NCBI RefSeq assembly: GCF_000430765.1
Contig: NZ_KE387243.1
Coordinates: forward strand, 9,225-73,224
Direction: 5' to 3'
Source: Peribacillus kribbensis DSM 17871
GTDB taxonomy: Bacteria > Bacillota > Bacilli > Bacillales > DSM-1321
DNA length: 64,000 nucleotides
Shown here: positions 1-64,000 of the stretch, in pieces
Layout of the letters: each line of letters opens with the position of its first letter
Position numbering within the stretch: position 1 is the first letter of the stretch
Notes under the pieces: model-generated
Database searches by the model: none
What the model was told of the DNA's origin: nothing
The model's input: the letters and a program-made list of their open reading frames with translations, nothing else
Made by a program: the position numbers and the translations under genes

Positions 1-208
1 GAGATTTGTCCGTGAGGAAGGCTCTAAAGGACAAAACTGGATTGAAGAGTCAGAGATTTGTCCGTGAGGAAGGCTCTAAAGGACAAAACTGGATTAAACC
101 ATCAGAGATATGTCCTTGAGAAATTTCTCAAGACCAAAACTTCGCCAGGCAGTCAGGAGAAATGGTTCAGAGACGCCTTCTCAAGGCCAAAACTTCATAC
201 CCGGTAGA
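1..208. repeat. 52-bp tandem repeat of hairpin units
   Basis: Four head-to-tail units start at 1, 53, 105 and 157, exactly 52 bp apart. Units 1 and 2 are nearly identical over their first 43 bases and units 3 and 4 diverge. Each unit carries an inverted repeat: units 1 and 2 pair TTTGTCC with GGACAAA, and unit 3 contains the perfect 18-bp palindrome CTTGAGAAATTTCTCAAG. Degenerate traces may continue to about 260. The array runs off the left edge, so its copy number is unknown. There is no gene inside. The compensated hairpins suggest RNA or DNA structure rather than simple slippage. Confidence 0.8.
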
Positions 209-368
209 CTATACTCAGAATGAGGACACAAAACTATACAAAGTTCAGTAGAAAAACCTAACTAAAAGTCCGCCACCAGCAGCCAGAAGATATCCTCATT
301 ATTGAACCTGGTACAGCTAAAGGGAGGAAACCACGCAAATAAAAAACCAGGACAAGGGAAGCAGACCA

Positions 369-1004
369 TTAAAAGTCTTTTGCTGCTTCTCTTGCCCTAG
401 TTATTCCGCCGGCTTTGATTTGTTCCGCTTTTTCGGGGTATCTTGTGTGGCCTTCAATGATAATTCCTTTAAAGTCATCGATTCCGAAGAAGTTCATCAT
501 CACCCCGAGATGGCGGTGGCCCATTTCCCACTCTGCTTCCGGGCCCTCAGAGTAGATGTCTCCACGGGCCTGTATGTGAATGGCTTTTTTTCCTTTTAAA
601 AGTCCTTGTGCTCCTTTTTTGGAGTATTTGAATGTCTTTCCCGAAACGGCCACGGCATCAAGGTAGGTTTTCATGATGGCTGGGAACGAGAAGTTCCAGA
701 GAGGGGTAACAAAGACATATTTATCTGACATTAAAAATTGTGCGCCTAACTCTGCTAAGCGTCCGACCTTGGCTCTTTCCTCAGGGGCTAATTGGGTGAA
801 GGACTCGCCGCTCCGAAGTTTTTCCCAGCCGCTGAATACATCACGGTCGAGATAAGGAATATCCGCCTTGTAGAGATCCAGGTGTACGATTTCATCATCG
901 ATATGGGATTCTTTATAAGAATCAATAAACGCTTTTCCTACTGCCAGGCTGTATGATTCGTCACTCTCTAATGGGTGAGCAGTAATATAAAGAACATTTG
1001 CCAA
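369..1004 (-). CDS. azoR: FMN-dependent NADH-azoreductase
   Basis: This is a flavodoxin-fold quinone/azo reductase of the AzoR family, about 211 residues, the family's usual length. It reduces quinones and azo compounds with NADH in the cytoplasm. The N-terminus (NVLYITAHP) and the flavin-contact segment PLWNFS near residues 101-106 are typical, and it resembles B. subtilis AzoR2. I start it at TTG 1004: an AGGAAG ribosome site lies 10 nt upstream, and the family protein begins at this point. An in-frame ATG at 1025 would add seven unconserved residues and swallow the ribosome site. The neighbouring HxlR gene upstream on the same strand probably represses it under non-stress conditions, as CatR/YodB do in Bacillus (inference). 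Confidence 0.9.
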
Positions 1005-1097
1005 TAAACTGATACTTCCTTTCATCGTGAACTTTTAAGCAGAATGGCTGTTGAAATCGTTTCCAACAATTTATACAGAGAATTATCGATTTCCGGC

Positions 1098-1418
1098 TTA
1101 ATGGTCCTTCATCCAGTTTGTTGCCCAGTCGGAGATCGGGCCAAGAATTTTCCCAAGCTCGGTTCCTTTTTTCGTTAAGAGATATTCAGTCCGTACCGGT
1201 CTTTCCGGAAGAACATGCCGCAAGACAATTCCATTCTCTTCAAGCTCTTTCATGCGCTCGGTTAATACCCGTTTACTCAGGTCAGGAATAATAGAATTTA
1301 TTTCGCTGAAACGTTTTGGCCCGCTTAATAACACGTAAATAATTAAACCCGTCCAGCGCTTCCCCAGCAGTTCAAAGGACTTTTCTATCCTAGGACACAA
1401 GTTTGGTTGCTCCTCCAC
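1098..1418 (-). CDS. HxlR-family redox-sensing repressor (CatR/YodB-like)
   Basis: A 106-residue winged-helix regulator with the HxlR signature LLGKRWTG near residues 17-24 and the recognition region around residues 48-60. Cys8, in the sequence NLCPRIE, aligns with the single conserved N-terminal cysteine through which Bacillus YodB and CatR sense quinones and diamide by thiol oxidation or S-alkylation. It starts with GTG, preceded by AAGGAG at a 10-nt distance. It is transcribed toward the azoreductase 93 bp downstream, the same pairing as yvaP-yvaB (catR-azoR2) in B. subtilis, so quinone-responsive control of that gene is likely. The regulatory role is inferred from family and context. Confidence 0.88.
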   Translation of the reverse strand: MEEQPNLCPRIEKSFELLGKRWTGLIIYVLLSGPKRFSEINSIIPDLSKRVLTERMKELEENGIVLRHVLPERPVRTEYLLTKKGTELGKILGPISDWATNWMKDH

Positions 1419-1561
1419 AAAATATCATCTCCTTTTGATAGCCACAATTTATATCTAATGTACTAATTGTAACCTAATATAAAACACAGCAAAAGTTTTA
1501 TTGTTTAAAATTGTCTATATTTTCAAATTTAATATTTTTGGCATAAAAAAGGATGCTTTAT

Positions 1562-1604
1562 AAAAAAATGGAGAAAAAGCAGCACTGCCGGACTTCTTCT
1601 CCAT
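1562..1604 (-). terminator. Rho-independent terminator of the 158-aa gene
   Basis: Inverted repeat ATGGAGAA (1569-1576) / TTCTCCAT (1597-1604), with the stem extended by further pairing, followed on the minus strand by a run of seven T. It lies directly 3' of the 1632-2108 gene. Confidence 0.75.
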
Positions 1605-1631
1605 CATCCTATATAAGGCAAGCCAGTTCTT

Positions 1632-2108
1632 TTAAAGCTCTGTGTTCAGGCTTCCTTGTTGAATTTTGCCTAGTTTCTCTAAGACCGTCAATTTTTCTTT
1701 CACTTCAAAAATATCCTTGGCGCTGACAACATTTGTCTTCCGCAGTTCCTCGATTTCAGACTCTACTTTTTGTTTGAAAGCAGGGGATTCGATTAGAATA
1801 TAGCGGACCAATTCCAGAGCCGCCGCGATTTCTTCTTCATTTTTAATAGAAAAAATGCTTTGTTCTTCAGGATTGAATATGGAAATCCGATCCAGATCAT
1901 ATGAAATGGAAAGACCAAAGTAGCTGGTTTCTGTTCCATAATATTCATTGTCTCTTATTCTGGTCAATTTTACTCCGGCATTCAGCTTATAATCGCTGAA
2001 TCCGTCTTCTGGCAGTTCAATATTTGAAAGGATGATGTTCGATTCTTCATCCATATAAATTTCGGATTCAAATTGGGTTTGTAAAACTTTTGACTCTACT
2101 AAAAGCAT
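1632..2108 (-). CDS. Conserved hypothetical protein, 158 aa
   Basis: I do not recognise this family. The protein is acidic and soluble, with no signal peptide or membrane segment. The N-terminal ~90 residues read as alternating beta strands (ESEIYMDEESNIILSNIEL and onward). The C-terminal ~60 residues are charged and helical (EEEIAAALELVRYILIES, then a Lys/Glu-rich tail), possibly a short coiled coil. It is a single gene with its own terminator. Codon use looks like the neighbours. It is convincing as a real gene because of the long open frame and clean terminator, but its function is unknown. Confidence 0.7.
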   Translation of the reverse strand: MLLVESKVLQTQFESEIYMDEESNIILSNIELPEDGFSDYKLNAGVKLTRIRDNEYYGTETSYFGLSISYDLDRISIFNPEEQSIFSIKNEEEIAAALELVRYILIESPAFKQKVESEIEELRKTNVVSAKDIFEVKEKLTVLEKLGKIQQGSLNTEL

Positions 2109-2277
2109 GCAAAGAACCTCACTTCATAATTAAACGAAAAGTAACAAGTGAACAAAAAGTAACCTAAGTGTCTCTATTATATCAGAAAAGGGCAATAGTT
2201 CAATGAATAGCCTGCTTTTTTTGCTCATTTTATTGAACTTTTTCTCATAAATTAAAGAGGTAAGCGCATACATTTCT

Positions 2278-2841
2278 TCAGTTTATTTTATACGGCAGAA
2301 TCCCCAGGTTTACTGGGCGTTTCCAGATCATATGAGGGTGGTTTTCTCCCCAATAATCAAGCAGGAGATAATTCGGTTTTCCCAGCCACTTTGTCCATAT
2401 ACGCTGTGCATTTTGATAGCCGCTGTCCAAACAGAACTCCCTAATTTCTTTAGCTTGAAGAGTAAGCAGAATTGCATTGAAAAGCAGCCTGCCAATTCCT
2501 TTATTTTGAAAGTCTGGATGCACCAATACAGTGCCGATCTCCACCAGGCGGCTGTAAGAGCCATTTGTACATTCGGCAATTAAGGTGCTGCAGGGACCGA
2601 ATTCAACTGTTCCCAGGATGTGATTTTTGGGGTTTGCAGCCAGAAGGAAAAAGCGGTCTTCCCCCAGGCTATCCAAATCCAGTTTCAGAAGCTTCTCTTT
2701 TGATTTAATTTCCTGCCGGATGTCTTCCTTTAGATGGGTTAGGCCTTCATTTTGGAAGGTATCCTCAATTACATATTTGAAAAAAGGATGAAGCACAATT
2801 TCATCCTTTTTCTCAGGCCTGCGGATCGTTACTGATAGCAT
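2278..2841 (-). CDS. GNAT-family N-acetyltransferase
   Basis: A 187-residue GNAT-fold protein. The core motif A is seen as VHPDFQNKGIGRLLFNAIL (about residues 108-126), with the QNKGIG acetyl-CoA pyrophosphate loop at 112-117. The preceding strand GTVLV and the following FCLDSGYQNAQRIW segment fit motif B. The substrate cannot be told from sequence. A good AAAGGAGAGG ribosome site precedes the ATG. It stands alone between the hypothetical gene and a frameshifted gene. Confidence 0.85.
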   Translation of the reverse strand: MLSVTIRRPEKKDEIVLHPFFKYVIEDTFQNEGLTHLKEDIRQEIKSKEKLLKLDLDSLGEDRFFLLAANPKNHILGTVEFGPCSTLIAECTNGSYSRLVEIGTVLVHPDFQNKGIGRLLFNAILLTLQAKEIREFCLDSGYQNAQRIWTKWLGKPNYLLLDYWGENHPHMIWKRPVNLGILPYKIN

Positions 2842-2905
2842 AGAGTTCCTCTCCTTTTAAATAACCTTTCTGCAAATTGGTAAAACAAAGGGAATAACTT
2901 TTACC

Positions 2906-3336
2906 TTAGTTACTGCCATGGTGAGATACCGGGCCGGTAACGCCGGGCTCATCATAGGAGAGAATATCCACAATCATATCAAAACAGATAAGGGAATAAT
3001 GCACAGCCTTTTTTCCTTCCTTAAATGGCCCCTTTTCACGGATAAAAGAGTAATAGCGGGATTTTTGATAAATTCGGAAGGCTTCCCCTGTGTATTCATC
3101 ATCATTTAATCGGGTATAATCCTCGACTATGGCTGAATAAGAGATAAAGGTAGGAAAGTCGATCGTAAGAATGGATATCTTCCCTAGGGTATCGGGGGCA
3201 GGGTAAAGGAAAGAGTTGTTTCATCTTCAGCCATTTGGAAGACGATTCTTAAAGCCGAATCACCGTATATCCGATGTTCAAGCTGCTGCAGAGCAAGATA
3301 ATTCCCTTTCGTTTTTACGAGTTCATCAAAAGTCAT
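2906..3336 (-). pseudogene. Frameshifted hypothetical gene (~143 aa if repaired)
   Basis: Read on the minus strand from ATG 3336, the frame MTFDELVKTKGNYLALQQLE runs 50 codons to a TAG at 3184-3186. Adding one base in the adjacent run of C residues (about 3190-3195) restores a coherent frame, continuing as DTLGKISILTIDFPTF and ending at TAA 2906-2908. Both halves have protein-like composition, so a single-base loss in a C homopolymer is the simplest explanation; a sequencing error would look the same. An AGGAATG-type ribosome site precedes the ATG. I do not recognise the family. A 63-codon open frame on the plus strand here (2918-3109) is only its shadow. Confidence 0.65.
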
Positions 3337-3473
3337 AAGGACATTCCTCCATATTCATTTATTCGTTCTCTTTTGCACGAATCCCTCCTTGGAAACTTCC
3401 TATTTTGAAAGGGGAATTGTGGGATGAAGGAATTCAAAAGTCTGAGGAAAGATACTCTAGCTCTTAGTTCATC

Positions 3474-3510
3474 AAAAAAACAGCATCGGCTGAACCGACA
3501 CTGTTTTTTT
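3474..3510. terminator. Bidirectional terminator
   Basis: A7-flanked stem: AACAGCATCGG pairs with CCGACACTGTT around GCTGAA, with seven A on one side and seven T on the other. It sits inside the extended C-terminal frame of the broken efflux gene, which shows that the frame reads past its original stop. Confidence 0.8.
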
Positions 3511-4351
3511 GTTTTCAGGCTTCCATCTTGGCTGACTTCTGAACCGCTGCGGAGGACTTTTTCTGGCGCCTGGCCGACTCGCTTAATGAAGAAGGCAAGC
3601 ACCAGGGAGACAAATCCGATCAGCAGGATAACAAAATACGCCTGGTTGATTCCATGGGTCTGTGCTTCCATGATCAGATGCTGCTGGGACTCGCCTTTGG
3701 CATGGCCTGCTGCCATGGTATCCAGAAGGTGCGTCTTCGTGCTGCTGGTCATAATGGTCACAAGCAGGGAAGTATCAAGGGCTCCAGCCACCTGTCTTAC
3801 AGTGTTTGAAATGGCTGTTCCATGAGCATTCAGGCTTTGCGGCAGCTGATTTAAGCCGGCTGTCTGTATCGGCATCAAAAACAGGGCCATACCGATCCGT
3901 CGTCCCGAGACATCAGGATCATACGTATAGCTGGCTGAATCGGTCAAATGGATGAAGCTGAAGGTAGAGGCGATAACGATGGCGATGCCAATGACGGAAA
4001 GCTCTTTAGCGTCGAACCGGTCAGAAGGACTGGGGAATTCACTGCAAGGGCGGAAACAATGGTGCCGAACAAGGGAGATGATCATGGAGCTAAAAACTGC
4101 TGACGGATCGTAAAGCGCTGCATTTAAAAGGCTGTTAAGGGAATCAGCACCCCATTTACCAGCATATAGCCGGTCGTAAGCCCCTGTGCAGTTGTAGCTG
4201 TAATATCAAAGTCTTTCATTAATTCAGGGATCACAACACTCTTGATCGTCTGATTAAAGGTGGCAATGAACGCACCCAGAATCATAATGGCCAGAATAGG
4301 CCCTTTTTTTATGGAGCGATCTATGGCAGAACTCTTGCTCACTTCCCCCAT
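3511..4351 (-). pseudogene. DHA2 (EmrB/QacA-type) MFS drug efflux pump, internally deleted
   Basis: Two pieces of one drug:H+ antiporter remain. The N-terminal piece starts at 4351 (75 codons). It holds the cytoplasmic leader and first membrane helix (LAIMILGAFIATFNQTIKSVVIPELMKDF), then stops being MFS-like. The C-terminal piece (frame from 4085) carries typical last-helix sequence of 14-helix pumps, including FLMPIQTAGLNQLP, HGTAISNTVRQVAGALDTSL and a final helix YFVILLIGFVSLVLAFFI. Intact members have about 480 residues; roughly 200 residues covering the middle helices are missing and the two pieces lie in different frames. The C-terminal frame also runs through a terminator to 3333, so the original stop is lost. 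It is divergent from the TetR gene at 4566, which probably once controlled it. Confidence 0.8.
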
Positions 4352-4367
4352 CCTTTAAGGGTCAATC

Positions 4368-4443
4368 TAGATTAAATTTACAATGTGTTGTATAATTTAC
4401 ATTATATAAAGAAGATTATAAGAACGTTAGATTAAGTTTACAA
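4368..4443. promoter_or_regulatory. Divergent TetR/efflux promoter with duplicated 16-bp site
   Basis: TAGATTAAATTTACAA at 4368-4383 recurs as TAGATTAAGTTTACAA at 4428-4443, one mismatch and exactly 60 bp apart, in the gap between the broken efflux gene and the TetR gene. A TATAAT-like box lies between them. They are likely operator copies for the adjacent TetR protein (inference). Confidence 0.5.
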
Positions 4444-4565
4444 GTTACATATTTTCAGGAAATGTATCGTAGTTTACAGTTTTTGAAAATATGTCGTTCA
4501 CTCATATAAAAAGCGACACTTACCAATGTTTTGCAGCTATATTAATTAGAAAGGATCAGAATAGG

Positions 4566-5171
4566 ATGGAACAGAAAAAGACCCATACAGATCCCAGGAT
4601 CCTGCGCACCCGTCAATTGATAAAAGGCGCTCTGATTGAGCTGCTGCAGGAAATGGAACTCGAAAAAATTTCCGTTAACCGGCTGGCAGAGCGTGCCACC
4701 ATCAATCGGGTAACTTTCTATCTGCATTACCGCGATATTCCGGATATGCTGGAAAAAATGGCGGAAGATATGATTGATGAAATCTCGATCGTTTTAAACG
4801 AAAGAACAAAGGATGAGGCACCTCCTGGTAAGGGCGATTGGGCCATGATGGTTAATTTCCTTGAATATATAGCAGGGAATGCAAAATTCTATAAAATCGT
4901 TCTGGCATCCAAGCAGATTCCCATTTTTAAGGACCGCCTGCTCTCATTTTTGACAGAGATCATTGTGAAAAGAATTGAATCGAGGGTAAGCAGCTCTCAT
5001 TTGGTGCGTGAGGGCATTCAAGATGATATTTTGATCTGGTACAATTCCTCTGCTCTTATTGGGACGATTATTGCGTGGCTAAGAAATGATATGCCGTACA
5101 CTCCATCTTACCTAGTCAAACAATTTTCTATGCTTCATCACAGAGGTTTGAATAAGGCAGATAGCCCATAA
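4566..5171 (+). CDS. TetR/AcrR-family transcriptional regulator
   Basis: About 201 residues from ATG 4566. The TetR DNA-binding domain is clear at residues 12-58, with the helix-turn-helix ISVNRLAERATINRVTFYLHY at 35-55. The remaining helical part is a ligand-binding and dimerisation domain of the type seen in Bacillus TetR proteins with a WLRNDMPYTP-like C-terminus. The open frame extends to 4491, but those 25 extra codons have no family resemblance and the ATG at 4566 has an AGG-rich leader. It is divergent from the decayed drug efflux gene. It probably repressed that gene and itself; with the pump broken the regulator may be an orphan. Confidence 0.85.
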   Translation: MEQKKTHTDPRILRTRQLIKGALIELLQEMELEKISVNRLAERATINRVTFYLHYRDIPDMLEKMAEDMIDEISIVLNERTKDEAPPGKGDWAMMVNFLEYIAGNAKFYKIVLASKQIPIFKDRLLSFLTEIIVKRIESRVSSSHLVREGIQDDILIWYNSSALIGTIIAWLRNDMPYTPSYLVKQFSMLHHRGLNKADSP

Positions 5172-5234
5172 CCTTCTTCTTTTTGATTACTGATTCATCA
5201 CGAGGACTAAATCTGCATAATAGGAGAATGGTGT

Positions 5235-5690
5235 ATGAAAGCGTTTGAAATCATGATCAAGCAAGTGTATAAAGTGAAGGAAAGTGACACAGTCAGATCA
5301 GTTATCGAAAAGTTTATCGAATATAATATAAGCGGACTGCCTGTGGTGAATGAGCGAAATGAAATCGTTGCATATGTCAGTGATGGAGATATCATGAGGT
5401 ATATCGGGAAACATGAGGAGCGGATCATCGATGTATTTTATAATATCTATGTCTTTAAAGAAGAAGAAGAGGAATTCGTAGAAAAATCAAAAAGACTGCT
5501 GGATTTAAATGTCCTAAAAATTGCAAAACGCAAGGTGATTACAGTCTCATGGGAGGAAAAAATTGAAACAATTGCCGCCATCCTTGGTAAAAGGCAGATC
5601 AAAAAACTCCCCGTTCAGCGAAATGGCGTACTAGTCGGGATCATCAGCCGGGGGGATGTGATCCGGCATTGTTTTAAAGCGTTTCTGTAG
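5235..5690 (+). CDS. Tandem CBS-domain protein
   Basis: 151 residues consisting of two CBS repeats, about residues 3-60 (DTVRSVIEKFIEYNISGLPVVNERNEIVAYVSDGDIMRYI) and 88-150 (EKIETIAAILGKRQIKKLPVQRNGVLVGIISRGDVIR). A charged linker (FKEEEEEFVEKSK) separates them. CBS pairs bind adenosine nucleotides or similar ligands and act as energy sensors, here free-standing with no fused enzyme. A GGAGAATGGTGT leader precedes the ATG. The partner is unknown. It may be cotranscribed with nothing, since 120 bp separate it from the next gene. Confidence 0.85.
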   Translation: MKAFEIMIKQVYKVKESDTVRSVIEKFIEYNISGLPVVNERNEIVAYVSDGDIMRYIGKHEERIIDVFYNIYVFKEEEEEFVEKSKRLLDLNVLKIAKRKVITVSWEEKIETIAAILGKRQIKKLPVQRNGVLVGIISRGDVIRHCFKAFL

Positions 5691-5842
5691 CCCTTTTCAA
5701 AGTTAAAAGCGTTTTTCTCATTTTTTTCCATCTAAACTTTTTCTTAGTTGTCCATGCAGGCCGAATTTAAAATAATCTGCTGTTATTTATACGGAAACAA
5801 AACCGATTTCTGATGCTTTACAAAGAGAAAGGAGGGAAGCAG

Positions 5843-6685
5843 ATGCCAATCGAAATCAAGGATGTTCTTTCAAAAAAGATCCTTACCGAGGCAAAGGGAT
5901 ATCTGGATGTCGGTTTTACACATTCCTTGAACCCATACAGCGGCTGCTCTTTTTCCTGCCGCTACTGCTATGTAAGGGAAATGCCCATTCAAAAGTTCAA
6001 GGATATACCTTGGGGAGAATGGGTCGACATCAAAACGAACGCGGCTGAAAATTATCGGAGTGAACTGTTAAAGCTGCGTAAAAAGAACAAGACGGTAAAT
6101 ATTTTTATGTCTACCGCCACAGATCCATACCAGCCGATCGAACGGAAAGCAGCCATCACCAGAACAATACTGGAAGAAATGATTGAAAGCCCTCCTGATT
6201 TTGTTCAAATCCAAACCAGAAGTCCCCTGGTTACAAGAGATATCGACTTACTAGTTGAATTAAAAGAAAAATGCGGTGTGCTCGTATCCATGACAATCGA
6301 AACAGACCGCGAGGATATCAAGAGAATTTTTGCTCCGTCTGCACCTGGGATCAGCATGAGGCTGAAAGCTTTAAAAGAAGTACATGAAGCAGGCATACCG
6401 ACTCAAGCTTCGATTTCTCCTGTTCTGCCATTCTCTCCTGACTTTCCAAGAGAACTGGATGGAATTGCGGATCATATCTGGATTGATACCCTGAGTATCG
6501 GGGATGGTTCCATGGGAAGGCGGTCCAAGAGACTTGGAATGCCGGAATTATTTAGAGAACATGGGCTCTCGGAATGGTATCAGGAAGACATCCATCATAA
6601 GGTAGAAAAATATTTTACGAAATTTTTTGAGCGGGAACGAATACGGATCTCAAAACCGGAGGCATTTCCGATTAAAAAGACTTAA
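5843..6685 (+). CDS. SPL-family radical SAM protein
   Basis: A 280-residue radical SAM enzyme of the SplB/COG1533 type. The [4Fe-4S]-binding cysteines are Cys35, Cys39 and Cys42 (CSFSCRYCY, the CX3CX2C spacing). Downstream are NIFMSTATDPYQPIE (about residues 90-104) and QTRSPLVTRDIDLL, both characteristic of this group. The chosen ATG has a strong AAAGGAGGG site 8 nt upstream; an earlier in-frame ATG at 5813 lacks one. It lacks the C-terminal features needed to call a true spore photoproduct lyase, so the substrate remains unknown. Confidence 0.88.
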   Translation: MPIEIKDVLSKKILTEAKGYLDVGFTHSLNPYSGCSFSCRYCYVREMPIQKFKDIPWGEWVDIKTNAAENYRSELLKLRKKNKTVNIFMSTATDPYQPIERKAAITRTILEEMIESPPDFVQIQTRSPLVTRDIDLLVELKEKCGVLVSMTIETDREDIKRIFAPSAPGISMRLKALKEVHEAGIPTQASISPVLPFSPDFPRELDGIADHIWIDTLSIGDGSMGRRSKRLGMPELFREHGLSEWYQEDIHHKVEKYFTKFFERERIRISKPEAFPIKKT

Positions 6686-7095
6686 ACAAGGGGTCTATGG
6701 AGGATCCCTTGTCCATTCCTGGCTATTTTCGTCCAAGGTTTTCTATATATTATATATTCATCCTGTGCATGATCCAATTTGCTATGAGTCTCCTTCGTTT
6801 CCGGGAGGTGTATATAGAAAGATTCCTCTTTTTGATAAGTAGAGACGATCTCCATTGAAGAAATATGGTAAAGCAGACGAATAAATTCTCCGTGTTTATA
6901 CACCACAATACCTGTTTTGCTTCTTAAGATCCTGGGTTGATTCTCTTCTTGAAGCCTTCCATTTTCCATCCTAATCACTTGGTTAATCGCAGCATCATAT
7001 TTCTGTTTGTTTTTCTCTTTTATCCTTTCATAATCATCTCCGCAGGAAGACAGAAAGAACACCATGATAAACAGGCTGATCTGCTTATAGTTCAT
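6682..7095 (-). CDS. Putative small lipoprotein
   Basis: 137 residues with a lipoprotein signal: Lys4, hydrophobic core ISLFIMVFFLSS, then the lipobox LSSC with Cys18 as the acylated residue, followed by GDD. The mature part is hydrophilic, with Lys/Gln-rich helices and a later strand-rich region. I do not recognise the family. The stop overlaps the end of the convergent radical SAM gene by 4 bp. It is probably anchored to the outer face of the membrane; its role is unknown. Confidence 0.7.
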   Translation of the reverse strand: MNYKQISLFIMVFFLSSCGDDYERIKEKNKQKYDAAINQVIRMENGRLQEENQPRILRSKTGIVVYKHGEFIRLLYHISSMEIVSTYQKEESFYIHLPETKETHSKLDHAQDEYIIYRKPWTKIARNGQGILHRPLV

Positions 7096-7185
7096 TAGAT
7101 TCCCCCTTTATATTTTAGAAAATTATACCAATCGAACGATAGTTATATTATAATCTTTAGAAAACATAAAAAGGGGATCAGTCCA

Positions 7186-7632
7186 ATGAATGATTGCTTT
7201 ATTTGCAATAAGCATGCTGGAACGATTGATACCGCGGGAATCATGATTTATGAGGATGATTATGTATATGTGGGGCATATTGACCGAAATGGCAGACCCA
7301 ATTATTTGGGACATATTATGATTGACCTAAAAAGGCATGCCCCGATTCTTGCCGATCTGACTGAGGAAGAAGCAAAAGCATTCGGTATCGCCATGGCCCG
7401 AGTGAGCAAGGCGCTTAAGGAGAGCGAAAAGGCTGAGCACATTTATTCACTCGTATCAGGAAATTCAGTTCCGCATCTGCATATGCATCTCATTGCACGT
7501 TACCCTAATACCCCAAAGGAGCATTGGGGACCTATGGAGGTTTACGATTGGGAGGACGCCCCTATGGGGGACAACGGAGCTGTTGTCGAGCTTTGTACTC
7601 GTATGAAAACCTATCTAGAGAGTAATGCTTAG
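7186..7632 (+). CDS. HIT-family nucleotide hydrolase/transferase
   Basis: 148 residues with the histidine triad HLHMHLI at 97-103 (His97, His99, His101), the catalytic signature of nucleotide-binding HIT hydrolases. A CxxC pair at Cys4/Cys7 (DCFICNKH) suggests an N-terminal zinc site seen in part of this family. The substrate is probably a dinucleoside polyphosphate or nucleotide conjugate (family knowledge). The start has an AAAAGGGGATCAGTCC leader. It is divergent from the lipoprotein gene, so the 7096-7185 gap must hold both promoters. Confidence 0.88.
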   Translation: MNDCFICNKHAGTIDTAGIMIYEDDYVYVGHIDRNGRPNYLGHIMIDLKRHAPILADLTEEEAKAFGIAMARVSKALKESEKAEHIYSLVSGNSVPHLHMHLIARYPNTPKEHWGPMEVYDWEDAPMGDNGAVVELCTRMKTYLESNA

Positions 7633-7763
7633 GAATGATAGGATCAAGAAGATACAGTTATCACAGTTTCATTCCATAGATGTGAGTGAGTGTATGGTTT
7701 CAAGTATCAACTATAATTTTTTATCAGTAAAGTACCAAAACTTATGATTACCTTATTAAAGCC

Positions 7764-7784
7764 TACATACTTTATTAGTATGTA
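7764..7784. promoter_or_regulatory. 7-bp inverted repeat upstream of ECF S-component
   Basis: TACATAC-TTTATTA-GTATGTA lies 96-116 bp ahead of the favoured GTG start of the next gene. It could be an operator or a small RNA hairpin; no known riboswitch consensus is recognisable around it. Confidence 0.3.
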
Positions 7785-7879
7785 AGGACATATTATTGTG
7801 GCATAGAAAATCATTCTTACTTATAATAGGGATTGGAATAAACAAAAATAGAATGCAAAAAAGAACAGGGGCAGCTCTA

Positions 7880-8476
7880 GTGAATCAAGGTAGAAGACAA
7901 AATAAAACATATCGATTGACTATGTTAGGTTTACTTATAGCGATTATTATTTTACAAACATTCATTCCATTTCTCGGATATATTCCAATTGGACCTTTAA
8001 GTCTGACTATTATTCAAATTACCGTTATTGTTTCCACGTTTGTTCTGGGTCCCCGAGATGGAGCCATTATTGGGGGAGTATGGGGGCTGATTACTTTCAT
8101 CAGGGCTTTTACAAATCCGACAAGCCCTATCGCACCCATCATATTTGTTAATCCGCTCATTTCTATATTCCCTAGAATCATGATTGCTCTCGTCGCTGGA
8201 TATTCTTACAAGTGGATAAAAAGGACTAAATTAGGAATGATGGGATCGATGCCCATTGCTGCAGTGCTGGGTTCTCTAACGAACACTATTCTCGTTTTAG
8301 GGTTGACGTATCTCTTTTACAAAGAATCTTATGCTAACGTTTTGCATATGGATGTGAGTCAAGTATTACCAGCTTTATTAGCTATAGTAGCTACTAATGG
8401 CGTTGCAGAGGCGATTGCTTCGTTTATTTTGGCTCCTATTATCTCAAGGCCTTTATTGAAATTAAGAAAACATTGA
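7880..8476 (+). CDS. ECF transporter S-component-like membrane protein
   Basis: About 198 residues with five to six hydrophobic segments. The first (LTMLGLLIAIIILQTFIPF) and the loop GYIPIGPLSLTIIQITVIV are typical of substrate-binding S-components of energy-coupling-factor vitamin transporters. GPRDGAIIGGVWGLITFIRA and FPRIMIALVAGY support this and are similar to the pantothenate-type group. The substrate is not proven. No ATPase or T-component gene is next to it, so it would use a shared EcfA/A'/T module (family knowledge). The start is uncertain: GTG 7880 has AGGGG 9 nt upstream, but open reading continues back to 7796 with an ATG at 7853. Confidence 0.8.
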   Translation: MNQGRRQNKTYRLTMLGLLIAIIILQTFIPFLGYIPIGPLSLTIIQITVIVSTFVLGPRDGAIIGGVWGLITFIRAFTNPTSPIAPIIFVNPLISIFPRIMIALVAGYSYKWIKRTKLGMMGSMPIAAVLGSLTNTILVLGLTYLFYKESYANVLHMDVSQVLPALLAIVATNGVAEAIASFILAPIISRPLLKLRKH

Positions 8477-8492
8477 AATTTGATCAATTAGA

Positions 8493-8523
8493 AAGAAGAC
8501 TCTCTTTTAAGAAGTCTTTTTTT
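8493..8523 (+). terminator. Rho-independent terminator after ECF gene
   Basis: AAGACT (8496-8501) pairs with AGTCTT (8513-8518), followed by a run of T. It is 17 bp after the stop codon. Confidence 0.75.
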
Positions 8524-8694
8524 GTTTCCCTACTTAAATATTTCCCTACTACCAAAATATCTTCGTAAACTTTATATTGTGTCGTTGACATCATTTTTTA
8601 GGATTAATGTACCAATTTTTTAAGTATACCTTTCAATCGGTCAATCTTGGGTAATTTTCCGGCAACTCTAGGTCTGCGTTACAAAAAAAGCGAC

Positions 8695-9078
8695 CTATTT
8701 AGGTCGCCCATATGGTGAGAAGAAGACGGACCAGCTGTCCTCAAGGGCTTCTTCTTGATCAAAGCCAAATACTTGAATTATTCTGGTGCATAGCATCTTT
8801 GCAATAGAATCATTATCTTTGTCTTCTTCATTATCTTTTCCTTCAAGTTTTTCAGCCTCTGCTCTGATCTTTACTAATAAATCGTAATCTGAAAAATCTG
8901 AGAGATTTATACCATTATGCTCTTCCTCAACCTGAATTCCTGTCTCGTTAGCTACGGATTTAACAAAGTCTTTCAAATTTGTAATTGTTTCGATTGCTTT
9001 TTCATTGGTTGTTCTTGCTTGTAACTCATTTGACAACAATAAAATTTTAGAGATAGCTTCATGAGACAAGATGTACAC
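8695..9078 (-). CDS. Hypothetical acidic protein, 127 aa
   Basis: Not recognised. The sequence is soluble and largely helical, with the N-terminal half resembling a helical bundle (SHEAISKILLLSNELQARTT). A very acidic Glu/Asp/Lys stretch follows around residues 80-95 (KLEGKDNEEDKDNDS), and the end FFSPYGRPK is aromatic. There is no signal peptide or membrane helix. It ends about 170 bp from the convergent ECF gene terminator. An AGGGGTGT leader precedes the ATG. No functional call is possible. Confidence 0.6.
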   Translation of the reverse strand: MYILSHEAISKILLLSNELQARTTNEKAIETITNLKDFVKSVANETGIQVEEEHNGINLSDFSDYDLLVKIRAEAEKLEGKDNEEDKDNDSIAKMLCTRIIQVFGFDQEEALEDSWSVFFSPYGRPK

Positions 9079-9534
9079 CCCTTTGAATTTATTTCCTACT
9101 AATAATTCACCTTTTATATGGATGGCAAACGCATACTTTTCGACAGCATCCTACAGAAATGGTAACCTGGTAACCTTCCTACGTTCTTCTTTCTATGTAT
9201 TCGTTATCTTAAGGAGGCCCGACACAATAAATTGTATGCATCTATAAATCGTTGGGATAAAGTCAAAAAAAACGAGGGCAAAAGAATAGTGGCCCACTAC
9301 TTGTAACTCCAGCTTTGTCATACTTAAAATTACACATCCACAGACAGGGTTACAATCCAGACATTTTGACCCGCATGATAAATATCTTGCTGACAGACTT
9401 TAACGTCTATTCCTCTTTACAGCATAAAAGCGATAAAACCTTTAGCCCTGGTTTATGCTGGAAAACGGGTGGGTAATTGTAGGTTAACTCAAATGAAAAT
9501 CGGAGTAAAAATACTATAGGTCGGGGGAGCAGGC
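9079..9534. other. 456-bp gap, one hairpin and no gene seen
   Basis: No open frame with a ribosome site is visible on either strand. A 9-bp inverted repeat CAGCATAAA (9421-9429) / TTTATGCTG (9453-9461) encloses a smaller AAACC/GGTTT pair and ends about 75 bp before the amylase start. It has no T-run. The amylase promoter should lie in this gap. Confidence 0.4.
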
Positions 9535-10989
9535 ATGGTAAGAAATCATACTATAATGCAGTTTTTTGAATGGCATGTGAAAGCGGATGGCTCCCATTGG
9601 ACTTTTTTGAAACAGAATGCTGCCCAGCTAAAGGCAATCGGAATCAGTTCAATCTGGATTCCTCCCGTGACTAAAGGGTTATCATCAGAAGATAATGGCT
9701 ATGGCATCTACGACGGCTATGATTTAGGAGAATTTGACCAAAAGGGAACCGTACGGACGAAATATGGCACGAAGGAAGAACTGCTTGACGCGATTTCCGC
9801 ATGCCAGGAGCTTGGACTTTGTATTTTTGCCGATGTAGTTATGAATCATAAAGCAGGAGCCGACGAAACAGAGACTTTTCAGGTAATAGAAGTGGATCCG
9901 TTAAACCGGAATGAAGAAGTTTCAGAGCCTTTTGAAATTGACGGATGGACTAAATTTACCTTCCCGGGCCGGAAAGAAAAATACTCTTCGTTTAAGTGGA
10001 GTTTTGAACATTTTAACGGGACCGATTATGATGCCAGAACGGACAGGACGGGTGTCTTTCGTATCCTCGGGGAAAATAAACGCTGGAACGAAAATGTGGA
10101 TGATGAATTCGGGAATTACGATTACCTAATGTTTGCAAATATCGATTACAATCACCCGGTTGTGATCGATGAAATGTTTTCCTGGGGAAAATGGCTGAGC
10201 GACACGCTGAATTGTGATGGATTTCGATTAGATGCGATTAAGCATATAAATCATGAATTTATCAGTACGTTTGCAGGGGAAGTGCGTAAACACAGAGGCG
10301 ATGATTTTTATATGGTAGGGGAGTTCTGGAATCCGGAGTTAGAATCCTGCCGGAAATTTTTAAATGAAGTGGATTATCAGATTGATTTATTTGATGTCCC
10401 GCTTCATTACAAATTTCATGAAGCTTCTAAAGCAGGGCGTAATTTTGATCTTACCACCATTCTGGAGTATACACTGGTCCAGTCTCATCCAATGAACGCG
10501 GTAACTTTTGTCGATAATCATGATACACAGCCAAATGAGGCGCTTGAGTCGTGGGTAGATGACTGGTTTAAGCCGAGCGCCTATTCCCTAATACTGCTGC
10601 GCAAGGACGGATATCCTGTTGTCTTTTACGGAGATTATTACGGAATAGGGGGAGATGAGCCCATTCCGGGTAAAAGGGAAGACCTTGAACGCCTTCTTTA
10701 TGCGAGAACTCACAAAGCCTACGGCGAGCAGGAGGACTACTTTGACCACCCAAACACCATTGGCTGGGTTCGGCGGGGTGTAGACGATATAGAAGGTTCA
10801 GGGTGCGCGGTAGTGATATCGAATGGAGACGAAGGCAAAAAGCGGATGTATGTGGGCCAGCACCGGGTTAAAGAAGTCTGGACCGACTTAACTCTCACAC
10901 GAGAAGATCGAATCACGATTGAAGAAGACGGATTCGCCGTCTTTCCAGTGAATGGGGGGAGTGTTTCGGTCTGGGCACTTGCTGATTAA
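9535..10989 (+). CDS. Cytoplasmic alpha-amylase (GH13)
   Basis: 484 residues, no signal peptide, beginning directly with TIMQFFEWH as in the intracellular/maltohexaose-forming GH13_5 group. The conserved regions are present: region I DVVMNH at 100-105, and region II GFRLDAIKH with the nucleophile Asp233. Region III VGEFW has the acid/base Glu263, and region IV FVDNHD has the transition-state Asp330. It hydrolyses internal alpha-1,4 bonds of glycogen or imported maltodextrins in the cytoplasm. A GGGGGAGCAGGC leader precedes the ATG. It is monocistronic. The start is secure because family members begin at this point. Confidence 0.95.
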   Translation: MVRNHTIMQFFEWHVKADGSHWTFLKQNAAQLKAIGISSIWIPPVTKGLSSEDNGYGIYDGYDLGEFDQKGTVRTKYGTKEELLDAISACQELGLCIFADVVMNHKAGADETETFQVIEVDPLNRNEEVSEPFEIDGWTKFTFPGRKEKYSSFKWSFEHFNGTDYDARTDRTGVFRILGENKRWNENVDDEFGNYDYLMFANIDYNHPVVIDEMFSWGKWLSDTLNCDGFRLDAIKHINHEFISTFAGEVRKHRGDDFYMVGEFWNPELESCRKFLNEVDYQIDLFDVPLHYKFHEASKAGRNFDLTTILEYTLVQSHPMNAVTFVDNHDTQPNEALESWVDDWFKPSAYSLILLRKDGYPVVFYGDYYGIGGDEPIPGKREDLERLLYARTHKAYGEQEDYFDHPNTIGWVRRGVDDIEGSGCAVVISNGDEGKKRMYVGQHRVKEVWTDLTLTREDRITIEEDGFAVFPVNGGSVSVWALAD

Positions 10990-11067
10990 AATGAGTGGGC
11001 TTGGTAACGCTTCGCTTTGAACTTCCAAGGATAAACCAGTCTTAGCTTTGTAGTTCAAGCTCCTCAA

Positions 11068-11586
11068 TTAATTCGCTTTAAAGTTGTAAATGGGTTTCAT
11101 AATATGCTGAATTCCAACAGAGCCGGTAATATTAAATACAATTTCTTCTAACGGCTTATAAACCATTGGAGCTTCATCATTCACTGATGTGGTCTATACA
11201 CTAGCCATGGTAGCATGGAATTCTTGAGGCCTACTTTTTCCTTTGCTATGGAGCGGCTCATGATTCTTCCTGCCCCATGGGGCCCTGAGAAGTTCTAATT
11301 TTGATTGCCTTTACCCATGGCTATGATAGAATCATCACGCATATTGATGGGAATAAAAGCCCTCTCATCCTTCTGAGCTGAAATCGCTACTTTACGAAGA
11401 ATCCTATTTTCCAGCGCTTGCTCCCTACAAGTATGCCAAATCCTTGTTTATCTATGGCTTCTAGATATTAAGAAGAGCTTCTTGTATTTCTTTCAGCCCA
11501 AAACCATTAGGTATCAAAGTTCACTTCTGTTTTTGTTTTTCGATAATTGCCACTTCCATGCCGCAGCCAATATCCACACTAACCAA
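11068..11586 (-). pseudogene. rtcB: rtcB remnant (RNA-splicing ligase family)
   Basis: The minus strand spells disconnected but ordered pieces of RtcB. SVDIGCGMEVAI is the N-terminal metal motif (about 11540-11585). IPINMRDDSIIAMGKGNQ and GPHGAGRIMSRSIAKEK follow (about 11250-11370). The usual C-terminus APMVYKPLEEIVFNI to MKPIYNFKAN ends at TAA 11068-11070. Several stops and frame changes interrupt them, and about 250 residues between the first and second piece are missing. RtcB joins RNA 2',3'-cyclic phosphate to 5'-OH ends. No intact copy is in the window. The gene is clearly dead here. Confidence 0.85.
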
Positions 11587-11790
11587 ATAAAAAAGGAATT
11601 ATTAAACCGATCCAGACAACAAAGAAGATTTAAATATGGTACGCTGGGTAAAGAAGCTTAATAAGCGACGGAAAGCTGTAAAGTAAAACTGGTTCAACAT
11701 GAGACGACGGACATTATGAAAATCCACTGTTGTTGTCACTTCTTTCGGAGGATAAAGTTATCTTGTCTAACGATCAAGGAGGAGATAGTA

Positions 11791-12102
11791 GTGAAGGAAG
11801 CTACGGCAAAGGTAATTGACACTTTCCCTGTATTATCTGATCATGGTGTAAATCTTAACCAATGGGGAGCTATAGGTCTAGGTAAGACAGAAGCTGTCTT
11901 CCTACAGTTAGCCATGTTTTTTGAGGACCCTGAGGAACATCCTTTTGATTTGGGTAGTATCGTACATCATTTAGATGAGGAATGGATTCCATTAGCCTTA
12001 GAAGTAATTTATTTATATTTTTTAAAGGACACTTGCTTATTATCTGGAAATAGCGAAGTCTTACTAAACAGATTAGAACAAGTAAACAGTGAATCGTGTT
12101 AA
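11791..12102 (+). CDS. Hypothetical protein, 103 aa
   Basis: Not recognised. I start it at GTG 11791 because AAGGAGG (11776-11782) lies 8 nt upstream; the open frame extends to 11716, but that part is Cys-rich and unlike a protein start. The sequence is acidic and hydrophobic by turns (NLNQWGAIGLGKTEAVFLQLAMFFEDPEEHPFDLG), helical, without an obvious signal peptide. A 9-bp inverted repeat follows at 12151-12179 and may end transcription. It is flanked by the rtcB ruin and a long empty stretch. Confidence 0.6.
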   Translation: MKEATAKVIDTFPVLSDHGVNLNQWGAIGLGKTEAVFLQLAMFFEDPEEHPFDLGSIVHHLDEEWIPLALEVIYLYFLKDTCLLSGNSEVLLNRLEQVNSESC

Positions 12103-12642
12103 ATTTCGCCGGTGTTAGTAGGTGTATTGTTTCATACTTTTGGACGGGGAGAGAGGAATGTAAGTAAATAATTCCTCTCGCTGCTTCCGGTAGGATTGCG
12201 CTGTTTCATTTTATTTCTCTATAGCGAAGATGAGAACTCTTTTCGGCTATATAATGTGCCATTTAAAGTATAACTTGGAATGCCCAGTTTCCTATTATGT
12301 TTTTCAAATAACCATTGCTTATTTACCCAAGTAGTTTGATGAATGTAAATAGCCAGCCTTTTAAGCTCTTTTCAAAAGAGCCTTTTTGTTATCTCTTTGC
12401 CCTTGGGAGGATAGAGCTGAAACAAGTTTTTAATATCATTTTAAAAGGGCTTTATCTATTTTTATTTCATACTAGTTTAAAGGAGAATGTTTGCTTTTGG
12501 GATTGATAATAACTAAAACATCAAAAATAAAATGAGAATTTACACTAAAATCCGAAATATAATTATGCATTTATGATAAATATATGTTTTTTATGTTGTT
12601 AAAAGTGCAAATACCCTATATACTAATAAAAAAATTACTTTT
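12103..12642. other. 540-bp gap with two hairpins, no gene
   Basis: GAGAGGAAT (12151-12159) pairs with ATTCCTCTC (12171-12179). GCTCTTTT (12365-12372) pairs with AAAAGAGC (12374-12381) and is followed by CTTTTTG, a good terminator. An open frame of 63 codons at 12315-12506 has no ribosome site and reads through the second hairpin, so I do not call it. Confidence 0.5.
12363..12388 (+). terminator. Terminator-like hairpin
   Basis: GCTCTTTT-C-AAAAGAGC followed by CTTTTTG. The gene it serves is unclear, possibly the 103-aa gene 260 bp upstream or a lost gene. Confidence 0.55.
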
Positions 12643-12711
12643 CTATATGTAACTGGCGCACATGGAGAACCATGAGGGAGCATATAGAGTTAAACGCCGT
12701 ACGCCTGGGCA
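12643..12711 (+). ncRNA. ZTP-type (pfl motif) riboswitch aptamer
   Basis: The leader shows the pfl consensus pieces in order. CTATATG (12643-12649) pairs with CATATAG. It is followed by TAACTGGCG, a CATGG/CCATG hairpin (about 12661-12674) and AGGGAGCATATAG. After a short linker comes CGCCGTACGCCTGGGC (12695-12710), the conserved 3' block. ZTP/ZMP aptamers sense 10-formyl-tetrahydrofolate shortage and usually control purine and one-carbon genes. Here it precedes an amino-acid permease. A terminator overlaps its 3' end, so ligand binding would favour read-through. The call rests on remembered consensus, not a covariance search. Confidence 0.75.
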
Positions 12712-12742
12712 AACACTTGATCAATGAATCGAGTGTTTTTTT
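12712..12742 (+). terminator. Riboswitch expression-platform terminator
   Basis: AACACTTGAT (12712-12721) pairs with ATCGAGTGTT (12728-12737), one G-T wobble, followed by TTTTTATTTT. It directly abuts the aptamer's last conserved block and ends about 30 bp before the permease start. Confidence 0.85.
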
Positions 12743-12770
12743 ATTTTCCTAGGGAGAGGTGCAGATAGGG

Positions 12771-14357
12771 ATGAGTAATTTGCAAAGAAAAATGGGGACA
12801 TTTGCTTTAACCATGACTGGTATTGGTTCGATTATCGGGTCAGGTTGGTTGTTCGGAGCATGGAAAGCTGCCCAGATTGCTGGACCAGCGGCTATTTTTT
12901 CTTGGATTATTGGAATGATTGTTATTTTATTTATTGCACTTTCTTATGCAGAGCTTGGCGCTATGCTTCCGGAAGCCGGTGGGATGGTTAAGTATCCTCA
13001 ATATTCACATGGTTCTTTTATTGGATTTCTAGCTGCATGGGCGAACTGGATTTCAATCACTTCGACGATTACGGTGGAAGCCATTGCCTCGGTCCAATAT
13101 ATGAGTACGTGGCCTTGGAAGTGGGCTGAGTGGACGCATTCTCTCGTTCATCAAAATATCTTAACGACCAAAGGAGTACTCGTCGCTGCTTTGCTGCTAT
13201 TGGTCTATTTCTTCGTTAACTATTGGACTGTCAATCTTTTTGCTAAGGCAAATTCATTTATAACCGTTTTGAAATTAATTGTTCCAGGTGTAGTGGTGGG
13301 AGCGTTATTTTTTGCTGGATTCCATGGGGAAAACTTTACAGGTTCTCGAGGAATGGCACCATATGGCGGGGCCGGCGTGTTAACAGCAGTTGCGACTTCT
13401 GGGATCGTGTTTGCTTTTAACGGATTTCAAAGTCCCATTAACATGGCAGGGGAAGCGAAATCACCGAATAAGTCGATTCCGATTGCTGTGATTGGGTCGA
13501 TTTTAATCGCTGGTTTTGTGTATATTCTTTTACAAGTAGTATTTATCGGTTCAGTTGATCCATCTATGATTGTGAACGGATGGAGTCACCTGAATTTTAA
13601 TTCGCCTTTTGCTGATTTGGCATTAGTTCTTGGTCTTAACTGGTTATCAATTGTATTATATGCTGATGCATTTATATCACCGTCAGGGACAGGGTCAACA
13701 TATACTGCTACAACATCGCGGATGATTTATGGTATGCAAAAAAATGGATACCTGCCGAAAATCTTTGGTACTTTGCATCCACTATATGGTGTTCCGCGTC
13801 CAGCTATGTTATTGAACTTAGGTGTTTGTTATATCTTTTTATTTTTATTCCGCGGGTGGGGTGTACTAGCTGAAATCATTTCAGTGGCTACTCTTATTTC
13901 ATACATTATGGGTCCCGTTGCATTGATCACATTAAGACGTACAGCTGCTCATTTTAACCGGCCATTTCGCTTAAAAGGTGCTTCCGTTATTGCACCTTTG
14001 GGATTTGTTTTTGCATCACTTACTTTATATTGGGCGCGCTGGCCGCTAACCGGAGAAGTCGTGTTCATCATGGCCATTGGGCTTCCGATCTACTTATATT
14101 ACCAGGCAAAAAATAAATGGATTGGATTCAAAAAACAATTTTTTTCAGGTGTTTGGATGCTTCTTTACTTAGGCTGTATGATTCTGATCTCGTATATTGG
14201 AAGTGAGAAATTCGGCGGAAAAAATATTCTTCCATTTGGCTGGGATATGCTGGTCATCGCCTGTCTTGCACTTTGCTTCTATTCTTGGGGAGTGAAAAGC
14301 GGGATTAAAACAGAATTTATGGATAAGGCGGAAGAAATCAATAAAGAAGTAGCGTAA
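12771..14357 (+). CDS. APC-family amino-acid permease
   Basis: 528 residues with about twelve membrane helices. The first helix carries the APC signature TGIGSIIGSGWLFG (about residues 15-28), followed by FIALSYAELGAMLPEAGG, typical of amino acid-polyamine-organocation symporters. I use ATG 12771 because AGGGAGAGG sits 11 nt upstream; the frame also opens at GTG 12759 inside that site. The substrate is unknown. The upstream ZTP-type riboswitch implies expression when folate one-carbon units or purines run short, so glycine, serine or another purine precursor is an attractive substrate (inference). A terminator follows at 14363. Confidence 0.88.
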   Translation: MSNLQRKMGTFALTMTGIGSIIGSGWLFGAWKAAQIAGPAAIFSWIIGMIVILFIALSYAELGAMLPEAGGMVKYPQYSHGSFIGFLAAWANWISITSTITVEAIASVQYMSTWPWKWAEWTHSLVHQNILTTKGVLVAALLLLVYFFVNYWTVNLFAKANSFITVLKLIVPGVVVGALFFAGFHGENFTGSRGMAPYGGAGVLTAVATSGIVFAFNGFQSPINMAGEAKSPNKSIPIAVIGSILIAGFVYILLQVVFIGSVDPSMIVNGWSHLNFNSPFADLALVLGLNWLSIVLYADAFISPSGTGSTYTATTSRMIYGMQKNGYLPKIFGTLHPLYGVPRPAMLLNLGVCYIFLFLFRGWGVLAEIISVATLISYIMGPVALITLRRTAAHFNRPFRLKGASVIAPLGFVFASLTLYWARWPLTGEVVFIMAIGLPIYLYYQAKNKWIGFKKQFFSGVWMLLYLGCMILISYIGSEKFGGKNILPFGWDMLVIACLALCFYSWGVKSGIKTEFMDKAEEINKEVA

Positions 14358-14362
14358 CGAAG

Positions 14363-14393
14363 AAAACATGGTTGTTTATGACCATGTTTTTTT
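14363..14393 (+). terminator. Terminator of the permease gene
   Basis: AAAACATGGT pairs with ACCATGTTTT around TGTTTATG, followed by further T. It starts 6 bp after the permease stop. Confidence 0.85.
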
Positions 14394-14544
14394 GCTTTAT
14401 TGTTTCTGTGAAAAGTAAAATTCTCATTAGGAGGACTTTGCTTTTGAATTTGGTTATTTTGTTGTATGTGTACTGTTCATGAGTATCAAGTAAATGGCCC
14501 GGGACCTCAATTTCGTTAATCAGATAGACAGATCAGCTATCTTT

Positions 14545-14967
14545 TTATAACCTTTTTAGTAGGAACTTATCTAATTCACGTACTTTATCATATGACTTTA
14601 CTAGTTGTTCAGGAACCAATGTTCTCCCATATTCCCAGGCATTTATTTCAATTTCAGATTGTAGATTTACTTTTTCTTCTTCGCCTCCATACGCTAAAAT
14701 TCTTAAATTAGACTTGTTTTTCTTAAAATACAAATAATAACCAATCTCATGGTAGAGAATAATTTTAACCATATTTTCTTCTGTTTCTTTAATTCTAATT
14801 TTTCCTTTATAACCATTTACTTCAAGATAATTAAATTTGATTGTATTAGTTGAAACGTTATAACTCATGGGGGCCGTTAGGCTATTGTTAAATTCATAAT
14901 TAATATCTAATTTGTGCTCAAGTAATGTATCTTTAATTATGTTCTCGATATTCCATATATTTATCAT
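14545..14967 (-). CDS. ImmA/IrrE-like protein with altered zinc motif
   Basis: 140 residues. The segment IILYHEIGYYLYF (about 69-81) looks like the active-site helix of ImmA/IrrE (M78) metallopeptidases, and EIEINAWEYGRTL (105-117) looks like the helix supplying the third ligand. The usual HExxH reads His73-Glu74-Ile-Gly-Tyr77, so the second zinc histidine is replaced by tyrosine. It may have lost peptidase activity or bind metal differently. No HTH antirepressor partner is adjacent, unlike typical ImmA-ImmR pairs. The frame is very AT-rich (Lys/Asn/Ile), suggesting an origin in a mobile element. Family assignment is tentative. Confidence 0.55.
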   Translation of the reverse strand: MINIWNIENIIKDTLLEHKLDINYEFNNSLTAPMSYNVSTNTIKFNYLEVNGYKGKIRIKETEENMVKIILYHEIGYYLYFKKNKSNLRILAYGGEEEKVNLQSEIEINAWEYGRTLVPEQLVKSYDKVRELDKFLLKRL

Positions 14968-15404
14968 TTTTTTTCACTACCCTTCAACTATTTAGACCCC
15001 ATATTAAAATGGGGTTACGACTACCTAAAGGTGAAGAACATGATACGTTTCCTCTGAAATGATGTAGTTCGAAATGGAACTTCAGCTTTAGGCGCATAAT
15101 TAACCTTATCAATATGATAATAAACTTATGATATGAAAGGAAAAAACGCAAGCAAGGCGACCAGGATAATGAGAATGGGAACAAAATTCTGAAAGAGTAT
15201 AGGTCTTGCTTGCTACATAATTTTCGGTGTTATAAAATAGGTAGTTCGTTAAGAAGTTCAAATATCTTCTATTTTCTCTTAAACGTCAATCTTTTCTGAT
15301 ATCGTTATTTATTATGATTTTAAGCAACGAAGCCATCAGTGTAATTAAACCTTCAAAGCTTGATTCTTAATGCTGGTTCTATCACCATCACGGGATTGCG
15401 GTAG

Positions 15405-15524
15405 CCGAATTACAGTCTTGAATACGCGGGCTACTCTCTAGGGGTGAAATATGTTGGAGGGAGTATTGGAGAAAAAGTTGGCAGAAGAAAGAGAATTATA
15501 TACAGCCTGATGCTTGGGTGGTAA
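15405..15524 (+). pseudogene. MFS transporter fragment
   Basis: A 39-codon stretch ending at TAA 15522 reads GGSIGEKVGRRKRIIYSLML, the conserved loop between helices 2 and 3 of major facilitator proteins (G-x-x-x-E/D-x-x-G-R-R). There is a stop just upstream and no start, and nothing MFS-like continues downstream. It is a short relic. The rest of 14968-15558 holds one small hairpin (CCCCAT/ATGGGG near 14997-15014) and no gene I can support. Confidence 0.55.
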
Positions 15525-15558
15525 AATCTTGTGAACGTAATCAATAATGCCTAGAAAA

Positions 15559-15603
15559 CGAAAAAGAAGTCTACCTCTTAATAGGGATTAGACTTCTTTT
15601 TCG
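15559..15603. terminator. Strong bidirectional terminator of the dlt operon
   Basis: A perfect 15-bp stem: CGAAAAAGAAGTCTA (15559-15573) with TAGACTTCTTTTTCG (15589-15603). It lies 3 bp after the dltD stop. Confidence 0.9.
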
Positions 15604-15605
15604 TA

Positions 15606-16784
15606 TTATTTTTGTTTTTCAAATTGTAGAATACCTTTGTCAACAGATACCCATCCTTTATACCCCAGATGGATCGTATCTTTAAAGAAATATTTATCGT
15701 ACTCATGACCGGATAAGTCTAAAATAGGAAATCCGTTCTTTTCAATTTGTTTTTTAACCTTCACATAATAATCCGTGCGTCCTTTGGTTGGAAAACCGGT
15801 ATAATCTGACCAGTAACCATTGACTGGAACGGAAACAAATAAAGGTTTTGCATGAGCTTCTTTTAGTACATCGAGGACCAGTTGCAGATCTTGATATTGT
15901 GTAGATTTTGCATAACTTGCTCCCTTTTTATATCCTTGAAGTTTTTCCAAATTAGGTTGTAACATGGCTTTATAATACAAATCATTCACATAGAACGGAT
16001 TGGTTGTTGTTTTTTTTGCAGCCATATGGCCGGCAGCGTCTTCAAGTTCAGCCCATGATTTATTATGTGTGAGGGCTGGTTTTGGATGAAGTTTTTTCAA
16101 ATGGACATCTAGTAAAGAAAGGATTAAATCTCTTCGTTCCAACAAATGTAAAAAACCATAAGCAAAGGGCTTGATGACCATGGCTTTGGTTTGGTGCCAT
16201 TTATCATGATATACATTCGCCTCCAAAAGAGAAGAAAGCATCCAATCACTTTTGACTACATTAAAGGCTAAAAGGCGCTTTGAACCTTCTGTCACTAATG
16301 GGTGATTCAATTTTGGGTTTAACGCAAATTGGTATCCTTGTAAAACAGAAAAGTTGGGTGCAAAGTGGGATTCATCCGAGCCTTTAGGCACAAACCATTG
16401 TGGTGATAAGACGAAAACTATCCTTTTGCCTTTTAACTGATCTGCATGAGCTGAAAAGTTTAAAAAGTGAATGAGTGCCTCAGTCCCCCCGGTTCCGACT
16501 AAAAACGGCGTGAAGCCCTGTGGATTCACATGAAAATAGTTTGACGGATGAAAAGGGTCTAATCGAGACAATTCAGAAGAACCATAAATAGGCAAATAGG
16601 CAGGATTTTCTAACATTTTTTGTTGAACTAAATAGCCTTGAAACATATTGTGGTCTAATCCTGCTGCATCTCGCTCCACCAACTTCTCATTAATCAAAGG
16701 CAGTAACCATTGGGCTGGAAAAAACAAAAGAATGGAAAATAAGATGACTGCCATAATTAAGGGTTTAAAGGAGGAGCGGACCAT
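15606..16784 (-). CDS. dltD: D-alanyl-lipoteichoic acid biosynthesis protein DltD
   Basis: 392 residues. One N-terminal membrane helix (LIMAVILFSILLFFPAQWLL, about 9-28) anchors an SGNH-like extracellular domain. YGSSELSRLDP at 67-77 carries the probable nucleophile Ser, and DTIHLGYKGW near the C-terminus carries the Asp/His pair. DltD performs the final step of D-Ala transfer to teichoic acids outside the cell. The ATG at 16784 overlaps the dltC stop by one base (TAATG), indicating translational coupling; upstream in-frame codons to 16829 belong to dltC in another frame. Last gene of dltXABCD. Confidence 0.95.
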   Translation of the reverse strand: MVRSSFKPLIMAVILFSILLFFPAQWLLPLINEKLVERDAAGLDHNMFQGYLVQQKMLENPAYLPIYGSSELSRLDPFHPSNYFHVNPQGFTPFLVGTGGTEALIHFLNFSAHADQLKGKRIVFVLSPQWFVPKGSDESHFAPNFSVLQGYQFALNPKLNHPLVTEGSKRLLAFNVVKSDWMLSSLLEANVYHDKWHQTKAMVIKPFAYGFLHLLERRDLILSLLDVHLKKLHPKPALTHNKSWAELEDAAGHMAAKKTTTNPFYVNDLYYKAMLQPNLEKLQGYKKGASYAKSTQYQDLQLVLDVLKEAHAKPLFVSVPVNGYWSDYTGFPTKGRTDYYVKVKKQIEKNGFPILDLSGHEYDKYFFKDTIHLGYKGWVSVDKGILQFEKQK

Positions 16785-17017
16785 TACCGATTCTCCAATT
16801 GACCAATAATTGCATTCGGAGTATTCCATTCTTCTCTGACAAAATCAGAAATCCCCACTGTGATCTCTAAACGATCTTCAATTTCAACAAGCAATGAAAC
16901 CGTTCCGAACGAATCCAATAGACCTTCATCAAATAAATCGATATTTAAATTTTCTCTTACAATATCCGAATCACAAATCTCTTCTAAAATATCCAACACT
17001 GTCTCTTTTACTGTCAT
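16784..17017 (-). CDS. dltC: D-alanyl carrier protein DltC
   Basis: 77 residues, an acyl-carrier fold. [20 protein letters not shown] (about 29-48) contains the phosphopantetheine attachment residue Ser36 in DSF. It receives D-Ala as a thioester from DltA and hands it to the DltB channel. I start it at the ATG at 17017, with TTAGGAGGAATTATC upstream; the frame is open further but overlaps dltB. Spacing to dltB is 17 bp, and the stop overlaps the dltD start. Confidence 0.95.
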
Positions 17018-17034
17018 GATAATTCCTCCTAATA

Positions 17035-18183
17035 TTAAAATAATCGACCGGAAAAGATTAAAAATCCAAAGCAAATGAAGTGGAAGGTGATGACGATCGA
17101 GATTGCATGTGTCCATTTATTCTTTTTCCAGAATGAGTATTTTTTGTTTTTTCGTGCAAACCAATCAAAACTGATGATTAAAAGAGCATGATATAACCCG
17201 TACACAATATAGTGAAGTTCCAGACCGTGCCATACCCCCATTAATAAAAAGAGAAGCAGGTAACCAAGATAGGAAATGGTGAAACGGTTTTTGATCCACT
17301 TTTTCTTTTGCATTAAGAAGGCAAATCGCATGTACACATAATCCCGGAACCAAAATGAAAGTGACATGTGCCAACGGTTCCAAAAGTCTTTAATATTTCT
17401 GCTCAAAAAAGGAAGATTAAAGTTTTCAGGCGTTTTAACCCCCATAATATAGCTGAAACCGATGGCAAAGTTGCTGTATCCAGCAAAGTCAAAAAATAAA
17501 TATAAACTGTACAGATACATATAGCTAATATCGGATAGCAACGTATGGTTTTGGATAAAAAGTGTTGAAATTAATTTACTATTGATGAGAAACCCGATAA
17601 TAAATTTATATAAAAAGCCTAAAAAAATCTTATTAATTCCCATATAAAGAAGCTCATGATACTCTTCTCTGGAAGGAACGGTGCCTATATCCTTTTTAAA
17701 ACGTCTGTAACGGTCGATAGGACCGGAGGATATGGTCGGAAAAAACAATAAAAACGAAAGTTGTTCTTTTATGGTCAAAGATGTTAACGAACCATCTCGA
17801 ATATCAATTACCATTTGGACATTTTTAAAGGTTAAATAAGAAATTCCTAAAAATCCAAACCAGTTATTCAATTCGAAGGCAGGCAAGATTTTTATTAACA
17901 ATAAAGGGATGATGGAAAGAAAAATAGCAAGATAAAAAACAAGTGACGAATTTTGCTTTGAACGATACCGTATATAAACGGAAACAAGGATGATCTCCCA
18001 AATGACATAGGCAATAAAGGAATACGCTTGATGAAGGTCAGCTGCGAATGCCATAAAGAGAACGACAAACGTAACGAGAGCGTTATACCAGCCTAACCTT
18101 TTTTTTCGGTATCCCGCTGCTACGACAGGGATAAGCAAGATGCCAACAATCATAAAATAAAGTAAAGTTGCATAGGGCGTCAT
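17035..18183 (-). CDS. dltB: D-alanyl-lipoteichoic acid transfer protein DltB (MBOAT)
   Basis: 382 residues with about ten membrane segments. MBOAT signatures are present: [19 protein letters not shown] and [14 protein letters not shown], the latter with the conserved catalytic His. It moves D-Ala from DltC across the membrane. The start overlaps the dltA stop by 4 bp (ATGA). Length and composition are ordinary for the family. Confidence 0.95.
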
Positions 18184-19700
18184 GCAATAACCTCATGTAA
18201 TACTCTTTTTCGGTCTACCTTGCCGTTATTCGTCATGGGAAGAGCTGGGCGATAAACAAACTTTCTCGGTACCATGTATTGCGGTAATAGAGCACGCAAT
18301 TCTTTTTTTAACTGACTGGTAAGTTGAAATTCCTTTTCGAATTTATGAGGAGCTGGGACGATCACCGCTGTTAAAAATTCGCATTTCCCGTCTTTGTAAT
18401 TAGGTACAATCATAACGTTTTGTACTAACGGCAGGGAAGAAAGCTGTGCCTCAATCTCTTCAAGCTCCATCCTGTATCCATTCACTTTCACTTGGAAATC
18501 CATTCTTCCTGCGTAAAATACCAATCCATCTTTTTTATAGCCAAGGTCTCCTGTTTTATAAGCAGGCTGCCCATTGAGGACGAAAAATGAGTTACGAGTC
18601 AAACCTGGTTGATTCAAATACCCTTTGCTCACATGGGGTCCGGTTATAACAATTTGACCTTTTTCCCCATCTGGTTGTTCATCAAGTGATTCTGACAGAA
18701 TATAAACTTCGCCATCTTTTTTCGAAATGCCAATTGGCAATGATTCGTACTTTTCAATCAAGGAATCATCCACATTGATACTTGTTGCTGCTACTGTACA
18801 TTCAGTAGGACCATACGTATTGAATACAGTGGCATTTGGGAACCTCTTTCTCAATTTTAATGCCGTAGAACTTGGTAATGCTTCTCCGCAAAATAAAAAT
18901 GTTGTTAATTCAGGGAGTAGAGATGCTGAAAACTGTTCATCCGATAAGCAATAGTCCACAAAGGAAGGAGTAGACGTCCAAATATTCGCGGAGGACTTTT
19001 CAAGCGATAAAAATAATTCTTTAGGCGCTGCCACATACTCTTTGGGCAGCATCCAAAGGGTTCCTCCTAAGAATAAACTAGGAAACAGATCCATCACTGA
19101 CAAATCAAACGAAAAAGGTGCTTGGTTTAAAAAGACTTGGTGGTTTGCTAAACCGAAGTCATTCGTCATCCAGTGAATAAAACTCATTAAATTGTTGTAA
19201 GAAATTTGGACACCTTTTGGATTTCCTGTGCTCCCTGACGTATAGATGATATAAAAGTTTTCATCATTGAGAACATATGACTCGGAAGAAACGGTTTTTC
19301 CTTGATTCTTTACGAGTGCATCTCGTAAACGATCTCCATTCAAAGAATGGGATAGATGTTCCAAACCTACTTGAGGCAGATCAGTAGGTGATAGCATCAT
19401 TTTAGCTCCAGAATCTTCTATAATTTTTGCAATTCTTTCATCTGGAATAGATGTATCAACCGGAATATACGGATGACCTGATTTAACGCATGCTAAAAAA
19501 CAAACAAGCATTAATGGTTCCATGTGACCATAAACCACAATAGGAGTAGAATGATCAAGCAAAAGATTGTTTAAAAAATCAGCTAAAGACTCGGACATAT
19601 TATAAAGCTGCCTATAGGTAAGGCTCTCATTTCCGCATGAAAAAACGGTCTTTTCAGGATATAATTCAGACCATTTTTGTAGTTGTGAATAAAAATTCAT
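18180..19700 (-). CDS. dltA: D-alanine--D-alanyl carrier protein ligase DltA
   Basis: 506 residues, an adenylate-forming (ANL) enzyme that activates D-Ala with ATP and loads it onto DltC. The P-loop YIIYTSGSTGNPKGV, the TYGPTECTV motif and the YKTGDLGY motif are present in order. A C-terminal lysine in NNGKVDRKR is the usual adenylation lysine. The ATG at 19700 follows GAGGTGACACC, the correct start by homology; 18 further upstream codons overlap dltX in another frame. Confidence 0.95.
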   Translation of the reverse strand: MNFYSQLQKWSELYPEKTVFSCGNESLTYRQLYNMSESLADFLNNLLLDHSTPIVVYGHMEPLMLVCFLACVKSGHPYIPVDTSIPDERIAKIIEDSGAKMMLSPTDLPQVGLEHLSHSLNGDRLRDALVKNQGKTVSSESYVLNDENFYIIYTSGSTGNPKGVQISYNNLMSFIHWMTNDFGLANHQVFLNQAPFSFDLSVMDLFPSLFLGGTLWMLPKEYVAAPKELFLSLEKSSANIWTSTPSFVDYCLSDEQFSASLLPELTTFLFCGEALPSSTALKLRKRFPNATVFNTYGPTECTVAATSINVDDSLIEKYESLPIGISKKDGEVYILSESLDEQPDGEKGQIVITGPHVSKGYLNQPGLTRNSFFVLNGQPAYKTGDLGYKKDGLVFYAGRMDFQVKVNGYRMELEEIEAQLSSLPLVQNVMIVPNYKDGKCEFLTAVIVPAPHKFEKEFQLTSQLKKELRALLPQYMVPRKFVYRPALPMTNNGKVDRKRVLHEVIA

Positions 19701-19710
19701 GGTGTCACCT

Positions 19711-19863
19711 CTAAAATTCGTTATAAATAAAAGTACCGGAATTTTTAAATCCATAAATGGTTAATAAGCCTAACAGAATTAAAAAATAAAATAACAATCT
19801 CATCATCCACCTTGTGGTAGGATGACAGAATAAAGATTTTACATAATGAAAAAATGAATTCAT
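19711..19863 (-). CDS. dltX: Teichoic acid D-Ala incorporation-associated protein DltX
   Basis: A 50-residue membrane peptide easily missed by length filters. It has AGGAGG five bases before its ATG at 19863-19861. A central hydrophobic helix (LLFYFLILLGLLTIYGF, about 23-39) leads to the C-terminus GTFIYNEF. That C-terminal FxYxxF-type motif is the conserved hallmark of DltX, which works with DltD in the last transfer step. The stop is 10 bp before dltA. An overlapping 64-codon frame at 19745-19939 is an artefact. Confidence 0.92.
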   Translation of the reverse strand: MNSFFHYVKSLFCHPTTRWMMRLLFYFLILLGLLTIYGFKNSGTFIYNEF

Positions 19864-19911
19864 AAATGCCTCCTAACTGGGAAGTAAAGCACTTGATGAT
19901 TTTACTATGAA

Positions 19912-19939
19912 ATTCTATTGGATTTAGGATTTTAATCAA
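19912..19939 (-). promoter_or_regulatory. Candidate sigma-A promoter of dltXABCD
   Basis: On the minus strand, TTGATT (19939-19934), a 16-bp spacer and TAGAAT (19917-19912) lie about 50 bp ahead of dltX. Extracytoplasmic sigma control, common for dlt in Bacillus, cannot be excluded. Confidence 0.4.
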
Positions 19940-20043
19940 AATTTAATCCTTGGCTTTTGACAGATTAGTAGAATTTAGAATAAAGGGAGCAGGAAATGTA
20001 TGAGGAATTTAATATTTTTGAAAAGGAACGGGGATTTTTGTGA

Positions 20044-20170
20044 AATATTGAGATTCCAGGATTAATATTAATCTTAGTATTTGTACTAATCGTTCTTGGA
20101 CCTAAAAAACTTCCGGAACTTGGTCGTGCTGTCGGCAATCATTGAGGGAATTTAAAAAATTCAACTTGAC
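20044..20170 (+). pseudogene. tatA: tatA remnant
   Basis: The frame from 20044 reads [20 protein letters not shown] and continues [13 protein letters not shown], then a TGA at 20143. After a one-base frame change it continues LREFKKFNL. This is the membrane helix, hinge and start of the amphipathic helix of TatA/TatE twin-arginine translocase subunits. There is no start codon (TGA precedes it directly), and the C-terminal tail is gone. Confidence 0.8.
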
Positions 20171-20216
20171 TGCCTTATGTTATCTAGTTTTGAAGGAATG
20201 TAGTTCTTTTGCAGTG

Positions 20217-20332
20217 TCTGGTAGTTATGGCAAAGAGGCCACACCCGTTCCCATCCTGAACACGGAAGTAAAACTCTTTTGCGCCGATGGTAGTTGGGGG
20301 CTCTCCCCCTTTGAGTGTAGGACGCTGCCAGA
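20217..20332 (+). rRNA. rrf: Solitary, probably decayed 5S rRNA
   Basis: About 116 nt with closing stem TCTGGTAG/CTGCCAGA and the classic 5S blocks CACACCCGTTCCCATCCTGA, GAACACGGAAG and GCGCCGATGGTAGTTGGGG. The highly conserved GAAGTTAAGC reads GAAGTAAAAC here (two changes near 20270), so it may be non-functional. There is no 16S or 23S gene beside it. The frames that cross it on both strands are not genes. Confidence 0.85.
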
Positions 20333-20356
20333 ATAAATTTAATATCTTCTTTTCGT

Positions 20357-20430
<74 letters not shown>

Positions 20431-20560
20431 TCTCTTTTCTCTATACCAAAAAGTATTCAATAGATTCTATTGGTTTTAATGGCAAAGAAAAGTTCTTTCT
20501 TTCACAACGAGTCATTTGGGGTATGTAAGTTAAAATAACTATGAACTCTTATCTAACCAT

Positions 20561-20593
20561 GAATACTCCCCATCTTTCAGATGGGGAGTATTC
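20561..20593. terminator. Perfect 15-bp palindromic hairpin
   Basis: GAATACTCCCCATCT-TTC-AGATGGGGAGTATTC, enclosed by an outer AATAACTAT/ATAGTTATT pair (about 20535 and 20602). It lies just 3' of the amidase gene on the minus strand. It lacks a T-run, so it may be a terminator or a solo end of a small mobile element. Confidence 0.5.
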
Positions 20594-20605
20594 AATGATT
20601 TATAG

Positions 20606-22135
20606 TTATTTAATTAGGGTTGGTGCAACTCTGTGTTTAGTAGCTTGTTCATATGCATAAGCCATCCCTACGAGGTCAGCTTCACTCCACATCTTACCGA
20701 AGAAAGCTAGAGCGAATGGGGAGCCGTTTTCATAATAACCGGCGGGGACCGTAATCAGTGGCAACCCGCTGATATTGATTTCAGAGACAGTTGTTGATTT
20801 TACATTTTCAACCTGAAGTGACGGAATTGCTTCAGGCATCTGAGGAAAAACGAATCCGTCTAACTCATGTTTTTCCATCACCATATTAATGATGCGCAGC
20901 AACTCCGCTTTCACCTCAATGAAATCCTTCAAATCTGGTAAAACACTTGGATCAGCCGATGCTGTTTCAGCATTGATGAAATCAGAAACTAAACTTAATG
21001 GACCTCCTTCAGCCCAAGGTACTTGGCCCGCTTTTTCAAATACGTTTTTAATGGAAAGCTCCGGATTTATATTTTTAAAGTATTTTTCAAGGTCATAGAA
21101 GAAGGTTTCCATTCCGACAAATCCATTTTTTGACTCCATGTATTCAGCGAAGCCTGTCCCAGCAAAAGGATCGGTTATTACTACTGCTCCTTGATTTTCT
21201 AATTCCTCAATGGCAAGAGCATACAGTTCTTGTGTTTCTTTTGAAAGTTCTTCTGTACGCCAACCGGGTCCGTACAATCCGAGTCGTTTTCCCTTAAGCG
21301 ATGTCGCATCAAGGAAAGCAGGGTATCCAGCTTCAGGAACATTCCCTTTAGCAGCTTCTGTTTTAATGTCCTCTTTAGAATATCCAGCCATCACACCGAG
21401 CATAATCGCAGCATCTTGAACGGTACGGGCGTGGGGTCCTAAAACATCCCTGGTACTACCTGCAAGGGGGGTCACTCCAGTTGATGGAATCAATCCAAAT
21501 GATGGCTTAATTCCAACCAATGATTGGGCTGCAGCGGGAACCTGGATGGAACCTGCCGTTTCTTCGGCTACACCAAGTACGGCAAAGTTACCCGATACAG
21601 CCATAGCAGTACCACTGCTACTTCCGCCAGGTGAAAGCTCACGGTTTACCGCATTATAAGTAGGGCCATCCCAACTATTGTTTGCATTATATGCACAGCT
21701 GAAGGCAGGGATATTTGTTTTTCCGAGGATGATGGCACCTGCCTCTTTTAGTCTTGTTGTAACGGTGGCATCCTTAGTAGGCATTAATTCAATCGCTCCG
21801 CTACCTTTGCTAAGAGGAGCCCACCCGAATGTAGACGGGTAACCTGTAACATCAACTGCTTCCTTAATGACAATCGGTATTCCTGCTAGCGGTCCTAGTT
21901 TATTCCCTTCTTCACGCAAACGATCCATTTCTTTTGCCTCTTCTAAAGCATCAGGGTTCATAAAGGTGAAAGCATTATAGGTATCCTCGAATTCCTCAAT
22001 TCGATTTAGAAATGACTGAACAACCTCTTGTACCGTAAAAGCGCCTTCCTGATATCCTGATAGTAATTCATTCACGGTTACTTCTTCAAAACGGAAATCT
22101 TCTTTAGTAGATTTTAATAAGGTACTATTTTTCAT
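20606..22135 (-). CDS. Amidase signature-family hydrolase
   Basis: 509 residues with the amidase signature Ser-cisSer-Lys triad. The Lys is in GIPIVIKEAVDVTG (about residues 90-103), the bridging Ser in SPGGSSSGTAMAV, and the nucleophile Ser in ETAGSIQVPAAAQ. It hydrolyses a carboxylic amide; the substrate is unknown. The usual DTGGS reads ETAGS here. I start at ATG 22135 after GAGAGGGG, rather than the ATG 18 bp earlier. It is divergent from the peptide transporter at 22547, hinting at degradation of an imported amide or peptide (inference). Confidence 0.88.
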   Translation of the reverse strand: MKNSTLLKSTKEDFRFEEVTVNELLSGYQEGAFTVQEVVQSFLNRIEEFEDTYNAFTFMNPDALEEAKEMDRLREEGNKLGPLAGIPIVIKEAVDVTGYPSTFGWAPLSKGSGAIELMPTKDATVTTRLKEAGAIILGKTNIPAFSCAYNANNSWDGPTYNAVNRELSPGGSSSGTAMAVSGNFAVLGVAEETAGSIQVPAAAQSLVGIKPSFGLIPSTGVTPLAGSTRDVLGPHARTVQDAAIMLGVMAGYSKEDIKTEAAKGNVPEAGYPAFLDATSLKGKRLGLYGPGWRTEELSKETQELYALAIEELENQGAVVITDPFAGTGFAEYMESKNGFVGMETFFYDLEKYFKNINPELSIKNVFEKAGQVPWAEGGPLSLVSDFINAETASADPSVLPDLKDFIEVKAELLRIINMVMEKHELDGFVFPQMPEAIPSLQVENVKSTTVSEINISGLPLITVPAGYYENGSPFALAFFGKMWSEADLVGMAYAYEQATKHRVAPTLIK

Positions 22136-22546
22136 TGTTTTACCCCTCTCCATTTGAATTAATTGAATCGAGAACTAAATCTTCGCCACCACTAATAGCT
22201 AGAATTTTCTCTCACTTTCCTATCTTATATTTGTTTGCTATGGTTAAAAACAACCTTGTTAGGAAACCTGACATGAAATTCATTATTCATATCGTTTCCG
22301 ATGAAAGTTAAAAACAAATATGTGGTAAAACCCCTAACATATAAAAACTAATTCGAATTAAAGTTCGGGAAATTTCACTAAAACAATTAAAAGTTTTATA
22401 AAAAAATAAAATTGTAAGCGTTTTGACGAATTTTTACGTAAGAAAAACTAACAAATATTTGGAGTTGTGTGGTTGTTTGATGATAAAAGTGATGTAATGA
22501 TTTACATTTTGAAAAACCATGAAATATCAGGGGGAGGAGGATTCAA
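22136..22546. promoter_or_regulatory. Divergent amidase/oligopeptide-transporter control region
   Basis: A 411-bp AT-rich gap without a gene. A cre-like site TGTAAGCGTTTTGACG lies at 22413-22428, and an inverted repeat TGTAA-TGAT-TTACA at 22493-22506, about 40 bp before the transporter start. Catabolite control by CcpA is plausible; the second repeat could bind a local regulator that is not in the neighbourhood. Confidence 0.45.
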
Positions 22547-24124
22547 TTGAAATTCAAGTTTTTTAAACTGTTATTAATTTGTTTACTTGCGATATCTCTT
22601 GCTGGCTGCGCTTTAGCAGGATCTGCAGAAGATAGAAAAACGCTTATTATCGGGATTGAGTCAGAAACAGATGTTTTGGATCCTCAAAGAGCAGGGGGAT
22701 GGGTGACATTTAGGGTCAATTATCAAATACATGAATCATTGGTTACAGAAGATTTATCAACCTCCAATGAAAAGACCCCGTCTTTGAAACCTGGATTGGC
22801 TGAAAAATGGTCTGTTTCAGCAGATGGATTGACCTATACTTTTCATTTGAGAAAAGGTGTAAGGTTCCATGATGGCACACCTTTTAATTCAAAGGCAGTT
22901 GAATTTAATATTAGGAGAGCCTGGGATAAAGATTTCAAATATTACGATACTCGGTCAGCGGGACAGCTTGCTTCTACATACCAATATTTGAAAGAAGTAA
23001 AGGTTATTGATGATGACGAAATTCAACTGGTTATGGACCAGCCATTTGCCCCATTTTTACGAATGCTGGCCCAGGGAGGAATGGGATCAGGCGGCATTCT
23101 TAGTCCTGCAGCATTAAAAAAGTGGGGAAATGATGGTTATGCCGAGCATCCTTCTGGTACAGGGCCATTTAAGTTTGTCGAACGAGTGCGCGGAGAAAAA
23201 ATTGTATTGGATACCAATGAAAATTACTGGGGCAAGAAACCTCACATCGACAGAGTCATTTTCAGGCCGATACCAGATCCCGCAACTAGAGTCCTGGCGC
23301 TTGAAAGCGGGGAAGTAGATATCATCTCCGTACCCCCGCCAGACAGTGTGAAAGTATTAAAGGAAAAAGGATTTAAAGTAGTGGATGGAAATGTTCCGCA
23401 TGTATGGTACCTCGCCTTGAATATGAACAATAAAGAAATGCGAAACAGGAAGGTAAGAGAAGCGATTAGTTTGGCGATTGATCGCAAAGGTATGGCTGAA
23501 GAACTGCTCCAAAAAACGGTAACACCAGCGAAAAGCGTTCTATCACCGGCAAATGAGGCCTATGCTGAGAATTTTAACGGATATGAATACAACCCTGAAA
23601 AAGCAAAGTATATCTTGAAAGAAGCGGGATATCCCGATGGTTTTGATACGGTTTTCAGGACTTCTGTAGATGGTTCGGGTCAATTAATCCCCGTACAGAT
23701 GGCTGAGTGGATTCAAAGGGACCTAGATAGAATTGGCATTAATGTAAAGATCGAGACCTACGAGTGGATTTCTTATCTGGGTGTTTATTATCAAGAAGCC
23801 CCAGAAAATATTGGTTTTTCGCAAATGTCATGGGGTATGTCCACCCCATATATCTTATCCATAATGGCACAATCACAGAGCGGTTCAAATCCGGGAAAGT
23901 ACCATAATAATGAGGTGGATCAACTAATAGAAAATGCAGTGACTGAAACGGATAATGGGACATCAAATGAATATTGGCGTTTGGCGAACGAAAAAGTAAC
24001 GCAAGATAAGGGGATTGTTGGTGTTGTGAATGATAAAGCCCCATATGCGATGTCTGAGGATGTAGAAGGGTTTATTGTACCGAATGAGGAATGGTTCAGC
24101 CTACTCGATGTTAAATTGAAATAA
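22547..24124 (+). CDS. Peptide/nickel-type ABC transporter substrate-binding lipoprotein
   Basis: 525 residues, SBP family 5. A signal peptide ends in the lipobox LAGC with Cys21. The mature protein has the family signature region LAEKWSVSADGLTYTFHLRKGVRFHDGTPF split over residues ~83-115, and many later family blocks (NVPHVWYLALNMNN, VREAISLAIDRKGMAE). It begins with TTG, supported by GGGAGGAGG 7 nt upstream. First gene of a five-gene ABC operon running to 28092. The ligand is probably a peptide or peptide-like compound. Confidence 0.92.
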   Translation: MKFKFFKLLLICLLAISLAGCALAGSAEDRKTLIIGIESETDVLDPQRAGGWVTFRVNYQIHESLVTEDLSTSNEKTPSLKPGLAEKWSVSADGLTYTFHLRKGVRFHDGTPFNSKAVEFNIRRAWDKDFKYYDTRSAGQLASTYQYLKEVKVIDDDEIQLVMDQPFAPFLRMLAQGGMGSGGILSPAALKKWGNDGYAEHPSGTGPFKFVERVRGEKIVLDTNENYWGKKPHIDRVIFRPIPDPATRVLALESGEVDIISVPPPDSVKVLKEKGFKVVDGNVPHVWYLALNMNNKEMRNRKVREAISLAIDRKGMAEELLQKTVTPAKSVLSPANEAYAENFNGYEYNPEKAKYILKEAGYPDGFDTVFRTSVDGSGQLIPVQMAEWIQRDLDRIGINVKIETYEWISYLGVYYQEAPENIGFSQMSWGMSTPYILSIMAQSQSGSNPGKYHNNEVDQLIENAVTETDNGTSNEYWRLANEKVTQDKGIVGVVNDKAPYAMSEDVEGFIVPNEEWFSLLDVKLK

Positions 24125-24180
24125 TTATCGGGAGTTTCTGAAATAGTGTTTTTGAGAACTTAGGAAAAGGCGGTGCTAAA

Positions 24181-25128
24181 ATGCTTTCTTACGCAATAAA
24201 GCGGATATTGGCCATCATACCCATTCTAATGGGAGTATCATTTTTGGTGTTTTCAATTGTCTATCTCATTCCAGGAGATCCAGCGGTGAAAATATTGGGT
24301 CAGGCAGCTACAGATGAAGCAGTAGCTGAACTGAGAAAGGATTTAGGATTGGATAAGCCTTTCTTCATTCAATATGGAATATGGTTAGCAAATATGCTGA
24401 AAGGGGATCTTGGAACATCGATAACGATGAGGGTCTCGGTAGATTCCGTCTTAATACCGAAGTTAATAAATACCTTAATCCTAACCGGGGGCAGCTTGGC
24501 TGTATGTTTAATTGGGGGATTGTTGATAGGATTGCTGGCGGGGCTAAAACCGTATTCCTGGTTTGATAGGATTTCAATGTTTTTCGCACAATTCGGAGCG
24601 AATGTCCCAGTCTTTTGGCTAGCCATTGTTTTAATGTGGATATTTTCCATTAAATTAGGTTGGCTCCCGGCTTTCGGAATGTATGACATGCGAACAGAAG
24701 GCAGTACATGGAGTATCCTGCAGCATTTAATTTTGCCTTCCATCGCTGCTGCAAGTGTGTCGTTAGCTGTTATGGCCCGCTTAACAAGAAGTAGTTTAAT
24801 AGATGCTTTTAATTCTGATTATGTTAAAACGTTTAGAGCCTATGGGATATCAGAAAAGAACATAGTCTTTAAACATGCTTTTCGCAACATTTTATCTCCG
24901 ATTCTCAATATGACCGGATTGCAGGTGGGTTCCTTGATGGGAGGTGCGCTGTTTGTAGAAGTAGTGTTTTCTTGGCCAGGATTGGGCAGCCAGTTATATT
25001 CATCGATAACAGGCCAGGACCTTCCAATGGTTCAGGCTGGGGTATTATTCATTGCTATAAGTTTTGTTCTGGTAAATTTAATCAATGATTTATTGGTTGC
25101 CTCTCTTAATCCTCGACTTAGACATTAA
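24181..25128 (+). CDS. Peptide ABC transporter permease (DppB type)
   Basis: 315 residues, six membrane helices, with the BPD_transp_1 domain and the EAA-like loop FRAYGISEKNIVFKHAFRNILSP. The N-terminus MLSYAIKRILAIIPILMGVSFLVF is typical of DppB/OppB. It pairs with the next gene to form the translocation pore. A gap of 56 bp follows the binding-protein gene. Confidence 0.93.
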   Translation: MLSYAIKRILAIIPILMGVSFLVFSIVYLIPGDPAVKILGQAATDEAVAELRKDLGLDKPFFIQYGIWLANMLKGDLGTSITMRVSVDSVLIPKLINTLILTGGSLAVCLIGGLLIGLLAGLKPYSWFDRISMFFAQFGANVPVFWLAIVLMWIFSIKLGWLPAFGMYDMRTEGSTWSILQHLILPSIAAASVSLAVMARLTRSSLIDAFNSDYVKTFRAYGISEKNIVFKHAFRNILSPILNMTGLQVGSLMGGALFVEVVFSWPGLGSQLYSSITGQDLPMVQAGVLFIAISFVLVNLINDLLVASLNPRLRH

Positions 25129-25148
25129 TAAAAAAGGAGATTAGATCA

Positions 25149-26066
25149 ATGGAAAAATTTGAACCGGTTTTAGAAACGAAGCAAGTTCTTCAACACCCGC
25201 TTGTCTTTGACAGGAAGGAAAACAAGCTGAAAAAGCTATGGAATGTATTTAAAAAAGACAAACTCGCTGTTATGGGGTTATTCATCATTCTAGTGGCTGC
25301 GGCTGTTTCACTGCTTGCTCCAATTATAGCTCCATATGATCCTAACATCTCGAATGGATCAAAGCGGTTATTGGGCATAGGAACAGCGGGACATATCCTT
25401 GGTGTGGATGAACAAGGGAGAGATATCCTAAGCCGTTTAATATGGGGAGGGAGAACTTCGTTACTGACAGCCGTTGTGCCAATTACCTGTATGTTCAGTC
25501 TTAGTTTAATACTTGGTTTGCTTGCGGGTTATTGGGGTGGCAAAACAGGTGAAGTGATTATGAGATTACTGGATGTGCTGTTTTCATTTCCGACCGTCTT
25601 GCTTGCCATAGTTGTATCAGCCATTATGGGGGCTGGCGTTTTAACCATTATGGTTTCTTGCTGTCTTACTATGCTGCCGTATATGACAAGGGTGGTCTAT
25701 ACATCCACAGTAACCGAGAAAACAAAAGAATATATAGAAGCCGCGAAAATACTTGGGGCTAATAAACTTCAAATTGCGTTTAAGGAAATATTGCCAAATG
25801 TTGTTTCCGATCTCATCGTTTATTCCACGTCCCTGATCGGGGTGGCTATGGTTTTAGGTGCAGGTCTTAGTTTCCTTGGGTTAGGCGTTCAGCCGCCTAC
25901 CGCTGATTGGGGGAAAATGACTTCAGACGGTATGAAAGTTTTGACACTGGGGGCTCCCCATGTTGCCACGATTCCTGGGCTGATTATTCTAATTGTGGCT
26001 ACTGCTTTCAATTGGCTGGGAGATGGGTTAAGAGATCTCTTTGATCCGCACAAAAGAACGCAATAA
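25149..26066 (+). CDS. Peptide ABC transporter permease (DppC type)
   Basis: 305 residues. It has a cytoplasmic N-terminal extension, then the OppC_N segment (FKKDKLAVMGLFIILVAAAVSLLAPIIAPYDP split around residues 35-66). The conserved HILGVDEQGRDILSRLIWGGR periplasmic block and an EAA loop (EAAKILGANKLQIAFKEILPN) follow. AAAAAGGAGA precedes the ATG. Confidence 0.93.
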   Translation: MEKFEPVLETKQVLQHPLVFDRKENKLKKLWNVFKKDKLAVMGLFIILVAAAVSLLAPIIAPYDPNISNGSKRLLGIGTAGHILGVDEQGRDILSRLIWGGRTSLLTAVVPITCMFSLSLILGLLAGYWGGKTGEVIMRLLDVLFSFPTVLLAIVVSAIMGAGVLTIMVSCCLTMLPYMTRVVYTSTVTEKTKEYIEAAKILGANKLQIAFKEILPNVVSDLIVYSTSLIGVAMVLGAGLSFLGLGVQPPTADWGKMTSDGMKVLTLGAPHVATIPGLIILIVATAFNWLGDGLRDLFDPHKRTQ

Positions 26067-26095
26067 TAATTACCTATAAGGAAGGGGATAGGCCA

Positions 26096-27085
26096 ATGGC
26101 TTTATTAGAAGTTTCGAACTTAAAAACGTGTTTCCATACATCAAGGGGTAAGGTTAAAGCGGTAAACGGCGTTTCTTTCTCCATCGATAAAGGTGAAATT
26201 ATGGCCTTGGTTGGGGAATCAGGCTCTGGAAAAAGTATAACAGGCCTTTCCATCTTAGGCCTCGTTCCTCAGCCTAACGGAAAGATAGAAGATGGAAAAA
26301 TCCTGTTTAAGGGTGAGAACCTTGTTGGTAAAGGCTCGAAAGAATATAGACAAATACAAGGGGGAGAAATTGCGATGATCTTTCAAAATCCACTGACTGC
26401 AATGGATCCTTCCTACACGATTGGTAATCAGATGTTCGAAATAATCCGTTCACGAGGAAAAGTTGGAAAAAAGGAAGCCAGGGACCAAGCCGTAAAATTA
26501 TTACATTTAGTGGGCATTCACGAGCCTGAACGAGTACTCTCCTCTTACCCGCATGCTTTAAGCGGGGGAATGAGACAGAGGGTGATGATCGCTATGGCTT
26601 TAAGCTGCAAGCCTAAGTTATTAATTGCCGATGAGCCAACCACGGCTTTAGACGCAACGATTCAAAAACAAATACTGGATTTATTGAAAAAAATCAATAA
26701 AGAAACGGGGACAGCGATTCTGATCATTACCCATGACTTTGGAGTGGTGGCTAATTTATGTGATTCGGTGGCTGTTATGTATGCTGGCAGGATCGTGGAA
26801 TACGGTGAAACAAATGATATTCTTTCAAAGCCTGTACATCCATATACGAAAGGCTTGATGGGTGCTATGCCTGAATTTCAGGAGCCCGGAAGTAAAGGGA
26901 TGAACCGCCTGATTCAAATCGACGGAACGCCGCCGGATCTCATCGAGCTTCCTGAGGGATGCAGTTTCTTTGAACGATGCAATTTTGCTACGAATTTATG
27001 TAAAAAAGCGTTTCCGGATGCCACTTATGCAAATGATTCAGGAACTCAATTTGTTTATTGTTATCATTCGAAGGAGGTAGTCTGA
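26096..27085 (+). CDS. Peptide ABC transporter ATPase (DppD/OppD type)
   Basis: 329 residues. Walker A GESGSGKS (about 40-47), Q-loop FQNPLTAMDP, signature LSGGMRQR, Walker B LLIADEPTTALD and the H-loop THDFG are all present. A C-terminal oligopeptide/dipeptide extension contains the iron-sulfur-type cysteine region GCSFFERCNFATNLCKKA, as in OppD/DppD. It energises the pore with its partner OppF-type ATPase. Confidence 0.93.
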   Translation: MALLEVSNLKTCFHTSRGKVKAVNGVSFSIDKGEIMALVGESGSGKSITGLSILGLVPQPNGKIEDGKILFKGENLVGKGSKEYRQIQGGEIAMIFQNPLTAMDPSYTIGNQMFEIIRSRGKVGKKEARDQAVKLLHLVGIHEPERVLSSYPHALSGGMRQRVMIAMALSCKPKLLIADEPTTALDATIQKQILDLLKKINKETGTAILIITHDFGVVANLCDSVAVMYAGRIVEYGETNDILSKPVHPYTKGLMGAMPEFQEPGSKGMNRLIQIDGTPPDLIELPEGCSFFERCNFATNLCKKAFPDATYANDSGTQFVYCYHSKEVV

Positions 27086-27087
27086 TT

Positions 27088-28092
27088 ATGAATAACTTAT
27101 TGGAAATCAAGCATCTGCAAAAACAATTTCCCCAAAAAAACAATAAACTTTTTCGGAAAAAAGAATACTTTACGGCTCTTGATGATGTCAATTTAGAAAT
27201 TAAAAAAGGAGAAATCCTTGGGCTGGTCGGGGAATCAGGTTCAGGTAAGTCCACTTTAGGCAGGATGATTATGGGCTTAACAAGTTCAAGCAGCGGATCA
27301 ATAAAATATAATGGTGAAGAAATCAGCCAATTGACTGATAAAGAAAAAATCCCTTATTACTTGAAGATGCAAATGATTTTCCAGGACAGCACCTCTTCTT
27401 TAAATCCAAGAAAAACCATTGGTGAACAAATTACCGCACCCATGTTAAGACTTGGTGTCGTTTCAAGTAAACAAGAAGCGGAAAAGGAGTCCATTGAATT
27501 ATTGAAAAAAGTTGGATTAAAATCAGAACATATCTATAGATATCCTCATGAATTTTCTGGCGGGCAGCGTCAGAGGATTGGTATTGCACGAGCCTTAGCC
27601 CTAAAACCCGAATTTCTTGTCTTGGACGAACCAACCTCGGCACTTGATGTTTCTATCCAAGCCCAGATTCTTAATCTATTATTAGATATTCAAGAAGAAT
27701 TTAATCTTACCTATTTATTCATCGGCCACAATCTAAGTGTAATAAAATTTTTCTGCCACAGAGTTGCCGTTCTTTACAAAGGGAAAATTGTGGAGATAGC
27801 CAAAAGTGATGAACTATATTCGAAACCTTTCCATCCCATTTCCAATATGTTGCTAAAATCCGTTTTGAAGCTTGAAAGACAGGAAGAATCTTCTAATCTT
27901 GAAGAAACTTTAGAGTCAACTGATATGCATACTGGCTGTTCATTTTCTGGAAAGTGCAACTATGCTTCTGCAAAATGTTATGAATCCCATCCTCAAACCA
28001 CTATACAGTATTATAGTGGGATTGAACGGTCTTATGCTTGTTATCATCCATTGAATCAGGAAACCAAAGAGTTAGAAGTGGTTTTTCCATAG
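27088..28092 (+). CDS. Peptide ABC transporter ATPase (DppF/OppF type)
   Basis: 334 residues from ATG 27088, which follows GAAGGAGG at 8 nt; the frame opens earlier inside the previous gene. Walker A GESGSGKST, signature FSGGQRQRIGIA, Walker B LVLDEPTSALD, H-loop IGHNLS (Gly-His) and the C-terminal Cys cluster GCSFSGKCNYASAKCYE are present. It ends the first peptide transporter operon. Confidence 0.93.
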   Translation: MNNLLEIKHLQKQFPQKNNKLFRKKEYFTALDDVNLEIKKGEILGLVGESGSGKSTLGRMIMGLTSSSSGSIKYNGEEISQLTDKEKIPYYLKMQMIFQDSTSSLNPRKTIGEQITAPMLRLGVVSSKQEAEKESIELLKKVGLKSEHIYRYPHEFSGGQRQRIGIARALALKPEFLVLDEPTSALDVSIQAQILNLLLDIQEEFNLTYLFIGHNLSVIKFFCHRVAVLYKGKIVEIAKSDELYSKPFHPISNMLLKSVLKLERQEESSNLEETLESTDMHTGCSFSGKCNYASAKCYESHPQTTIQYYSGIERSYACYHPLNQETKELEVVFP

Positions 28093-28741
28093 GTCCTACT
28101 AAATAATCAAAAGACTTTGTTAAAGTCTATGTAACTAATGCAAGCTTTATCCGTATGAAGCACAAGTAGCTGTTATGCATAATAAAGGTTTGGAGAAATC
28201 TATAAGTTCTGTTTTGGAGAAAAAAAGCGTGACCAGAAATAGATTCTAATTCTTTAACAGACTTAGATTGGGATAAAGCATAACTAAAACATATAAATTA
28301 ACAGGGAGGGACTATTCAGGTCCTTTTTTTTATGTTCTTAAATATGATATTGATATAAATTTTTAGGTTATTTATAGATTTTAATAATCCTATAATTATC
28401 AAGGGAAAAGGAATTATTTGTAATGTGTCGAATCATAGCTATAGGAGGGGATAAACTTGTCAAATTTAAACACATTCTTAGTTAAATACTTTCCGGCTAT
28501 GTTAAAAGACTCCAAAGATGATGAATACTAAAAGCATCTTCCGGGGCAATTATCTTCAAATACTTATTCTTAAAAGAAGCAAACGGATCCAGTTTGGAGT
28601 TTTTTGGAACTAGTTTATGTCAATCACTATCTGGCAGAGTATATGGGACTGTACTTAGCAACAATCTAATTGGAATAAAAAAAGTAAATGACTAGCGACT
28701 GTGGAATTTAGTTATATAAGGACAGAACTGAAGGTGTTGGA
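28093..28741. other. 649-bp gap with terminator and a doubtful short ORF
   Basis: A terminator lies at 28307-28332. A 24-codon frame starting TTG at 28457 and ending at 28531 (SNLNTFLVKYFPAMLKDSKD and four more residues) has a strong AGGAGGGG site 6 nt upstream. It is not recognised and could be the front of a lost gene or a leader peptide. Nothing else coding is visible. The promoter of the regulator gene at 28742 must lie here. Confidence 0.35.
28307..28332 (+). terminator. Terminator of the first peptide ABC operon
   Basis: AGGGAC / GTCCTT-type stem (28307-28312 with 28320-28325), followed by a run of eight T. Confidence 0.65.
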
Positions 28742-31411
28742 ATGAAACGCATTGATATCATATTTAATGAGCTTTCTAAAATTAAAACAGAGAAAGGAAT
28801 TAGTGCTCATGAATTAGCAGAACGCCTAAACTATGACCGAACAAATGTGAGCAGCGATTTAAATAAATTGTGGAAAGAAGGGAAAGTACAAAAATCAAAG
28901 GGAAGACCCGTGTTTTTTTCATGCAAAGAAAACGATTGCAATCATCACAGCACAAGTTTGGATCAGTTGCTAAAAGACAGTCCAAGTCTTGCTGCAGCTA
29001 TTGAGCAAGGTAAGGCAGCAATTCTTTACCCTCCCTTTGGCATGCATTGTTTAATTTTAGGAGAAACAGGTGTAGGGAAGTCCACATTTGCTGGGTTTTT
29101 GCACCAGTATGCTATTGAAACTAAAAAAATGAAAGATGATGCCCCCTTTATCACATTTAACTGTGCTGATTACGCCCATAATCCACAACTATTATTAGGA
29201 CAATTATTCGGAATTAGGAAGAGTGCCTTTACTGGAGCAACGGCCCAGCAAGGATTGATTGAAAAAGCGAACGAAGGCATTCTCTTCCTGGATGAAATTC
29301 ACCGGTTACCTTTTGAAGGTCAGGAAATGTTATTTACCTTTATTGATAAAGGTGTATTCAGGAGATTAGGAGAAACTGAAACGGAACGCAGAGCAAAGGT
29401 TTTACTTCTTGCAGCAACGACAGAAGATCCTGACTTGACCCTGTTAAAAACCTTTAATAGAAGGATTCCGATGGTTATCAGACTGCCTTCTCTCCGAGAG
29501 AGAGATCGACAGGAACGGAAAAACTTGATTTTCACTTTTTTCAGAGAAGAAGCCCTGCGTCTAGGCAAAGAAATTAGTGTTTCCCCGAACTCCATACTAT
29601 CCTTTTTATACTATCATTGCCCCAACAACATAGGACAGTTAAAGTCTGATATACAGCTCGCATGTGCAAAAGCATACGCCGACTTCGTTACAAATAAAAA
29701 GGATCGGATAAACATAAATAGTTCAGATCTGCCCGGATATTTGAGGGAAGGTCTGCTTACGGGAAATAGACATAACCATATCGTAGAATTAGGATATGAA
29801 TATTATATTTTTAATTCTGATGGAGGAAATCTAACCTTTCAGTATAATGAGGAGAAATACCATCAGAATATATATGAAAATATTGAACAAAAATTTACCG
29901 AGCTTAAGGAAAAAGGATTAAATAATGAAGAATTAGAGCTTTTGATGAATATCGATATTGATAAATATTTTTCTCAATATATATATGGAGTGAATCAGCG
30001 TATCAATATTGAGGACTTGACAAAGGTCATTGACCCCAAGGTGATTGATTTAGCTGAGAACTTGGTTCGGTATGCAGAAGAACAGCTTCAAAAATCACTA
30101 AATCAACAGGTGATGCTTGGACTTTCACTGCATGTTCAAACCGCTATAGACAGAATTAAGAATGGCAGTAAGATCATTAATCCGCAATTAAACAAGATTA
30201 GAAAAACCTATAACAAAGAATTTAATATTGCACTTACCTGTATCAAAATGATTGAGGAAAGTATCGACATTGATTTGCCGATAGATGAAGCGGCATTTTT
30301 AACTATGTTTTTCGTGTTTGAAAGTCAAGTAATTGGTCAGGAAGACGGTCAAGTAGAAGTTGTGGTCATCATGCATGGAATCGGTACTGCTCCGGCAATG
30401 GTGGAAGTAACAAATCAGCTTTTAAGCTCTAACCACGCTAAGGCTATGGACATGCCGCTTCATATTGATCCAAAGGAAGTCTACCAAAAACTAAAAATAT
30501 TTGTTGAAAATAGAGTTACACGAAAAGGTTTATTATTGCTTGTTGATATGGGGTCACTCGTAAGGTTCGGTGAAATGCTTGAAAAAGAAATGGGCGTGCC
30601 GGTACGTGTTGTTTCAATGGTGAGTACTCCTCATGTAATAGAAGGAACCAGGAAAGCTATCGTCGGCTATTCGCTAGATGAAATATACCAGGATTTGCTA
30701 AACCTAAATTCTTTTTATACAAAAGAGGAAGAAATTGAACGTGTAGAGAACAAAAAAATGGCAATTGTTACTGCCTGCCTTACAGGTAAAGGAACTGCTG
30801 CAGTATTGAAAAAAATACTTACAAGTTATTTGAAGTTTGATGAGAAAAAAGTAAGGATTATTCCTATTAATCTTACAGATCAGACAGCAATCCATGCGAA
30901 GCTTGATGAAATGCGTAAACACCATAAAATTATATCTATTGTCAGCAACTTTCCGATGAAGGTAGATGTTAAACAATTTGATCTTGAGGAAGTACTGAGT
31001 TTAAGGGCGGTTAGAATTATTCAGGACATTATCGACACAGAAGAGGCTTATTTGAAAATGGCGGAAACGCTAGCCCATCATTTACACCATATCAATGATC
31101 AGGGACTCATCCCTTTAATCCGGGGCTGTGTAGAAGAGTTGCATAGTAGCTTGAACACTCAATTTAATAGCCATGATTTGATTGGAGTCGTTCTGCATAT
31201 TAGTTGTATGGTTGATAGACTAGCCGGCAGAGACTTCTCGGTTACCTGCAAGGATAAAGAACGAATAATCAATGAACATTATGCGTTATACAAATCTATA
31301 AAACAATCACTTCATCGCATTGAACATAGATACAGAATTCAAATTACAGATGATGAGATTTGCAACATGGTGCATTTCTTTGATTTCAAAGGACAAATTC
31401 CAATAAATTAA
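28742..31411 (+). CDS. Sigma-54-dependent PTS-regulated activator (LevR/CelR type)
   Basis: 889 residues. In order, an N-terminal winged HTH (about 1-60, ISAHELAERLNYDRTNVSSDL) is followed by an AAA+ sigma-54 activator domain. That domain has Walker A GETGVGKS at 107-114, the sigma-54 contact loop KSAFTGA at 160-166 and Walker B ILFLDE at 180-185. A PRD follows (LSLHVQTAIDRIK), then a mannose-type EIIA domain (VVVIMHGIGTAPAMVEV), an EIIB-like part (TACLTGKGTAAVLKK) and a final PRD (VVLHISCMVDRL). PTS phosphorylation of its His residues should switch it between states. It lies upstream of, and surely controls, the sigma-54 promoter at 31680. Confidence 0.93.
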   Translation: MKRIDIIFNELSKIKTEKGISAHELAERLNYDRTNVSSDLNKLWKEGKVQKSKGRPVFFSCKENDCNHHSTSLDQLLKDSPSLAAAIEQGKAAILYPPFGMHCLILGETGVGKSTFAGFLHQYAIETKKMKDDAPFITFNCADYAHNPQLLLGQLFGIRKSAFTGATAQQGLIEKANEGILFLDEIHRLPFEGQEMLFTFIDKGVFRRLGETETERRAKVLLLAATTEDPDLTLLKTFNRRIPMVIRLPSLRERDRQERKNLIFTFFREEALRLGKEISVSPNSILSFLYYHCPNNIGQLKSDIQLACAKAYADFVTNKKDRININSSDLPGYLREGLLTGNRHNHIVELGYEYYIFNSDGGNLTFQYNEEKYHQNIYENIEQKFTELKEKGLNNEELELLMNIDIDKYFSQYIYGVNQRINIEDLTKVIDPKVIDLAENLVRYAEEQLQKSLNQQVMLGLSLHVQTAIDRIKNGSKIINPQLNKIRKTYNKEFNIALTCIKMIEESIDIDLPIDEAAFLTMFFVFESQVIGQEDGQVEVVVIMHGIGTAPAMVEVTNQLLSSNHAKAMDMPLHIDPKEVYQKLKIFVENRVTRKGLLLLVDMGSLVRFGEMLEKEMGVPVRVVSMVSTPHVIEGTRKAIVGYSLDEIYQDLLNLNSFYTKEEEIERVENKKMAIVTACLTGKGTAAVLKKILTSYLKFDEKKVRIIPINLTDQTAIHAKLDEMRKHHKIISIVSNFPMKVDVKQFDLEEVLSLRAVRIIQDIIDTEEAYLKMAETLAHHLHHINDQGLIPLIRGCVEELHSSLNTQFNSHDLIGVVLHISCMVDRLAGRDFSVTCKDKERIINEHYALYKSIKQSLHRIEHRYRIQITDDEICNMVHFFDFKGQIPIN

Positions 31412-31446
31412 GAAGGTTTGCAAATGTTTCATGCAGACTTTTTTTT
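31411..31446 (+). terminator. Terminator after the LevR-type gene
   Basis: Imperfect stem AAGGTTTGCA / TGCAGACTT, followed by ten T, immediately after the stop codon. Confidence 0.7.
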
Positions 31447-31656
31447 TTTGAGACTAGCGAGGGAAGCATAGGAATAGACACAATATTCAATTCAATGTAT
31501 CAAACACCGTGGATTCATTTCTAAATGGCAATTTTTTTCAATGCATGATAATTACTATCTTACACACAATCGATACACTACTCTATTCTTGCTTAATATT
31601 GGAACACACATTTAAAACACTAACTAAGTAAAAAAACACATTAACAATGAATGAAA

Positions 31657-31670
31657 TGAAAACGCTTTAA
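31657..31670 (+). promoter_or_regulatory. cre-like CcpA site
   Basis: TGAAAACGCTTTAA matches the catabolite-responsive-element core, ten bases before the sigma-54 -24 element, well placed for glucose repression of the PTS operon. Confidence 0.5.
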
Positions 31671-31679
31671 TTTTTAGTG

Positions 31680-31696
31680 TTGGCACAGAACTTGCA
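31680..31696 (+). promoter_or_regulatory. Sigma-54 (-24/-12) promoter of the PTS operon
   Basis: TTGGCACAGAACTTGCA: the GG of the -24 box and the GC of the -12 box have the required spacing, and TGGCACNNNNNTTGCA matches the consensus fully. The operon start codon is 33 bp downstream and the activator gene is directly upstream. Confidence 0.92.
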
Positions 31697-31728
31697 TTAA
31701 TATTAGGAAAACAAGAGGAGGAAAAATC

Positions 31729-32037
31729 ATGAATATTTTATTAGTATGTGCAGCAGGTATGTCTACAAGCTTACTCGTTCAAAAGATGGAAGAATCAGCA
31801 GAAGAAAAGGGAATAACAACAAGAATTTGGGCGGTTTCAATGGATGAAGCCAGAGCAAATATCGGTGATGCTAATGTTGTGCTCATTGGGCCACAGGTTC
31901 GCTACAAGCTGCAGCAATTTAGGGAAATGGCGGATGAGAAAGGGGTGCCAATCGATGTCATAAATCCTGTTGATTATGGAATGGTAAATGGTGAGAAAGT
32001 TCTGGAGTTTGCCATCAATATGAAGAACCAGGGTTAG
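31729..32037 (+). CDS. PTS lactose/cellobiose-family EIIB
   Basis: 102 residues. The phosphorylated cysteine is Cys7 in [14 protein letters not shown], the standard EIIB-Cel active loop. It transfers phosphate from EIIA to the incoming beta-glucoside bound to EIIC. GAGGAGGAAAAATC precedes the ATG. First gene of the sigma-54 operon. Confidence 0.95.
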
Positions 32038-32090
32038 AACCGTGATGAGGAGACCTATATTAATACGAGATAATGAGGAGGATATAATGA

Positions 32091-33431
32091 ATGAATCGAT
32101 TTACTAGATTCCTGGAAGAAAAGTTTATGCCTACAGCCGCAAGAATTGGGCAGCAGAGGCATTTACAGGCCATAAGGGATGGAATTATTTTGACAATGCC
32201 GTTAACGATTATAGGATCCTTATTTTTAATACTCGCCTTTATACCAATCCCGGGATATGAAGGATTTATGAAAGGTTTATTTGGAAGTAACTGGATGGAT
32301 AATATGTTATCCCCTGTCGGAGTGACGTTTGACCTACTTGCCCTATTCGTTGCTTTTGGCGTTGCCTATCGCCTTGCAGAGCGGTATAAGCTTGACCCAT
32401 TGTCCGTTGCAGCAATTTCAGTTGCAGGTTTCTTCCTTGTAACACCTTACAAAATTCCTTTTGTTCCTGAAGGAGCGGATAAAGCAGTTGAGGTTTCAGG
32501 TATTCCTCTAGCACTCACAGGGAGTAAGGGTATGTTTGTTGCAATCATTGTAGCTATTATTGCAACTGAAATTTATCGTTATATTGTTAAGAAAAACATC
32601 GTATTCAAAATGCCAGATGGTGTTCCTCCCGCAGTAGCTAAATCTTTTGCATCACTCATTCCAGGATTTGCTGTCATTGTGACGTTATGGGTTATCCGAA
32701 TGGTTCTTCAGAATACACCTTTTGGTACCATGCATAATATTGTAGGTGAGCTTCTTGGAAAGCCGCTTTCTCACCTTGGAGGGTCATTAGCAGGTGCTCT
32801 TATTGCGGTAATCATTGCACAAATGCTTTGGGTAACAGGTATTCACGGCCAAGCATTGGTGTGGGGCATTATGTCTCCTGTTTGGTTAGCTCTTACAGAT
32901 GAAAATAGACTTGCCTATACTGCCGGGGAACATATACCTAACGTTGTTAATTCTCAATTTATGGATATTTTCTATTCAATAGGCGGCTCTGGTACAACAT
33001 TGGGATTAGCACTTATCATTTTCTTTAGAGCACAAAGTAAGCAAATGAAGCAGCTTGGCAGGTTAGCACTTGCGCCGGGGTTCTTTAATATTAACGAACC
33101 AATTACTTTTGGCATGCCAATGATCATGAATCCAATTATGATGATCCCTTTTATTGGTGTACCAATTGTAGTGGTAACTCTTTCTTACTTTGCAATGGAT
33201 TTAGGCTTAGTCGCTAAAACAGCCGGCGTAATGGTTCCATGGACTACACCTGCCCCAATTGGTGGTTTCCTTGCCACAGGCGGAAAAATATCAGGAGCTG
33301 TTTTGCAATTGTTCAGCGTAGTGCTATCTGCAGCTTTATATTATCCATTTTTTAGAATATGGGATAAGCAGAAACTGCAGGAAGAAGGCGGAATTTCTAA
33401 AAAGAATGGTGGTGTAACAAAATCTGCATAG
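32091..33431 (+). CDS. PTS lactose/cellobiose-family EIIC permease
   Basis: 446 residues with about ten membrane helices. Family landmarks include RHLQAIRDGIILTMPLTIIG at the start and the substrate-site segment FFNINEPITFGMPMIMNP. It imports and phosphorylates a beta-glucoside such as cellobiose together with EIIB and EIIA. GAGGAGGATATA precedes the start; the ATG three bases upstream is out of frame. Confidence 0.95.
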   Translation: MNRFTRFLEEKFMPTAARIGQQRHLQAIRDGIILTMPLTIIGSLFLILAFIPIPGYEGFMKGLFGSNWMDNMLSPVGVTFDLLALFVAFGVAYRLAERYKLDPLSVAAISVAGFFLVTPYKIPFVPEGADKAVEVSGIPLALTGSKGMFVAIIVAIIATEIYRYIVKKNIVFKMPDGVPPAVAKSFASLIPGFAVIVTLWVIRMVLQNTPFGTMHNIVGELLGKPLSHLGGSLAGALIAVIIAQMLWVTGIHGQALVWGIMSPVWLALTDENRLAYTAGEHIPNVVNSQFMDIFYSIGGSGTTLGLALIIFFRAQSKQMKQLGRLALAPGFFNINEPITFGMPMIMNPIMMIPFIGVPIVVVTLSYFAMDLGLVAKTAGVMVPWTTPAPIGGFLATGGKISGAVLQLFSVVLSAALYYPFFRIWDKQKLQEEGGISKKNGGVTKSA

Positions 33432-33555
33432 TCAATATAGTACAGTATCTCTTTTTTCCTTTTTCTATTTATTAACTTTGTTCTAGATAAAGTAATTAGT
33501 AAATCACGCCGAAGATTCTAAATGAAGAATATTATCAAGCTGAGGAGGGTGAAGC

Positions 33556-33888
33556 ATGAATTCAGAGGAACAAATCTTTAAGTTAATACTTCACAGCGGA
33601 AATGGCCGAAGTTTTGCTATGGAAGCGATTGGACTTGCTAAAACCAACAATTTTGAAGGTGCCTATGAAAAAATTAGGCTTTCAGGTGAAGAATTAGTTC
33701 AAGCACATCATATCCAAACTCAACTTATACAGAATGAGATTCGGGGAGACAAGGTGGAGATGTCACTTTTAATGGTTCATGCACAAGATCATCTCATGAA
33801 TGCTCTTAGTATTAAAGATTTATCTGAAGAATTCGTGGACATGTACCAAAAGGTTGAGGAATCCATAAATAGAACACAGGTATTATAA
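33556..33888 (+). CDS. PTS lactose/cellobiose-family EIIA
   Basis: 110 residues, an all-helical EIIA. HSGNGRSFAMEAI near the start and the phospho-histidine segment VHAQDHLMNA (His75-His79 region) define the family. It receives phosphate from HPr. AGGAGGGTGAAGC precedes the ATG. Confidence 0.95.
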   Translation: MNSEEQIFKLILHSGNGRSFAMEAIGLAKTNNFEGAYEKIRLSGEELVQAHHIQTQLIQNEIRGDKVEMSLLMVHAQDHLMNALSIKDLSEEFVDMYQKVEESINRTQVL

Positions 33889-33904
33889 CAAGCGAGATTT
33901 CTAG

Positions 33905-35359
<1,455 letters not shown>

Positions 35360-35370
35360 TTCTTTTTTTG

Positions 35371-35405
35371 AAAGTCAGCGGAAAAGTATTTGCTGCTGAC
35401 TTTTA
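35371..35405 (+). terminator. Terminator-like hairpin after the PTS operon
   Basis: AAAGTCAGC (35371-35379) pairs with GCTGACTTT (35395-35403), followed by TAAATT. The T-tract is weak. Confidence 0.6.
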
Positions 35406-35568
35406 AATTCACTTAGAATCGGTTTACATAGAGGATTAATTTAGATTTATAATTAAACTAAAAAAAAATATTGTCTCATTAATAATTGTAAAGAATATTA
35501 GAGGGGATCTTAAATGTTCTCTTTTCTATTGATAAAAATCAACAACGTCGTTTAACAGAGTGTTACAT

Positions 35569-35591
35569 AAAAAGATCCCTTATTAGGGATC
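35569..35591 (-). terminator. Terminator on the minus strand
   Basis: GATCCCT (35574-35580) / AGGGATC (35585-35591), followed on the minus strand by TTTTT. It overlaps the end of the 103-codon frame. Confidence 0.7.
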
Positions 35592-35901
35592 AATCCAGGG
35601 TATATTCCACCTGCTGTTCTGGTGTAATATCCTCATATGTGTCATTATCCGCTGATGAAATAAAAACTAATTTCAACTTATGAATATCTTCCTTGCCTTT
35701 ACCTAATACTATTCCATAAAAATCTTCCTGGGTGACTTTCCCCAAAAATTCATTATCAAAATTAGATGTTAGAATACTTTGGTTCGGGTCCAACTGCTCC
35801 CCTTTATCGGTTACAACTCTATGCAAGCTATTCCAAGCGATATTCTTACAACTTGAATAAGAGTGAATAATCATAAAAAAAAATGGGAGCCCCTTTATCA
35901 T
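35590..35901 (-). CDS. Short hypothetical ORF, possibly a gene remnant
   Basis: 103 codons ending at a proper terminator. The C-terminal ~80 residues (LDPNQSILTSNFDNEFLGKV to EQQVEYTLD) look like real protein, while the N-terminal ~25 residues (MIKGLPFFFMIIHSYSSCK) do not. There is no clear ribosome site. It follows the composite pseudogene on the same strand and may be another surviving tail of that decayed block. Function not recognised. Confidence 0.4.
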   Translation of the reverse strand: MIKGLPFFFMIIHSYSSCKNIAWNSLHRVVTDKGEQLDPNQSILTSNFDNEFLGKVTQEDFYGIVLGKGKEDIHKLKLVFISSADNDTYEDITPEQQVEYTLD

Positions 35902-35937
35902 TTTGGGATTCCCAATATTACGGAACTTCTATCTGTT

Positions 35938-37201
35938 TTAAACCGTTTCATTTTTGATGGTTTTTGCATTGGTATGATTACACTCACTTACGGGCTTAGT
36001 TGCATGTCCTTGGTCATCAGTACACCAAGACTGAGATTGAAACGCGAGAAATATTCCCACCCATCGATTTTCTTCCTCAAAGTGAATAAGAACGCCGCCA
36101 TCTTGCCATATTCCATCGTCACTTTGCCACCTGGAACTATTCCCTGGCTTCATATGAATATCGTGAATGCCTCTGCCTGGTGAAAAACCAAAGTATTTGT
36201 CTTTTCCATTTTCATGTTTAAACTTTTCTCCATAGGCATAAACTGTAGCATTCTTACTTTTCGCTTCATTTATATTGTTACTGACTTTTTCAGAGAAGAG
36301 ATTACCTTTTGTATGCTTAAGGAGATGGTGATTACCGAATTAAAATGCAATAACGAAACAATTGCTACCAAATCTCCAAACGCTTCATGGTGCGCATGAT
36401 ATTCAGGAGTATCTTTACCTAAACGTGGCCATCCAATTGTTGAATTTTTAATGGTATGACCTGTTTCTATGAGCTAGTACATCAAAGTTTTCACAATAAG
36501 GGTTCGTATTATCAATACTGCCATCCGGGTTACGACCAAATCCAAATTCTAGAAAACCGTATCCAGAGTGGGCATTCTCCCAATCTACTCGTACAATTAG
36601 TTCGTTTTAGAGAAATCTCTGTGGAAAAACCACTTAATTGGGTGTCCCAAATATCTAAGACACGTCTAACAGTAGCAAACATGGTCCTAAAGGATAATGC
36701 AAATATCATTTGGGTTGATATAGTCAAAATGTCCTTGTGCGTCTGGCATCACAGGCGGAAAATGGGCCTCCTTATATGGAGGACCTTCTCCTTCAAACCG
36801 ATACTCCCTTTTGTCCTTAGCATCATTTAGGTACATTTTATTATCCTCTGGTCCTGCATTAATTGAATAATGATTAAAACGACGAAACAATGTCTGCCGC
36901 TGAAAAGCTTATATTAATAAATATACGGGAATAAGGGATTATAAACATTGTTTAAGTAGAAAACACGTATTGTACGCCTTTTATGGGTTATCCATACTAT
37001 TCGAATGAAGATGAGGGAGTTCATAACTATTATTACAATGATGATGTATGAGGGGGTTCTACCGCTGGCATATCCTGGATCCGATACGATTTGCGGAGGA
37101 CCTATAGGTGACGACCTAGCAAAGTGGCGTAAACAAGAATGGTCTTTTTGAACGACAGGATGACGTTTCATCGGTTGTTTATTGGTATCAAAGTGAGACA
37201 C
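35938..37201 (-). pseudogene. Composite ruin: gluzincin-type metallopeptidase joined to DUF2278 (YukJ-like) tail
   Basis: Read on the minus strand from 37201, pieces of a large metallopeptidase appear in order: MSHFDTNKQPMKRHPVVQKDH and FATVRRVLDIWDTQLSG. These are followed by NFDVLAHETGHTI (zinc helix, HETGH) and HHEAFGDLVAIVSLLHF (third-ligand helix), near 36330-36480. About five frame changes break it. Around 36290 the reading passes without a gap into KVSNNINEAKSKNATVYAYG and DKYFGFSPGRGIHDIHM, then DDGIWQDGGVLIHF and FLAFQSQSW. That is the C-terminus of a DUF2278 protein. A deletion seems to have fused two dead neighbours. Confidence 0.7.
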
Positions 37202-37610
37202 ACAACAAGTTCAATCCTTTGATGAGGAAAGAGGATCGTCATCAAAGATAAACTTCCGAACCCTGCTATTAGCAGGGTTCGTTTTAGGTGGTCATTTATT
37301 ATTAGCAGATGGAAAGATAGTGACCCAAAACAATACGCTAACCGCCGTTCATCTGCTCCACAAGTGTCTCGGTATATATATAGTCAAGGAAGAACAAGAT
37401 TATTAGCTGTCATTTACGGCTTGAATATTGACGTTGCGCATTTGAGTAGTTTGGCAGAAAAAATGCCAGGTAATGGTGGCATTTGCAGGGTTATATAGTT
37501 GGGATTATTTAACATACTAGTAGTAACATAATAAACGGAATTAAGCATATGTAGAGCCCTTGAAACCAAGAAGTTGTTTTTCTAGGATTTGGCCAAGGCT
37601 ATAAAAATTA
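37202..37610. other. 409-bp gap with terminator and coding-like scraps
   Basis: A strong 11-bp hairpin lies at 37257-37281. Downstream, plus-strand frames GHLLLADGKIVTQNNTLTAV and LLAVIYGLNIDVAHLSSLAE look protein-like but are in different frames and end in stops (about 37290-37500). I cannot name the family. No intact gene is present. Confidence 0.35.
37257..37286 (+). terminator. Rho-independent terminator-like hairpin
   Basis: CGAACCCTGCT (37257-37267) / AGCAGGGTTCG (37271-37281), followed by TTTTA. The gene it served is lost. Confidence 0.65.
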
Positions 37611-38609
37611 TTATGGTACCCTAACTAAGTTAGAGCTGTTTCGTTCAATCAAAGTGGGCTTCAATTTGATTTGAACAGGTTTAGAAGATACTTCATTTTC
37701 CATCCGATTTAATAATAGTTCAAACGTTGTTGTTACCATTTCCTCGATAGGCTGATGGATGCTTGAAATCCCCATGATTTTTGCAAGGTATGTGTCATCA
37801 AATCCAATAATGTTTAGATCCTCTGGCACGGAAATTCCTCTATCTTTAGCAGCATTTATGAATTCTAGAGCCATAATATCATTTGCTGCAAATGCACATG
37901 TAAAATCAATAATATTCCCTACTTGATTCAAATAGGATTCAATATCACGCCGCATTAGTATATTATTCGTGGAGGATTCCTCTAGCTGAACATAATTCTC
38001 TTCTTTTAATTTCATACCATTTTCGTTTAATGCCATTCGGTAACCAAAATATTTGTCATCAGGTTCAGTTCCAATGAATCCAAATGATTTATGGCCGGAA
38101 TGGATAAACTTTTCCGCTACTATTTTCCCAGCTAAAGCATGATCGAGACCTACACTATCCAAAAATTTACGGTTTTGAGTGATTACGACTGATGGAGTCG
38201 ATAGCTTGCTGATTCGCTCGACATTATAATCACCAGTTGGGACAATAATCATTCCATCCACTTGACGGGAGATAAAATTCTGAACGCTCTCCCATTCCTG
38301 AATGGGATTATGGTTTGAATTATGCAACAGAATGTTATAACCATGTTTGCGTGCTTGCGACTCCAATTGATCTATTAATTCAATAAAATAGGGATTATAT
38401 GTTTCTGTAATGCAAACACCGATGATGTGTGAATGACTCCTTTTTAGTGTTTGTGCTGCTTTATTGGGAATAAATCCAACTTTGTCAATAACATCAAGAA
38501 CACGTTTAGCGGATTCTTCGTTGACTCCTGTATTTCCATTTATTACACGTGAAACGGTAGACTGCGAAACGTTGGCTAGTTTTGCAATCTCCTTCATTGT
38601 CATTTTCAT
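37611..38609 (-). CDS. LacI-family sugar repressor
   Basis: 332 residues. The N-terminal HTH TMKEIAKLANVSQSTVSRVI and hinge helix NKAAQTLKRS are standard, followed by a periplasmic-binding-like effector domain (IIGVCITETYNPYFIELIDQ). It is divergent from the sugar ABC/GH32 operon. The palindrome GAATACGTATTC at 38626-38637, just ahead of its own start, and a matching GAATACGTTTTC ahead of the operon are probable operators. So it likely represses both units until a fructan-derived sugar is present (inference). Confidence 0.93.
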   Translation of the reverse strand: MKMTMKEIAKLANVSQSTVSRVINGNTGVNEESAKRVLDVIDKVGFIPNKAAQTLKRSHSHIIGVCITETYNPYFIELIDQLESQARKHGYNILLHNSNHNPIQEWESVQNFISRQVDGMIIVPTGDYNVERISKLSTPSVVITQNRKFLDSVGLDHALAGKIVAEKFIHSGHKSFGFIGTEPDDKYFGYRMALNENGMKLKEENYVQLEESSTNNILMRRDIESYLNQVGNIIDFTCAFAANDIMALEFINAAKDRGISVPEDLNIIGFDDTYLAKIMGISSIHQPIEEMVTTTFELLLNRMENEVSSKPVQIKLKPTLIERNSSNLVRVP

Positions 38610-38625
38610 ATTATGACTCCTTTTG

Positions 38626-38637
38626 GAATACGTATTC
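38626..38637. promoter_or_regulatory. Probable LacI operator 1 (autoregulatory)
   Basis: Perfect 12-bp palindrome GAATACGTATTC, 17 bp upstream of the lacI-type start codon. The central ACGT/CG step is typical of LacI-family sites. Confidence 0.65.
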
Positions 38638-38700
38638 AGTATGATAATTTTATTCGAACAACTTAACTTCCCACTTAATCATATAAATAAATTAGAAATT

Positions 38701-38751
38701 TGTAAACGCTTAAAAATAATTGTTGACAGAAAATTTTAAACATTGTAACAT
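38701..38751 (+). promoter_or_regulatory. Sugar ABC operon promoter with cre-like site
   Basis: TGTAAACGCTTAAA (38701-38714) resembles a CcpA cre. It is followed by -35 TTGACA (38723-38728), a 17-bp spacer and -10 TAACAT (38746-38751). The expected start point is near 38758, directly before the second operator. Confidence 0.65.
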
Positions 38752-38760
38752 TTTAACCAG

Positions 38761-38786
38761 AAACCGTGAATACGTTTTCACGGTTT
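38761..38786. promoter_or_regulatory. Probable LacI operator 2
   Basis: 10-bp inverted repeat AAACCGTGAA / TTCACGGTTT with core GAATACGTTTTC (38768-38779), which shares ten of twelve bases with operator 1. It lies immediately after the predicted transcription start, a typical repression site. Confidence 0.65.
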
Positions 38787-38815
38787 ATTCAAAAACAAGG
38801 GGGTTCTATGAAAGT

Positions 38816-40195
38816 ATGAGAAAAGTATTCTTGTTTATGACAATTGTGGCTTTAGCTTTATCCTTAATTGGATGTAAATCTAAAGGAGCCAGCAGTAATG
38901 AGAAAATCGTAATTTGGACCCAAGCTTCAGCAGATCACCCAGAAGGCAAAATGTTTGCAGACCGAGTGAAAAGTTATAATGAAAAACATCCAAGTGGACC
39001 AAAAGTGGAAATTCAAAATATTACACGCGCAGGCGCTGGTTCTGGTTACATAGATAAATTAAATGCAGCAATTACAGCAAACAACATGCCTGACATATTT
39101 ACACTTGATGGGCCTGACATTGCAGCATATGCTGACTCAGGACTTCTTGGCGAGTTAGATGACTACATGAGTGACGGATTTAAAGATGGATTTACAAAAG
39201 CTATTGTAGAACAAGGAACCGTTAAGGGGAAGTTTTACGGAATGGGATACTCCGATTCTGGCGTAGCCGTTATGTATAACGAGGATATGATTAATGCACT
39301 TCCTAAAGATGTAAAAGCATTAATCCCAGCAGCCGATCAAGACTGGACTTGGGATCAATTTTTGACACTGACAAGGAAAATCGATGAATTTGCAAAGACC
39401 ACCAACAATCCTGCGTTTGCTAACTATGAAGCGGCTGTCAGTACACTATTAACTGATGTAGCAAGCGGGGTTTATGAAACAGGAACATATTATTTCACAC
39501 CTCTTCTTTGGGGAAATAACACCAACATCGTGGGCAAAGATGGTGTGACTGTAGATGGAGTATTAAATAGCGAAAAGTCGGTGGAGGCTCTAACAAAATT
39601 TGCTCAATTGTTTAAAGAACCAGCTCTAGCTAGTGTATCAGAATCAGAAAAGGCATTTCACTCTGGCAAGACCGCGTTATCTGTCAGCGGTTTCTGGTAT
39701 GTAAATGAATTGACAAATAACTATCCTGACTTAAAGTTCAGAACAGTCCGCTATCCGAAAATGAATAAGGACTTTGATGGTTTATATACACCATCCGGAA
39801 GCTGGGCATTTGTTCGCAATGGTCAAGAGGAAGATGAAAAACGAGCTAAAAAAGTAGTTGAAGTCATGGAATGGTTGAATAATGATGAAGCATCAAAAGA
39901 GTATTATCATAAGAATGGATCAATTCCTACAAGGGTCAATTCTATATCCGAAATCGATACCAAAACTGATAATAAGTACCACAACGAAGCTTGGACAGTT
40001 TTAAAATATCAAGTTGAAAACACCAATAAAGCCCGTCCTGTATCTCCAGGATACCCGTACCTTTCTGAAACATTTGCAAAAGATATACTTTTAAAGATTG
40101 CGCAAAATAAAGTAACAGATTCAGCAACCATCAAAAAATACACTGATGATGCAGTTAAAAAGATTGATAAGGAATTCGAGAAATATAGAAAGTAA
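38816..40195 (+). CDS. Sugar ABC transporter substrate-binding lipoprotein
   Basis: 459 residues, extracellular solute-binding family 1. The signal peptide ends at the lipobox LIGC, Cys20. The mature part begins EKIVIWTQASADHPEGK and contains NMPDIFTLDGPDIAAYAD, typical of oligosaccharide binding proteins. ATG 38816 follows AAGGGGG at about 12 nt; an ATG at 38808 meets a stop after two codons and the longer frame from 38720 lies upstream of the promoter's start point. With GH32 in the same operon, sucrose or fructo-oligosaccharides are the likely ligands. Confidence 0.9.
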   Translation: MRKVFLFMTIVALALSLIGCKSKGASSNEKIVIWTQASADHPEGKMFADRVKSYNEKHPSGPKVEIQNITRAGAGSGYIDKLNAAITANNMPDIFTLDGPDIAAYADSGLLGELDDYMSDGFKDGFTKAIVEQGTVKGKFYGMGYSDSGVAVMYNEDMINALPKDVKALIPAADQDWTWDQFLTLTRKIDEFAKTTNNPAFANYEAAVSTLLTDVASGVYETGTYYFTPLLWGNNTNIVGKDGVTVDGVLNSEKSVEALTKFAQLFKEPALASVSESEKAFHSGKTALSVSGFWYVNELTNNYPDLKFRTVRYPKMNKDFDGLYTPSGSWAFVRNGQEEDEKRAKKVVEVMEWLNNDEASKEYYHKNGSIPTRVNSISEIDTKTDNKYHNEAWTVLKYQVENTNKARPVSPGYPYLSETFAKDILLKIAQNKVTDSATIKKYTDDAVKKIDKEFEKYRK

Positions 40196-40259
40196 TTTTG
40201 AGATAAAGAGAGTGGGGTCTCCTACCTCACCTCTTTATTTATAAAAAGGATGTGAAAAC

Positions 40260-41204
40260 ATGAAATTAGAGAAAAGAAGCCCGTTCATACAAGTGAGAAA
40301 TACAACGGAACATTATCGGCAAAGCCAGCATTATAAGAAGGGTGAAGTAATTTCGGCTTACGGCTTTTTAACTCCAGCCGTGATTCTTGCACTTTTGTTC
40401 ATCGTTCTTCCAATCATCTTGGCCTTTACGTATGGATTTACCGATTATTATTTATTAAAGCCTAATGATAAACATTTTAACGGCTTAGATAATTTTAAAC
40501 AAATGCTGTCTGATGATGTATTGAAACAAAGTTTTCTCAATACCATTAAATTCGTCGTCCTGGTTGTCCCGCTTCAGCTTTCTATGGCACTCGGTTTAGC
40601 CTTAATCGCGAATAAGAAAATAAGAGGCGTCGGTGTTTTCCGAACCGCATATTTTTCACCGGCCGTTCTATCCTTGGTCGTCATCTCAATCCTTTGGACG
40701 GTGATGTTGAACCCGACATCAGGACTTATCAATGAAATCTTATCGAATCTGGGAATTGGAAAACAGCCTTTCCTCTCAAGTGCTTCCCAAGCTATGTATA
40801 CTATTGTTTTCATTTCCGCCTGGTCCGGTTGTGGATACCAGATGATGATCTTTTTAGCTGGGCTAAAGAACATTGACCATCAGATGTACGAAGCGGCAGA
40901 AATTGATGGCGCCAATCCTTTTCAAAAGTTTTTTTATATCACACTACCATCATTGAAACCAATAACGATGTTTTTGGTTATCACTACGACCATTCAGGCC
41001 TTTAAACTGATTGTTCAGCCAATGGTCATGACAGGCGGAGGTCCTGATTACTCAACAATGACTATTTTGCAATATATCTATGAATACGGATTCCGTCATA
41101 GAAATATTGGATATGCGTGTGCAATCACTTTGATGTTTACGTTGTTTCTGGTAATCCTATCTATTGGAATTAAAAAGTTATTTAGAGAGGAGAACGTTGC
41201 ATGA
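40260..41204 (+). CDS. Sugar ABC transporter permease (MalF/UgpA type)
   Basis: 314 residues, six membrane helices, BPD_transp_1 domain with the EAA loop EAAEIDGANPFQKFFYITLPSLKP. It forms the pore with the next gene, whose start overlaps its stop by four bases. No ATPase gene is in the operon; a shared MsmX-type ATPase elsewhere is expected, as in other Bacillus CUT1 systems (family knowledge). Confidence 0.92.
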   Translation: MKLEKRSPFIQVRNTTEHYRQSQHYKKGEVISAYGFLTPAVILALLFIVLPIILAFTYGFTDYYLLKPNDKHFNGLDNFKQMLSDDVLKQSFLNTIKFVVLVVPLQLSMALGLALIANKKIRGVGVFRTAYFSPAVLSLVVISILWTVMLNPTSGLINEILSNLGIGKQPFLSSASQAMYTIVFISAWSGCGYQMMIFLAGLKNIDHQMYEAAEIDGANPFQKFFYITLPSLKPITMFLVITTTIQAFKLIVQPMVMTGGGPDYSTMTILQYIYEYGFRHRNIGYACAITLMFTLFLVILSIGIKKLFREENVA

Positions 41205-42034
41205 AAATGGTAAAGAAGTGCTTGTTTTATATAGTAGCCATAGCGATCGCTCTTCAATTTATTACTCCACTGGTATGGATGGTGCTTTCTTCTTTTAAGA
41301 TTGACGAGGTTATCTACAAGGACATTGGCAGTATTTATGCTATATTCCCTAGATTTTCCGATCTTTCCTTGAAGTCTTATACGGAATTATTGGGTTTCTA
41401 TAATATTTTTCGAAATCTATTAAATAGTCTCCTTTACGCATCTCTCACTGTTGTGTTCGGATTGACAATCAATTCGTTAGCGGGATATGCACTAGCCAGA
41501 TTTAAATTCCCATTTAAAGATGGAATTCTAATTTTTATTATTGCTTTAATGATTGTACCGGTTGAAGCGACCATTCTTCCTTTGTTCTCAGTAGTGAATG
41601 AAATGGGTCTAATTAATACGATACCCGGGTACCTTCTTCCTTTTATCGTAAATGTGATGAATATTTTCTTATTCAGGCAGCACTTTCTATCATTCCCCGG
41701 CGAACTCATTGAATCAGGGAAAATAGATGGTCTAAGTGAAATTGGCTGTTTCTTAAGGATTGTTATTCCATCCAGCCTGAATATGTATATCACAGTAGGA
41801 ATTCTAACATTCCTCGCTTCTTGGAACGATTTCTTATGGCCGGTCATGGCTTTATCGAATGCAGATCTAATGCCCATCCAAGTGGCTTTGAATGCTATTT
41901 TTAGTGATACATATAACATTTTTACAAGCCATATCATGGCTGCGTTAACAATTGTCACTATACCAATTGTGATACTATATATTATTTTTCAGAAATATAT
42001 TGTTGAGGGCTCAGTCCAAAGTGGAATTAAATAA
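41201..42034 (+). CDS. Sugar ABC transporter permease (MalG type)
   Basis: 277 residues, six membrane helices, with the EAA-type loop ESGKIDGLSEIGCFLRIVIPSS. ATGA overlap with the preceding permease shows translational coupling. It ends 12 bp before the GH32 gene. Confidence 0.92.
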   Translation: MKMVKKCLFYIVAIAIALQFITPLVWMVLSSFKIDEVIYKDIGSIYAIFPRFSDLSLKSYTELLGFYNIFRNLLNSLLYASLTVVFGLTINSLAGYALARFKFPFKDGILIFIIALMIVPVEATILPLFSVVNEMGLINTIPGYLLPFIVNVMNIFLFRQHFLSFPGELIESGKIDGLSEIGCFLRIVIPSSLNMYITVGILTFLASWNDFLWPVMALSNADLMPIQVALNAIFSDTYNIFTSHIMAALTIVTIPIVILYIIFQKYIVEGSVQSGIK

Positions 42035-42046
42035 GAGGGGTGCACA

Positions 42047-43489
42047 ATGAATCGATTACAAAAAGCGAACGAATATATACAGCAAAGTAAAGAGAAAGTG
42101 ACTAGCAGGCCATTATATCATTTCTCTCCTGAAATCGGGTGGATGAATGATCCAAATGGATTTATTTTTTTCGAAGGGGAGTACCACCTTTTTTATCAGC
42201 ATAACCCTTATGATATTGTTTGGAATGATATACATTGGGGACATGCAAAAACAAAGGACTTTATAAATTGGGAGTATCTGCCTGAGGCGCTGGCTAATGA
42301 TAAGGCGTACGATACAAACGGCTGTTTCTCAGGAAGTGCCATTGAAAAAGAAGGGAAATTATATGTGATGTATACTGGCCATATTGATCCGAATCTTGGA
42401 TTTGATAGAGATGAGCCAGAGATTTCGCAGAGTCAGTGTCTAGCATATTCAAGTGATGGGGTGAATTTCGAGAAGTATCCACTAAATCCGGTAATTGGAA
42501 AAAAGCAGCTTCCAGAGGGTTACTTGATCTGTGATTTTAGGGATCCCAAGATACTTGAAGTTGACGAAGTTTTTTACTGTGTTTTGGCAGTAAGAAACGA
42601 GCAGCGACGCGGTGAAATTCTTATGTTTAAGTCCCACAACTTGTTAGACTGGACGTTCCATTCATCGATTTATCAGACGAAGTTTGATGATAATACATTA
42701 TTGGAATGCCCTGATTTGTTTCGGATTAATGACAAGGATGTATTGTTATTTTCGGAAATGCCATGTGACCCCGAATATAGTGATCAAATTAAAAATAAAA
42801 CTGCCTACGTGATTGGGGAAATGGACTTTGAACATGGTGTGTTTACAACACACAAAAAAGGACTGCTAGATTATGGTCATACCTTTTACGCTCCTCAATC
42901 GACACAAGGTAAAGACGGAGAAAGAGTATTAATGGGATGGATGCATCGCTGGCACGATACTATGCCTCCGAAAGAATATGGATACAACGGAATGATGTCC
43001 ATTCCTAGACAGCTAAGTATAAAAAATTCTGTATTATTTCAAACGCCTTTTATCGATCATCAAAAGTATTTTCGAGAATCTGAAGTTTTTGAGAATATTA
43101 ACTTGCAGTCGGAAATGAATATTGCTGGGACTGAAGCAGGATACTTAAAGGTTATATCAAACGAAAATACAAAGAAAATCACCATTGAGTTAAACAAAAA
43201 CGAGGAAAAGTCCACAAGTTTTGAGTTTAATTTAGAGAAAAACATACTATTAATTAATTCTGATTATGGTTCTCAGGAACCAATTGTCCTTGACAACTGC
43301 TTTGGTGCTTTCAAGGGAGAGAAGACGCTAGAATTTTATTTTGATTTACATTCTGTTGAATTGTTTCTCAATTCGGGGGAAAAAGTTGTTAGCTTTACAG
43401 CTTATGACCAAAATAAAGGTACGGGCATATCCATTACGGGTGTGAAGACGGAATTAAAAGAAGTTCGGTTTGAAGCTTTTGGATCTTAA
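42047..43489 (+). CDS. GH32 beta-fructosidase (sucrose/fructan hydrolase)
   Basis: 480 residues, five-bladed propeller family GH32 with a C-terminal beta-sandwich. The nucleophile is Asp35 in WMNDPNG, RDP occurs at 165-167 in the transition-state stabilising motif, and the acid/base Glu220 lies in LECPDLF. There is no signal peptide, so it acts on imported sucrose or fructo-oligosaccharides in the cytoplasm. Because uptake is by an ABC transporter rather than PTS, the substrate is probably not 6-phosphorylated. Last gene of the operon. Confidence 0.93.
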   Translation: MNRLQKANEYIQQSKEKVTSRPLYHFSPEIGWMNDPNGFIFFEGEYHLFYQHNPYDIVWNDIHWGHAKTKDFINWEYLPEALANDKAYDTNGCFSGSAIEKEGKLYVMYTGHIDPNLGFDRDEPEISQSQCLAYSSDGVNFEKYPLNPVIGKKQLPEGYLICDFRDPKILEVDEVFYCVLAVRNEQRRGEILMFKSHNLLDWTFHSSIYQTKFDDNTLLECPDLFRINDKDVLLFSEMPCDPEYSDQIKNKTAYVIGEMDFEHGVFTTHKKGLLDYGHTFYAPQSTQGKDGERVLMGWMHRWHDTMPPKEYGYNGMMSIPRQLSIKNSVLFQTPFIDHQKYFRESEVFENINLQSEMNIAGTEAGYLKVISNENTKKITIELNKNEEKSTSFEFNLEKNILLINSDYGSQEPIVLDNCFGAFKGEKTLEFYFDLHSVELFLNSGEKVVSFTAYDQNKGTGISITGVKTELKEVRFEAFGS

Positions 43490-44195
43490 ACGGGGCCCTA
43501 CACCATCAAAGTAAATAATGTGCCAATATGATGCCGATTTAAAAGTAGGAAGTAGACAGACAAGTTTGTCGCTTTCTTTTAAAAAATAATAGATTCTATT
43601 TTATTGAAGTAGTATGCACCACAATTTTTTAAAACATCGGAAATAGATTATTACCTATAATTTATTTGATATCTTATGCGGGACGCTCTTGGGGGCGTCC
43701 TGTTTGCATAGTGACTTTATATCATGATGTCAATCGGATTCGGAAATTTTCTTGCTAACCAATGGTTTATAACTAAGAATTTATTTAGCTGTCAAAATAG
43801 AACAAAAAATGGTAACAGTACTTTGAACAAACGTTTAATAAGAATAAATAAGAAACCCACTATATAAGGATTTCAGCCAATAAAGTATTAAATACATGTT
43901 GAACATCTATGGTCCCAATGTTTAGGTTAATGCTCACTTGAATTTCCTTCCATGTTATATTCACACCTAACGACCTGAAGGGGAGGAGCTACTGCTTTGA
44001 ATGCAGAAATCCTATGGAGGCAAACAGTAATGTTGAGAAAATCTCAGAGAAGGATACTTAGCTGGTGGGGAGGCCTTCTCTTCTTATTACAATAAAGTCC
44101 TAATCCCTAAATAGGTCTTTCTTTTACACCTGATTATATCCACCATATTTTGTTAGATGTATGCCCCCATGTCTTAAACATGAGGGCGGCGAAAG
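43490..44195. other. 706-bp gap: terminator, a doubtful 21-codon ORF, hairpins
   Basis: A terminator lies at 43679-43704. At 44030-44095 a 21-codon frame (MLRKSQRRILSWWGGLLFLL plus Gln) has GGAGG 9 nt before its ATG; it overlaps a GAGAAGG/CCTTCTC hairpin (about 44055-44089) and could be a tiny cationic-hydrophobic peptide or chance. A CCCCCATGT/ACATGAGGG hairpin lies near 44165-44188. No ordinary gene is present. Confidence 0.35.
43679..43704 (+). terminator. Terminator-like hairpin after the GH32 operon
   Basis: GGACGC (43681-43686) / GCGTCC (43695-43700), followed by TGTTTG. It is 190 bp after the GH32 stop. Confidence 0.6.
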
Positions 44196-44390
44196 TTATG
44201 CTTTGAAAGGCATGATATTTCCACAAGATGCACAAGTAAATAGGTTAATTGCGTTTCCAGTAGCAGCCATGATTGCAGGTGGATTTTGGTTAGTGTCCAC
44301 TACAGAAATAAAATGTGCTGTTCCTGGCTCAGGATTCATTCTTGATATATTTATACCTTCACAATGAGTACATTTAGTTGGATGTGCCAT
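44196..44390 (-). CDS. Small zinc-ribbon-like protein
   Basis: 64 residues with two CxxC knuckles, Cys7/Cys10 (KCTHC) and Cys53/Cys56 (TCASC), flanking a short beta-rich middle, so a zinc ribbon is likely. I start at the ATG at 44390, preceded by AGAGGTGAAAATC; a codon three positions earlier is also open. Such single-domain ribbons are often of unknown function. It stands alone between the GH32 operon and a phage relic. Confidence 0.65.
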   Translation of the reverse strand: MAHPTKCTHCEGINISRMNPEPGTAHFISVVDTNQNPPAIMAATGNAINLFTCASCGNIMPFKA

Positions 44391-44501
44391 GATTTTCACC
44401 TCTTTTCCTAACTTAGTATATTCGACACGTTTTTTTTATATTCCTTTTTACTAGATATATAGTGATATAAATTATCGATAATTAGAGGTTGGTGACATGT
44501 A

Positions 44502-44669
44502 ATGAACGAAAAACAGAAACGATTTGCTGATTATTACATTGAGACAGGAAATGCCGGTGAAGTTTATGCCAGGGCAGGCTAAAAGGTGAAGAATCCTGAC
44601 GTAGCTAAGGTGGCTGCTAGTAGGCTGTTAACCAATGTTAACGTTAAAACAAATATCGACAACATTTAA
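44502..44669 (+). pseudogene. Phage terminase small subunit remnant
   Basis: The frame begins MNEKQKRFADYYIETGNAGE and runs 26 codons to a TAA at 44580. It then continues in the same frame KVKNPDVAKVAASRLLTNVN to a second TAA at 44667. The first part is the N-terminus of phage small terminases (Terminase_2 type); the in-frame TAA stands where the family has Tyr (AGY), a TAT-to-TAA nonsense change. A typical product is two to three times longer. No other phage gene is nearby. Confidence 0.75.
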
Positions 44670-44745
44670 ATGGCTTTTCATCAACAGTGAAAATGTTATT
44701 AAAATCGTTTATCCGTACTTGATTTTTATATGCAAAAACAGTTAA

Positions 44746-44774
44746 TTGAAAAATTTGTATATTAAAAATATAAT
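44746..44774 (+). promoter_or_regulatory. Near-consensus sigma-A promoter of the ddp operon
   Basis: TTGAAA (44746-44751), exactly 17 bp, then TATAAT (44769-44774). Transcription should start near 44781. Confidence 0.8.
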
Positions 44775-44784
44775 GAAAATTAAG

Positions 44785-44808
44785 TATATTTAACAAAAGT
44801 TAAATATA
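44785..44808. promoter_or_regulatory. Candidate operator at the ddp promoter
   Basis: Perfect 10-bp inverted repeat TATATTTAAC-AAAA-GTTAAATATA at the predicted transcription start, directly before a GAAAGGAGG ribosome site. It is a likely repressor site; the regulator is not known. Confidence 0.55.
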
Positions 44809-44825
44809 GTGAAAGGAGGTTAAAG

Positions 44826-45468
44826 ATGTAAGGGCATAAAAATGAAGTGCCAAAAACCGGGATGGGTGAGCCTCTTGTTTCATTAACAGCCACTTAGACA
44901 AAAATTAAATTTTATCCTTACTATCACCATTTACCCGGATCTTCCAGCGAGATTTTCTTACATCAAGGAGCAGTTGAAAGATTGTATAAAGCAGCCGGAT
45001 TACTCCCACCGATACTAAATCTGTTCTTTTGGATGGCTGAAGGTCCTATGAAACACAATATGCAATCTATCACAATACGAAAAAAATGTTTCAACAAATG
45101 GGATACTCCCCCAAAAAACCGATGAGGAGCTTACTAAATACGTCGCAAATCCTTCAAAAAGCCCGTTTTCCCCTTTTCCTCATTTAACAGGAGGAGCTGT
45201 AGACGTTACTATGGCTGAGCGATGAAAATGGATGGCTGAATATGGGTACTGACTTCGATGAATTTCATGAAAAAGCCAAATCAAATTGGTTTGAATTGAA
45301 ACCCCTTTTAACTTCAACCTAGAAAACCGCAGATTATTAAAACACACTATGGAAAGTGCTGGTTTTACTTCATACGAACAAGAATAGTGGCACTTCGATT
45401 TAGGTAATCAAAGCTGGGCATGTCTAACAGATAATATCCCCATTTATGCTTATATCGACAGAATGTAA
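44826..45468 (+). pseudogene. ddpX/vanX-type D-Ala-D-Ala dipeptidase, decayed
   Basis: After a perfect ribosome site the ATG at 44826 is followed at once by TAA. The readable pieces are VanX family: YYHHLPGSSSEIFLHQGAVE, PFPHLTGGAVDVTMAE (zinc ligands His and Asp), GTDFDEFHEKAKSNWFELK, NRRLLKHTMESAGFTSYEQE and WHFDLGNQSWA (catalytic Glu and zinc His region). In the last, EEWWHF reads E-stop-WHF. A TAG at codon 23 and several frameshifts also break it. VanX-type enzymes cleave D-Ala-D-Ala. It sits where ddpX sits in the E. coli ddpXABCDF operon, first before a peptide transporter. Confidence 0.82.
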
Positions 45469-45563
45469 TGCTACATAACTCCAAGTACCAGCATCAACAA
45501 AATTTCCCTGAACTTCTGAATATCAATCACATCTTTTCTAATATTCTTATGAGGAGGACTACT

Positions 45564-47162
45564 ATGAAAAAAAAGTTATTCATTTGGATATTGATTATGG
45601 CTGTTATTGCCATGCTAAGTGCTTGTACAAAAAATGCCAATTCGAATGCAAATAGCACAAAAAACGAAGCCAATACAGCTGCAGAGAAAAATGGCGGCAC
45701 CAATGATAGATTAACAGTGGGCATCATGGCTGACCAAGGCACCTTGGACCCTGCAGTTACGATGGACAACTCTGCGTGGAAAATCACCTATCCAGCCTAT
45801 GAACGTTTAGTTGATTATGACGGTTCTTCCACAAATGTTAAGCCAGGTTTAGCAAAAGAGTGGAAGGTAAGCAAAGACGGAAAAACATGGACGTTTACAC
45901 TTAATGAAGGACATAAATTTGCCGATGGAAGTTCAGTTGATGCGGAAGCTGTAAAGTTTAGTTTCGAGCGCTTATTAAAAATAGGCAAAGGCCCCTCCGA
46001 GGTATATGGTGTGATTTCACAAATTAAGGCAGAAAATCCAACTACAGTAACCATGGTACTTAAGGAAAACTTTCCTCCATTCCTATCAACATTAGCCGCC
46101 AACTATGGAAACATTGTCAGTCCAAAGGTAAAGGAACATGAAGTCAATGGAGATCTAGGCCAGAACTATCTAGCTAACAACACGATGGGCAGCGGTCCTT
46201 ACAAGATGGCTAATTGGAAAAAAGGAGAATATATTCAATTAGGCCTCAACCCCAACTCCAGGGTAAAACCGGCAATAAAGAATGTATATTTTAAGATCGT
46301 CGGAGATCCTTCTGCGCAAAAACTGCAGCTTGAAAAAGGTGATATTGACATAGCAGAGGGAATCCCAGTCGAACAGTTAAAAAGCCTTAAGTCGGCGAGT
46401 AATGTGACCGTATTACAAAGGCCTAGTTTATTGGTAGACTATGTCTATATCAATACCAGTAAAGGAAATAACGCGTTGAAAAACGTGAAAGTACGACAGG
46501 CATTAAATTATGGTATTGATTATAAATCGTTGATTGATGCGGTTCAGCAAGGCCTAGCTACGCAAATGCGCGGCCCCATTCCTAAAGGTTTATGGGGATA
46601 TGACGATCAAGCCAAACAATATAACCATAATGTAGATAATGCGAAGAAGCTATTAGCTGATGCAGGCGTAAAAAATCTTACTTTAAATTTACTTTACTCG
46701 GATAATAAAACCTGGTGGGAAACCGAAGCGTTAACGATTCAAGCTAATTTGGCTGAAATTGGAGTCAAGGTTAAATTAAAAAAGGTTGCCTATGCAATGT
46801 CACGGGATATGATCGACAAAGGCGATTTTGATTTGGCGCTCGGAGTCTGGAGCCCAGACTTTGGAGATCCTTATGCCTTTTTAAATTACTGGCTGGACTC
46901 CAAGAATTTCGGTTTATCCGGTAATCGTGCTTTCTATAAAAATACTGAAGTTGACACCCTGCTTCATCAGGCTGCAACTATTAATAATCAGCGTGAACGG
47001 GAAACCATTTATAAAAAAGTACAAACGATTGAGTTAGATGATGCACCTTATATTCTTCTGTATCAAAAGGATTTCATGCTTCCTATGAGCAAAAAAGTTA
47101 ACGGCTTTACTTACAACCCAATGCTTGAAGGCATCTATAATTTAGCAGAAATATCGAATTAA
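45564..47162 (+). CDS. Peptide ABC transporter substrate-binding lipoprotein (DdpA-like)
   Basis: 532 residues, SBP family 5. The signal peptide ends in the lipobox LSAC with Cys21, followed by a Asn/Thr/Lys-rich linker. Family blocks include GLAKEWKVSKDGKTWTFTLN and VKVRQALNYGIDYKSLI. The ATG at 45564 has GAGGAGG 8 nt upstream; the longer frame reaches into the dipeptidase relic. Position behind a VanX/DdpX remnant suggests D-Ala-D-Ala or another D-residue dipeptide as ligand (inference). Confidence 0.92.
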   Translation: MKKKLFIWILIMAVIAMLSACTKNANSNANSTKNEANTAAEKNGGTNDRLTVGIMADQGTLDPAVTMDNSAWKITYPAYERLVDYDGSSTNVKPGLAKEWKVSKDGKTWTFTLNEGHKFADGSSVDAEAVKFSFERLLKIGKGPSEVYGVISQIKAENPTTVTMVLKENFPPFLSTLAANYGNIVSPKVKEHEVNGDLGQNYLANNTMGSGPYKMANWKKGEYIQLGLNPNSRVKPAIKNVYFKIVGDPSAQKLQLEKGDIDIAEGIPVEQLKSLKSASNVTVLQRPSLLVDYVYINTSKGNNALKNVKVRQALNYGIDYKSLIDAVQQGLATQMRGPIPKGLWGYDDQAKQYNHNVDNAKKLLADAGVKNLTLNLLYSDNKTWWETEALTIQANLAEIGVKVKLKKVAYAMSRDMIDKGDFDLALGVWSPDFGDPYAFLNYWLDSKNFGLSGNRAFYKNTEVDTLLHQAATINNQRERETIYKKVQTIELDDAPYILLYQKDFMLPMSKKVNGFTYNPMLEGIYNLAEISN

Positions 47163-47186
47163 CATCATTGTTTGGGAGTGTTTCTC

Positions 47187-48203
47187 ATGAAGAAAATGAT
47201 TATGAAACGATTAGCGTTACTTGTTTTCGTCGTATTTGGAGTAACCTTTGTATCTTTTTTCTTATCCCACATCATTCCAGGTGATCCGGCCAGAATGATG
47301 GTTGGGCAAAGAGCCAGTGAAGAAACACTCAAGCAAGTTAGGGGACAATTGGGTTTGGACCAACCGGTCTGGATCCAATATGTTACCTATGTAAAAAATG
47401 TCATCAGTGGAGATTTAGGGACATCCATCCGCACCCAGAAACCCGTGCTGGATGATTTAACAGCCTTTTTCCCGGCTACACTTGAGCTTGCGATGGCGGC
47501 ATTCTTTATTGCTCTGTTAATAGGAATTCCATTGGGCGTCCTGGCAGCAGTTAAAAAAGATCGGTTTTGGGATCACTTTTCCCGGCTGTTTTCCATTAGT
47601 GGTGTGTCTATGCCGGTTTTTTGGAGCGGATTAATCATTATTCTACTATTTTATGGCTATCTAGGCTGGTTCCCGGCAAGCGGCCGTATTGATTTGAATA
47701 TTAATCCTCCAACTAGAGTAACCGGATTCTATTTAATAGACAGCTTGCTAAGTGGTGATATCGTAGCTTTTAAAAGCAGCCTTAAACATATCCTGCTTCC
47801 CGCCCTTGTTCTGTCATATGCTCAACTTGCAGTTATTACGCGTCAAGTTCGGGCCAGCATGTTAGAAGTCCTTGGACAAGATTATATCCGGACTGCCATG
47901 GCCAATGGGATTCATGGCTGGGTTTTGTTATATCGCTATGCCTTGAGAAACGCCCTAATTCCAACCGTTACTGTTGTAGGGATTTCATTTGGCTCTCTAT
48001 TAGGCGGTGCAGTGGTCACCGAAACCATCTTTGGCTGGCCAGGTATGGGCAAATATGTCGTAGACTCCATATCATACCTTGATTTTCCTGCCATAATGGG
48101 CTTCACGCTTTTGATATCAATTGGGTATGTGTTAATTAATCTTGTTGTAGATTTAACCTATTATTTCCTAGATCCACAGTTGAGAGAAAGTGAGGTGGAT
48201 TAA
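47187..48203 (+). CDS. Peptide ABC transporter permease (DdpB/DppB-like)
   Basis: 338 residues, six membrane helices, BPD_transp_1 fold. The N-terminus MKRLALLVFVVFGVTFVSFF and GDLGTSIRTQKPVLDDL are DppB-like; the EAA loop is TAMANGIHGWVLLYRYALRN. ATG 47187 follows GGGAG; the frame opens five codons earlier at a TTG. Confidence 0.92.
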   Translation: MKKMIMKRLALLVFVVFGVTFVSFFLSHIIPGDPARMMVGQRASEETLKQVRGQLGLDQPVWIQYVTYVKNVISGDLGTSIRTQKPVLDDLTAFFPATLELAMAAFFIALLIGIPLGVLAAVKKDRFWDHFSRLFSISGVSMPVFWSGLIIILLFYGYLGWFPASGRIDLNINPPTRVTGFYLIDSLLSGDIVAFKSSLKHILLPALVLSYAQLAVITRQVRASMLEVLGQDYIRTAMANGIHGWVLLYRYALRNALIPTVTVVGISFGSLLGGAVVTETIFGWPGMGKYVVDSISYLDFPAIMGFTLLISIGYVLINLVVDLTYYFLDPQLRESEVD

Positions 48204-48204
48204 A

Positions 48205-49083
48205 TTGAGTGCGGAAATACAGACTGTAAAACAAATAGAAAAACCGATAACTATTCACCCAGTCTGGTATAAATTAAAAAACAATAAAATGACATGGATA
48301 GGATTTGTTATTATATTTGTCATCATTCTTACCTCCTTGCTCGCGCCTGTTTTGACTTCATACGACCCAACCAAAATTTATATTGTTGAAAAATTCCAAG
48401 GCCCTTCGGGTAAACATTGGTTTGGAACAGATGAAGTGGGAAGGGATATTTTATCAAGAATCCTATATGGGGGCAGACTTTCACTGGGAATGGGTGTTTT
48501 GGCCATTCTGATTACCGCAGCTATTGGAATTGTTTTGGGAACCATTTCCGGCTTTTTTGGCGGGTATATTGATCAAATTATAATGAGGATAATGGACATG
48601 ATCCTAGCCTTCCCAACTTTAATTTTAGCGATGGCCTTGGCTGCGGCACTGGGTCCAAGCCTGCAAAACGCTATGCTGGCAATCGCTATTGTCAAAATTC
48701 CTGTTTACGTTCGGTTAGCGCGCAGTGAAACCTTAGTTCTCCGCGAGAAGCTTTTTGTAAAATCAGCTATTACCTTTGGAATTCATCCTGTAAGGATTAT
48801 ATTAAAGCATATCGTCCCAAACTCCTTATCACCTGTGATAATCCAAGCTACCCTTGATATCGGCGATGCGATATTGATGATTGCCACCCTTGGATTTCTT
48901 GGCCTCGGAGCTCAGCCTCCTACACCAGAATGGGGGGCAATGATAAGCATTGGTTGGAAATACTTGCTGGATTTCTGGTGGTATCCAACTTTTCCGGGAA
49001 TATTTCTCTTCATGTCTTCCTGTGCCTTTAATTTAATCGGTGACGGGATTCGTGACATTCTTGATCCAAAGTCGAATAGTTAG
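48205..49083 (+). CDS. Peptide ABC transporter permease (DdpC/DppC-like)
   Basis: About 292 residues. Key blocks are HWFGTDEVGRDILSRILYGG and the EAA-like VKSAITFGIHPVRIILKHIV. I favour the TTG at 48205, right after the previous stop, with GAGGTGG 7 nt upstream; the alternative GTG at 48190 would overlap the previous gene by 14 bp. Pairs with DdpB. Confidence 0.9.
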   Translation: MSAEIQTVKQIEKPITIHPVWYKLKNNKMTWIGFVIIFVIILTSLLAPVLTSYDPTKIYIVEKFQGPSGKHWFGTDEVGRDILSRILYGGRLSLGMGVLAILITAAIGIVLGTISGFFGGYIDQIIMRIMDMILAFPTLILAMALAAALGPSLQNAMLAIAIVKIPVYVRLARSETLVLREKLFVKSAITFGIHPVRIILKHIVPNSLSPVIIQATLDIGDAILMIATLGFLGLGAQPPTPEWGAMISIGWKYLLDFWWYPTFPGIFLFMSSCAFNLIGDGIRDILDPKSNS

Positions 49084-49092
49084 GAGGCAGCT

Positions 49093-50064
49093 ATGTTACT
49101 TGAAATGAAAGATGTATCAGTAGAATTTACTGGAATGAGAGGAAGCGTGCAAGTACTTAAAAATATAAGTTTGAACATTTCAAAAGGAGAAATTTTAGGG
49201 ATTGTAGGTGAATCGGGCTCTGGAAAATCGGTGACGGCCCTATCTATCCTGCGCTTATTGGGGAATAACGCCAAAACGTCTAATGGCGAAATCCTTTTTA
49301 ATGGAACCGATCTTTTAAAAATAAGAACAAAAGAAATTCAAGCCTTAAGAGGTAAAAAGATTGGTATGGTCTTTCAAGAGCCCATGACTGCCCTACATCC
49401 AACCATGAAAATTGGACGACAGCTGGCTGAGGTCATCGAAAGGCACCGGGCCGTATCAAAAAAAGCGGCCTTTCGCTTGGCGGTTCAAGCTTTAAAAGAC
49501 GTTCACATACATGATCCAGAACTGGTCGCTGCAAAATATCCTTTTGAATTAAGCGGAGGTATGCGCCAGCGGATTGTAATAGCTTTAGCAATGGCTGCAC
49601 CGCCTGATTTACTTATTGCCGATGAACCAACCACCGCATTAGATGTCACAATTCAAGCAGAGATTTTAAATTTAATTAAAGAATTGAATAATAAAAATGA
49701 CACCTCTGTCCTGATAATAACTCATGATATGGGTGTGATTTCACAACTTTGCCAGCGGACGTTAGTCATGTACGGGGGTGAAATTGTTGAATCTGGTTCA
49801 ACAAATGGAGTATTAAAAAACCCAAAACATCCGTATACAAAAGCATTGCTGAATGCCCTTCCCGATTTAGCAGATCCAGCCCAACCATTACAAGCAATTC
49901 CAGGAGAAATCATGGATCTTCGTCATCGTCCTAATGGCTGCTCCTTTGCTGCCCGCTGCTCAATAGCGGGAGAATATTGCCGTACCCACCAACCTGCCCT
50001 TGTAGAGATTTTGCCTCAGCATTATACCGCTTGTTGGAAAGGAGAAAAAGAACAAAATGATTGA
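49093..50064 (+). CDS. Peptide ABC transporter ATPase (DdpD/DppD-like)
   Basis: 323 residues with Walker A GESGSGKS, Q-loop FQEPMTALHP, signature LSGGMRQRIVIA, Walker B LLIADEPTTALD and H-loop THDMG. The C-terminal extension GCSFAARCSIAGEYCRTHQP holds the Cys cluster of this family. GGAGGCAGCT precedes the ATG. It overlaps the next gene by 8 bp. Confidence 0.93.
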   Translation: MLLEMKDVSVEFTGMRGSVQVLKNISLNISKGEILGIVGESGSGKSVTALSILRLLGNNAKTSNGEILFNGTDLLKIRTKEIQALRGKKIGMVFQEPMTALHPTMKIGRQLAEVIERHRAVSKKAAFRLAVQALKDVHIHDPELVAAKYPFELSGGMRQRIVIALAMAAPPDLLIADEPTTALDVTIQAEILNLIKELNNKNDTSVLIITHDMGVISQLCQRTLVMYGGEIVESGSTNGVLKNPKHPYTKALLNALPDLADPAQPLQAIPGEIMDLRHRPNGCSFAARCSIAGEYCRTHQPALVEILPQHYTACWKGEKEQND

Positions 50065-50980
50065 TATCCATCAAGTTAGAAAAACATTTAAAACCGGGGC
50101 AATGAAGATTGACGCTGTAAAGGACACAAATTTGTCCATACAGCAAGGGGAAACTGTTGGCCTTGTTGGAGAATCAGGTTCTGGAAAAAGTACATTGGGT
50201 AAAATGCTGAGTGGGCTGGAAACACCAACGGATGGAATGATAGCCTATAAAGGAATTGAACTCTGGAAGAAAAAGAAATTTAAACGACTCCGGCCGGGTG
50301 AAATCCAAACAGTCTTTCAGGATCCACAATCCTCTTTAGACCCCAGAATGAGGGTAAAAGATATTATCCTAGAGCCTCTATTGGCGTTAAATTCAAAAGA
50401 ACGAAAAGAAAAAGGAAAAATGGAAAGACTCATTTATTTAATGAAAAGGGTTGGATTAAAGGAAGACCATATGAATCGTTACCCACATGAATTCAGTGGT
50501 GGACAACGTCAGCGAATTGCAATTGCCCGTGCACTAATAACAGATCCTCAGTTTATGATTTTAGATGAGCCAACATCCGCTTTAGACATTTCCGTCCAAG
50601 CGCAGGTTCTAAATTTATTGAAGGAATTAAAAAGAGAAAAGAATTTAACCTATATTTTTATTTCTCATAACATGTCAGTGATCCGATATATGTGTGATAG
50701 AGTAGCGGTTATGTATAAGGGGAAAATCGTGGAAATAGGTCCCGTTCAATCCATTTTTCAAAATCCTAAACATCCTTATACTAAAATTCTACTCTCTTCT
50801 CTTCCCAGCTTATTTGAAGAAACGAAAGAAAAAATTAACTTTTCACATCCTCCTAGCTTAAGTTCTGAGTCAGCCTGTGTATTTTACCAGAAATGTCCAC
50901 TAAGGCAGGAAATTTGTCTTAAAGAACCATGTTATCAACCAGCCTCAGAAAACCACACTTTTTCTTGCCACTTACAATAA
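50057..50980 (+). CDS. Peptide ABC transporter ATPase (DdpF/DppF-like)
   Basis: 307 residues. Walker A GESGSGKST, Q-loop FQDPQSSLDPR, signature FSGGQRQRIAIA, Walker B MILDEPTSALD and H-loop SHNMS are present, plus a C-terminal Cys region (CVFYQKCPLRQEICLKEPC). The start overlaps ddpD. It completes the ABCDF set, so the transporter is intact although the dipeptidase before it is not. Confidence 0.93.
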   Translation: MIDIHQVRKTFKTGAMKIDAVKDTNLSIQQGETVGLVGESGSGKSTLGKMLSGLETPTDGMIAYKGIELWKKKKFKRLRPGEIQTVFQDPQSSLDPRMRVKDIILEPLLALNSKERKEKGKMERLIYLMKRVGLKEDHMNRYPHEFSGGQRQRIAIARALITDPQFMILDEPTSALDISVQAQVLNLLKELKREKNLTYIFISHNMSVIRYMCDRVAVMYKGKIVEIGPVQSIFQNPKHPYTKILLSSLPSLFEETKEKINFSHPPSLSSESACVFYQKCPLRQEICLKEPCYQPASENHTFSCHLQ

Positions 50981-50994
50981 AGGGAGGAAAAAAC

Positions 50995-51228
50995 GTGTTG
51001 CAAGGAAGAAAAATCCGTGAACTAAGGAAGAACAAAAACTTAACTTTAAAGGAATTAGCTGTACAAACAGGTTTGAGTTCAAGCCTTTTATTTCAGATTG
51101 AACGAGATCTGGTGGATCCAACTGTAACAACTTTCTGGAAAATTTGCGGCATTATCAAAGCAATTGCCTTTCGGGGACATGCTTGTGATGATGCCGTTTT
51201 TTTCTGCCGCATTTTGAGATTGTGCTAA
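50995..51228 (+). CDS. XRE-family regulator, C-terminally truncated
   Basis: About 77 residues from GTG 50995, which follows AAAGGGAGG. The HTH_3 domain is complete (IRELRKNKNLTLKELAVQTG and SSSLLFQIERDLVDPTVTT, about residues 6-50). It closely resembles the N-terminus of XRE-cupin regulators such as the one at 63054. Instead of the cupin sensor domain the frame ends in an unrelated Cys-rich tail (HACDDAVFFCRILRLC) next to a dispersed Bacillus-type repeat. It is probably a truncated, perhaps inactive, former local regulator of the peptide genes. Confidence 0.7.
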   Translation: MLQGRKIRELRKNKNLTLKELAVQTGLSSSLLFQIERDLVDPTVTTFWKICGIIKAIAFRGHACDDAVFFCRILRLC

Positions 51229-51252
51229 AGGACGTTGATTTTATAGCCAAGT

Positions 51253-51308
51253 TGATTGGAGCGGAAGGCACGAAGACTCCTGCTGCGGGAGCGGAAATCA
51301 ACAGCCAA
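51253..51308. repeat. Dispersed Bacillaceae-type repeat, shortened copy
   Basis: GGAGCGGAAGGCACGAAGAC followed by CTCCTGC and GCGGGAGCGGAAATCAACAG. These are the two ends of a G/C-rich intergenic repeat familiar from Bacillaceae genomes, here with most of the middle deleted. It lies where the XRE gene loses its C-terminal domain. Recognition is from memory. Confidence 0.5.
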
Positions 51309-51337
51309 GTTTGACAAAGGCAAAAATTAAAAAATAA

Positions 51338-51432
51338 TTGACGAAATTTTCTAAATTGTTTAAACTTTAGAATATAAAGTTATAGCTTCAAATAAAATGT
51401 AATTTTGAAGTTTTTACTTTAAAAAGTAAAAA
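51338..51432 (+). promoter_or_regulatory. Candidate promoter and operator of the second amidase gene
   Basis: TTGACG (51338-51343), 17 bp, TAAACT (51361-51366). A perfect inverted repeat TTTTTACTTT-AA-AAAGTAAAAA follows at 51411-51432, about 60 bp before the start codon. Confidence 0.5.
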
Positions 51433-51492
51433 GGGGGTTATGGGAATTGAATTGATCCATGCGATTAAAATTCTTAACTATGGAGGTTTTAT

Positions 51493-52998
51493 ATGATTTC
51501 TCATAATGAAGTGGCCTATATGTCTGCAAGTGAAATAGCTGCTAAAATTAAAGACCTTGAATTTTCCCCTGTAGAAGTGACAGAGGCCTTTATCAATCGT
51601 ATTGAAGAAAGAAATAAAAGTTTAAATGCTTTTGTCTACTTTGGATATCAAGACGCATTGAACAAAGCAAAAGAGACAGAACGGTCTTTGTTAGCCGGTG
51701 AAGATGTTGGCATGTTTCATGGTGTGCCTTCAGCTTTAAAAGATTTGTTTGGCGCCAAGCCTGGCTGGATTTCTACTTTTGGAGGCATCAGAGCATTTAA
51801 AGATAACGTAGTAAACCATTATTGTGCCTATGGGGAGCGCTTTGAAAAGGCAGGTGGAATTTTACTAGGTAAAACAAATAGTCCCGTTTTAGGTTTTCGT
51901 GGGGTGACAGATAATTATTTGTTTGGACCTACACGAAACCCATTTGATTTAAGTAGAAACGCAGGGGGATCATCTGGTGGAAGCGCCGCGGCAGTTGCTG
52001 ATGGTCTCGTTCCAATTGCTCAAGGATCGGATACTGGTGGATCCACTCGTATCCCAGCGGCATGGTGTGGAATATATGGTTTTAAGCCTTCTGGTGGACG
52101 TGTGCCTTTCTTAGGAAGACCTGACGGTTTTAGAACTTACATATTTTCAACTGAGGGAACACTGACACGAACCGTCGAGGACGCAGCACTAAGTCTTAGT
52201 ATGTTAACGGGATATGACAATCGAGATCCTTATAGTCTAAATGAAAAAGTGGACTTCCGGTCGGCATTACATGGTTCTATCAAAGATTGGCGAATTGCCT
52301 ACAGTCCAAATTTTGGCGTTTACCCTGTTGATAGTCGTGTTGCTCAAACGGTAGCCGAAGCAGTAAAGGTATTCGAACAGGCTGGAGCTACTGTTGAAGA
52401 AGTTGACATTGGTATTCCTTATGATCAACGGGAGTTAAGTGAACTCTTTAATCGGATTGTAATGAGAGGGTCAATTTCCATATTCGAAAATTATAAAAGT
52501 AAGGGAATAGATTTATTAAAGGATCATCGAGAAGATTTGCCTCCTCAGTATCTTGAATGGATTGAGAAAGCTTACCAGATGAACATGCTTGATGTTAACC
52601 AAGATCAAATTATGCGTACTACAATCTATGATGTGATTCAAAATGTATTTAAAGATTATGATTTATTAATAACACCAACAGTAGCCTCTCTTCCAACAGA
52701 AAATGGCCATTGGGGAAACACGCTTGGTCCGAGTCAAATTAACGGTGAAGAAATAGACTCATTAATTGGATGGTGTATGACCTATATCACCAATTTTACG
52801 GGTCATCCTTCTGCATCGATCCCTGCAGGGCTTTCAGACCAACTTCCCGTTGGAATGCAAATTATCGGAAAACGGTATGCAGATACCGATGTGATAACAG
52901 CTAGTGCTGTATTTGAAAAGCTGAAACCTTGGAATCATATTTATGAAATATGTAAGAATCGAATCTTAGACATTCATCAAATATCCTCAAGAAATTAA
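51493..52998 (+). CDS. Amidase signature-family hydrolase
   Basis: 501 residues. The triad Lys is in GVPSALKDLFG (about residues 77-87), the bridging Ser in NAGGSSGGSAAAVA and the nucleophile Ser in GSDTGGSTRIPAA. The order and spacing are normal for amidases such as peptide amidases or GatA-like hydrolases. TATGGAGG precedes the ATG. Set between the D,D-peptide transporter and the D-amino acid genes, it could release ammonia or cleave an amide in an imported compound (inference); the substrate is unknown. Confidence 0.9.
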   Translation: MISHNEVAYMSASEIAAKIKDLEFSPVEVTEAFINRIEERNKSLNAFVYFGYQDALNKAKETERSLLAGEDVGMFHGVPSALKDLFGAKPGWISTFGGIRAFKDNVVNHYCAYGERFEKAGGILLGKTNSPVLGFRGVTDNYLFGPTRNPFDLSRNAGGSSGGSAAAVADGLVPIAQGSDTGGSTRIPAAWCGIYGFKPSGGRVPFLGRPDGFRTYIFSTEGTLTRTVEDAALSLSMLTGYDNRDPYSLNEKVDFRSALHGSIKDWRIAYSPNFGVYPVDSRVAQTVAEAVKVFEQAGATVEEVDIGIPYDQRELSELFNRIVMRGSISIFENYKSKGIDLLKDHREDLPPQYLEWIEKAYQMNMLDVNQDQIMRTTIYDVIQNVFKDYDLLITPTVASLPTENGHWGNTLGPSQINGEEIDSLIGWCMTYITNFTGHPSASIPAGLSDQLPVGMQIIGKRYADTDVITASAVFEKLKPWNHIYEICKNRILDIHQISSRN

Positions 52999-53087
52999 CT
53001 TACCGCAAAATAAATCATTCTCCATTAGTAATAACAAACTTGCCAAGGTAAAAAAAGAATAAGAACTCCTTTTAATGCTTTACACAT

Positions 53088-53112
53088 TTAATTCAAACCG
53101 GTTGGTAATTAA
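53088..53112. promoter_or_regulatory. Imperfect palindrome before the MFS gene
   Basis: TTAATT-CA-AACCGGTT-GGT-AATTAA-type symmetry centred on AACCGGTT, 22 bp ahead of the MFS start codon. A possible operator for one of the local regulators. Confidence 0.35.
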
Positions 53113-53133
53113 CATTGATTTGGGAGGGAAATT

Positions 53134-54363
53134 ATGGGACGTTTGCTAGAGTTTACACAGAATAAGTATTTTATCCTTTTTGTTCTTTTTGCAGGCTGGA
53201 TGGTGGCATATTTAGACCGTATGGTAATGAGTGTCGCTCTTACATCAATAGGGGATGACCTTCATTTAAGTGCTGCATCATTAGGGGTTGTTCTAAGCAG
53301 CTTTTTTGCGGGTTATGCATTAATGCAAATTCCCGGAGGTGTACTTGCAGACAAGTACGGTTCAAAAAGAGTCATGATTTTATCACTTATTGCATGGTCC
53401 CTATTTACGGCGTTTACAGGCTTTGCGTGGTCATTGGTTTCTTTGCTCGTCATCCGTTTCTTCTTCGGAGTGGGCGAAAGCGGATTTCCGGCAGCTAGTT
53501 CAAAAGCAATAGCCGAATATTTTCCAAAGGCAGAACGTGCGAAAGCACAGTCCGCGATGTTATCTTCCAACGCGTTTGGCGCTGCTATCGCTCCGCTTTT
53601 TGCCGCACCAATGATGGTATGGCTAGGTTGGAGAAACATGTTTTTCGTCATTGCACTAGTTGGACTAGTTCTCGTGGCTGTCTATGGGATTGTTTTAAAG
53701 AAGCCGTTCAAACAAAAAGAGGAAGAAAAGCATGTGGAGACGAAACAAATTTCAATGAAAGATTTGCTGCGGACACCTATAATGTGGAAACTGGTTATTG
53801 CATGGTTTGGTTTAGATGTTGTGATTTGGGGTTTTGCATCATGGCTTCCGTCTTACCTTTTAAAAGTGCGTGAATTGGATCTTTTGCACGCTGGTTTTGT
53901 GGCATCTTTACCGTTTTTTGCAGGTGGAATTTCCATGGTATTAGGAGGATTGGTCGTAGATAAATACTTTGTAGGCCGTGAAAAATATTTCTCGATTGTT
54001 GTGACAATACTGGGAGCTCTGTTTTTATATCTCATGTTTAAAACACCTTCCCTTCAATTGGCAGTCACCTATCAAATCATCTCAGCCTTTTTCCTATATG
54101 CAGGTTTCGCAGGGATTTGGTCATTACCGTTGAAATTTCTCCCTACTGAAGTTATGGGATCTGCAGCTGGAATGATTAATTTCGGGGGCCAGGTAGCTGG
54201 CTTTGTGTCCCCGATGATCATGGGCTTTTTAATCACTGCTTTTAATGGTTCATACAATGCTGCATTCTGGTTTTTAATTCTTTCTTCCATTATCTCTGTA
54301 GTAGCTTGCTTTACACTTGGTGATACCAAAAAATCACTAGTATCAAAGGTAAAGAGTGCGTAG
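53134..54363 (+). CDS. MFS transporter (organic anion:cation symporter type)
   Basis: 409 residues with 12 membrane helices. The first helix YFILFVLFAGWMVAYLDRMVMS and the motif GGVLADKYGSKRVMI match the ACS subfamily, as does FFFGVGESGFPAASSKAIAEYF. ACS members carry hexuronates, glucarate, and acyl-amino-acid-like or dipeptide-like anions. Given the neighbours, an N-acyl amino acid or carboxylate is a reasonable substrate (inference). GGGAGGG precedes the ATG, and the gene is 40 bp from the M81 gene. Confidence 0.9.
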   Translation: MGRLLEFTQNKYFILFVLFAGWMVAYLDRMVMSVALTSIGDDLHLSAASLGVVLSSFFAGYALMQIPGGVLADKYGSKRVMILSLIAWSLFTAFTGFAWSLVSLLVIRFFFGVGESGFPAASSKAIAEYFPKAERAKAQSAMLSSNAFGAAIAPLFAAPMMVWLGWRNMFFVIALVGLVLVAVYGIVLKKPFKQKEEEKHVETKQISMKDLLRTPIMWKLVIAWFGLDVVIWGFASWLPSYLLKVRELDLLHAGFVASLPFFAGGISMVLGGLVVDKYFVGREKYFSIVVTILGALFLYLMFKTPSLQLAVTYQIISAFFLYAGFAGIWSLPLKFLPTEVMGSAAGMINFGGQVAGFVSPMIMGFLITAFNGSYNAAFWFLILSSIISVVACFTLGDTKKSLVSKVKSA

Positions 54364-54403
54364 ATTTTTAGTTCAATAATATTAAAGAAAAGAGGAATTT
54401 TAT

Positions 54404-55894
54404 ATGAAAATTGCTATTGCACAGCTTGCTCATGAAACAAATACCTTTTCAAATGTGCCAACGACAGTAAAATTATTTAAAAACTGGGAATGGGATCATA
54501 ACGAGCGAATTATCGAAAGACATTTAGGAGTCGATGATTACGTTGGAGGGATGATTGATAAATGCAATCAACTTGGCATCGAAATCGCTCCCACCTTTTC
54601 CGCGTTTACAGGGCCGTCAGGAATGATCACGAAAGAGACCTATGAAACATTAGAGAAAGAGCTAATAACAAGCATCCAAAATGCAGGTGAAGTAGACGGA
54701 ATTTGTCTAGCATTACATGGGGCTGGCGTTGCAGAAGGGATGGATGATTTAGAAGGGTCATTACTTAAAGCACTGCGAAAATCAATTGGATATGAGATTC
54801 CTATTGTTGTAACATTAGATTTGCATGCAAATCTAACTGATATAATGGTGCAAGAAGCAAATGCTCTTCTAGGCGTTAATTTTTATCCACATACGGACTC
54901 CCATGATAGAGGAAGGGAAGCCATTGGATTACTAGAACAAATCATTCAAGGTGAAATGGAGCCTGTCATACATCTGGAGAAGCTGCCGCTTATCATTCCG
55001 ACCTCCACAACATACGCATCCCCAGCAAAGGAAATCAATGAGCAATGCTGGGAATGGGAAAAGGAACAGGGAGTAGTGGATTGCACGTTCTTCCACGGGT
55101 TCCCATATACGGATATTCCTGATGTAGGCGTTTCTGTCATCACAATCACAAACGGTAATTCTTCATTAGCGGAGAAAGTGGGGAAAGAAGTAGCCAAAAC
55201 TATCTGGGATAAGAGGGAAGAGTTTCGACCTGACCTGCCAACTCCTGAGGAGGGTATCCAGCAGGCTTTAGCGAAACCTGGCTTTCCAATCGTCATCAAT
55301 GAAACATCAGATAATCCAGGTGGAGGGACTCCAGGGGATGGTACCTTCTTATTAAAAGCTATGGTAGAAGCGAATGCTCCTAAGACATGCTTCGGATTTA
55401 TTTACGATCCTGAAGTAGCAGAGTTGGCCCACCAAGCAGGGGTAGGGTCATATATAGAGGTGGAATTGGGAGGAAAAACAGATTTATTACACGGCCAACC
55501 CTTGTCTTTAAGAGTTTATGTTAAGAGTTTATCGGACGGTCAGTTTTTTCAATCTTCTCCGATGTGGCGTGGGATAAAAGTAAATCTAGGGAAATCTGCG
55601 AGATTACAAACCGGTAATGTAGATATCTTAGTTTGCTCAGTTAGAGCCCAAACCTTTGATGAGCAGGTTTTCTTACTTCATGGGATGGACGTAAAAGAAT
55701 ATAAAATTGTAGCGTTAAAATCAAGTCAGCACTTTAGAGCAGCCTTTCAGTCAATAGCAAAAGAAATTATTACCGTAGATTCACCAGGTTTAAGTACTTG
55801 TGATTTTTCGTCATTTGATTATAAACGAATTAATCGACCAATCTTCCCTTTAGATTCTGTTCACGATTATAAGAAACAGACATCAGAGGTATAA
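54404..55894 (+). CDS. M81-family metallopeptidase (MlrC-like)
   Basis: 496 residues. The N-terminal half matches the MlrC/DUF1485 domain, with LAHETNTFSNVPT at the start, the metal-site segment VTLDLHANLTD (about residues 138-148) and NFYPHTDSHDRG. The C-terminal MlrC_C half includes NPGGGTPGDGTFLL. MlrC takes part in microcystin degradation, cleaving a linear peptide that contains D-residues and beta-amino acids; relatives are otherwise poorly characterised. Located with D-amino acid genes it may open D-containing or non-standard amide bonds (inference). Confidence 0.9.
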   Translation: MKIAIAQLAHETNTFSNVPTTVKLFKNWEWDHNERIIERHLGVDDYVGGMIDKCNQLGIEIAPTFSAFTGPSGMITKETYETLEKELITSIQNAGEVDGICLALHGAGVAEGMDDLEGSLLKALRKSIGYEIPIVVTLDLHANLTDIMVQEANALLGVNFYPHTDSHDRGREAIGLLEQIIQGEMEPVIHLEKLPLIIPTSTTYASPAKEINEQCWEWEKEQGVVDCTFFHGFPYTDIPDVGVSVITITNGNSSLAEKVGKEVAKTIWDKREEFRPDLPTPEEGIQQALAKPGFPIVINETSDNPGGGTPGDGTFLLKAMVEANAPKTCFGFIYDPEVAELAHQAGVGSYIEVELGGKTDLLHGQPLSLRVYVKSLSDGQFFQSSPMWRGIKVNLGKSARLQTGNVDILVCSVRAQTFDEQVFLLHGMDVKEYKIVALKSSQHFRAAFQSIAKEIITVDSPGLSTCDFSSFDYKRINRPIFPLDSVHDYKKQTSEV

Positions 55895-55975
55895 CAGAAA
55901 ATTTTTGATATGAGAGATGTGAAAGAGTAGGTGCCAATTCATTGACCATAACATCTTAGAAAGGAAGATCATAAT

Positions 55976-56848
55976 ATGGAACCTATCAAAGAAGTCATCC
56001 GCAAGAATTTTAATACGTTAACGAATCGTCAAAAAATTGTAGCTAAATTTATTTTGGACCATCCACAACAAATCGCTTTCCAAAAGGCAAAAGAAGTCGG
56101 TGAGTTGACATCAACCAGTGAGACTACGGTGATACGCCTTTGTTACGCGCTTGGATATACAGGATTTAGTCATTTGCAAAAGCAGATTCAAACAACTTTA
56201 TTAGAGAATGGACAAACAGATCCATTAGGAAAGTATAGTGTATCAACTGGTGCTCTCAGTCAGAACAATGATGATCTTATCAAACAAATTAAAGAGCGGG
56301 ATATTGCTTTTATAGAGAAAACGCTGGATTCTTTGAATGCAGAATTATATCAAAAAATTATCGATGCTATTCTGTATTCAAAAAATAGATGTGTCATTGG
56401 AATGAGAAGCTCGTATGCAGCAGCTAATTGGCTGGCGTTTAGTTTAAACATTGTGAAAGGTAACACCCATTTGTATAGAGGAGAAATTGACGACGCAATT
56501 TCTTTAATTTCAGACATGGACAAAGATAGCTTGGTTATTGCGTTTTCATTTCCGCGTTATGCGGAGGAGACTGTTTCGTTTGTCAAGGCCGCCAAGAAAA
56601 AGGGAGCGAAAATATTAGCTATAACGGATAACGAAATATCTCCCTTAGGATCATTAGCGGATATGTTGATTAAAGTTTACACGCCCTCTCCTGCAGGACT
56701 AAACGGGATGGCTACGATGTTTTCATTGCTGAATGTTATTGTATCTGGCGTCGCCTCATCCAAGTGGGAAGAGGTACAAAATAGAATTAATGACTATCAA
56801 CAAACGAGCGAACAGTACTTTCCATTTTTTATGCAGGAGAAGGATTGA
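55976..56848 (+). CDS. RpiR/MurR-family transcriptional regulator
   Basis: 290 residues: an N-terminal HTH_6 domain (residues ~1-75, LTSTSETTVIRLCYALGYTG) and a SIS sugar-phosphate-type isomerase domain (about 115-250, SLVIAFSFPRYAEETVSFVK, ILAITDNEISPLG). RpiR proteins with SIS domains often sense cell-wall sugars or phosphosugars (MurR). The gene lies 34 bp upstream of the racemase gene and on the same strand, so it is probably cotranscribed and controls the block. Confidence 0.9.
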   Translation: MEPIKEVIRKNFNTLTNRQKIVAKFILDHPQQIAFQKAKEVGELTSTSETTVIRLCYALGYTGFSHLQKQIQTTLLENGQTDPLGKYSVSTGALSQNNDDLIKQIKERDIAFIEKTLDSLNAELYQKIIDAILYSKNRCVIGMRSSYAAANWLAFSLNIVKGNTHLYRGEIDDAISLISDMDKDSLVIAFSFPRYAEETVSFVKAAKKKGAKILAITDNEISPLGSLADMLIKVYTPSPAGLNGMATMFSLLNVIVSGVASSKWEEVQNRINDYQQTSEQYFPFFMQEKD

Positions 56849-56882
56849 TCCTCTAACATTAAATAGAGAAAGGGGCTATGAC

Positions 56883-58013
56883 ATGAATATAGATAAAGTG
56901 GAAATTTCTAGACTTAAAATGCCACTAAAAAACCAATTTGAGACCAGCTTTGGCCGTTTGACATATAAAGATTTTCTCGTAGTCAGTGTCCATAGCGGCG
57001 ACTTTATAGGATATGCAGAAAGCGCTTCTCTTCCATATCCTATATATAATGAAGAAACCACAGGAACCGTCAGTTATATTCTTAAGGAATTTCTTATTCC
57101 TAAATTGTTCTCAGCTAAAAGCATCAAACATCCCACTGACATTCATGAACTCTTTATGCCAATCCGACGGAATAACATGGCTAAAGCTGTCCTTGATGGA
57201 GCGATTTGGGATTTATATTCAAAACAACAAGGTATTTCACTTGCAACCGCTCTTGGGGGTCATAAAAGTGAAATTGATGTAGGCGTCAGTATCGGTATCG
57301 AGGATACCGTCGAAAAAGTGCTCGAGAAAGTGGAGCAATTTATTGGAGAAGGTTACAAAAAAATTAAAATAAAAATTAAACCAGGTCATGATGTCGAAGT
57401 GATTCGTGCCATTCGGGAACAATTTAGCCCTAATATCCCGTTGATGGCAGATGCAAACTCAGCTTACTCATTAAATGATGTGAATATCCTTAAACAATTG
57501 GACCAGTTTAACCTTATTATGATTGAGCAGCCATTGTCTCACGATGACATTATTGATCATGCTAAGCTTCAAGAACAGCTGGCTACGCCAATTTGCCTGG
57601 ATGAAAGTATTCATTCAGTGGAAGACGCTAGAAAAGCTATTGAACTAGGAAGTTGTAAAATTATAAATATTAAGGTTGGTCGTGTGGGCGGACTGACAGA
57701 AGCTAAAAAAATTCATGATTTATGTAAATCTCACAATATTCCGGTTTGGTGTGGGGGGATGCTTGAAGCTGGGATCGGACGTGCACATAATATTGCCCTT
57801 TCGTCGCTCGACAACTTTAGTATCCCTGGGGATACATCCGCTTCTGATCGTTATTGGGCTTATGATATCGTTACGCCAGAGGTCATGTTATCTCAACCAG
57901 GTAGGCTTCAAGTGCCGGACTCTCCCGGTATTGGCTATGAAATCAACGAAGCAGTATTGAATCAATATGTGATCGATAAAGAGTTATTTACAAAGGAATT
58001 GATATTGAAATAA
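56883..58013 (+). CDS. N-succinylamino acid racemase / OSBS-family enolase superfamily protein
   Basis: 376 residues, muconate-lactonising subgroup. Catalytic lysines are Lys164 in KIKIKIKPG and Lys264 in NIKVGRVGG, on opposite faces. Metal ligands are Asp190 (MADANSAY), Glu215 (IEQPL) and Asp240 (LDES). MLEAGIGRAHN and PGDTSASDRY are signatures of the NSAR/OSBS family rather than dipeptide epimerases. With no menaquinone genes near and GNAT and M20 genes downstream, N-succinylamino acid racemisation is the better guess. ATG 56883 follows AAAGGGG; the longer frame overlaps the RpiR gene. Confidence 0.88.
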   Translation: MNIDKVEISRLKMPLKNQFETSFGRLTYKDFLVVSVHSGDFIGYAESASLPYPIYNEETTGTVSYILKEFLIPKLFSAKSIKHPTDIHELFMPIRRNNMAKAVLDGAIWDLYSKQQGISLATALGGHKSEIDVGVSIGIEDTVEKVLEKVEQFIGEGYKKIKIKIKPGHDVEVIRAIREQFSPNIPLMADANSAYSLNDVNILKQLDQFNLIMIEQPLSHDDIIDHAKLQEQLATPICLDESIHSVEDARKAIELGSCKIINIKVGRVGGLTEAKKIHDLCKSHNIPVWCGGMLEAGIGRAHNIALSSLDNFSIPGDTSASDRYWAYDIVTPEVMLSQPGRLQVPDSPGIGYEINEAVLNQYVIDKELFTKELILK

Positions 58014-58047
58014 AGAAATAGTAGAACTAATAAACAGGAGGGATAAA

Positions 58048-59655
58048 ATGTTTGATTTCATTATAAAAGGTGGACAGGTTTTTGATGGTACAGAAAATCC
58101 ATGGACGAAACTAGATATTGGTATTAAAAACGGGGTAATTTGTAAAATGGGTGATTTAAGTAATGAACAGGCTGCAACAGTGATAGATGCTAAGGGCTTG
58201 GCTGTTTCACCTGGATTTATCGATACGCATGTTCATTCTGATTTACTCTGTACCAAACCAGAAATCCATCATATAAAAGTATTACAAGGTGTTACCACTG
58301 AATTATTTGGACAGGATGGTATTTCTGTTGCGCCAGTATCTGAAGAAACCAAGCCTCTATGGCAAAAGCAGTTAAAAGGACTCAATGGAGATATTGGCGA
58401 TTGGCCATGGAACACAATCGATGAATACCTTCATTTTTTGGAAAATTCAAAAATTGCAGGGAATGCGACATACTTGGTGCCACATGGGGCTGTACGGACA
58501 CTTGTCATGGGCTTTGATGGACGTCCGGCGACAAAAGACGAAATGGATCAAATGCAACTCCTTGTGGAAGAGGGGATAAAGCAGGGAGCAGTAGGGGTAT
58601 CTTCAGGTTTGGTGTATCCTCCCAATGTGTTTTCCAATAAAGAAGAGTTAATTGCTATCTGCAAAGGGGCAGCTAAATATGACGGCTGCTTTGTGGTTCA
58701 CATTCGAAACGAGAGCAACCACTCCTTAGAAGCGTTGGATGAAGTCATTGATGTCGCCCGTCAATCAGGTGTTCGTCTTCATGTCTCTCATTTCAAAGTG
58801 GCAGGTAAAACAAATCGAGAAAAATTTGTAAAAGCACTTGAAAAAATGGACCAGGGCCGTAAGGAAGGAATTGAAATCACATTTGATCAATACCCGTATA
58901 CAGCTGGATCAACTGTATTTCACGCTATTTTACCTCCTTGGATGCATGCAGGAGGAACTTCTGAACTGTTAGAAAAATTAACGGAACCGGAAATCCGAGA
59001 AAAAATAAAGCAAGAATTTAAGCATAATGAAGACTACGAAAACTGGGTCCTTACCTGTGGTTGGGAAAACATTATTATTTCTGCCGTTTCTACAGAAAAA
59101 AACCGCTGGGCCGAAGGCAAAAACATGATCGAAGTTGCTAAATTACTAAAAGAAGACCCTGCAGACGCAGCCTTTGATTTACTAATCGAGGAGAATGCGG
59201 GAATTACGATGGTGGTTCATTGGGGCGATGAGGGTGATGTAATTTATGGAATGCAACATCCGCTACAGATAGTGGGGTCGGACGGGATTTTTGGTGGGAA
59301 ACCCCATCCTAGACTTTACGGAACATATCCACGTGTGTTAGGAAGATATGTGCGCGAAAAACATGCCCTTACACTCGAACAGGCCGTGCGTAGGATGACA
59401 GGGGCGCCTGCACAATTGCTTCGTTTAAAAGATAGAGGATTAATCCGAGAAAGTTATGCCGCGGACATTGTAGTGTTTGATCCCAAAACAGTGAATGACC
59501 AATCAACATACGAAAACCCACTAGAAGAGCCAGTTGGAATAATTTACGTCTTTGTAAATGGTCAGCTGGCCGTAAAAGAAGGCAAGTATATCGGTACTAC
59601 CGCAGGAAAAGTGTTGCGACAGGAGAACAGTTATGCAAGCAAAGTTTATCTATAA
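58048..59655 (+). CDS. N-acyl-D-amino-acid deacylase (D-aminoacylase)
   Basis: 535 residues, amidohydrolase superfamily. It begins FDFIIKGGQVFDGTENPW with metal ligands His61 and His63 in FIDTHVHSD. Later motifs VVHIRNES and LHVSHFK supply the bridging and histidine ligands, and GSDGIFGGKPHPR the catalytic Asp. It hydrolyses N-acyl-D-amino acids to the free D-amino acid. AGGAGGG precedes the ATG. The stop overlaps the start of the GNAT gene by 23 bp. Confidence 0.92.
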   Translation: MFDFIIKGGQVFDGTENPWTKLDIGIKNGVICKMGDLSNEQAATVIDAKGLAVSPGFIDTHVHSDLLCTKPEIHHIKVLQGVTTELFGQDGISVAPVSEETKPLWQKQLKGLNGDIGDWPWNTIDEYLHFLENSKIAGNATYLVPHGAVRTLVMGFDGRPATKDEMDQMQLLVEEGIKQGAVGVSSGLVYPPNVFSNKEELIAICKGAAKYDGCFVVHIRNESNHSLEALDEVIDVARQSGVRLHVSHFKVAGKTNREKFVKALEKMDQGRKEGIEITFDQYPYTAGSTVFHAILPPWMHAGGTSELLEKLTEPEIREKIKQEFKHNEDYENWVLTCGWENIIISAVSTEKNRWAEGKNMIEVAKLLKEDPADAAFDLLIEENAGITMVVHWGDEGDVIYGMQHPLQIVGSDGIFGGKPHPRLYGTYPRVLGRYVREKHALTLEQAVRRMTGAPAQLLRLKDRGLIRESYAADIVVFDPKTVNDQSTYENPLEEPVGIIYVFVNGQLAVKEGKYIGTTAGKVLRQENSYASKVYL

Positions 59656-60466
59656 GATTATAACTGAACTCGAACCACTGTCTGACATTGTTGAATTACA
59701 AAAAATAGTGTGGGGAGAAGAGGTAGTCACCTCTCTCCCACAAATGATGGCTGCCATTCACAACGGCGGGGTCGTGATTGGTGCATTTGAAAAGGAATCC
59801 AGTACACTAGTGGGATTTTGCTATGGATTTGCCGGATACAGTAATGTTAGAAAAAAGCCATATTTATGTTCTCATATGATGGCCATACACCCCCAATATC
59901 GAAATCAAGGAATCGGTAAGCAATTAAAATTAAAACAACGAGAGTGGGCAATTGAATATGGCTACGAAAAAATAATATGGACTTTTGACCCCCTTGAAGT
60001 TAAAAATGGATATCTTAACCTATCTAAACTGGGCGGATATGTAAAAACGTATATTGAAGCTTATTATGGTTACATGAATGATAAATTAAATAAAGATACA
60101 CCCTCCGACAGATTCTTGGTGGAATGGGATCTTTTGTCTGAACCGGTGATATTTGCGATTGAGGAAACCCGCAACCAAGCCGAGTGGAAGAATTACGAAA
60201 AACTATCTGACATTAAGTTTGACGGTGAACATCCTATTCCTAGTGATGATTATAGATTGCAACAACATATTTCAGGTTATCTGATACCTATTCCAAAAGA
60301 GGTACGGCAAATGAAGGATGACGCACCTGAACTGTTCCAAGTGTGGCGATCATACACTCGCAATAAACTAAATGAAGCCCTTTCAAATGGCTATCATGTC
60401 ACCGGGGTGATTCCGGAAGATCATATTGCGTATTACGTACTAGAAAGAAGTGATCCTTCTGCATAA
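59633..60466 (+). CDS. GNAT acyltransferase, probable D-amino acid N-succinyltransferase
   Basis: 277 residues, longer than a minimal GNAT. The acyl-CoA loop is RNQGIG at 90-95 in MAIHPQYRNQGIGKQLKLKQ, followed by IIWTFDPLEVKNGYLNLSKLGG, features of the COG3375 group. A COG3375 member works as a D-amino-acid-specific succinyltransferase beside NSAR in Geobacillus kaustophilus, and the same neighbours occur here. The substrate is inferred from that precedent. It overlaps both the deacylase gene (23 bp) and the M20 gene (17 bp). Confidence 0.85.
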   Translation: MQAKFIYKIITELEPLSDIVELQKIVWGEEVVTSLPQMMAAIHNGGVVIGAFEKESSTLVGFCYGFAGYSNVRKKPYLCSHMMAIHPQYRNQGIGKQLKLKQREWAIEYGYEKIIWTFDPLEVKNGYLNLSKLGGYVKTYIEAYYGYMNDKLNKDTPSDRFLVEWDLLSEPVIFAIEETRNQAEWKNYEKLSDIKFDGEHPIPSDDYRLQQHISGYLIPIPKEVRQMKDDAPELFQVWRSYTRNKLNEALSNGYHVTGVIPEDHIAYYVLERSDPSA

Positions 60467-61664
60467 TACACAAACAAACATTAGTCTATCTAGAATCAAA
60501 GAATGGGTGAGGAATAACAACACTCTTCTGCTAGATACTTACGACAAATTACATGACTTGGCAGAAGTTAGTTGGAAGGAACAAAAAACGAGAGATTTCC
60601 TTTGTAAAGAACTAGATAAACTAGGTCTTCCATACGAAACGTACCCAAGTCATTGTGGAATAGTGGTTAAATGGAACAGCGGTACTCTTGGCCCAACTAT
60701 CGCTTTACGGACGGACATGGATGCATTATGGCAGAATGTGGAAGGTGTATGGAAGGCAAACCATTCATGCGGGCATGACGCGCATATGACCATGGTTTTA
60801 AATACTCTTCGTTGTTTAAAGGAATTCAAATTCCAACCGAATAGTGGATGCCTAAAAATTATTTTCCAACCTGCTGAAGAGACAGGGAAAGGTGCTCAAG
60901 CAATCATAAAAGATGGAATAGTCGATGACGTGGATTTCTTGCTCGGTATTCATGTTAGACCGGTATTCGAACTTGGGATGGGGCAGGCATCCTCTGCTAT
61001 TTACCATGGAGCTGCCACTCTTTTAAAAGGAAAAATTAAAGGGATACAATCCCATGGGTCAAGACCTAATCTGGGCATTAATGTGGTAGATTCCCTTGGG
61101 GCGATTATAAGTGCGGTTAATTCGGTTAAGGTTGATCCAACCTTACCAAGTTCAGCAAAAGTTACACAAGTGAAAGCCGGTGGGGAAAACATCAATGTTA
61201 TTCCCGATGAAGCAGAGTTTAGTATCGATCTTAGAGCACAAACGAATAAGGCCATGGAAGCTTTAACAGAAAGTGTAATGAGAGCTGTTCAATATGCAGG
61301 GGAAGCCAATGGCGCTGAAGTACAACTTGAAATTCGTGCGCATATGGCAGCAGCAGAGAAAAGCCCTGATATGGAAGAAATAGTGGGAGAAGTGGTTCGC
61401 CAAATACTTGGTGAAAAATCACTTGTCCAACCTCCTGTTACACCGGGCGGGGAAGATTTTCATTTTTATACAAAGGAAAGACCTAATATTCAAGCAACGA
61501 TGGTAGGGTTAGGTACAGGCCTAGAACCGGGTCTTCATCACCCAAATATGAAATTTAACTTAGCATCTTTGGGGAATGGCGTAGCTATTTTAACAGCCTC
61601 TGTCATTAAGTTATTTGAAAAAAAACGAGATAAACTAAAGGAGTATAAGAATGATAGAGTCTAA
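60450..61664 (+). CDS. M20-family amidohydrolase, probable N-acyl/N-succinyl-L-amino acid hydrolase
   Basis: 404 residues. The metal-binding motif CGHDAHMTM is at 107-115, the catalytic Glu pair in FQPAEETGKGA, and GIHV plus PGGEDFHFY are downstream, as in M20D aminoacylase/amidohydrolases. In the NSAR pathway the M20 partner removes succinate from N-succinyl-L-amino acids. The start is a GTG at 60450 inside the previous gene with a weak AAAG leader, so the N-terminus is less certain. It overlaps the RidA gene by 14 bp. Confidence 0.88.
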   Translation: MILLHNTQTNISLSRIKEWVRNNNTLLLDTYDKLHDLAEVSWKEQKTRDFLCKELDKLGLPYETYPSHCGIVVKWNSGTLGPTIALRTDMDALWQNVEGVWKANHSCGHDAHMTMVLNTLRCLKEFKFQPNSGCLKIIFQPAEETGKGAQAIIKDGIVDDVDFLLGIHVRPVFELGMGQASSAIYHGAATLLKGKIKGIQSHGSRPNLGINVVDSLGAIISAVNSVKVDPTLPSSAKVTQVKAGGENINVIPDEAEFSIDLRAQTNKAMEALTESVMRAVQYAGEANGAEVQLEIRAHMAAAEKSPDMEEIVGEVVRQILGEKSLVQPPVTPGGEDFHFYTKERPNIQATMVGLGTGLEPGLHHPNMKFNLASLGNGVAILTASVIKLFEKKRDKLKEYKNDRV

Positions 61665-62109
61665 AATAAAAGAACTTGGATATGAGTTACCACCAGCACC
61701 AGCACCACTGGCCAATTATGTTACCATTAATCGTTCTGGAAACCTTCTTTTTACTTCTGGCTCCGGATGCTTTATCGATGGAAAGCCACTTTACCAAGGT
61801 AGGCTTGGAGAAGATATTTCTATCGAGCAAGGCTATGACGCGGCTAGAATTACTGCTTTAAATTTACTCAGTATAGTAAAGGAAGAGCTCGGGGATTTAA
61901 ATAAAGTGAAAAAAGTAGTCAAACTACTCGGATTTGTAAGTTCTACATATGACTTTTATAATCATCCACAAGTAATCAATGGTGCTTCAGATCTTTTGGT
62001 AGAGGTTTTCGGGGAAAAGGGGAAGCACGCAAGGTCGGCTATAGGAACCGGTGTCCTTCCCTTGAATTTACCAGTTGAAATTGAGATGGTCCTAGAAATA
62101 GAAGAGTGA
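61651..62109 (+). CDS. RidA/YjgF-family protein
   Basis: 152 residues, longer than canonical RidA (about 125) and of the subgroup beginning ELGYELPPAPAPLANYV. GNLLFTSGSGCF and ARSAIGTGVLPLNLPVEIEM are family blocks; the usual substrate-site Arg is in HARSAIG. RidA proteins hydrolyse reactive enamines/imines from amino acid metabolism. It closes the five-gene overlapping set and may clear imines or a hydantoin-type intermediate (inference). AAAGGAG precedes the ATG. Confidence 0.88.
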   Translation: MIESKIKELGYELPPAPAPLANYVTINRSGNLLFTSGSGCFIDGKPLYQGRLGEDISIEQGYDAARITALNLLSIVKEELGDLNKVKKVVKLLGFVSSTYDFYNHPQVINGASDLLVEVFGEKGKHARSAIGTGVLPLNLPVEIEMVLEIEE

Positions 62110-62169
62110 AAGATAAGTTACTTAAGGTACGATACGCGTTAAAAGAAAATTAAATGTTCAATCATAGAG

Positions 62170-62198
62170 GCTGCTTAAATTTTTGAGTAGCTTTTTTT
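62170..62198 (+). terminator. Terminator of the D-amino acid operon
   Basis: GCTGCT (62170-62175) / AGTAGC (62186-62191), one G-T pair, followed by seven T. Confidence 0.7.
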
Positions 62199-62936
62199 GA
62201 GAGATAAGAAAGTATATAATTTTTTTCCATCACAGTCCTTGATACTGTGTTATTTTTTGTATGTAAGGCAATTTTTTATACGGTATTTTCCACACTTTTA
62301 TAGGGTTTAAATGCAGGATATGCCCTATGTACCCTCCGCTCAATTAGCTGAGGATGAACAAATCGTATTGGAGTATGATGACACAGTCGGGATGGAAAGT
62401 GGGTATCCACACGCGAATAGCCAAAGGATTGTTTGCTGGTTTGTTCGCTCTTTCGCTTTCACTTTTTGGTCTGAGTCCCAATGAAGTCGTCTTAAAAGCG
62501 AGCACGGTTCCAACAGTGTTAAGTGGTGTGCTAAAAAGCCTTCCATGTACAAAACTATATCCTCTTCTAGAGTCGCTTCTGTCTGTTAGCGGATATAAGT
62601 ATTGGATTGGCACCCGAGTGTTTTGAGACATTTGGTAAAGTAGAATAGAAGTCGCGACCAATTTTATATTCAAATAGCATGTTACTGGGAATCGCGCTCT
62701 GTAGAGGTTAGGGAAAACGGTTAGTTGGCTTGGTCTTCAATACAAACTCTTACTTGGTTTAGTTGGTCTGATTCCTGCAAGATTTAATTTCCAAGCGCAC
62801 AAATCAGTTAAAGCCAAGACTAGGGCGTGCATTTTTATAAATCTCTTTTAAAATTGATGATTTAGCCATGCCGGCTTTTTCCACCTTTTTAAGAACAGAA
62901 TAACAAAGGCATTTTTCACTATTTCAAATTTTTAGA

Positions 62937-63028
62937 AAATACTGTCATCATTTTAAATATTGTGATAACATAAATAATAAATACAGTATTACTTAAAAAA
63001 TTACAGTCAGATATGAAACACAGTATTT
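62937..63028. promoter_or_regulatory. Three ACAGTATT sites before the XRE-cupin gene
   Basis: AAATACTGT (62937-62945) is the inverse of ACAGTATT (62983-62990), and ACAGTATTT recurs at 63020-63028. They are likely autoregulatory sites for the adjacent XRE protein (inference). Confidence 0.45.
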
Positions 63029-63053
63029 GCTAAGAGTGCTGGAGGTTTTACTA

Positions 63054-63599
63054 GTGGAAGAAGAAGTATCAAAAAGGATCAAGGAATGGCGATTGGAAAG
63101 GAAGTTGACGTTGAAGGAGCTGAGTGAGAAAACGGGATTATCCGTCAGTTTTTTATCGCAGGTTGAACGAGGCTCATCTTCAATTGCTATTACGTCGCTA
63201 AAAAAGATAGCTGATGCAGTAGAGGTTCCAATAACCAGCTTTTTCGAGGATTATGCTAACAACAATTACATAGTTCGGGCACAAGAGCAAAAACCCTTTC
63301 GCTTGGAAGGATCAGGTGTGGTTTATACGAGATTAGGAGGGGAGTTTGCAGGGAGGACGGTAGAACCACTGTTGTTAACAATTCCTCCAGGTCAGCCTGG
63401 TGAAAAATCCACGAACCATCCTGGTGAAGAATTTTATTACGTTCTTGAAGGGGAACTTTATTTTGAGGTTGATGGAGAAGAGTACACTGTAAAATCAGGT
63501 GATTCTATTCATTTTCCATCCACATCTACACATTTTATGTCAAACCCTCTCAATCAAATTGCAAAGGTACTTTGTTTTGTCACACCGGTTATTTTTTAG
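63054..63599 (+). CDS. XRE-family regulator with cupin sensor domain
   Basis: 181 residues from GTG 63054 (GGAGG 8 nt upstream; the TTG at 63027 has none). The N-terminal HTH_3 is IKEWRLERKLTLKELSEKTG and following VSFLSQVERGSSS (about 8-55). The C-terminal cupin_2 domain is HPGEEFYYVLEGELYFEVDG with GDSIHFPSTSTHFMSNP (about 110-175), the typical SutR/PuuR-like layout in which the cupin binds a small metabolite. It probably regulates the hydantoinase-type gene that follows and perhaps the D-amino acid block upstream. Confidence 0.9.
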   Translation: MEEEVSKRIKEWRLERKLTLKELSEKTGLSVSFLSQVERGSSSIAITSLKKIADAVEVPITSFFEDYANNNYIVRAQEQKPFRLEGSGVVYTRLGGEFAGRTVEPLLLTIPPGQPGEKSTNHPGEEFYYVLEGELYFEVDGEEYTVKSGDSIHFPSTSTHFMSNPLNQIAKVLCFVTPVIF

Positions 63600-63640
63600 A
63601 AAAGCAGTTATTTAAATAATCTATAAGGTGGTTAAAGTCA

Positions 63641-64000
63641 TGAGAGTTGCAACTGATATTGGTGGAACATTTACGGATTTAGTTTATGTTGATCAGCAAG
63701 GGAAAATTGGCGTCGCTAAAAGCCATACTACTCCTCCGAACTTTGAACAAGGTGTGCTGGATGTCATCAGTGTTAGCGGTATTGGCACTGAACAGCTAGA
63801 AACGTTTATCCATGGTACGACCGTAATAATTAACGCCTTAACAGAGAGAAAAGGTGTAAAGACAGGCTTGATTACAACCAAAGGGTTTAGAGATGTGCTG
63901 GAAATCGCCCGTGGAAACCGACCAGATCTATTTAATATCCAATACGAAAAGCCTGCTCCTTTCGTTCCTCGTTATCTACGCCAGGAAGTTGAAGAGCGCT
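63641..64000 (+). CDS. Hydantoinase/oxoprolinase A family protein (HyuA), 5' part
   Basis: 120 codons are visible before the window ends. The frame starts MRVATDIGGTFTDLVYVDQQ, the actin-like phosphate loop of Hydant_A_N proteins. It continues FIHGTTVIINALTERKGVKT and FRDVLEIARGNRPDLFN, both diagnostic. Family members hydrolyse N-methylhydantoin or 5-oxoproline with ATP, or carboxylate ketones, together with a HyuB partner that should lie just beyond the window. ATAAGGTGG precedes the ATG. Its position after the XRE-cupin gene suggests that it is that regulator's target. Confidence 0.9.

Follow-up and report, generated by a model that had tools for sequence, protein, structure and literature searches.

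A variant N-succinylamino acid racemase operon with amide hydrolase genes, a candidate for D-amino-acid salvage, in Peribacillus kribbensis

The genes between positions 51493 and 62109 of the window, a 64,000-nucleotide stretch of the Peribacillus kribbensis DSM 17871 genome, probably form an operon for the catabolism of D-amino acids in N-acylated or amide-linked form (probability roughly 0.55). This unit is best read as a variant of the known N-succinylamino acid racemase (NSAR) D-to-L pathway that has amide hydrolases and uptake of its own, a function that we infer. It consists of amidase, MFS, M81, RpiR, NSAR, deacylase-like amidohydrolase, GNAT, M20 and RidA genes, and from MFS through RidA the intergenic gaps are at most 81 bp, with three overlaps. 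The first-pass annotation had joined these genes with an upstream importer and a downstream HyuA into a single system. Sequence searches of the window placed the families it named at 44746-64000, all on the + strand, with Pfam, NCBIfam and tblastn matches across 44847-64000 (Table 1). The proposed joining holds for the NSAR, deacylase, GNAT and M20 genes, whose neighbourhood recurs in other genomes, but the 19-kb region is three units, not one. The first (44847-51147) is a peptide-importer operon of a solute-binding protein (SBP) and DppBCDF, flanked by a VanX/DdpX gene and an XRE regulator that are both broken. The third, an XRE-cupin regulator with a HyuA/B cluster, begins at about 63030 and continues past the window end.

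Table 1. Features of the 44746-64000 region, in window coordinates
Feature	Position	Strand	Evidence
ddpX/vanX-like D-Ala-D-Ala dipeptidase (M15D) relic, several frames broken	44847..45462	+	tblastn, DdpX-like proteins
SBP_bac_5 peptide-type solute-binding protein	45546..47162	+	PF00496, 316 bits
DppB, DppC, DppD, DppF, peptide ABC importer	47172..50980	+	PF00528, PF00005, PF08352
XRE-cupin regulator relic, N-terminal part only	50977..51147	+	tblastn with L053, L056, L058 XRE-cupin proteins
Amidase-signature hydrolase	51493..52998	+	PF01425
MFS transporter (MFS_1)	53134..54363	+	PF07690
M81 (MlrC-like) metallopeptidase	54404..55894	+	PF07364, PF07171
RpiR-type regulator	55976..56848	+	PF01418 (HTH_6), PF01380 (SIS)
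NSAR/OSBS-family N-succinylamino acid racemase, separate clade	56880..58013	+	TIGR01928, tree, active-site motifs
D-aminoacylase-like amidohydrolase, GQDG subfamily	58048..59655	+	PF07969 (Amidohydro_3)
GNAT-fold acyltransferase, presumed D-amino-acid N-succinyltransferase	59633..60466	+	PF00583
M20 amidohydrolase, presumed N-succinyl-L-amino acid hydrolase	60450..61664	+	TIGR01891, 258 bits (cut-off 153.75)
RidA/YjgF-type protein	61651..62109	+	PF14588
XRE-cupin regulator and start of HyuA/HyuB cluster, separate neighbour	63030..64000	+	PF07883, PF01381, PF01968

Base composition gives no island signal, as GC is 0.37-0.42 in the region and 0.34-0.43 in the rest of the window, and a reading as a compositionally distinct island was abandoned. 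Promoter and terminator scans found about as many sites as in shuffled sequence (59 versus 50.4, sd 6.8, and 13 versus 15.2, sd 4.6, respectively). An Rfam search of 42000-64000 returned zero matches.

RpiR, NSAR, deacylase, GNAT and M20 genes occur together in six distinct loci (the window, L015, L016, L020, L027 and L028) spanning at least three genera. L020 and L028 both belong to genus g78; L015 and L027 may each be congeneric with other core loci. In G733, from another order, NSAR, GNAT, MFS, M81, deacylase and a 70% identical amidase lie within about 15 kb (L120 and L109). A same-strand NSAR gene lies within 9 kb in 6/33 distinct GQDG-deacylase loci, against about 0.5-1% by chance placement, a figure using an assumed copy number and genome size; relatives are among the loci counted, and the co-location counts lack independence. 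The 33 loci are the window, eight named loci, other matches of at least 60% and 16 further stretches, each represented by its best-scoring deacylase (identity at least 60%) with same-strand neighbours counted within 9 kb. L023, L025 and L029, whose contigs equal those of L020, L022 and L021 in length, duplicate these loci and were left out of the neighbourhood counts, and the neighbourhoods of L034 and L035 are covered in small part only. Around 20 control NSAR genes of the usual M20-GNAT-NSAR type, a deacylase or M81 gene lies within 9 kb in none, GNAT in 19 and M20 in 15. These controls (56-61% identity) were picked among the matches listed before their neighbours were seen, and two of their stretches extend less than 9 kb to one side; the same applies to 12 of all 40 NSAR genes.

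The MFS, M81, amidase and RidA genes are not fixed parts of the unit. An SSS symporter replaces MFS in L016, L020 and L027, where M81 is absent, and no RidA gene was seen next to the core in L015, L016, L020, L027 or L028. MFS relatives are 82% identical in L015 and 48-50% in L018, L019 and L021. The extra amide-cleaving enzymes of the first-pass annotation do recur: the amidase in L015 (93%) and L109 (70%), and M81 at most 10 kb from 7 of the 12 NSAR genes of at least 63% identity among the matches listed, when such M81 genes occur in only 22/397 genomes. The label 'AroM-like' for a 440-aa protein is void, with zero Pfam or NCBIfam matches.

The NSAR does not group with the usual M20-GNAT-NSAR type. 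In the tree, whose groups were set by the analyst from the gene neighbourhoods, it falls in a separate, well-supported clade of 14 genes (100/99), with all 20 controls outside. Within this clade lie a deacylase-linked subclade of six genes (99/92) and a weakly supported sister branch of five with M81 and Dpp genes (82/44), so that 11/14 members have catabolic partners nearby; the window-clade genes L045 and L048 have none of the partners. In the sister branch, NSAR and GNAT occur with M81 and a DppABCDF importer in L044, L047, L049, L046/L081 and L050/L082, each pair being overlapping stretches of the same contigs, and M20 lies within 9 kb in only 2/5 loci. On contig C6 the genome of the window has another NSAR/OSBS gene, which is of the usual type.

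It is proposed that the MFS transporter would import the substrate and that the amidase, M81 and deacylase-like enzymes would cut the amide to give a free D-amino acid. The GNAT enzyme may then use succinyl-CoA to form the N-succinyl-D-amino acid, NSAR may racemise this to the N-succinyl-L form, and M20 may release succinate and the L-amino acid. This three-step D-to-L conversion we infer by analogy with the known NSAR-GNAT-M20 pathway; which substrate is used and what each hydrolase contributes are guesses. RpiR is the probable regulator of the operon. Proteins of this type often sense sugar phosphates, which counts against the D-amino-acid reading.

The converter enzymes retain their active-site motifs. 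NSAR scores 378 bits against TIGR01928 (cut-off 200.65), with its start at 56880 the analyst's choice in an ORF open from 56733, and presumably racemises N-succinyl-amino acids. The motif positions KIKIK, ADAN, IEQP, LDES and KVGR are kept in the window and nine other alignment rows; to these we assign the catalytic Lys pair, the Asp-Glu-Asp of the metal site and, three positions past the second Lys, the NSAR-linked Arg. M20 contains HSCGHDAH, PAEE and GGEDF, which we take to be its metal motifs, and its specificity for N-succinyl-L-amino acids is presumed. The AlphaFold model of the GNAT protein, which we label COG3375, has a pLDDT of 87 and matches GNAT folds in the PDB. The fold search gave general GNAT folds only, with zero substrate clue, and the sequence search of the PDB gave no trustworthy relative (best E 0.013). 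A paralogue with 39% identity adjoins the genome's other NSAR.

The first-pass annotation called the enzyme between NSAR and GNAT an N-acyl-D-amino-acid deacylase. Family membership stands, with 283 bits against 1m7j and alignment of the HVH, HIRN, SHFK and GSDG motifs, to which we assign the His-X-His, two further His, Asp and Lys of the D-aminoacylase metal and active site. Action on N-acyl-D-amino acids is uncertain because Asp90 replaces the metal-site Cys, giving GQDG instead of GNCG; Cys96 of GNCG is presumably a metal ligand in D-aminoacylases. In the alignment, GQDG is the motif of the window enzyme and of 19 further distinct rows, and GNCG that of seven distant rows (L037-L043), 1m7j and 9g5m. 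In 27/33 distinct GQDG loci there is no same-strand NSAR within 9 kb in the stretch examined, which indicates that the GQDG enzyme has uses without the converter. An AlphaFold model of the enzyme was set aside (pLDDT 48.6, nine similar sequences).

The altered metal site would also suit a more direct route, in which NSAR racemises an imported N-acyl-D-amino acid and M20 cuts the N-acyl-L product; GNAT would then handle only free D-amino acids released by amidase or M81, and the GQDG enzyme would act on some other substrate. The solved NSAR relatives 1sja and 1r0m are named N-acylamino acid racemases, and the available part of a review states that the family racemises N-acetylmethionine (PMC8142540). 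Against this route, the same part gives Km values of 11,470-40,000 for N-acetylmethionine against 1,700-2,800 for N-succinyl substrates, presumably micromolar (PMC8142540). As GNAT, needless for a purely direct route, is kept in 6/6 core loci, we regard this route as unlikely.

A role of the cluster in breaking down some other amide (a ureido or aryl-amide compound, for example), with D-amino acids just one of several products, is rather doubtful. The closest solved chain to the amidase is an aryl acylamidase (4yj6, 554 bits). In the source excerpts available, the D-aminoacylase relative UacY is proposed to cleave a ureido group (PMC12507026) and OngB to act on N-acetylglucosaminic acid (PMC9537276). 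A creatininase gene also adjoins the core in L016 and L020. However, the known pathway links NSAR and GNAT to the chirality of amino acids, and that both are present in the six core loci speaks for a D-amino acid along the route.

A single combined system spanning all 19 kb, with the ddp-like importer and HyuA included, would fit the shared strand and close spacing, and NSAR, GNAT, M81 and a DppABCDF importer do co-occur in the sister branch. The solute-binding proteins there are only 24-27% identical to that of the window, so 'importer plus converter' holds for the sister-branch relatives and not for the window importer. A Dpp importer also lies near two of the usual-type controls, L100 and L102, which are of one family. 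Among the 96 loci checked, those with an NSAR or deacylase lack any SBP or DppB of at least 50% identity. Relatives of the window importer occur in 7/396 other genomes, five of them following a DdpX-like gene and two an M19 dipeptidase gene, and none has NSAR or deacylase nearby in the 15-20 kb stretches examined. The one-importer-one-island reading was rejected on this ground, the membership of the window importer in the D-to-L unit is not supported, and the combined system is very unlikely.

The importer is best explained as the remnant of a different, partly decayed ddp-type operon rather than an evolved partner of the NSAR unit. It holds two BPD_transp_1 permeases and two ABC ATPases with oligo_HPY, its DppBCDF genes are 53-80% identical to those of L053-L059, and it may still bring in peptides. 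Of the 13 NCBIfam models listed for the SBP none exceeded its cut-off, and only the general PF00496 matched. The VanX/DdpX relic noted earlier was confirmed by tblastn against a 7.6-kb stretch, in which open DdpX-like proteins of L053-L057 match frames 1, 2 and 3 (E down to 5e-32); PF01427 was tested on the L054 protein only. Downstream, the XRE relic is up to 73% identical over 51 residues to the XRE-cupin proteins 3' of the importer in L053, L056 and L058, and with these three queries tblastn found no cupin part.

HyuA, previously proposed as part of the pathway, is likewise not supported as such, with zero HyuA/HyuB matches near window-clade NSAR genes. Among the 40 NSAR genes checked, such matches (23-31%) lie only near two usual-type controls, L091 and L095. 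The window holds only the start of HyuA, which was read whole in L012, and beyond its end follow HyuB, cupin, M24, HyuA2, HyuB2, Asp/Glu racemase and MFS genes.

The physiological job of an NSAR is hard to fix, as the same family makes o-succinylbenzoate. We give little credence to the window NSAR being mainly the missing MenC (OSBS) of menaquinone synthesis with incidental neighbours: the genome's menF, D, H, B and E lack a following menC, TIGR01928 is a MenC model, and G048, G004, G229 and G252, with window-clade NSAR, have no second NSAR at E 1e-80 among the matches listed, but the usual-type C6 copy can do this role and the catabolic partners near 11/14 clade members count against it.

Beyond this operon, a wider reading is put forward tentatively, at somewhat less than even odds, in which Bacilli would possess a modular D-amino-acid salvage. 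A catabolic NSAR branch, distinct from the usual branch that is compatible with menaquinone synthesis, would combine with exchangeable uptake systems (Dpp-type ABC, SSS, MFS) and exchangeable amide-cutting enzymes (M81, the GQDG D-aminoacylase branch, amidase, S9/S33 and beta-lactamase-fold hydrolases). If so, the GQDG enzymes would be a new deacylase specificity class. An NSAR clade with uptake and amide-cutting neighbours, in a genome that keeps a usual-type copy separately, offers a clean case in which to study D-amino-acid salvage and points to a D-aminoacylase family branch with an altered metal site.

A literature search found no paper joining NSAR with this deacylase or M81, a weak result as the 2006 NSAR-pathway paper likewise did not surface. 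The available descriptions of the microcystin mlr cluster (PMC4520899, PMC12474180) include an M81 enzyme (MlrC), which cuts the Adda-Glu bond, an annotated D-aminoacylase (MlrF) and a presumed transporter (MlrD), a clustering like that in the window. They name no NSAR, GNAT or M20 in the parts available, and the window M81 (PF07364 311 bits, PF07171 198 bits; 212 bits against microcystinase C, 7ylq) reaches 220 bits against the MlrC model, below its cut-off of 999. The ong cluster for oxidised chitin likewise groups a D-aminoacylase-family enzyme, RpiR, RidA and transporters, among them an SSS transporter as in L016, L020 and L027, but no NSAR is named in the available part of its description (PMC9537276). 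Deacylase relatives beside RidA and a deaminase-like gene (L037-L043) have GNCG, not GQDG.

The DgcN-DgcA D-glutamate pathway (NCBIfam NF042940) shares the acylate-racemise-deacylate logic and an enolase-family racemase, but the window NSAR scores 122 bits against a DgcA cut-off of 400. The importer unit resembles E. coli ddpXABCDF, which serves D-Ala-D-Ala utilisation, in its order of a DdpX-like gene, SBP and DppBCDF. DdpX is open in L053-L057, whereas the window has only a broken relic beside the importer and an XRE-cupin relic after it, and the seven relatives are not near NSAR. The closest parallel for the NSAR unit is the NSAR-GNAT-M20 D-to-L pathway reportedly described in Geobacillus kaustophilus by Sakai et al. 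in 2006, with which it shares three gene families on one strand and the NSAR active-site motifs. It differs from this type in the separate NSAR clade, the deacylase-like enzyme between NSAR and GNAT, the upstream amidase, M81, MFS and RpiR genes, and the usual-type copy elsewhere in the genome.

The region is made up of three units, and the middle one is a conserved variant of the known NSAR pathway. The first-pass annotation had suggested a single 19-kb system here, which gene packing and comparison with relatives, the two means by which the unit borders were set, do not support. The gene families it named are all present on the + strand between 44847 and 64000. No published account of the middle unit was found in a literature search whose coverage left out most subscription journals.

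Gene units and neighbouring features of the region (L012 is a stretch that carries unit 3 on beyond the window)
Feature	Coordinates	Strand	Genes
Sugar genes	38720-43489	+	sugar-type binding protein, two permeases, sucrose/levan hydrolase-like protein
Short open piece, then stops	44503-44670	+	
Unit 1, peptide importer with broken edges	44847-51147	+	SBP, DppB, DppC, DppD, DppF
Unit 2	51493-62109	+	amidase, MFS, M81, RpiR, NSAR, deacylase-like amidohydrolase, GNAT, M20, RidA
Unit 3	from about 63030	+	XRE-cupin, HyuA1, HyuB1, cupin, M24, HyuA2, HyuB2, Asp/Glu racemase, MFS
Unit 3 as read on L012, hydantoinase/oxoprolinase-type cluster directly behind NSAR operon	L012 2252-14908		two HyuAB pairs, cupin, M24 peptidase, Asp/Glu racemase, MFS

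The sugar genes, whose ORFs were read by eye, are apparently a separate operon upstream. The short open piece we take to resemble the start of a phage terminase small subunit.

Unit 1 is its own ddp-type operon whose peptidase and regulator have decayed in the window. Its five reading frames are open, preceded by a DdpX/VanX-type relic spread over three frames and followed by an XRE-cupin regulator remnant of about 51 residues. Seven of the order's 396 other genomes have an SBP relative (E 1e-150 or better, 56–72% identity), and all seven loci were examined over 15–20 kb each, L054 and L058 with Pfam profiles. Directly upstream of the importer lies an open DdpX-like gene in five relatives (L053–L057), and upstream of it in two an M19 dipeptidase (L058, L059). 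An XRE-cupin gene follows directly in L053, L056 and L058, while the L054 sequence stops 700 bases past DppF. Neither NSAR nor deacylase lies within these stretches in any of the seven, which speaks against the proposed partnership of the importer with those enzymes.

The inclusion of HyuA in a combined system fares no better. In 96 loci that include 40 NSAR genes, HyuA/B matches were found in only two controls of the usual M20-GNAT-NSAR type (L091, L095; 23–31%). In the L012 cluster, HyuA2, HyuB2 and the MFS protein were assigned by sequence reading. Unit 3 may have its theme in common with unit 2, but nothing found links the two.

From MFS to RidA, the gaps in unit 2 do not exceed 81 bp, and three overlaps fall within the last four genes. 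Among eight deacylase loci in a scan of named species, RpiR, NSAR, deacylase, GNAT and M20 occur together in three, those of Fictibacillus terranigra, Thalassobacillus devorans and Fredinandcohnia onubensis, the first with an additional amidase, MFS, alpha/beta hydrolase and M81. Deacylase relatives (E 1e-100) are present in 21 of 397 genomes of the order, P. kribbensis counted, and the order yields two further core loci, L027 (genome G048) and L028 (G337). In L028, M81 and an ABC-type transporter (identified by reading) separate NSAR from deacylase. The RpiR-NSAR-deacylase-GNAT-M20 neighbourhood is thus conserved in six distinct loci, window counted, from at least three genera (G337 shares genus g78 with G376, the match for Fredinandcohnia onubensis).

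Among 33 distinct loci from the order and class whose deacylase carries a GQDG motif (at least 60% identity), a same-strand NSAR lies within 9 kb in six, M81 is present in ten and all five Dpp genes in five. Chance placement would put NSAR near the deacylase in about 0.5–1%, with copy number and genome size assumed and the relatives not independent. Four other deacylase loci have a usual-type NSAR nearby, on the opposite strand in L017 and about 8 kb away with M20 and GNAT in L019, L030 and L031. Of the 33 loci, 18 have a 440-aa protein close to their GQDG deacylase (e.g. L018 8589-9920), the L018 copy having no Pfam or NCBIfam match. Downstream of DppBCDF in L104, L105 and L107, GQDG deacylase genes in tandem pairs flank a peptide SBP.

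In a tree of 40 NSAR genes, the window NSAR falls inside a 14-gene clade (support 100/99) that excludes all 20 controls. Inside the clade, one branch (99/92) unites the six deacylase-linked genes, and a second, weaker one (82/44) comprises five M81-adjacent genes. Within 9 kb of the controls, GNAT is found in 19 of 20 and M20 in 15, deacylase or M81 in none; a Dpp importer is near two (L100, L102; one family). Every one of the five M81-branch loci has GNAT, and two of them, L044 and L050, have M20 at a distance of up to 9 kb. In L044, L047 and L049 the full set of five Dpp genes lies no more than 9 kb from NSAR; L046 and L050 run on past M81 into Dpp genes (stretches L081, L082). These importers have a different SBP type, 24–27% to the window SBP. 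M81 relatives (E 1e-120) occur in 22 of 397 genomes, and 7 of 12 NSAR genes of at least 63% identity have M81 within 10 kb.

Some M81-branch loci also contain beta-lactamase-fold proteins and hydrolases of the S9 or S33 type (profiles: L046, L049). Beta-lactamase-fold serine hydrolases adjoin M81-Dpp-NSAR or GQDG deacylase in L046, L049, L050, L075, L076, L108 and L115–L118, profiled in L046, L049 and L116, where class A models score under curated cut-offs, and identified by sequence reading elsewhere.

Neither M81 nor deacylase lies near the NSAR of L045, L048 or L051, all three in the clade. L045 and L048 have no catabolic partner nearby, and a search at E 1e-80 gives no other NSAR in either genome; the gene may serve menaquinone synthesis there. 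In P. kribbensis, contig C6 carries a second, usual-type NSAR (55% to the window NSAR) with GNAT (39%) and M20. Contig C1 carries menF, menD, menH, menB and menE with no menC after them and no NSAR/OSBS match, in a search that a too-distant MenC would escape. The C6 NSAR can thus supply o-succinylbenzoate synthase activity, leaving the window NSAR free for catabolism, a division that we infer.

The gene set is kept or rebuilt across orders. In G733, a genome of the same class and a different order, an NSAR with 50% identity to the C6 copy and a weakly matching RpiR (21%) stand back to back with GNAT (49%, against the C6 GNAT) and MFS (40%). Next come M81 (66%), an S9-like protein (reading only), a weak M20 match (24%), GQDG deacylase (70%) and amidase (70%).

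Compared with D-aminoacylase 1m7j, the window deacylase keeps HXH, two later His, Lys and Asp, but GNCG of 1m7j is GQDG here. The name N-acyl-D-amino-acid deacylase is thus a lead rather than an assignment to the family. GQDG occurs in 23 of 30 aligned rows (20 of 27 distinct) and GNCG in seven distant rows (L037–L043); the two solved relatives compared at this position, 1m7j and 9g5m, both have GNCG. The L037–L043 deacylases adjoin RidA (52–58%) and a deaminase-like protein (by reading), neighbours that recall the ong chitin cluster (PMC9537276).

Amide hydrolases of unit 2 would supply free D-amino acids to its NSAR-GNAT-M20 trio, which would convert them through N-succinyl-D- and N-succinyl-L-amino acids to L-amino acids. 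Such a conversion by this trio was reportedly described by Sakai et al. in 2006. The overall flow, with amide hydrolases feeding the D-to-L conversion, is given a little better than even odds (about 0.55). In microcystin, the Glu of the Adda-Glu bond is D. The well-studied M81 protein MlrC cleaves this bond in microcystin products (PMC12474180), and the mlr cluster includes an annotated D-aminoacylase (PMC4520899). The mlr cluster thus resembles unit 2 in combining M81 with a D-aminoacylase-like protein, and offers a precedent for M81 acting with the D-aminoacylase family on compounds bearing D-amino acids.
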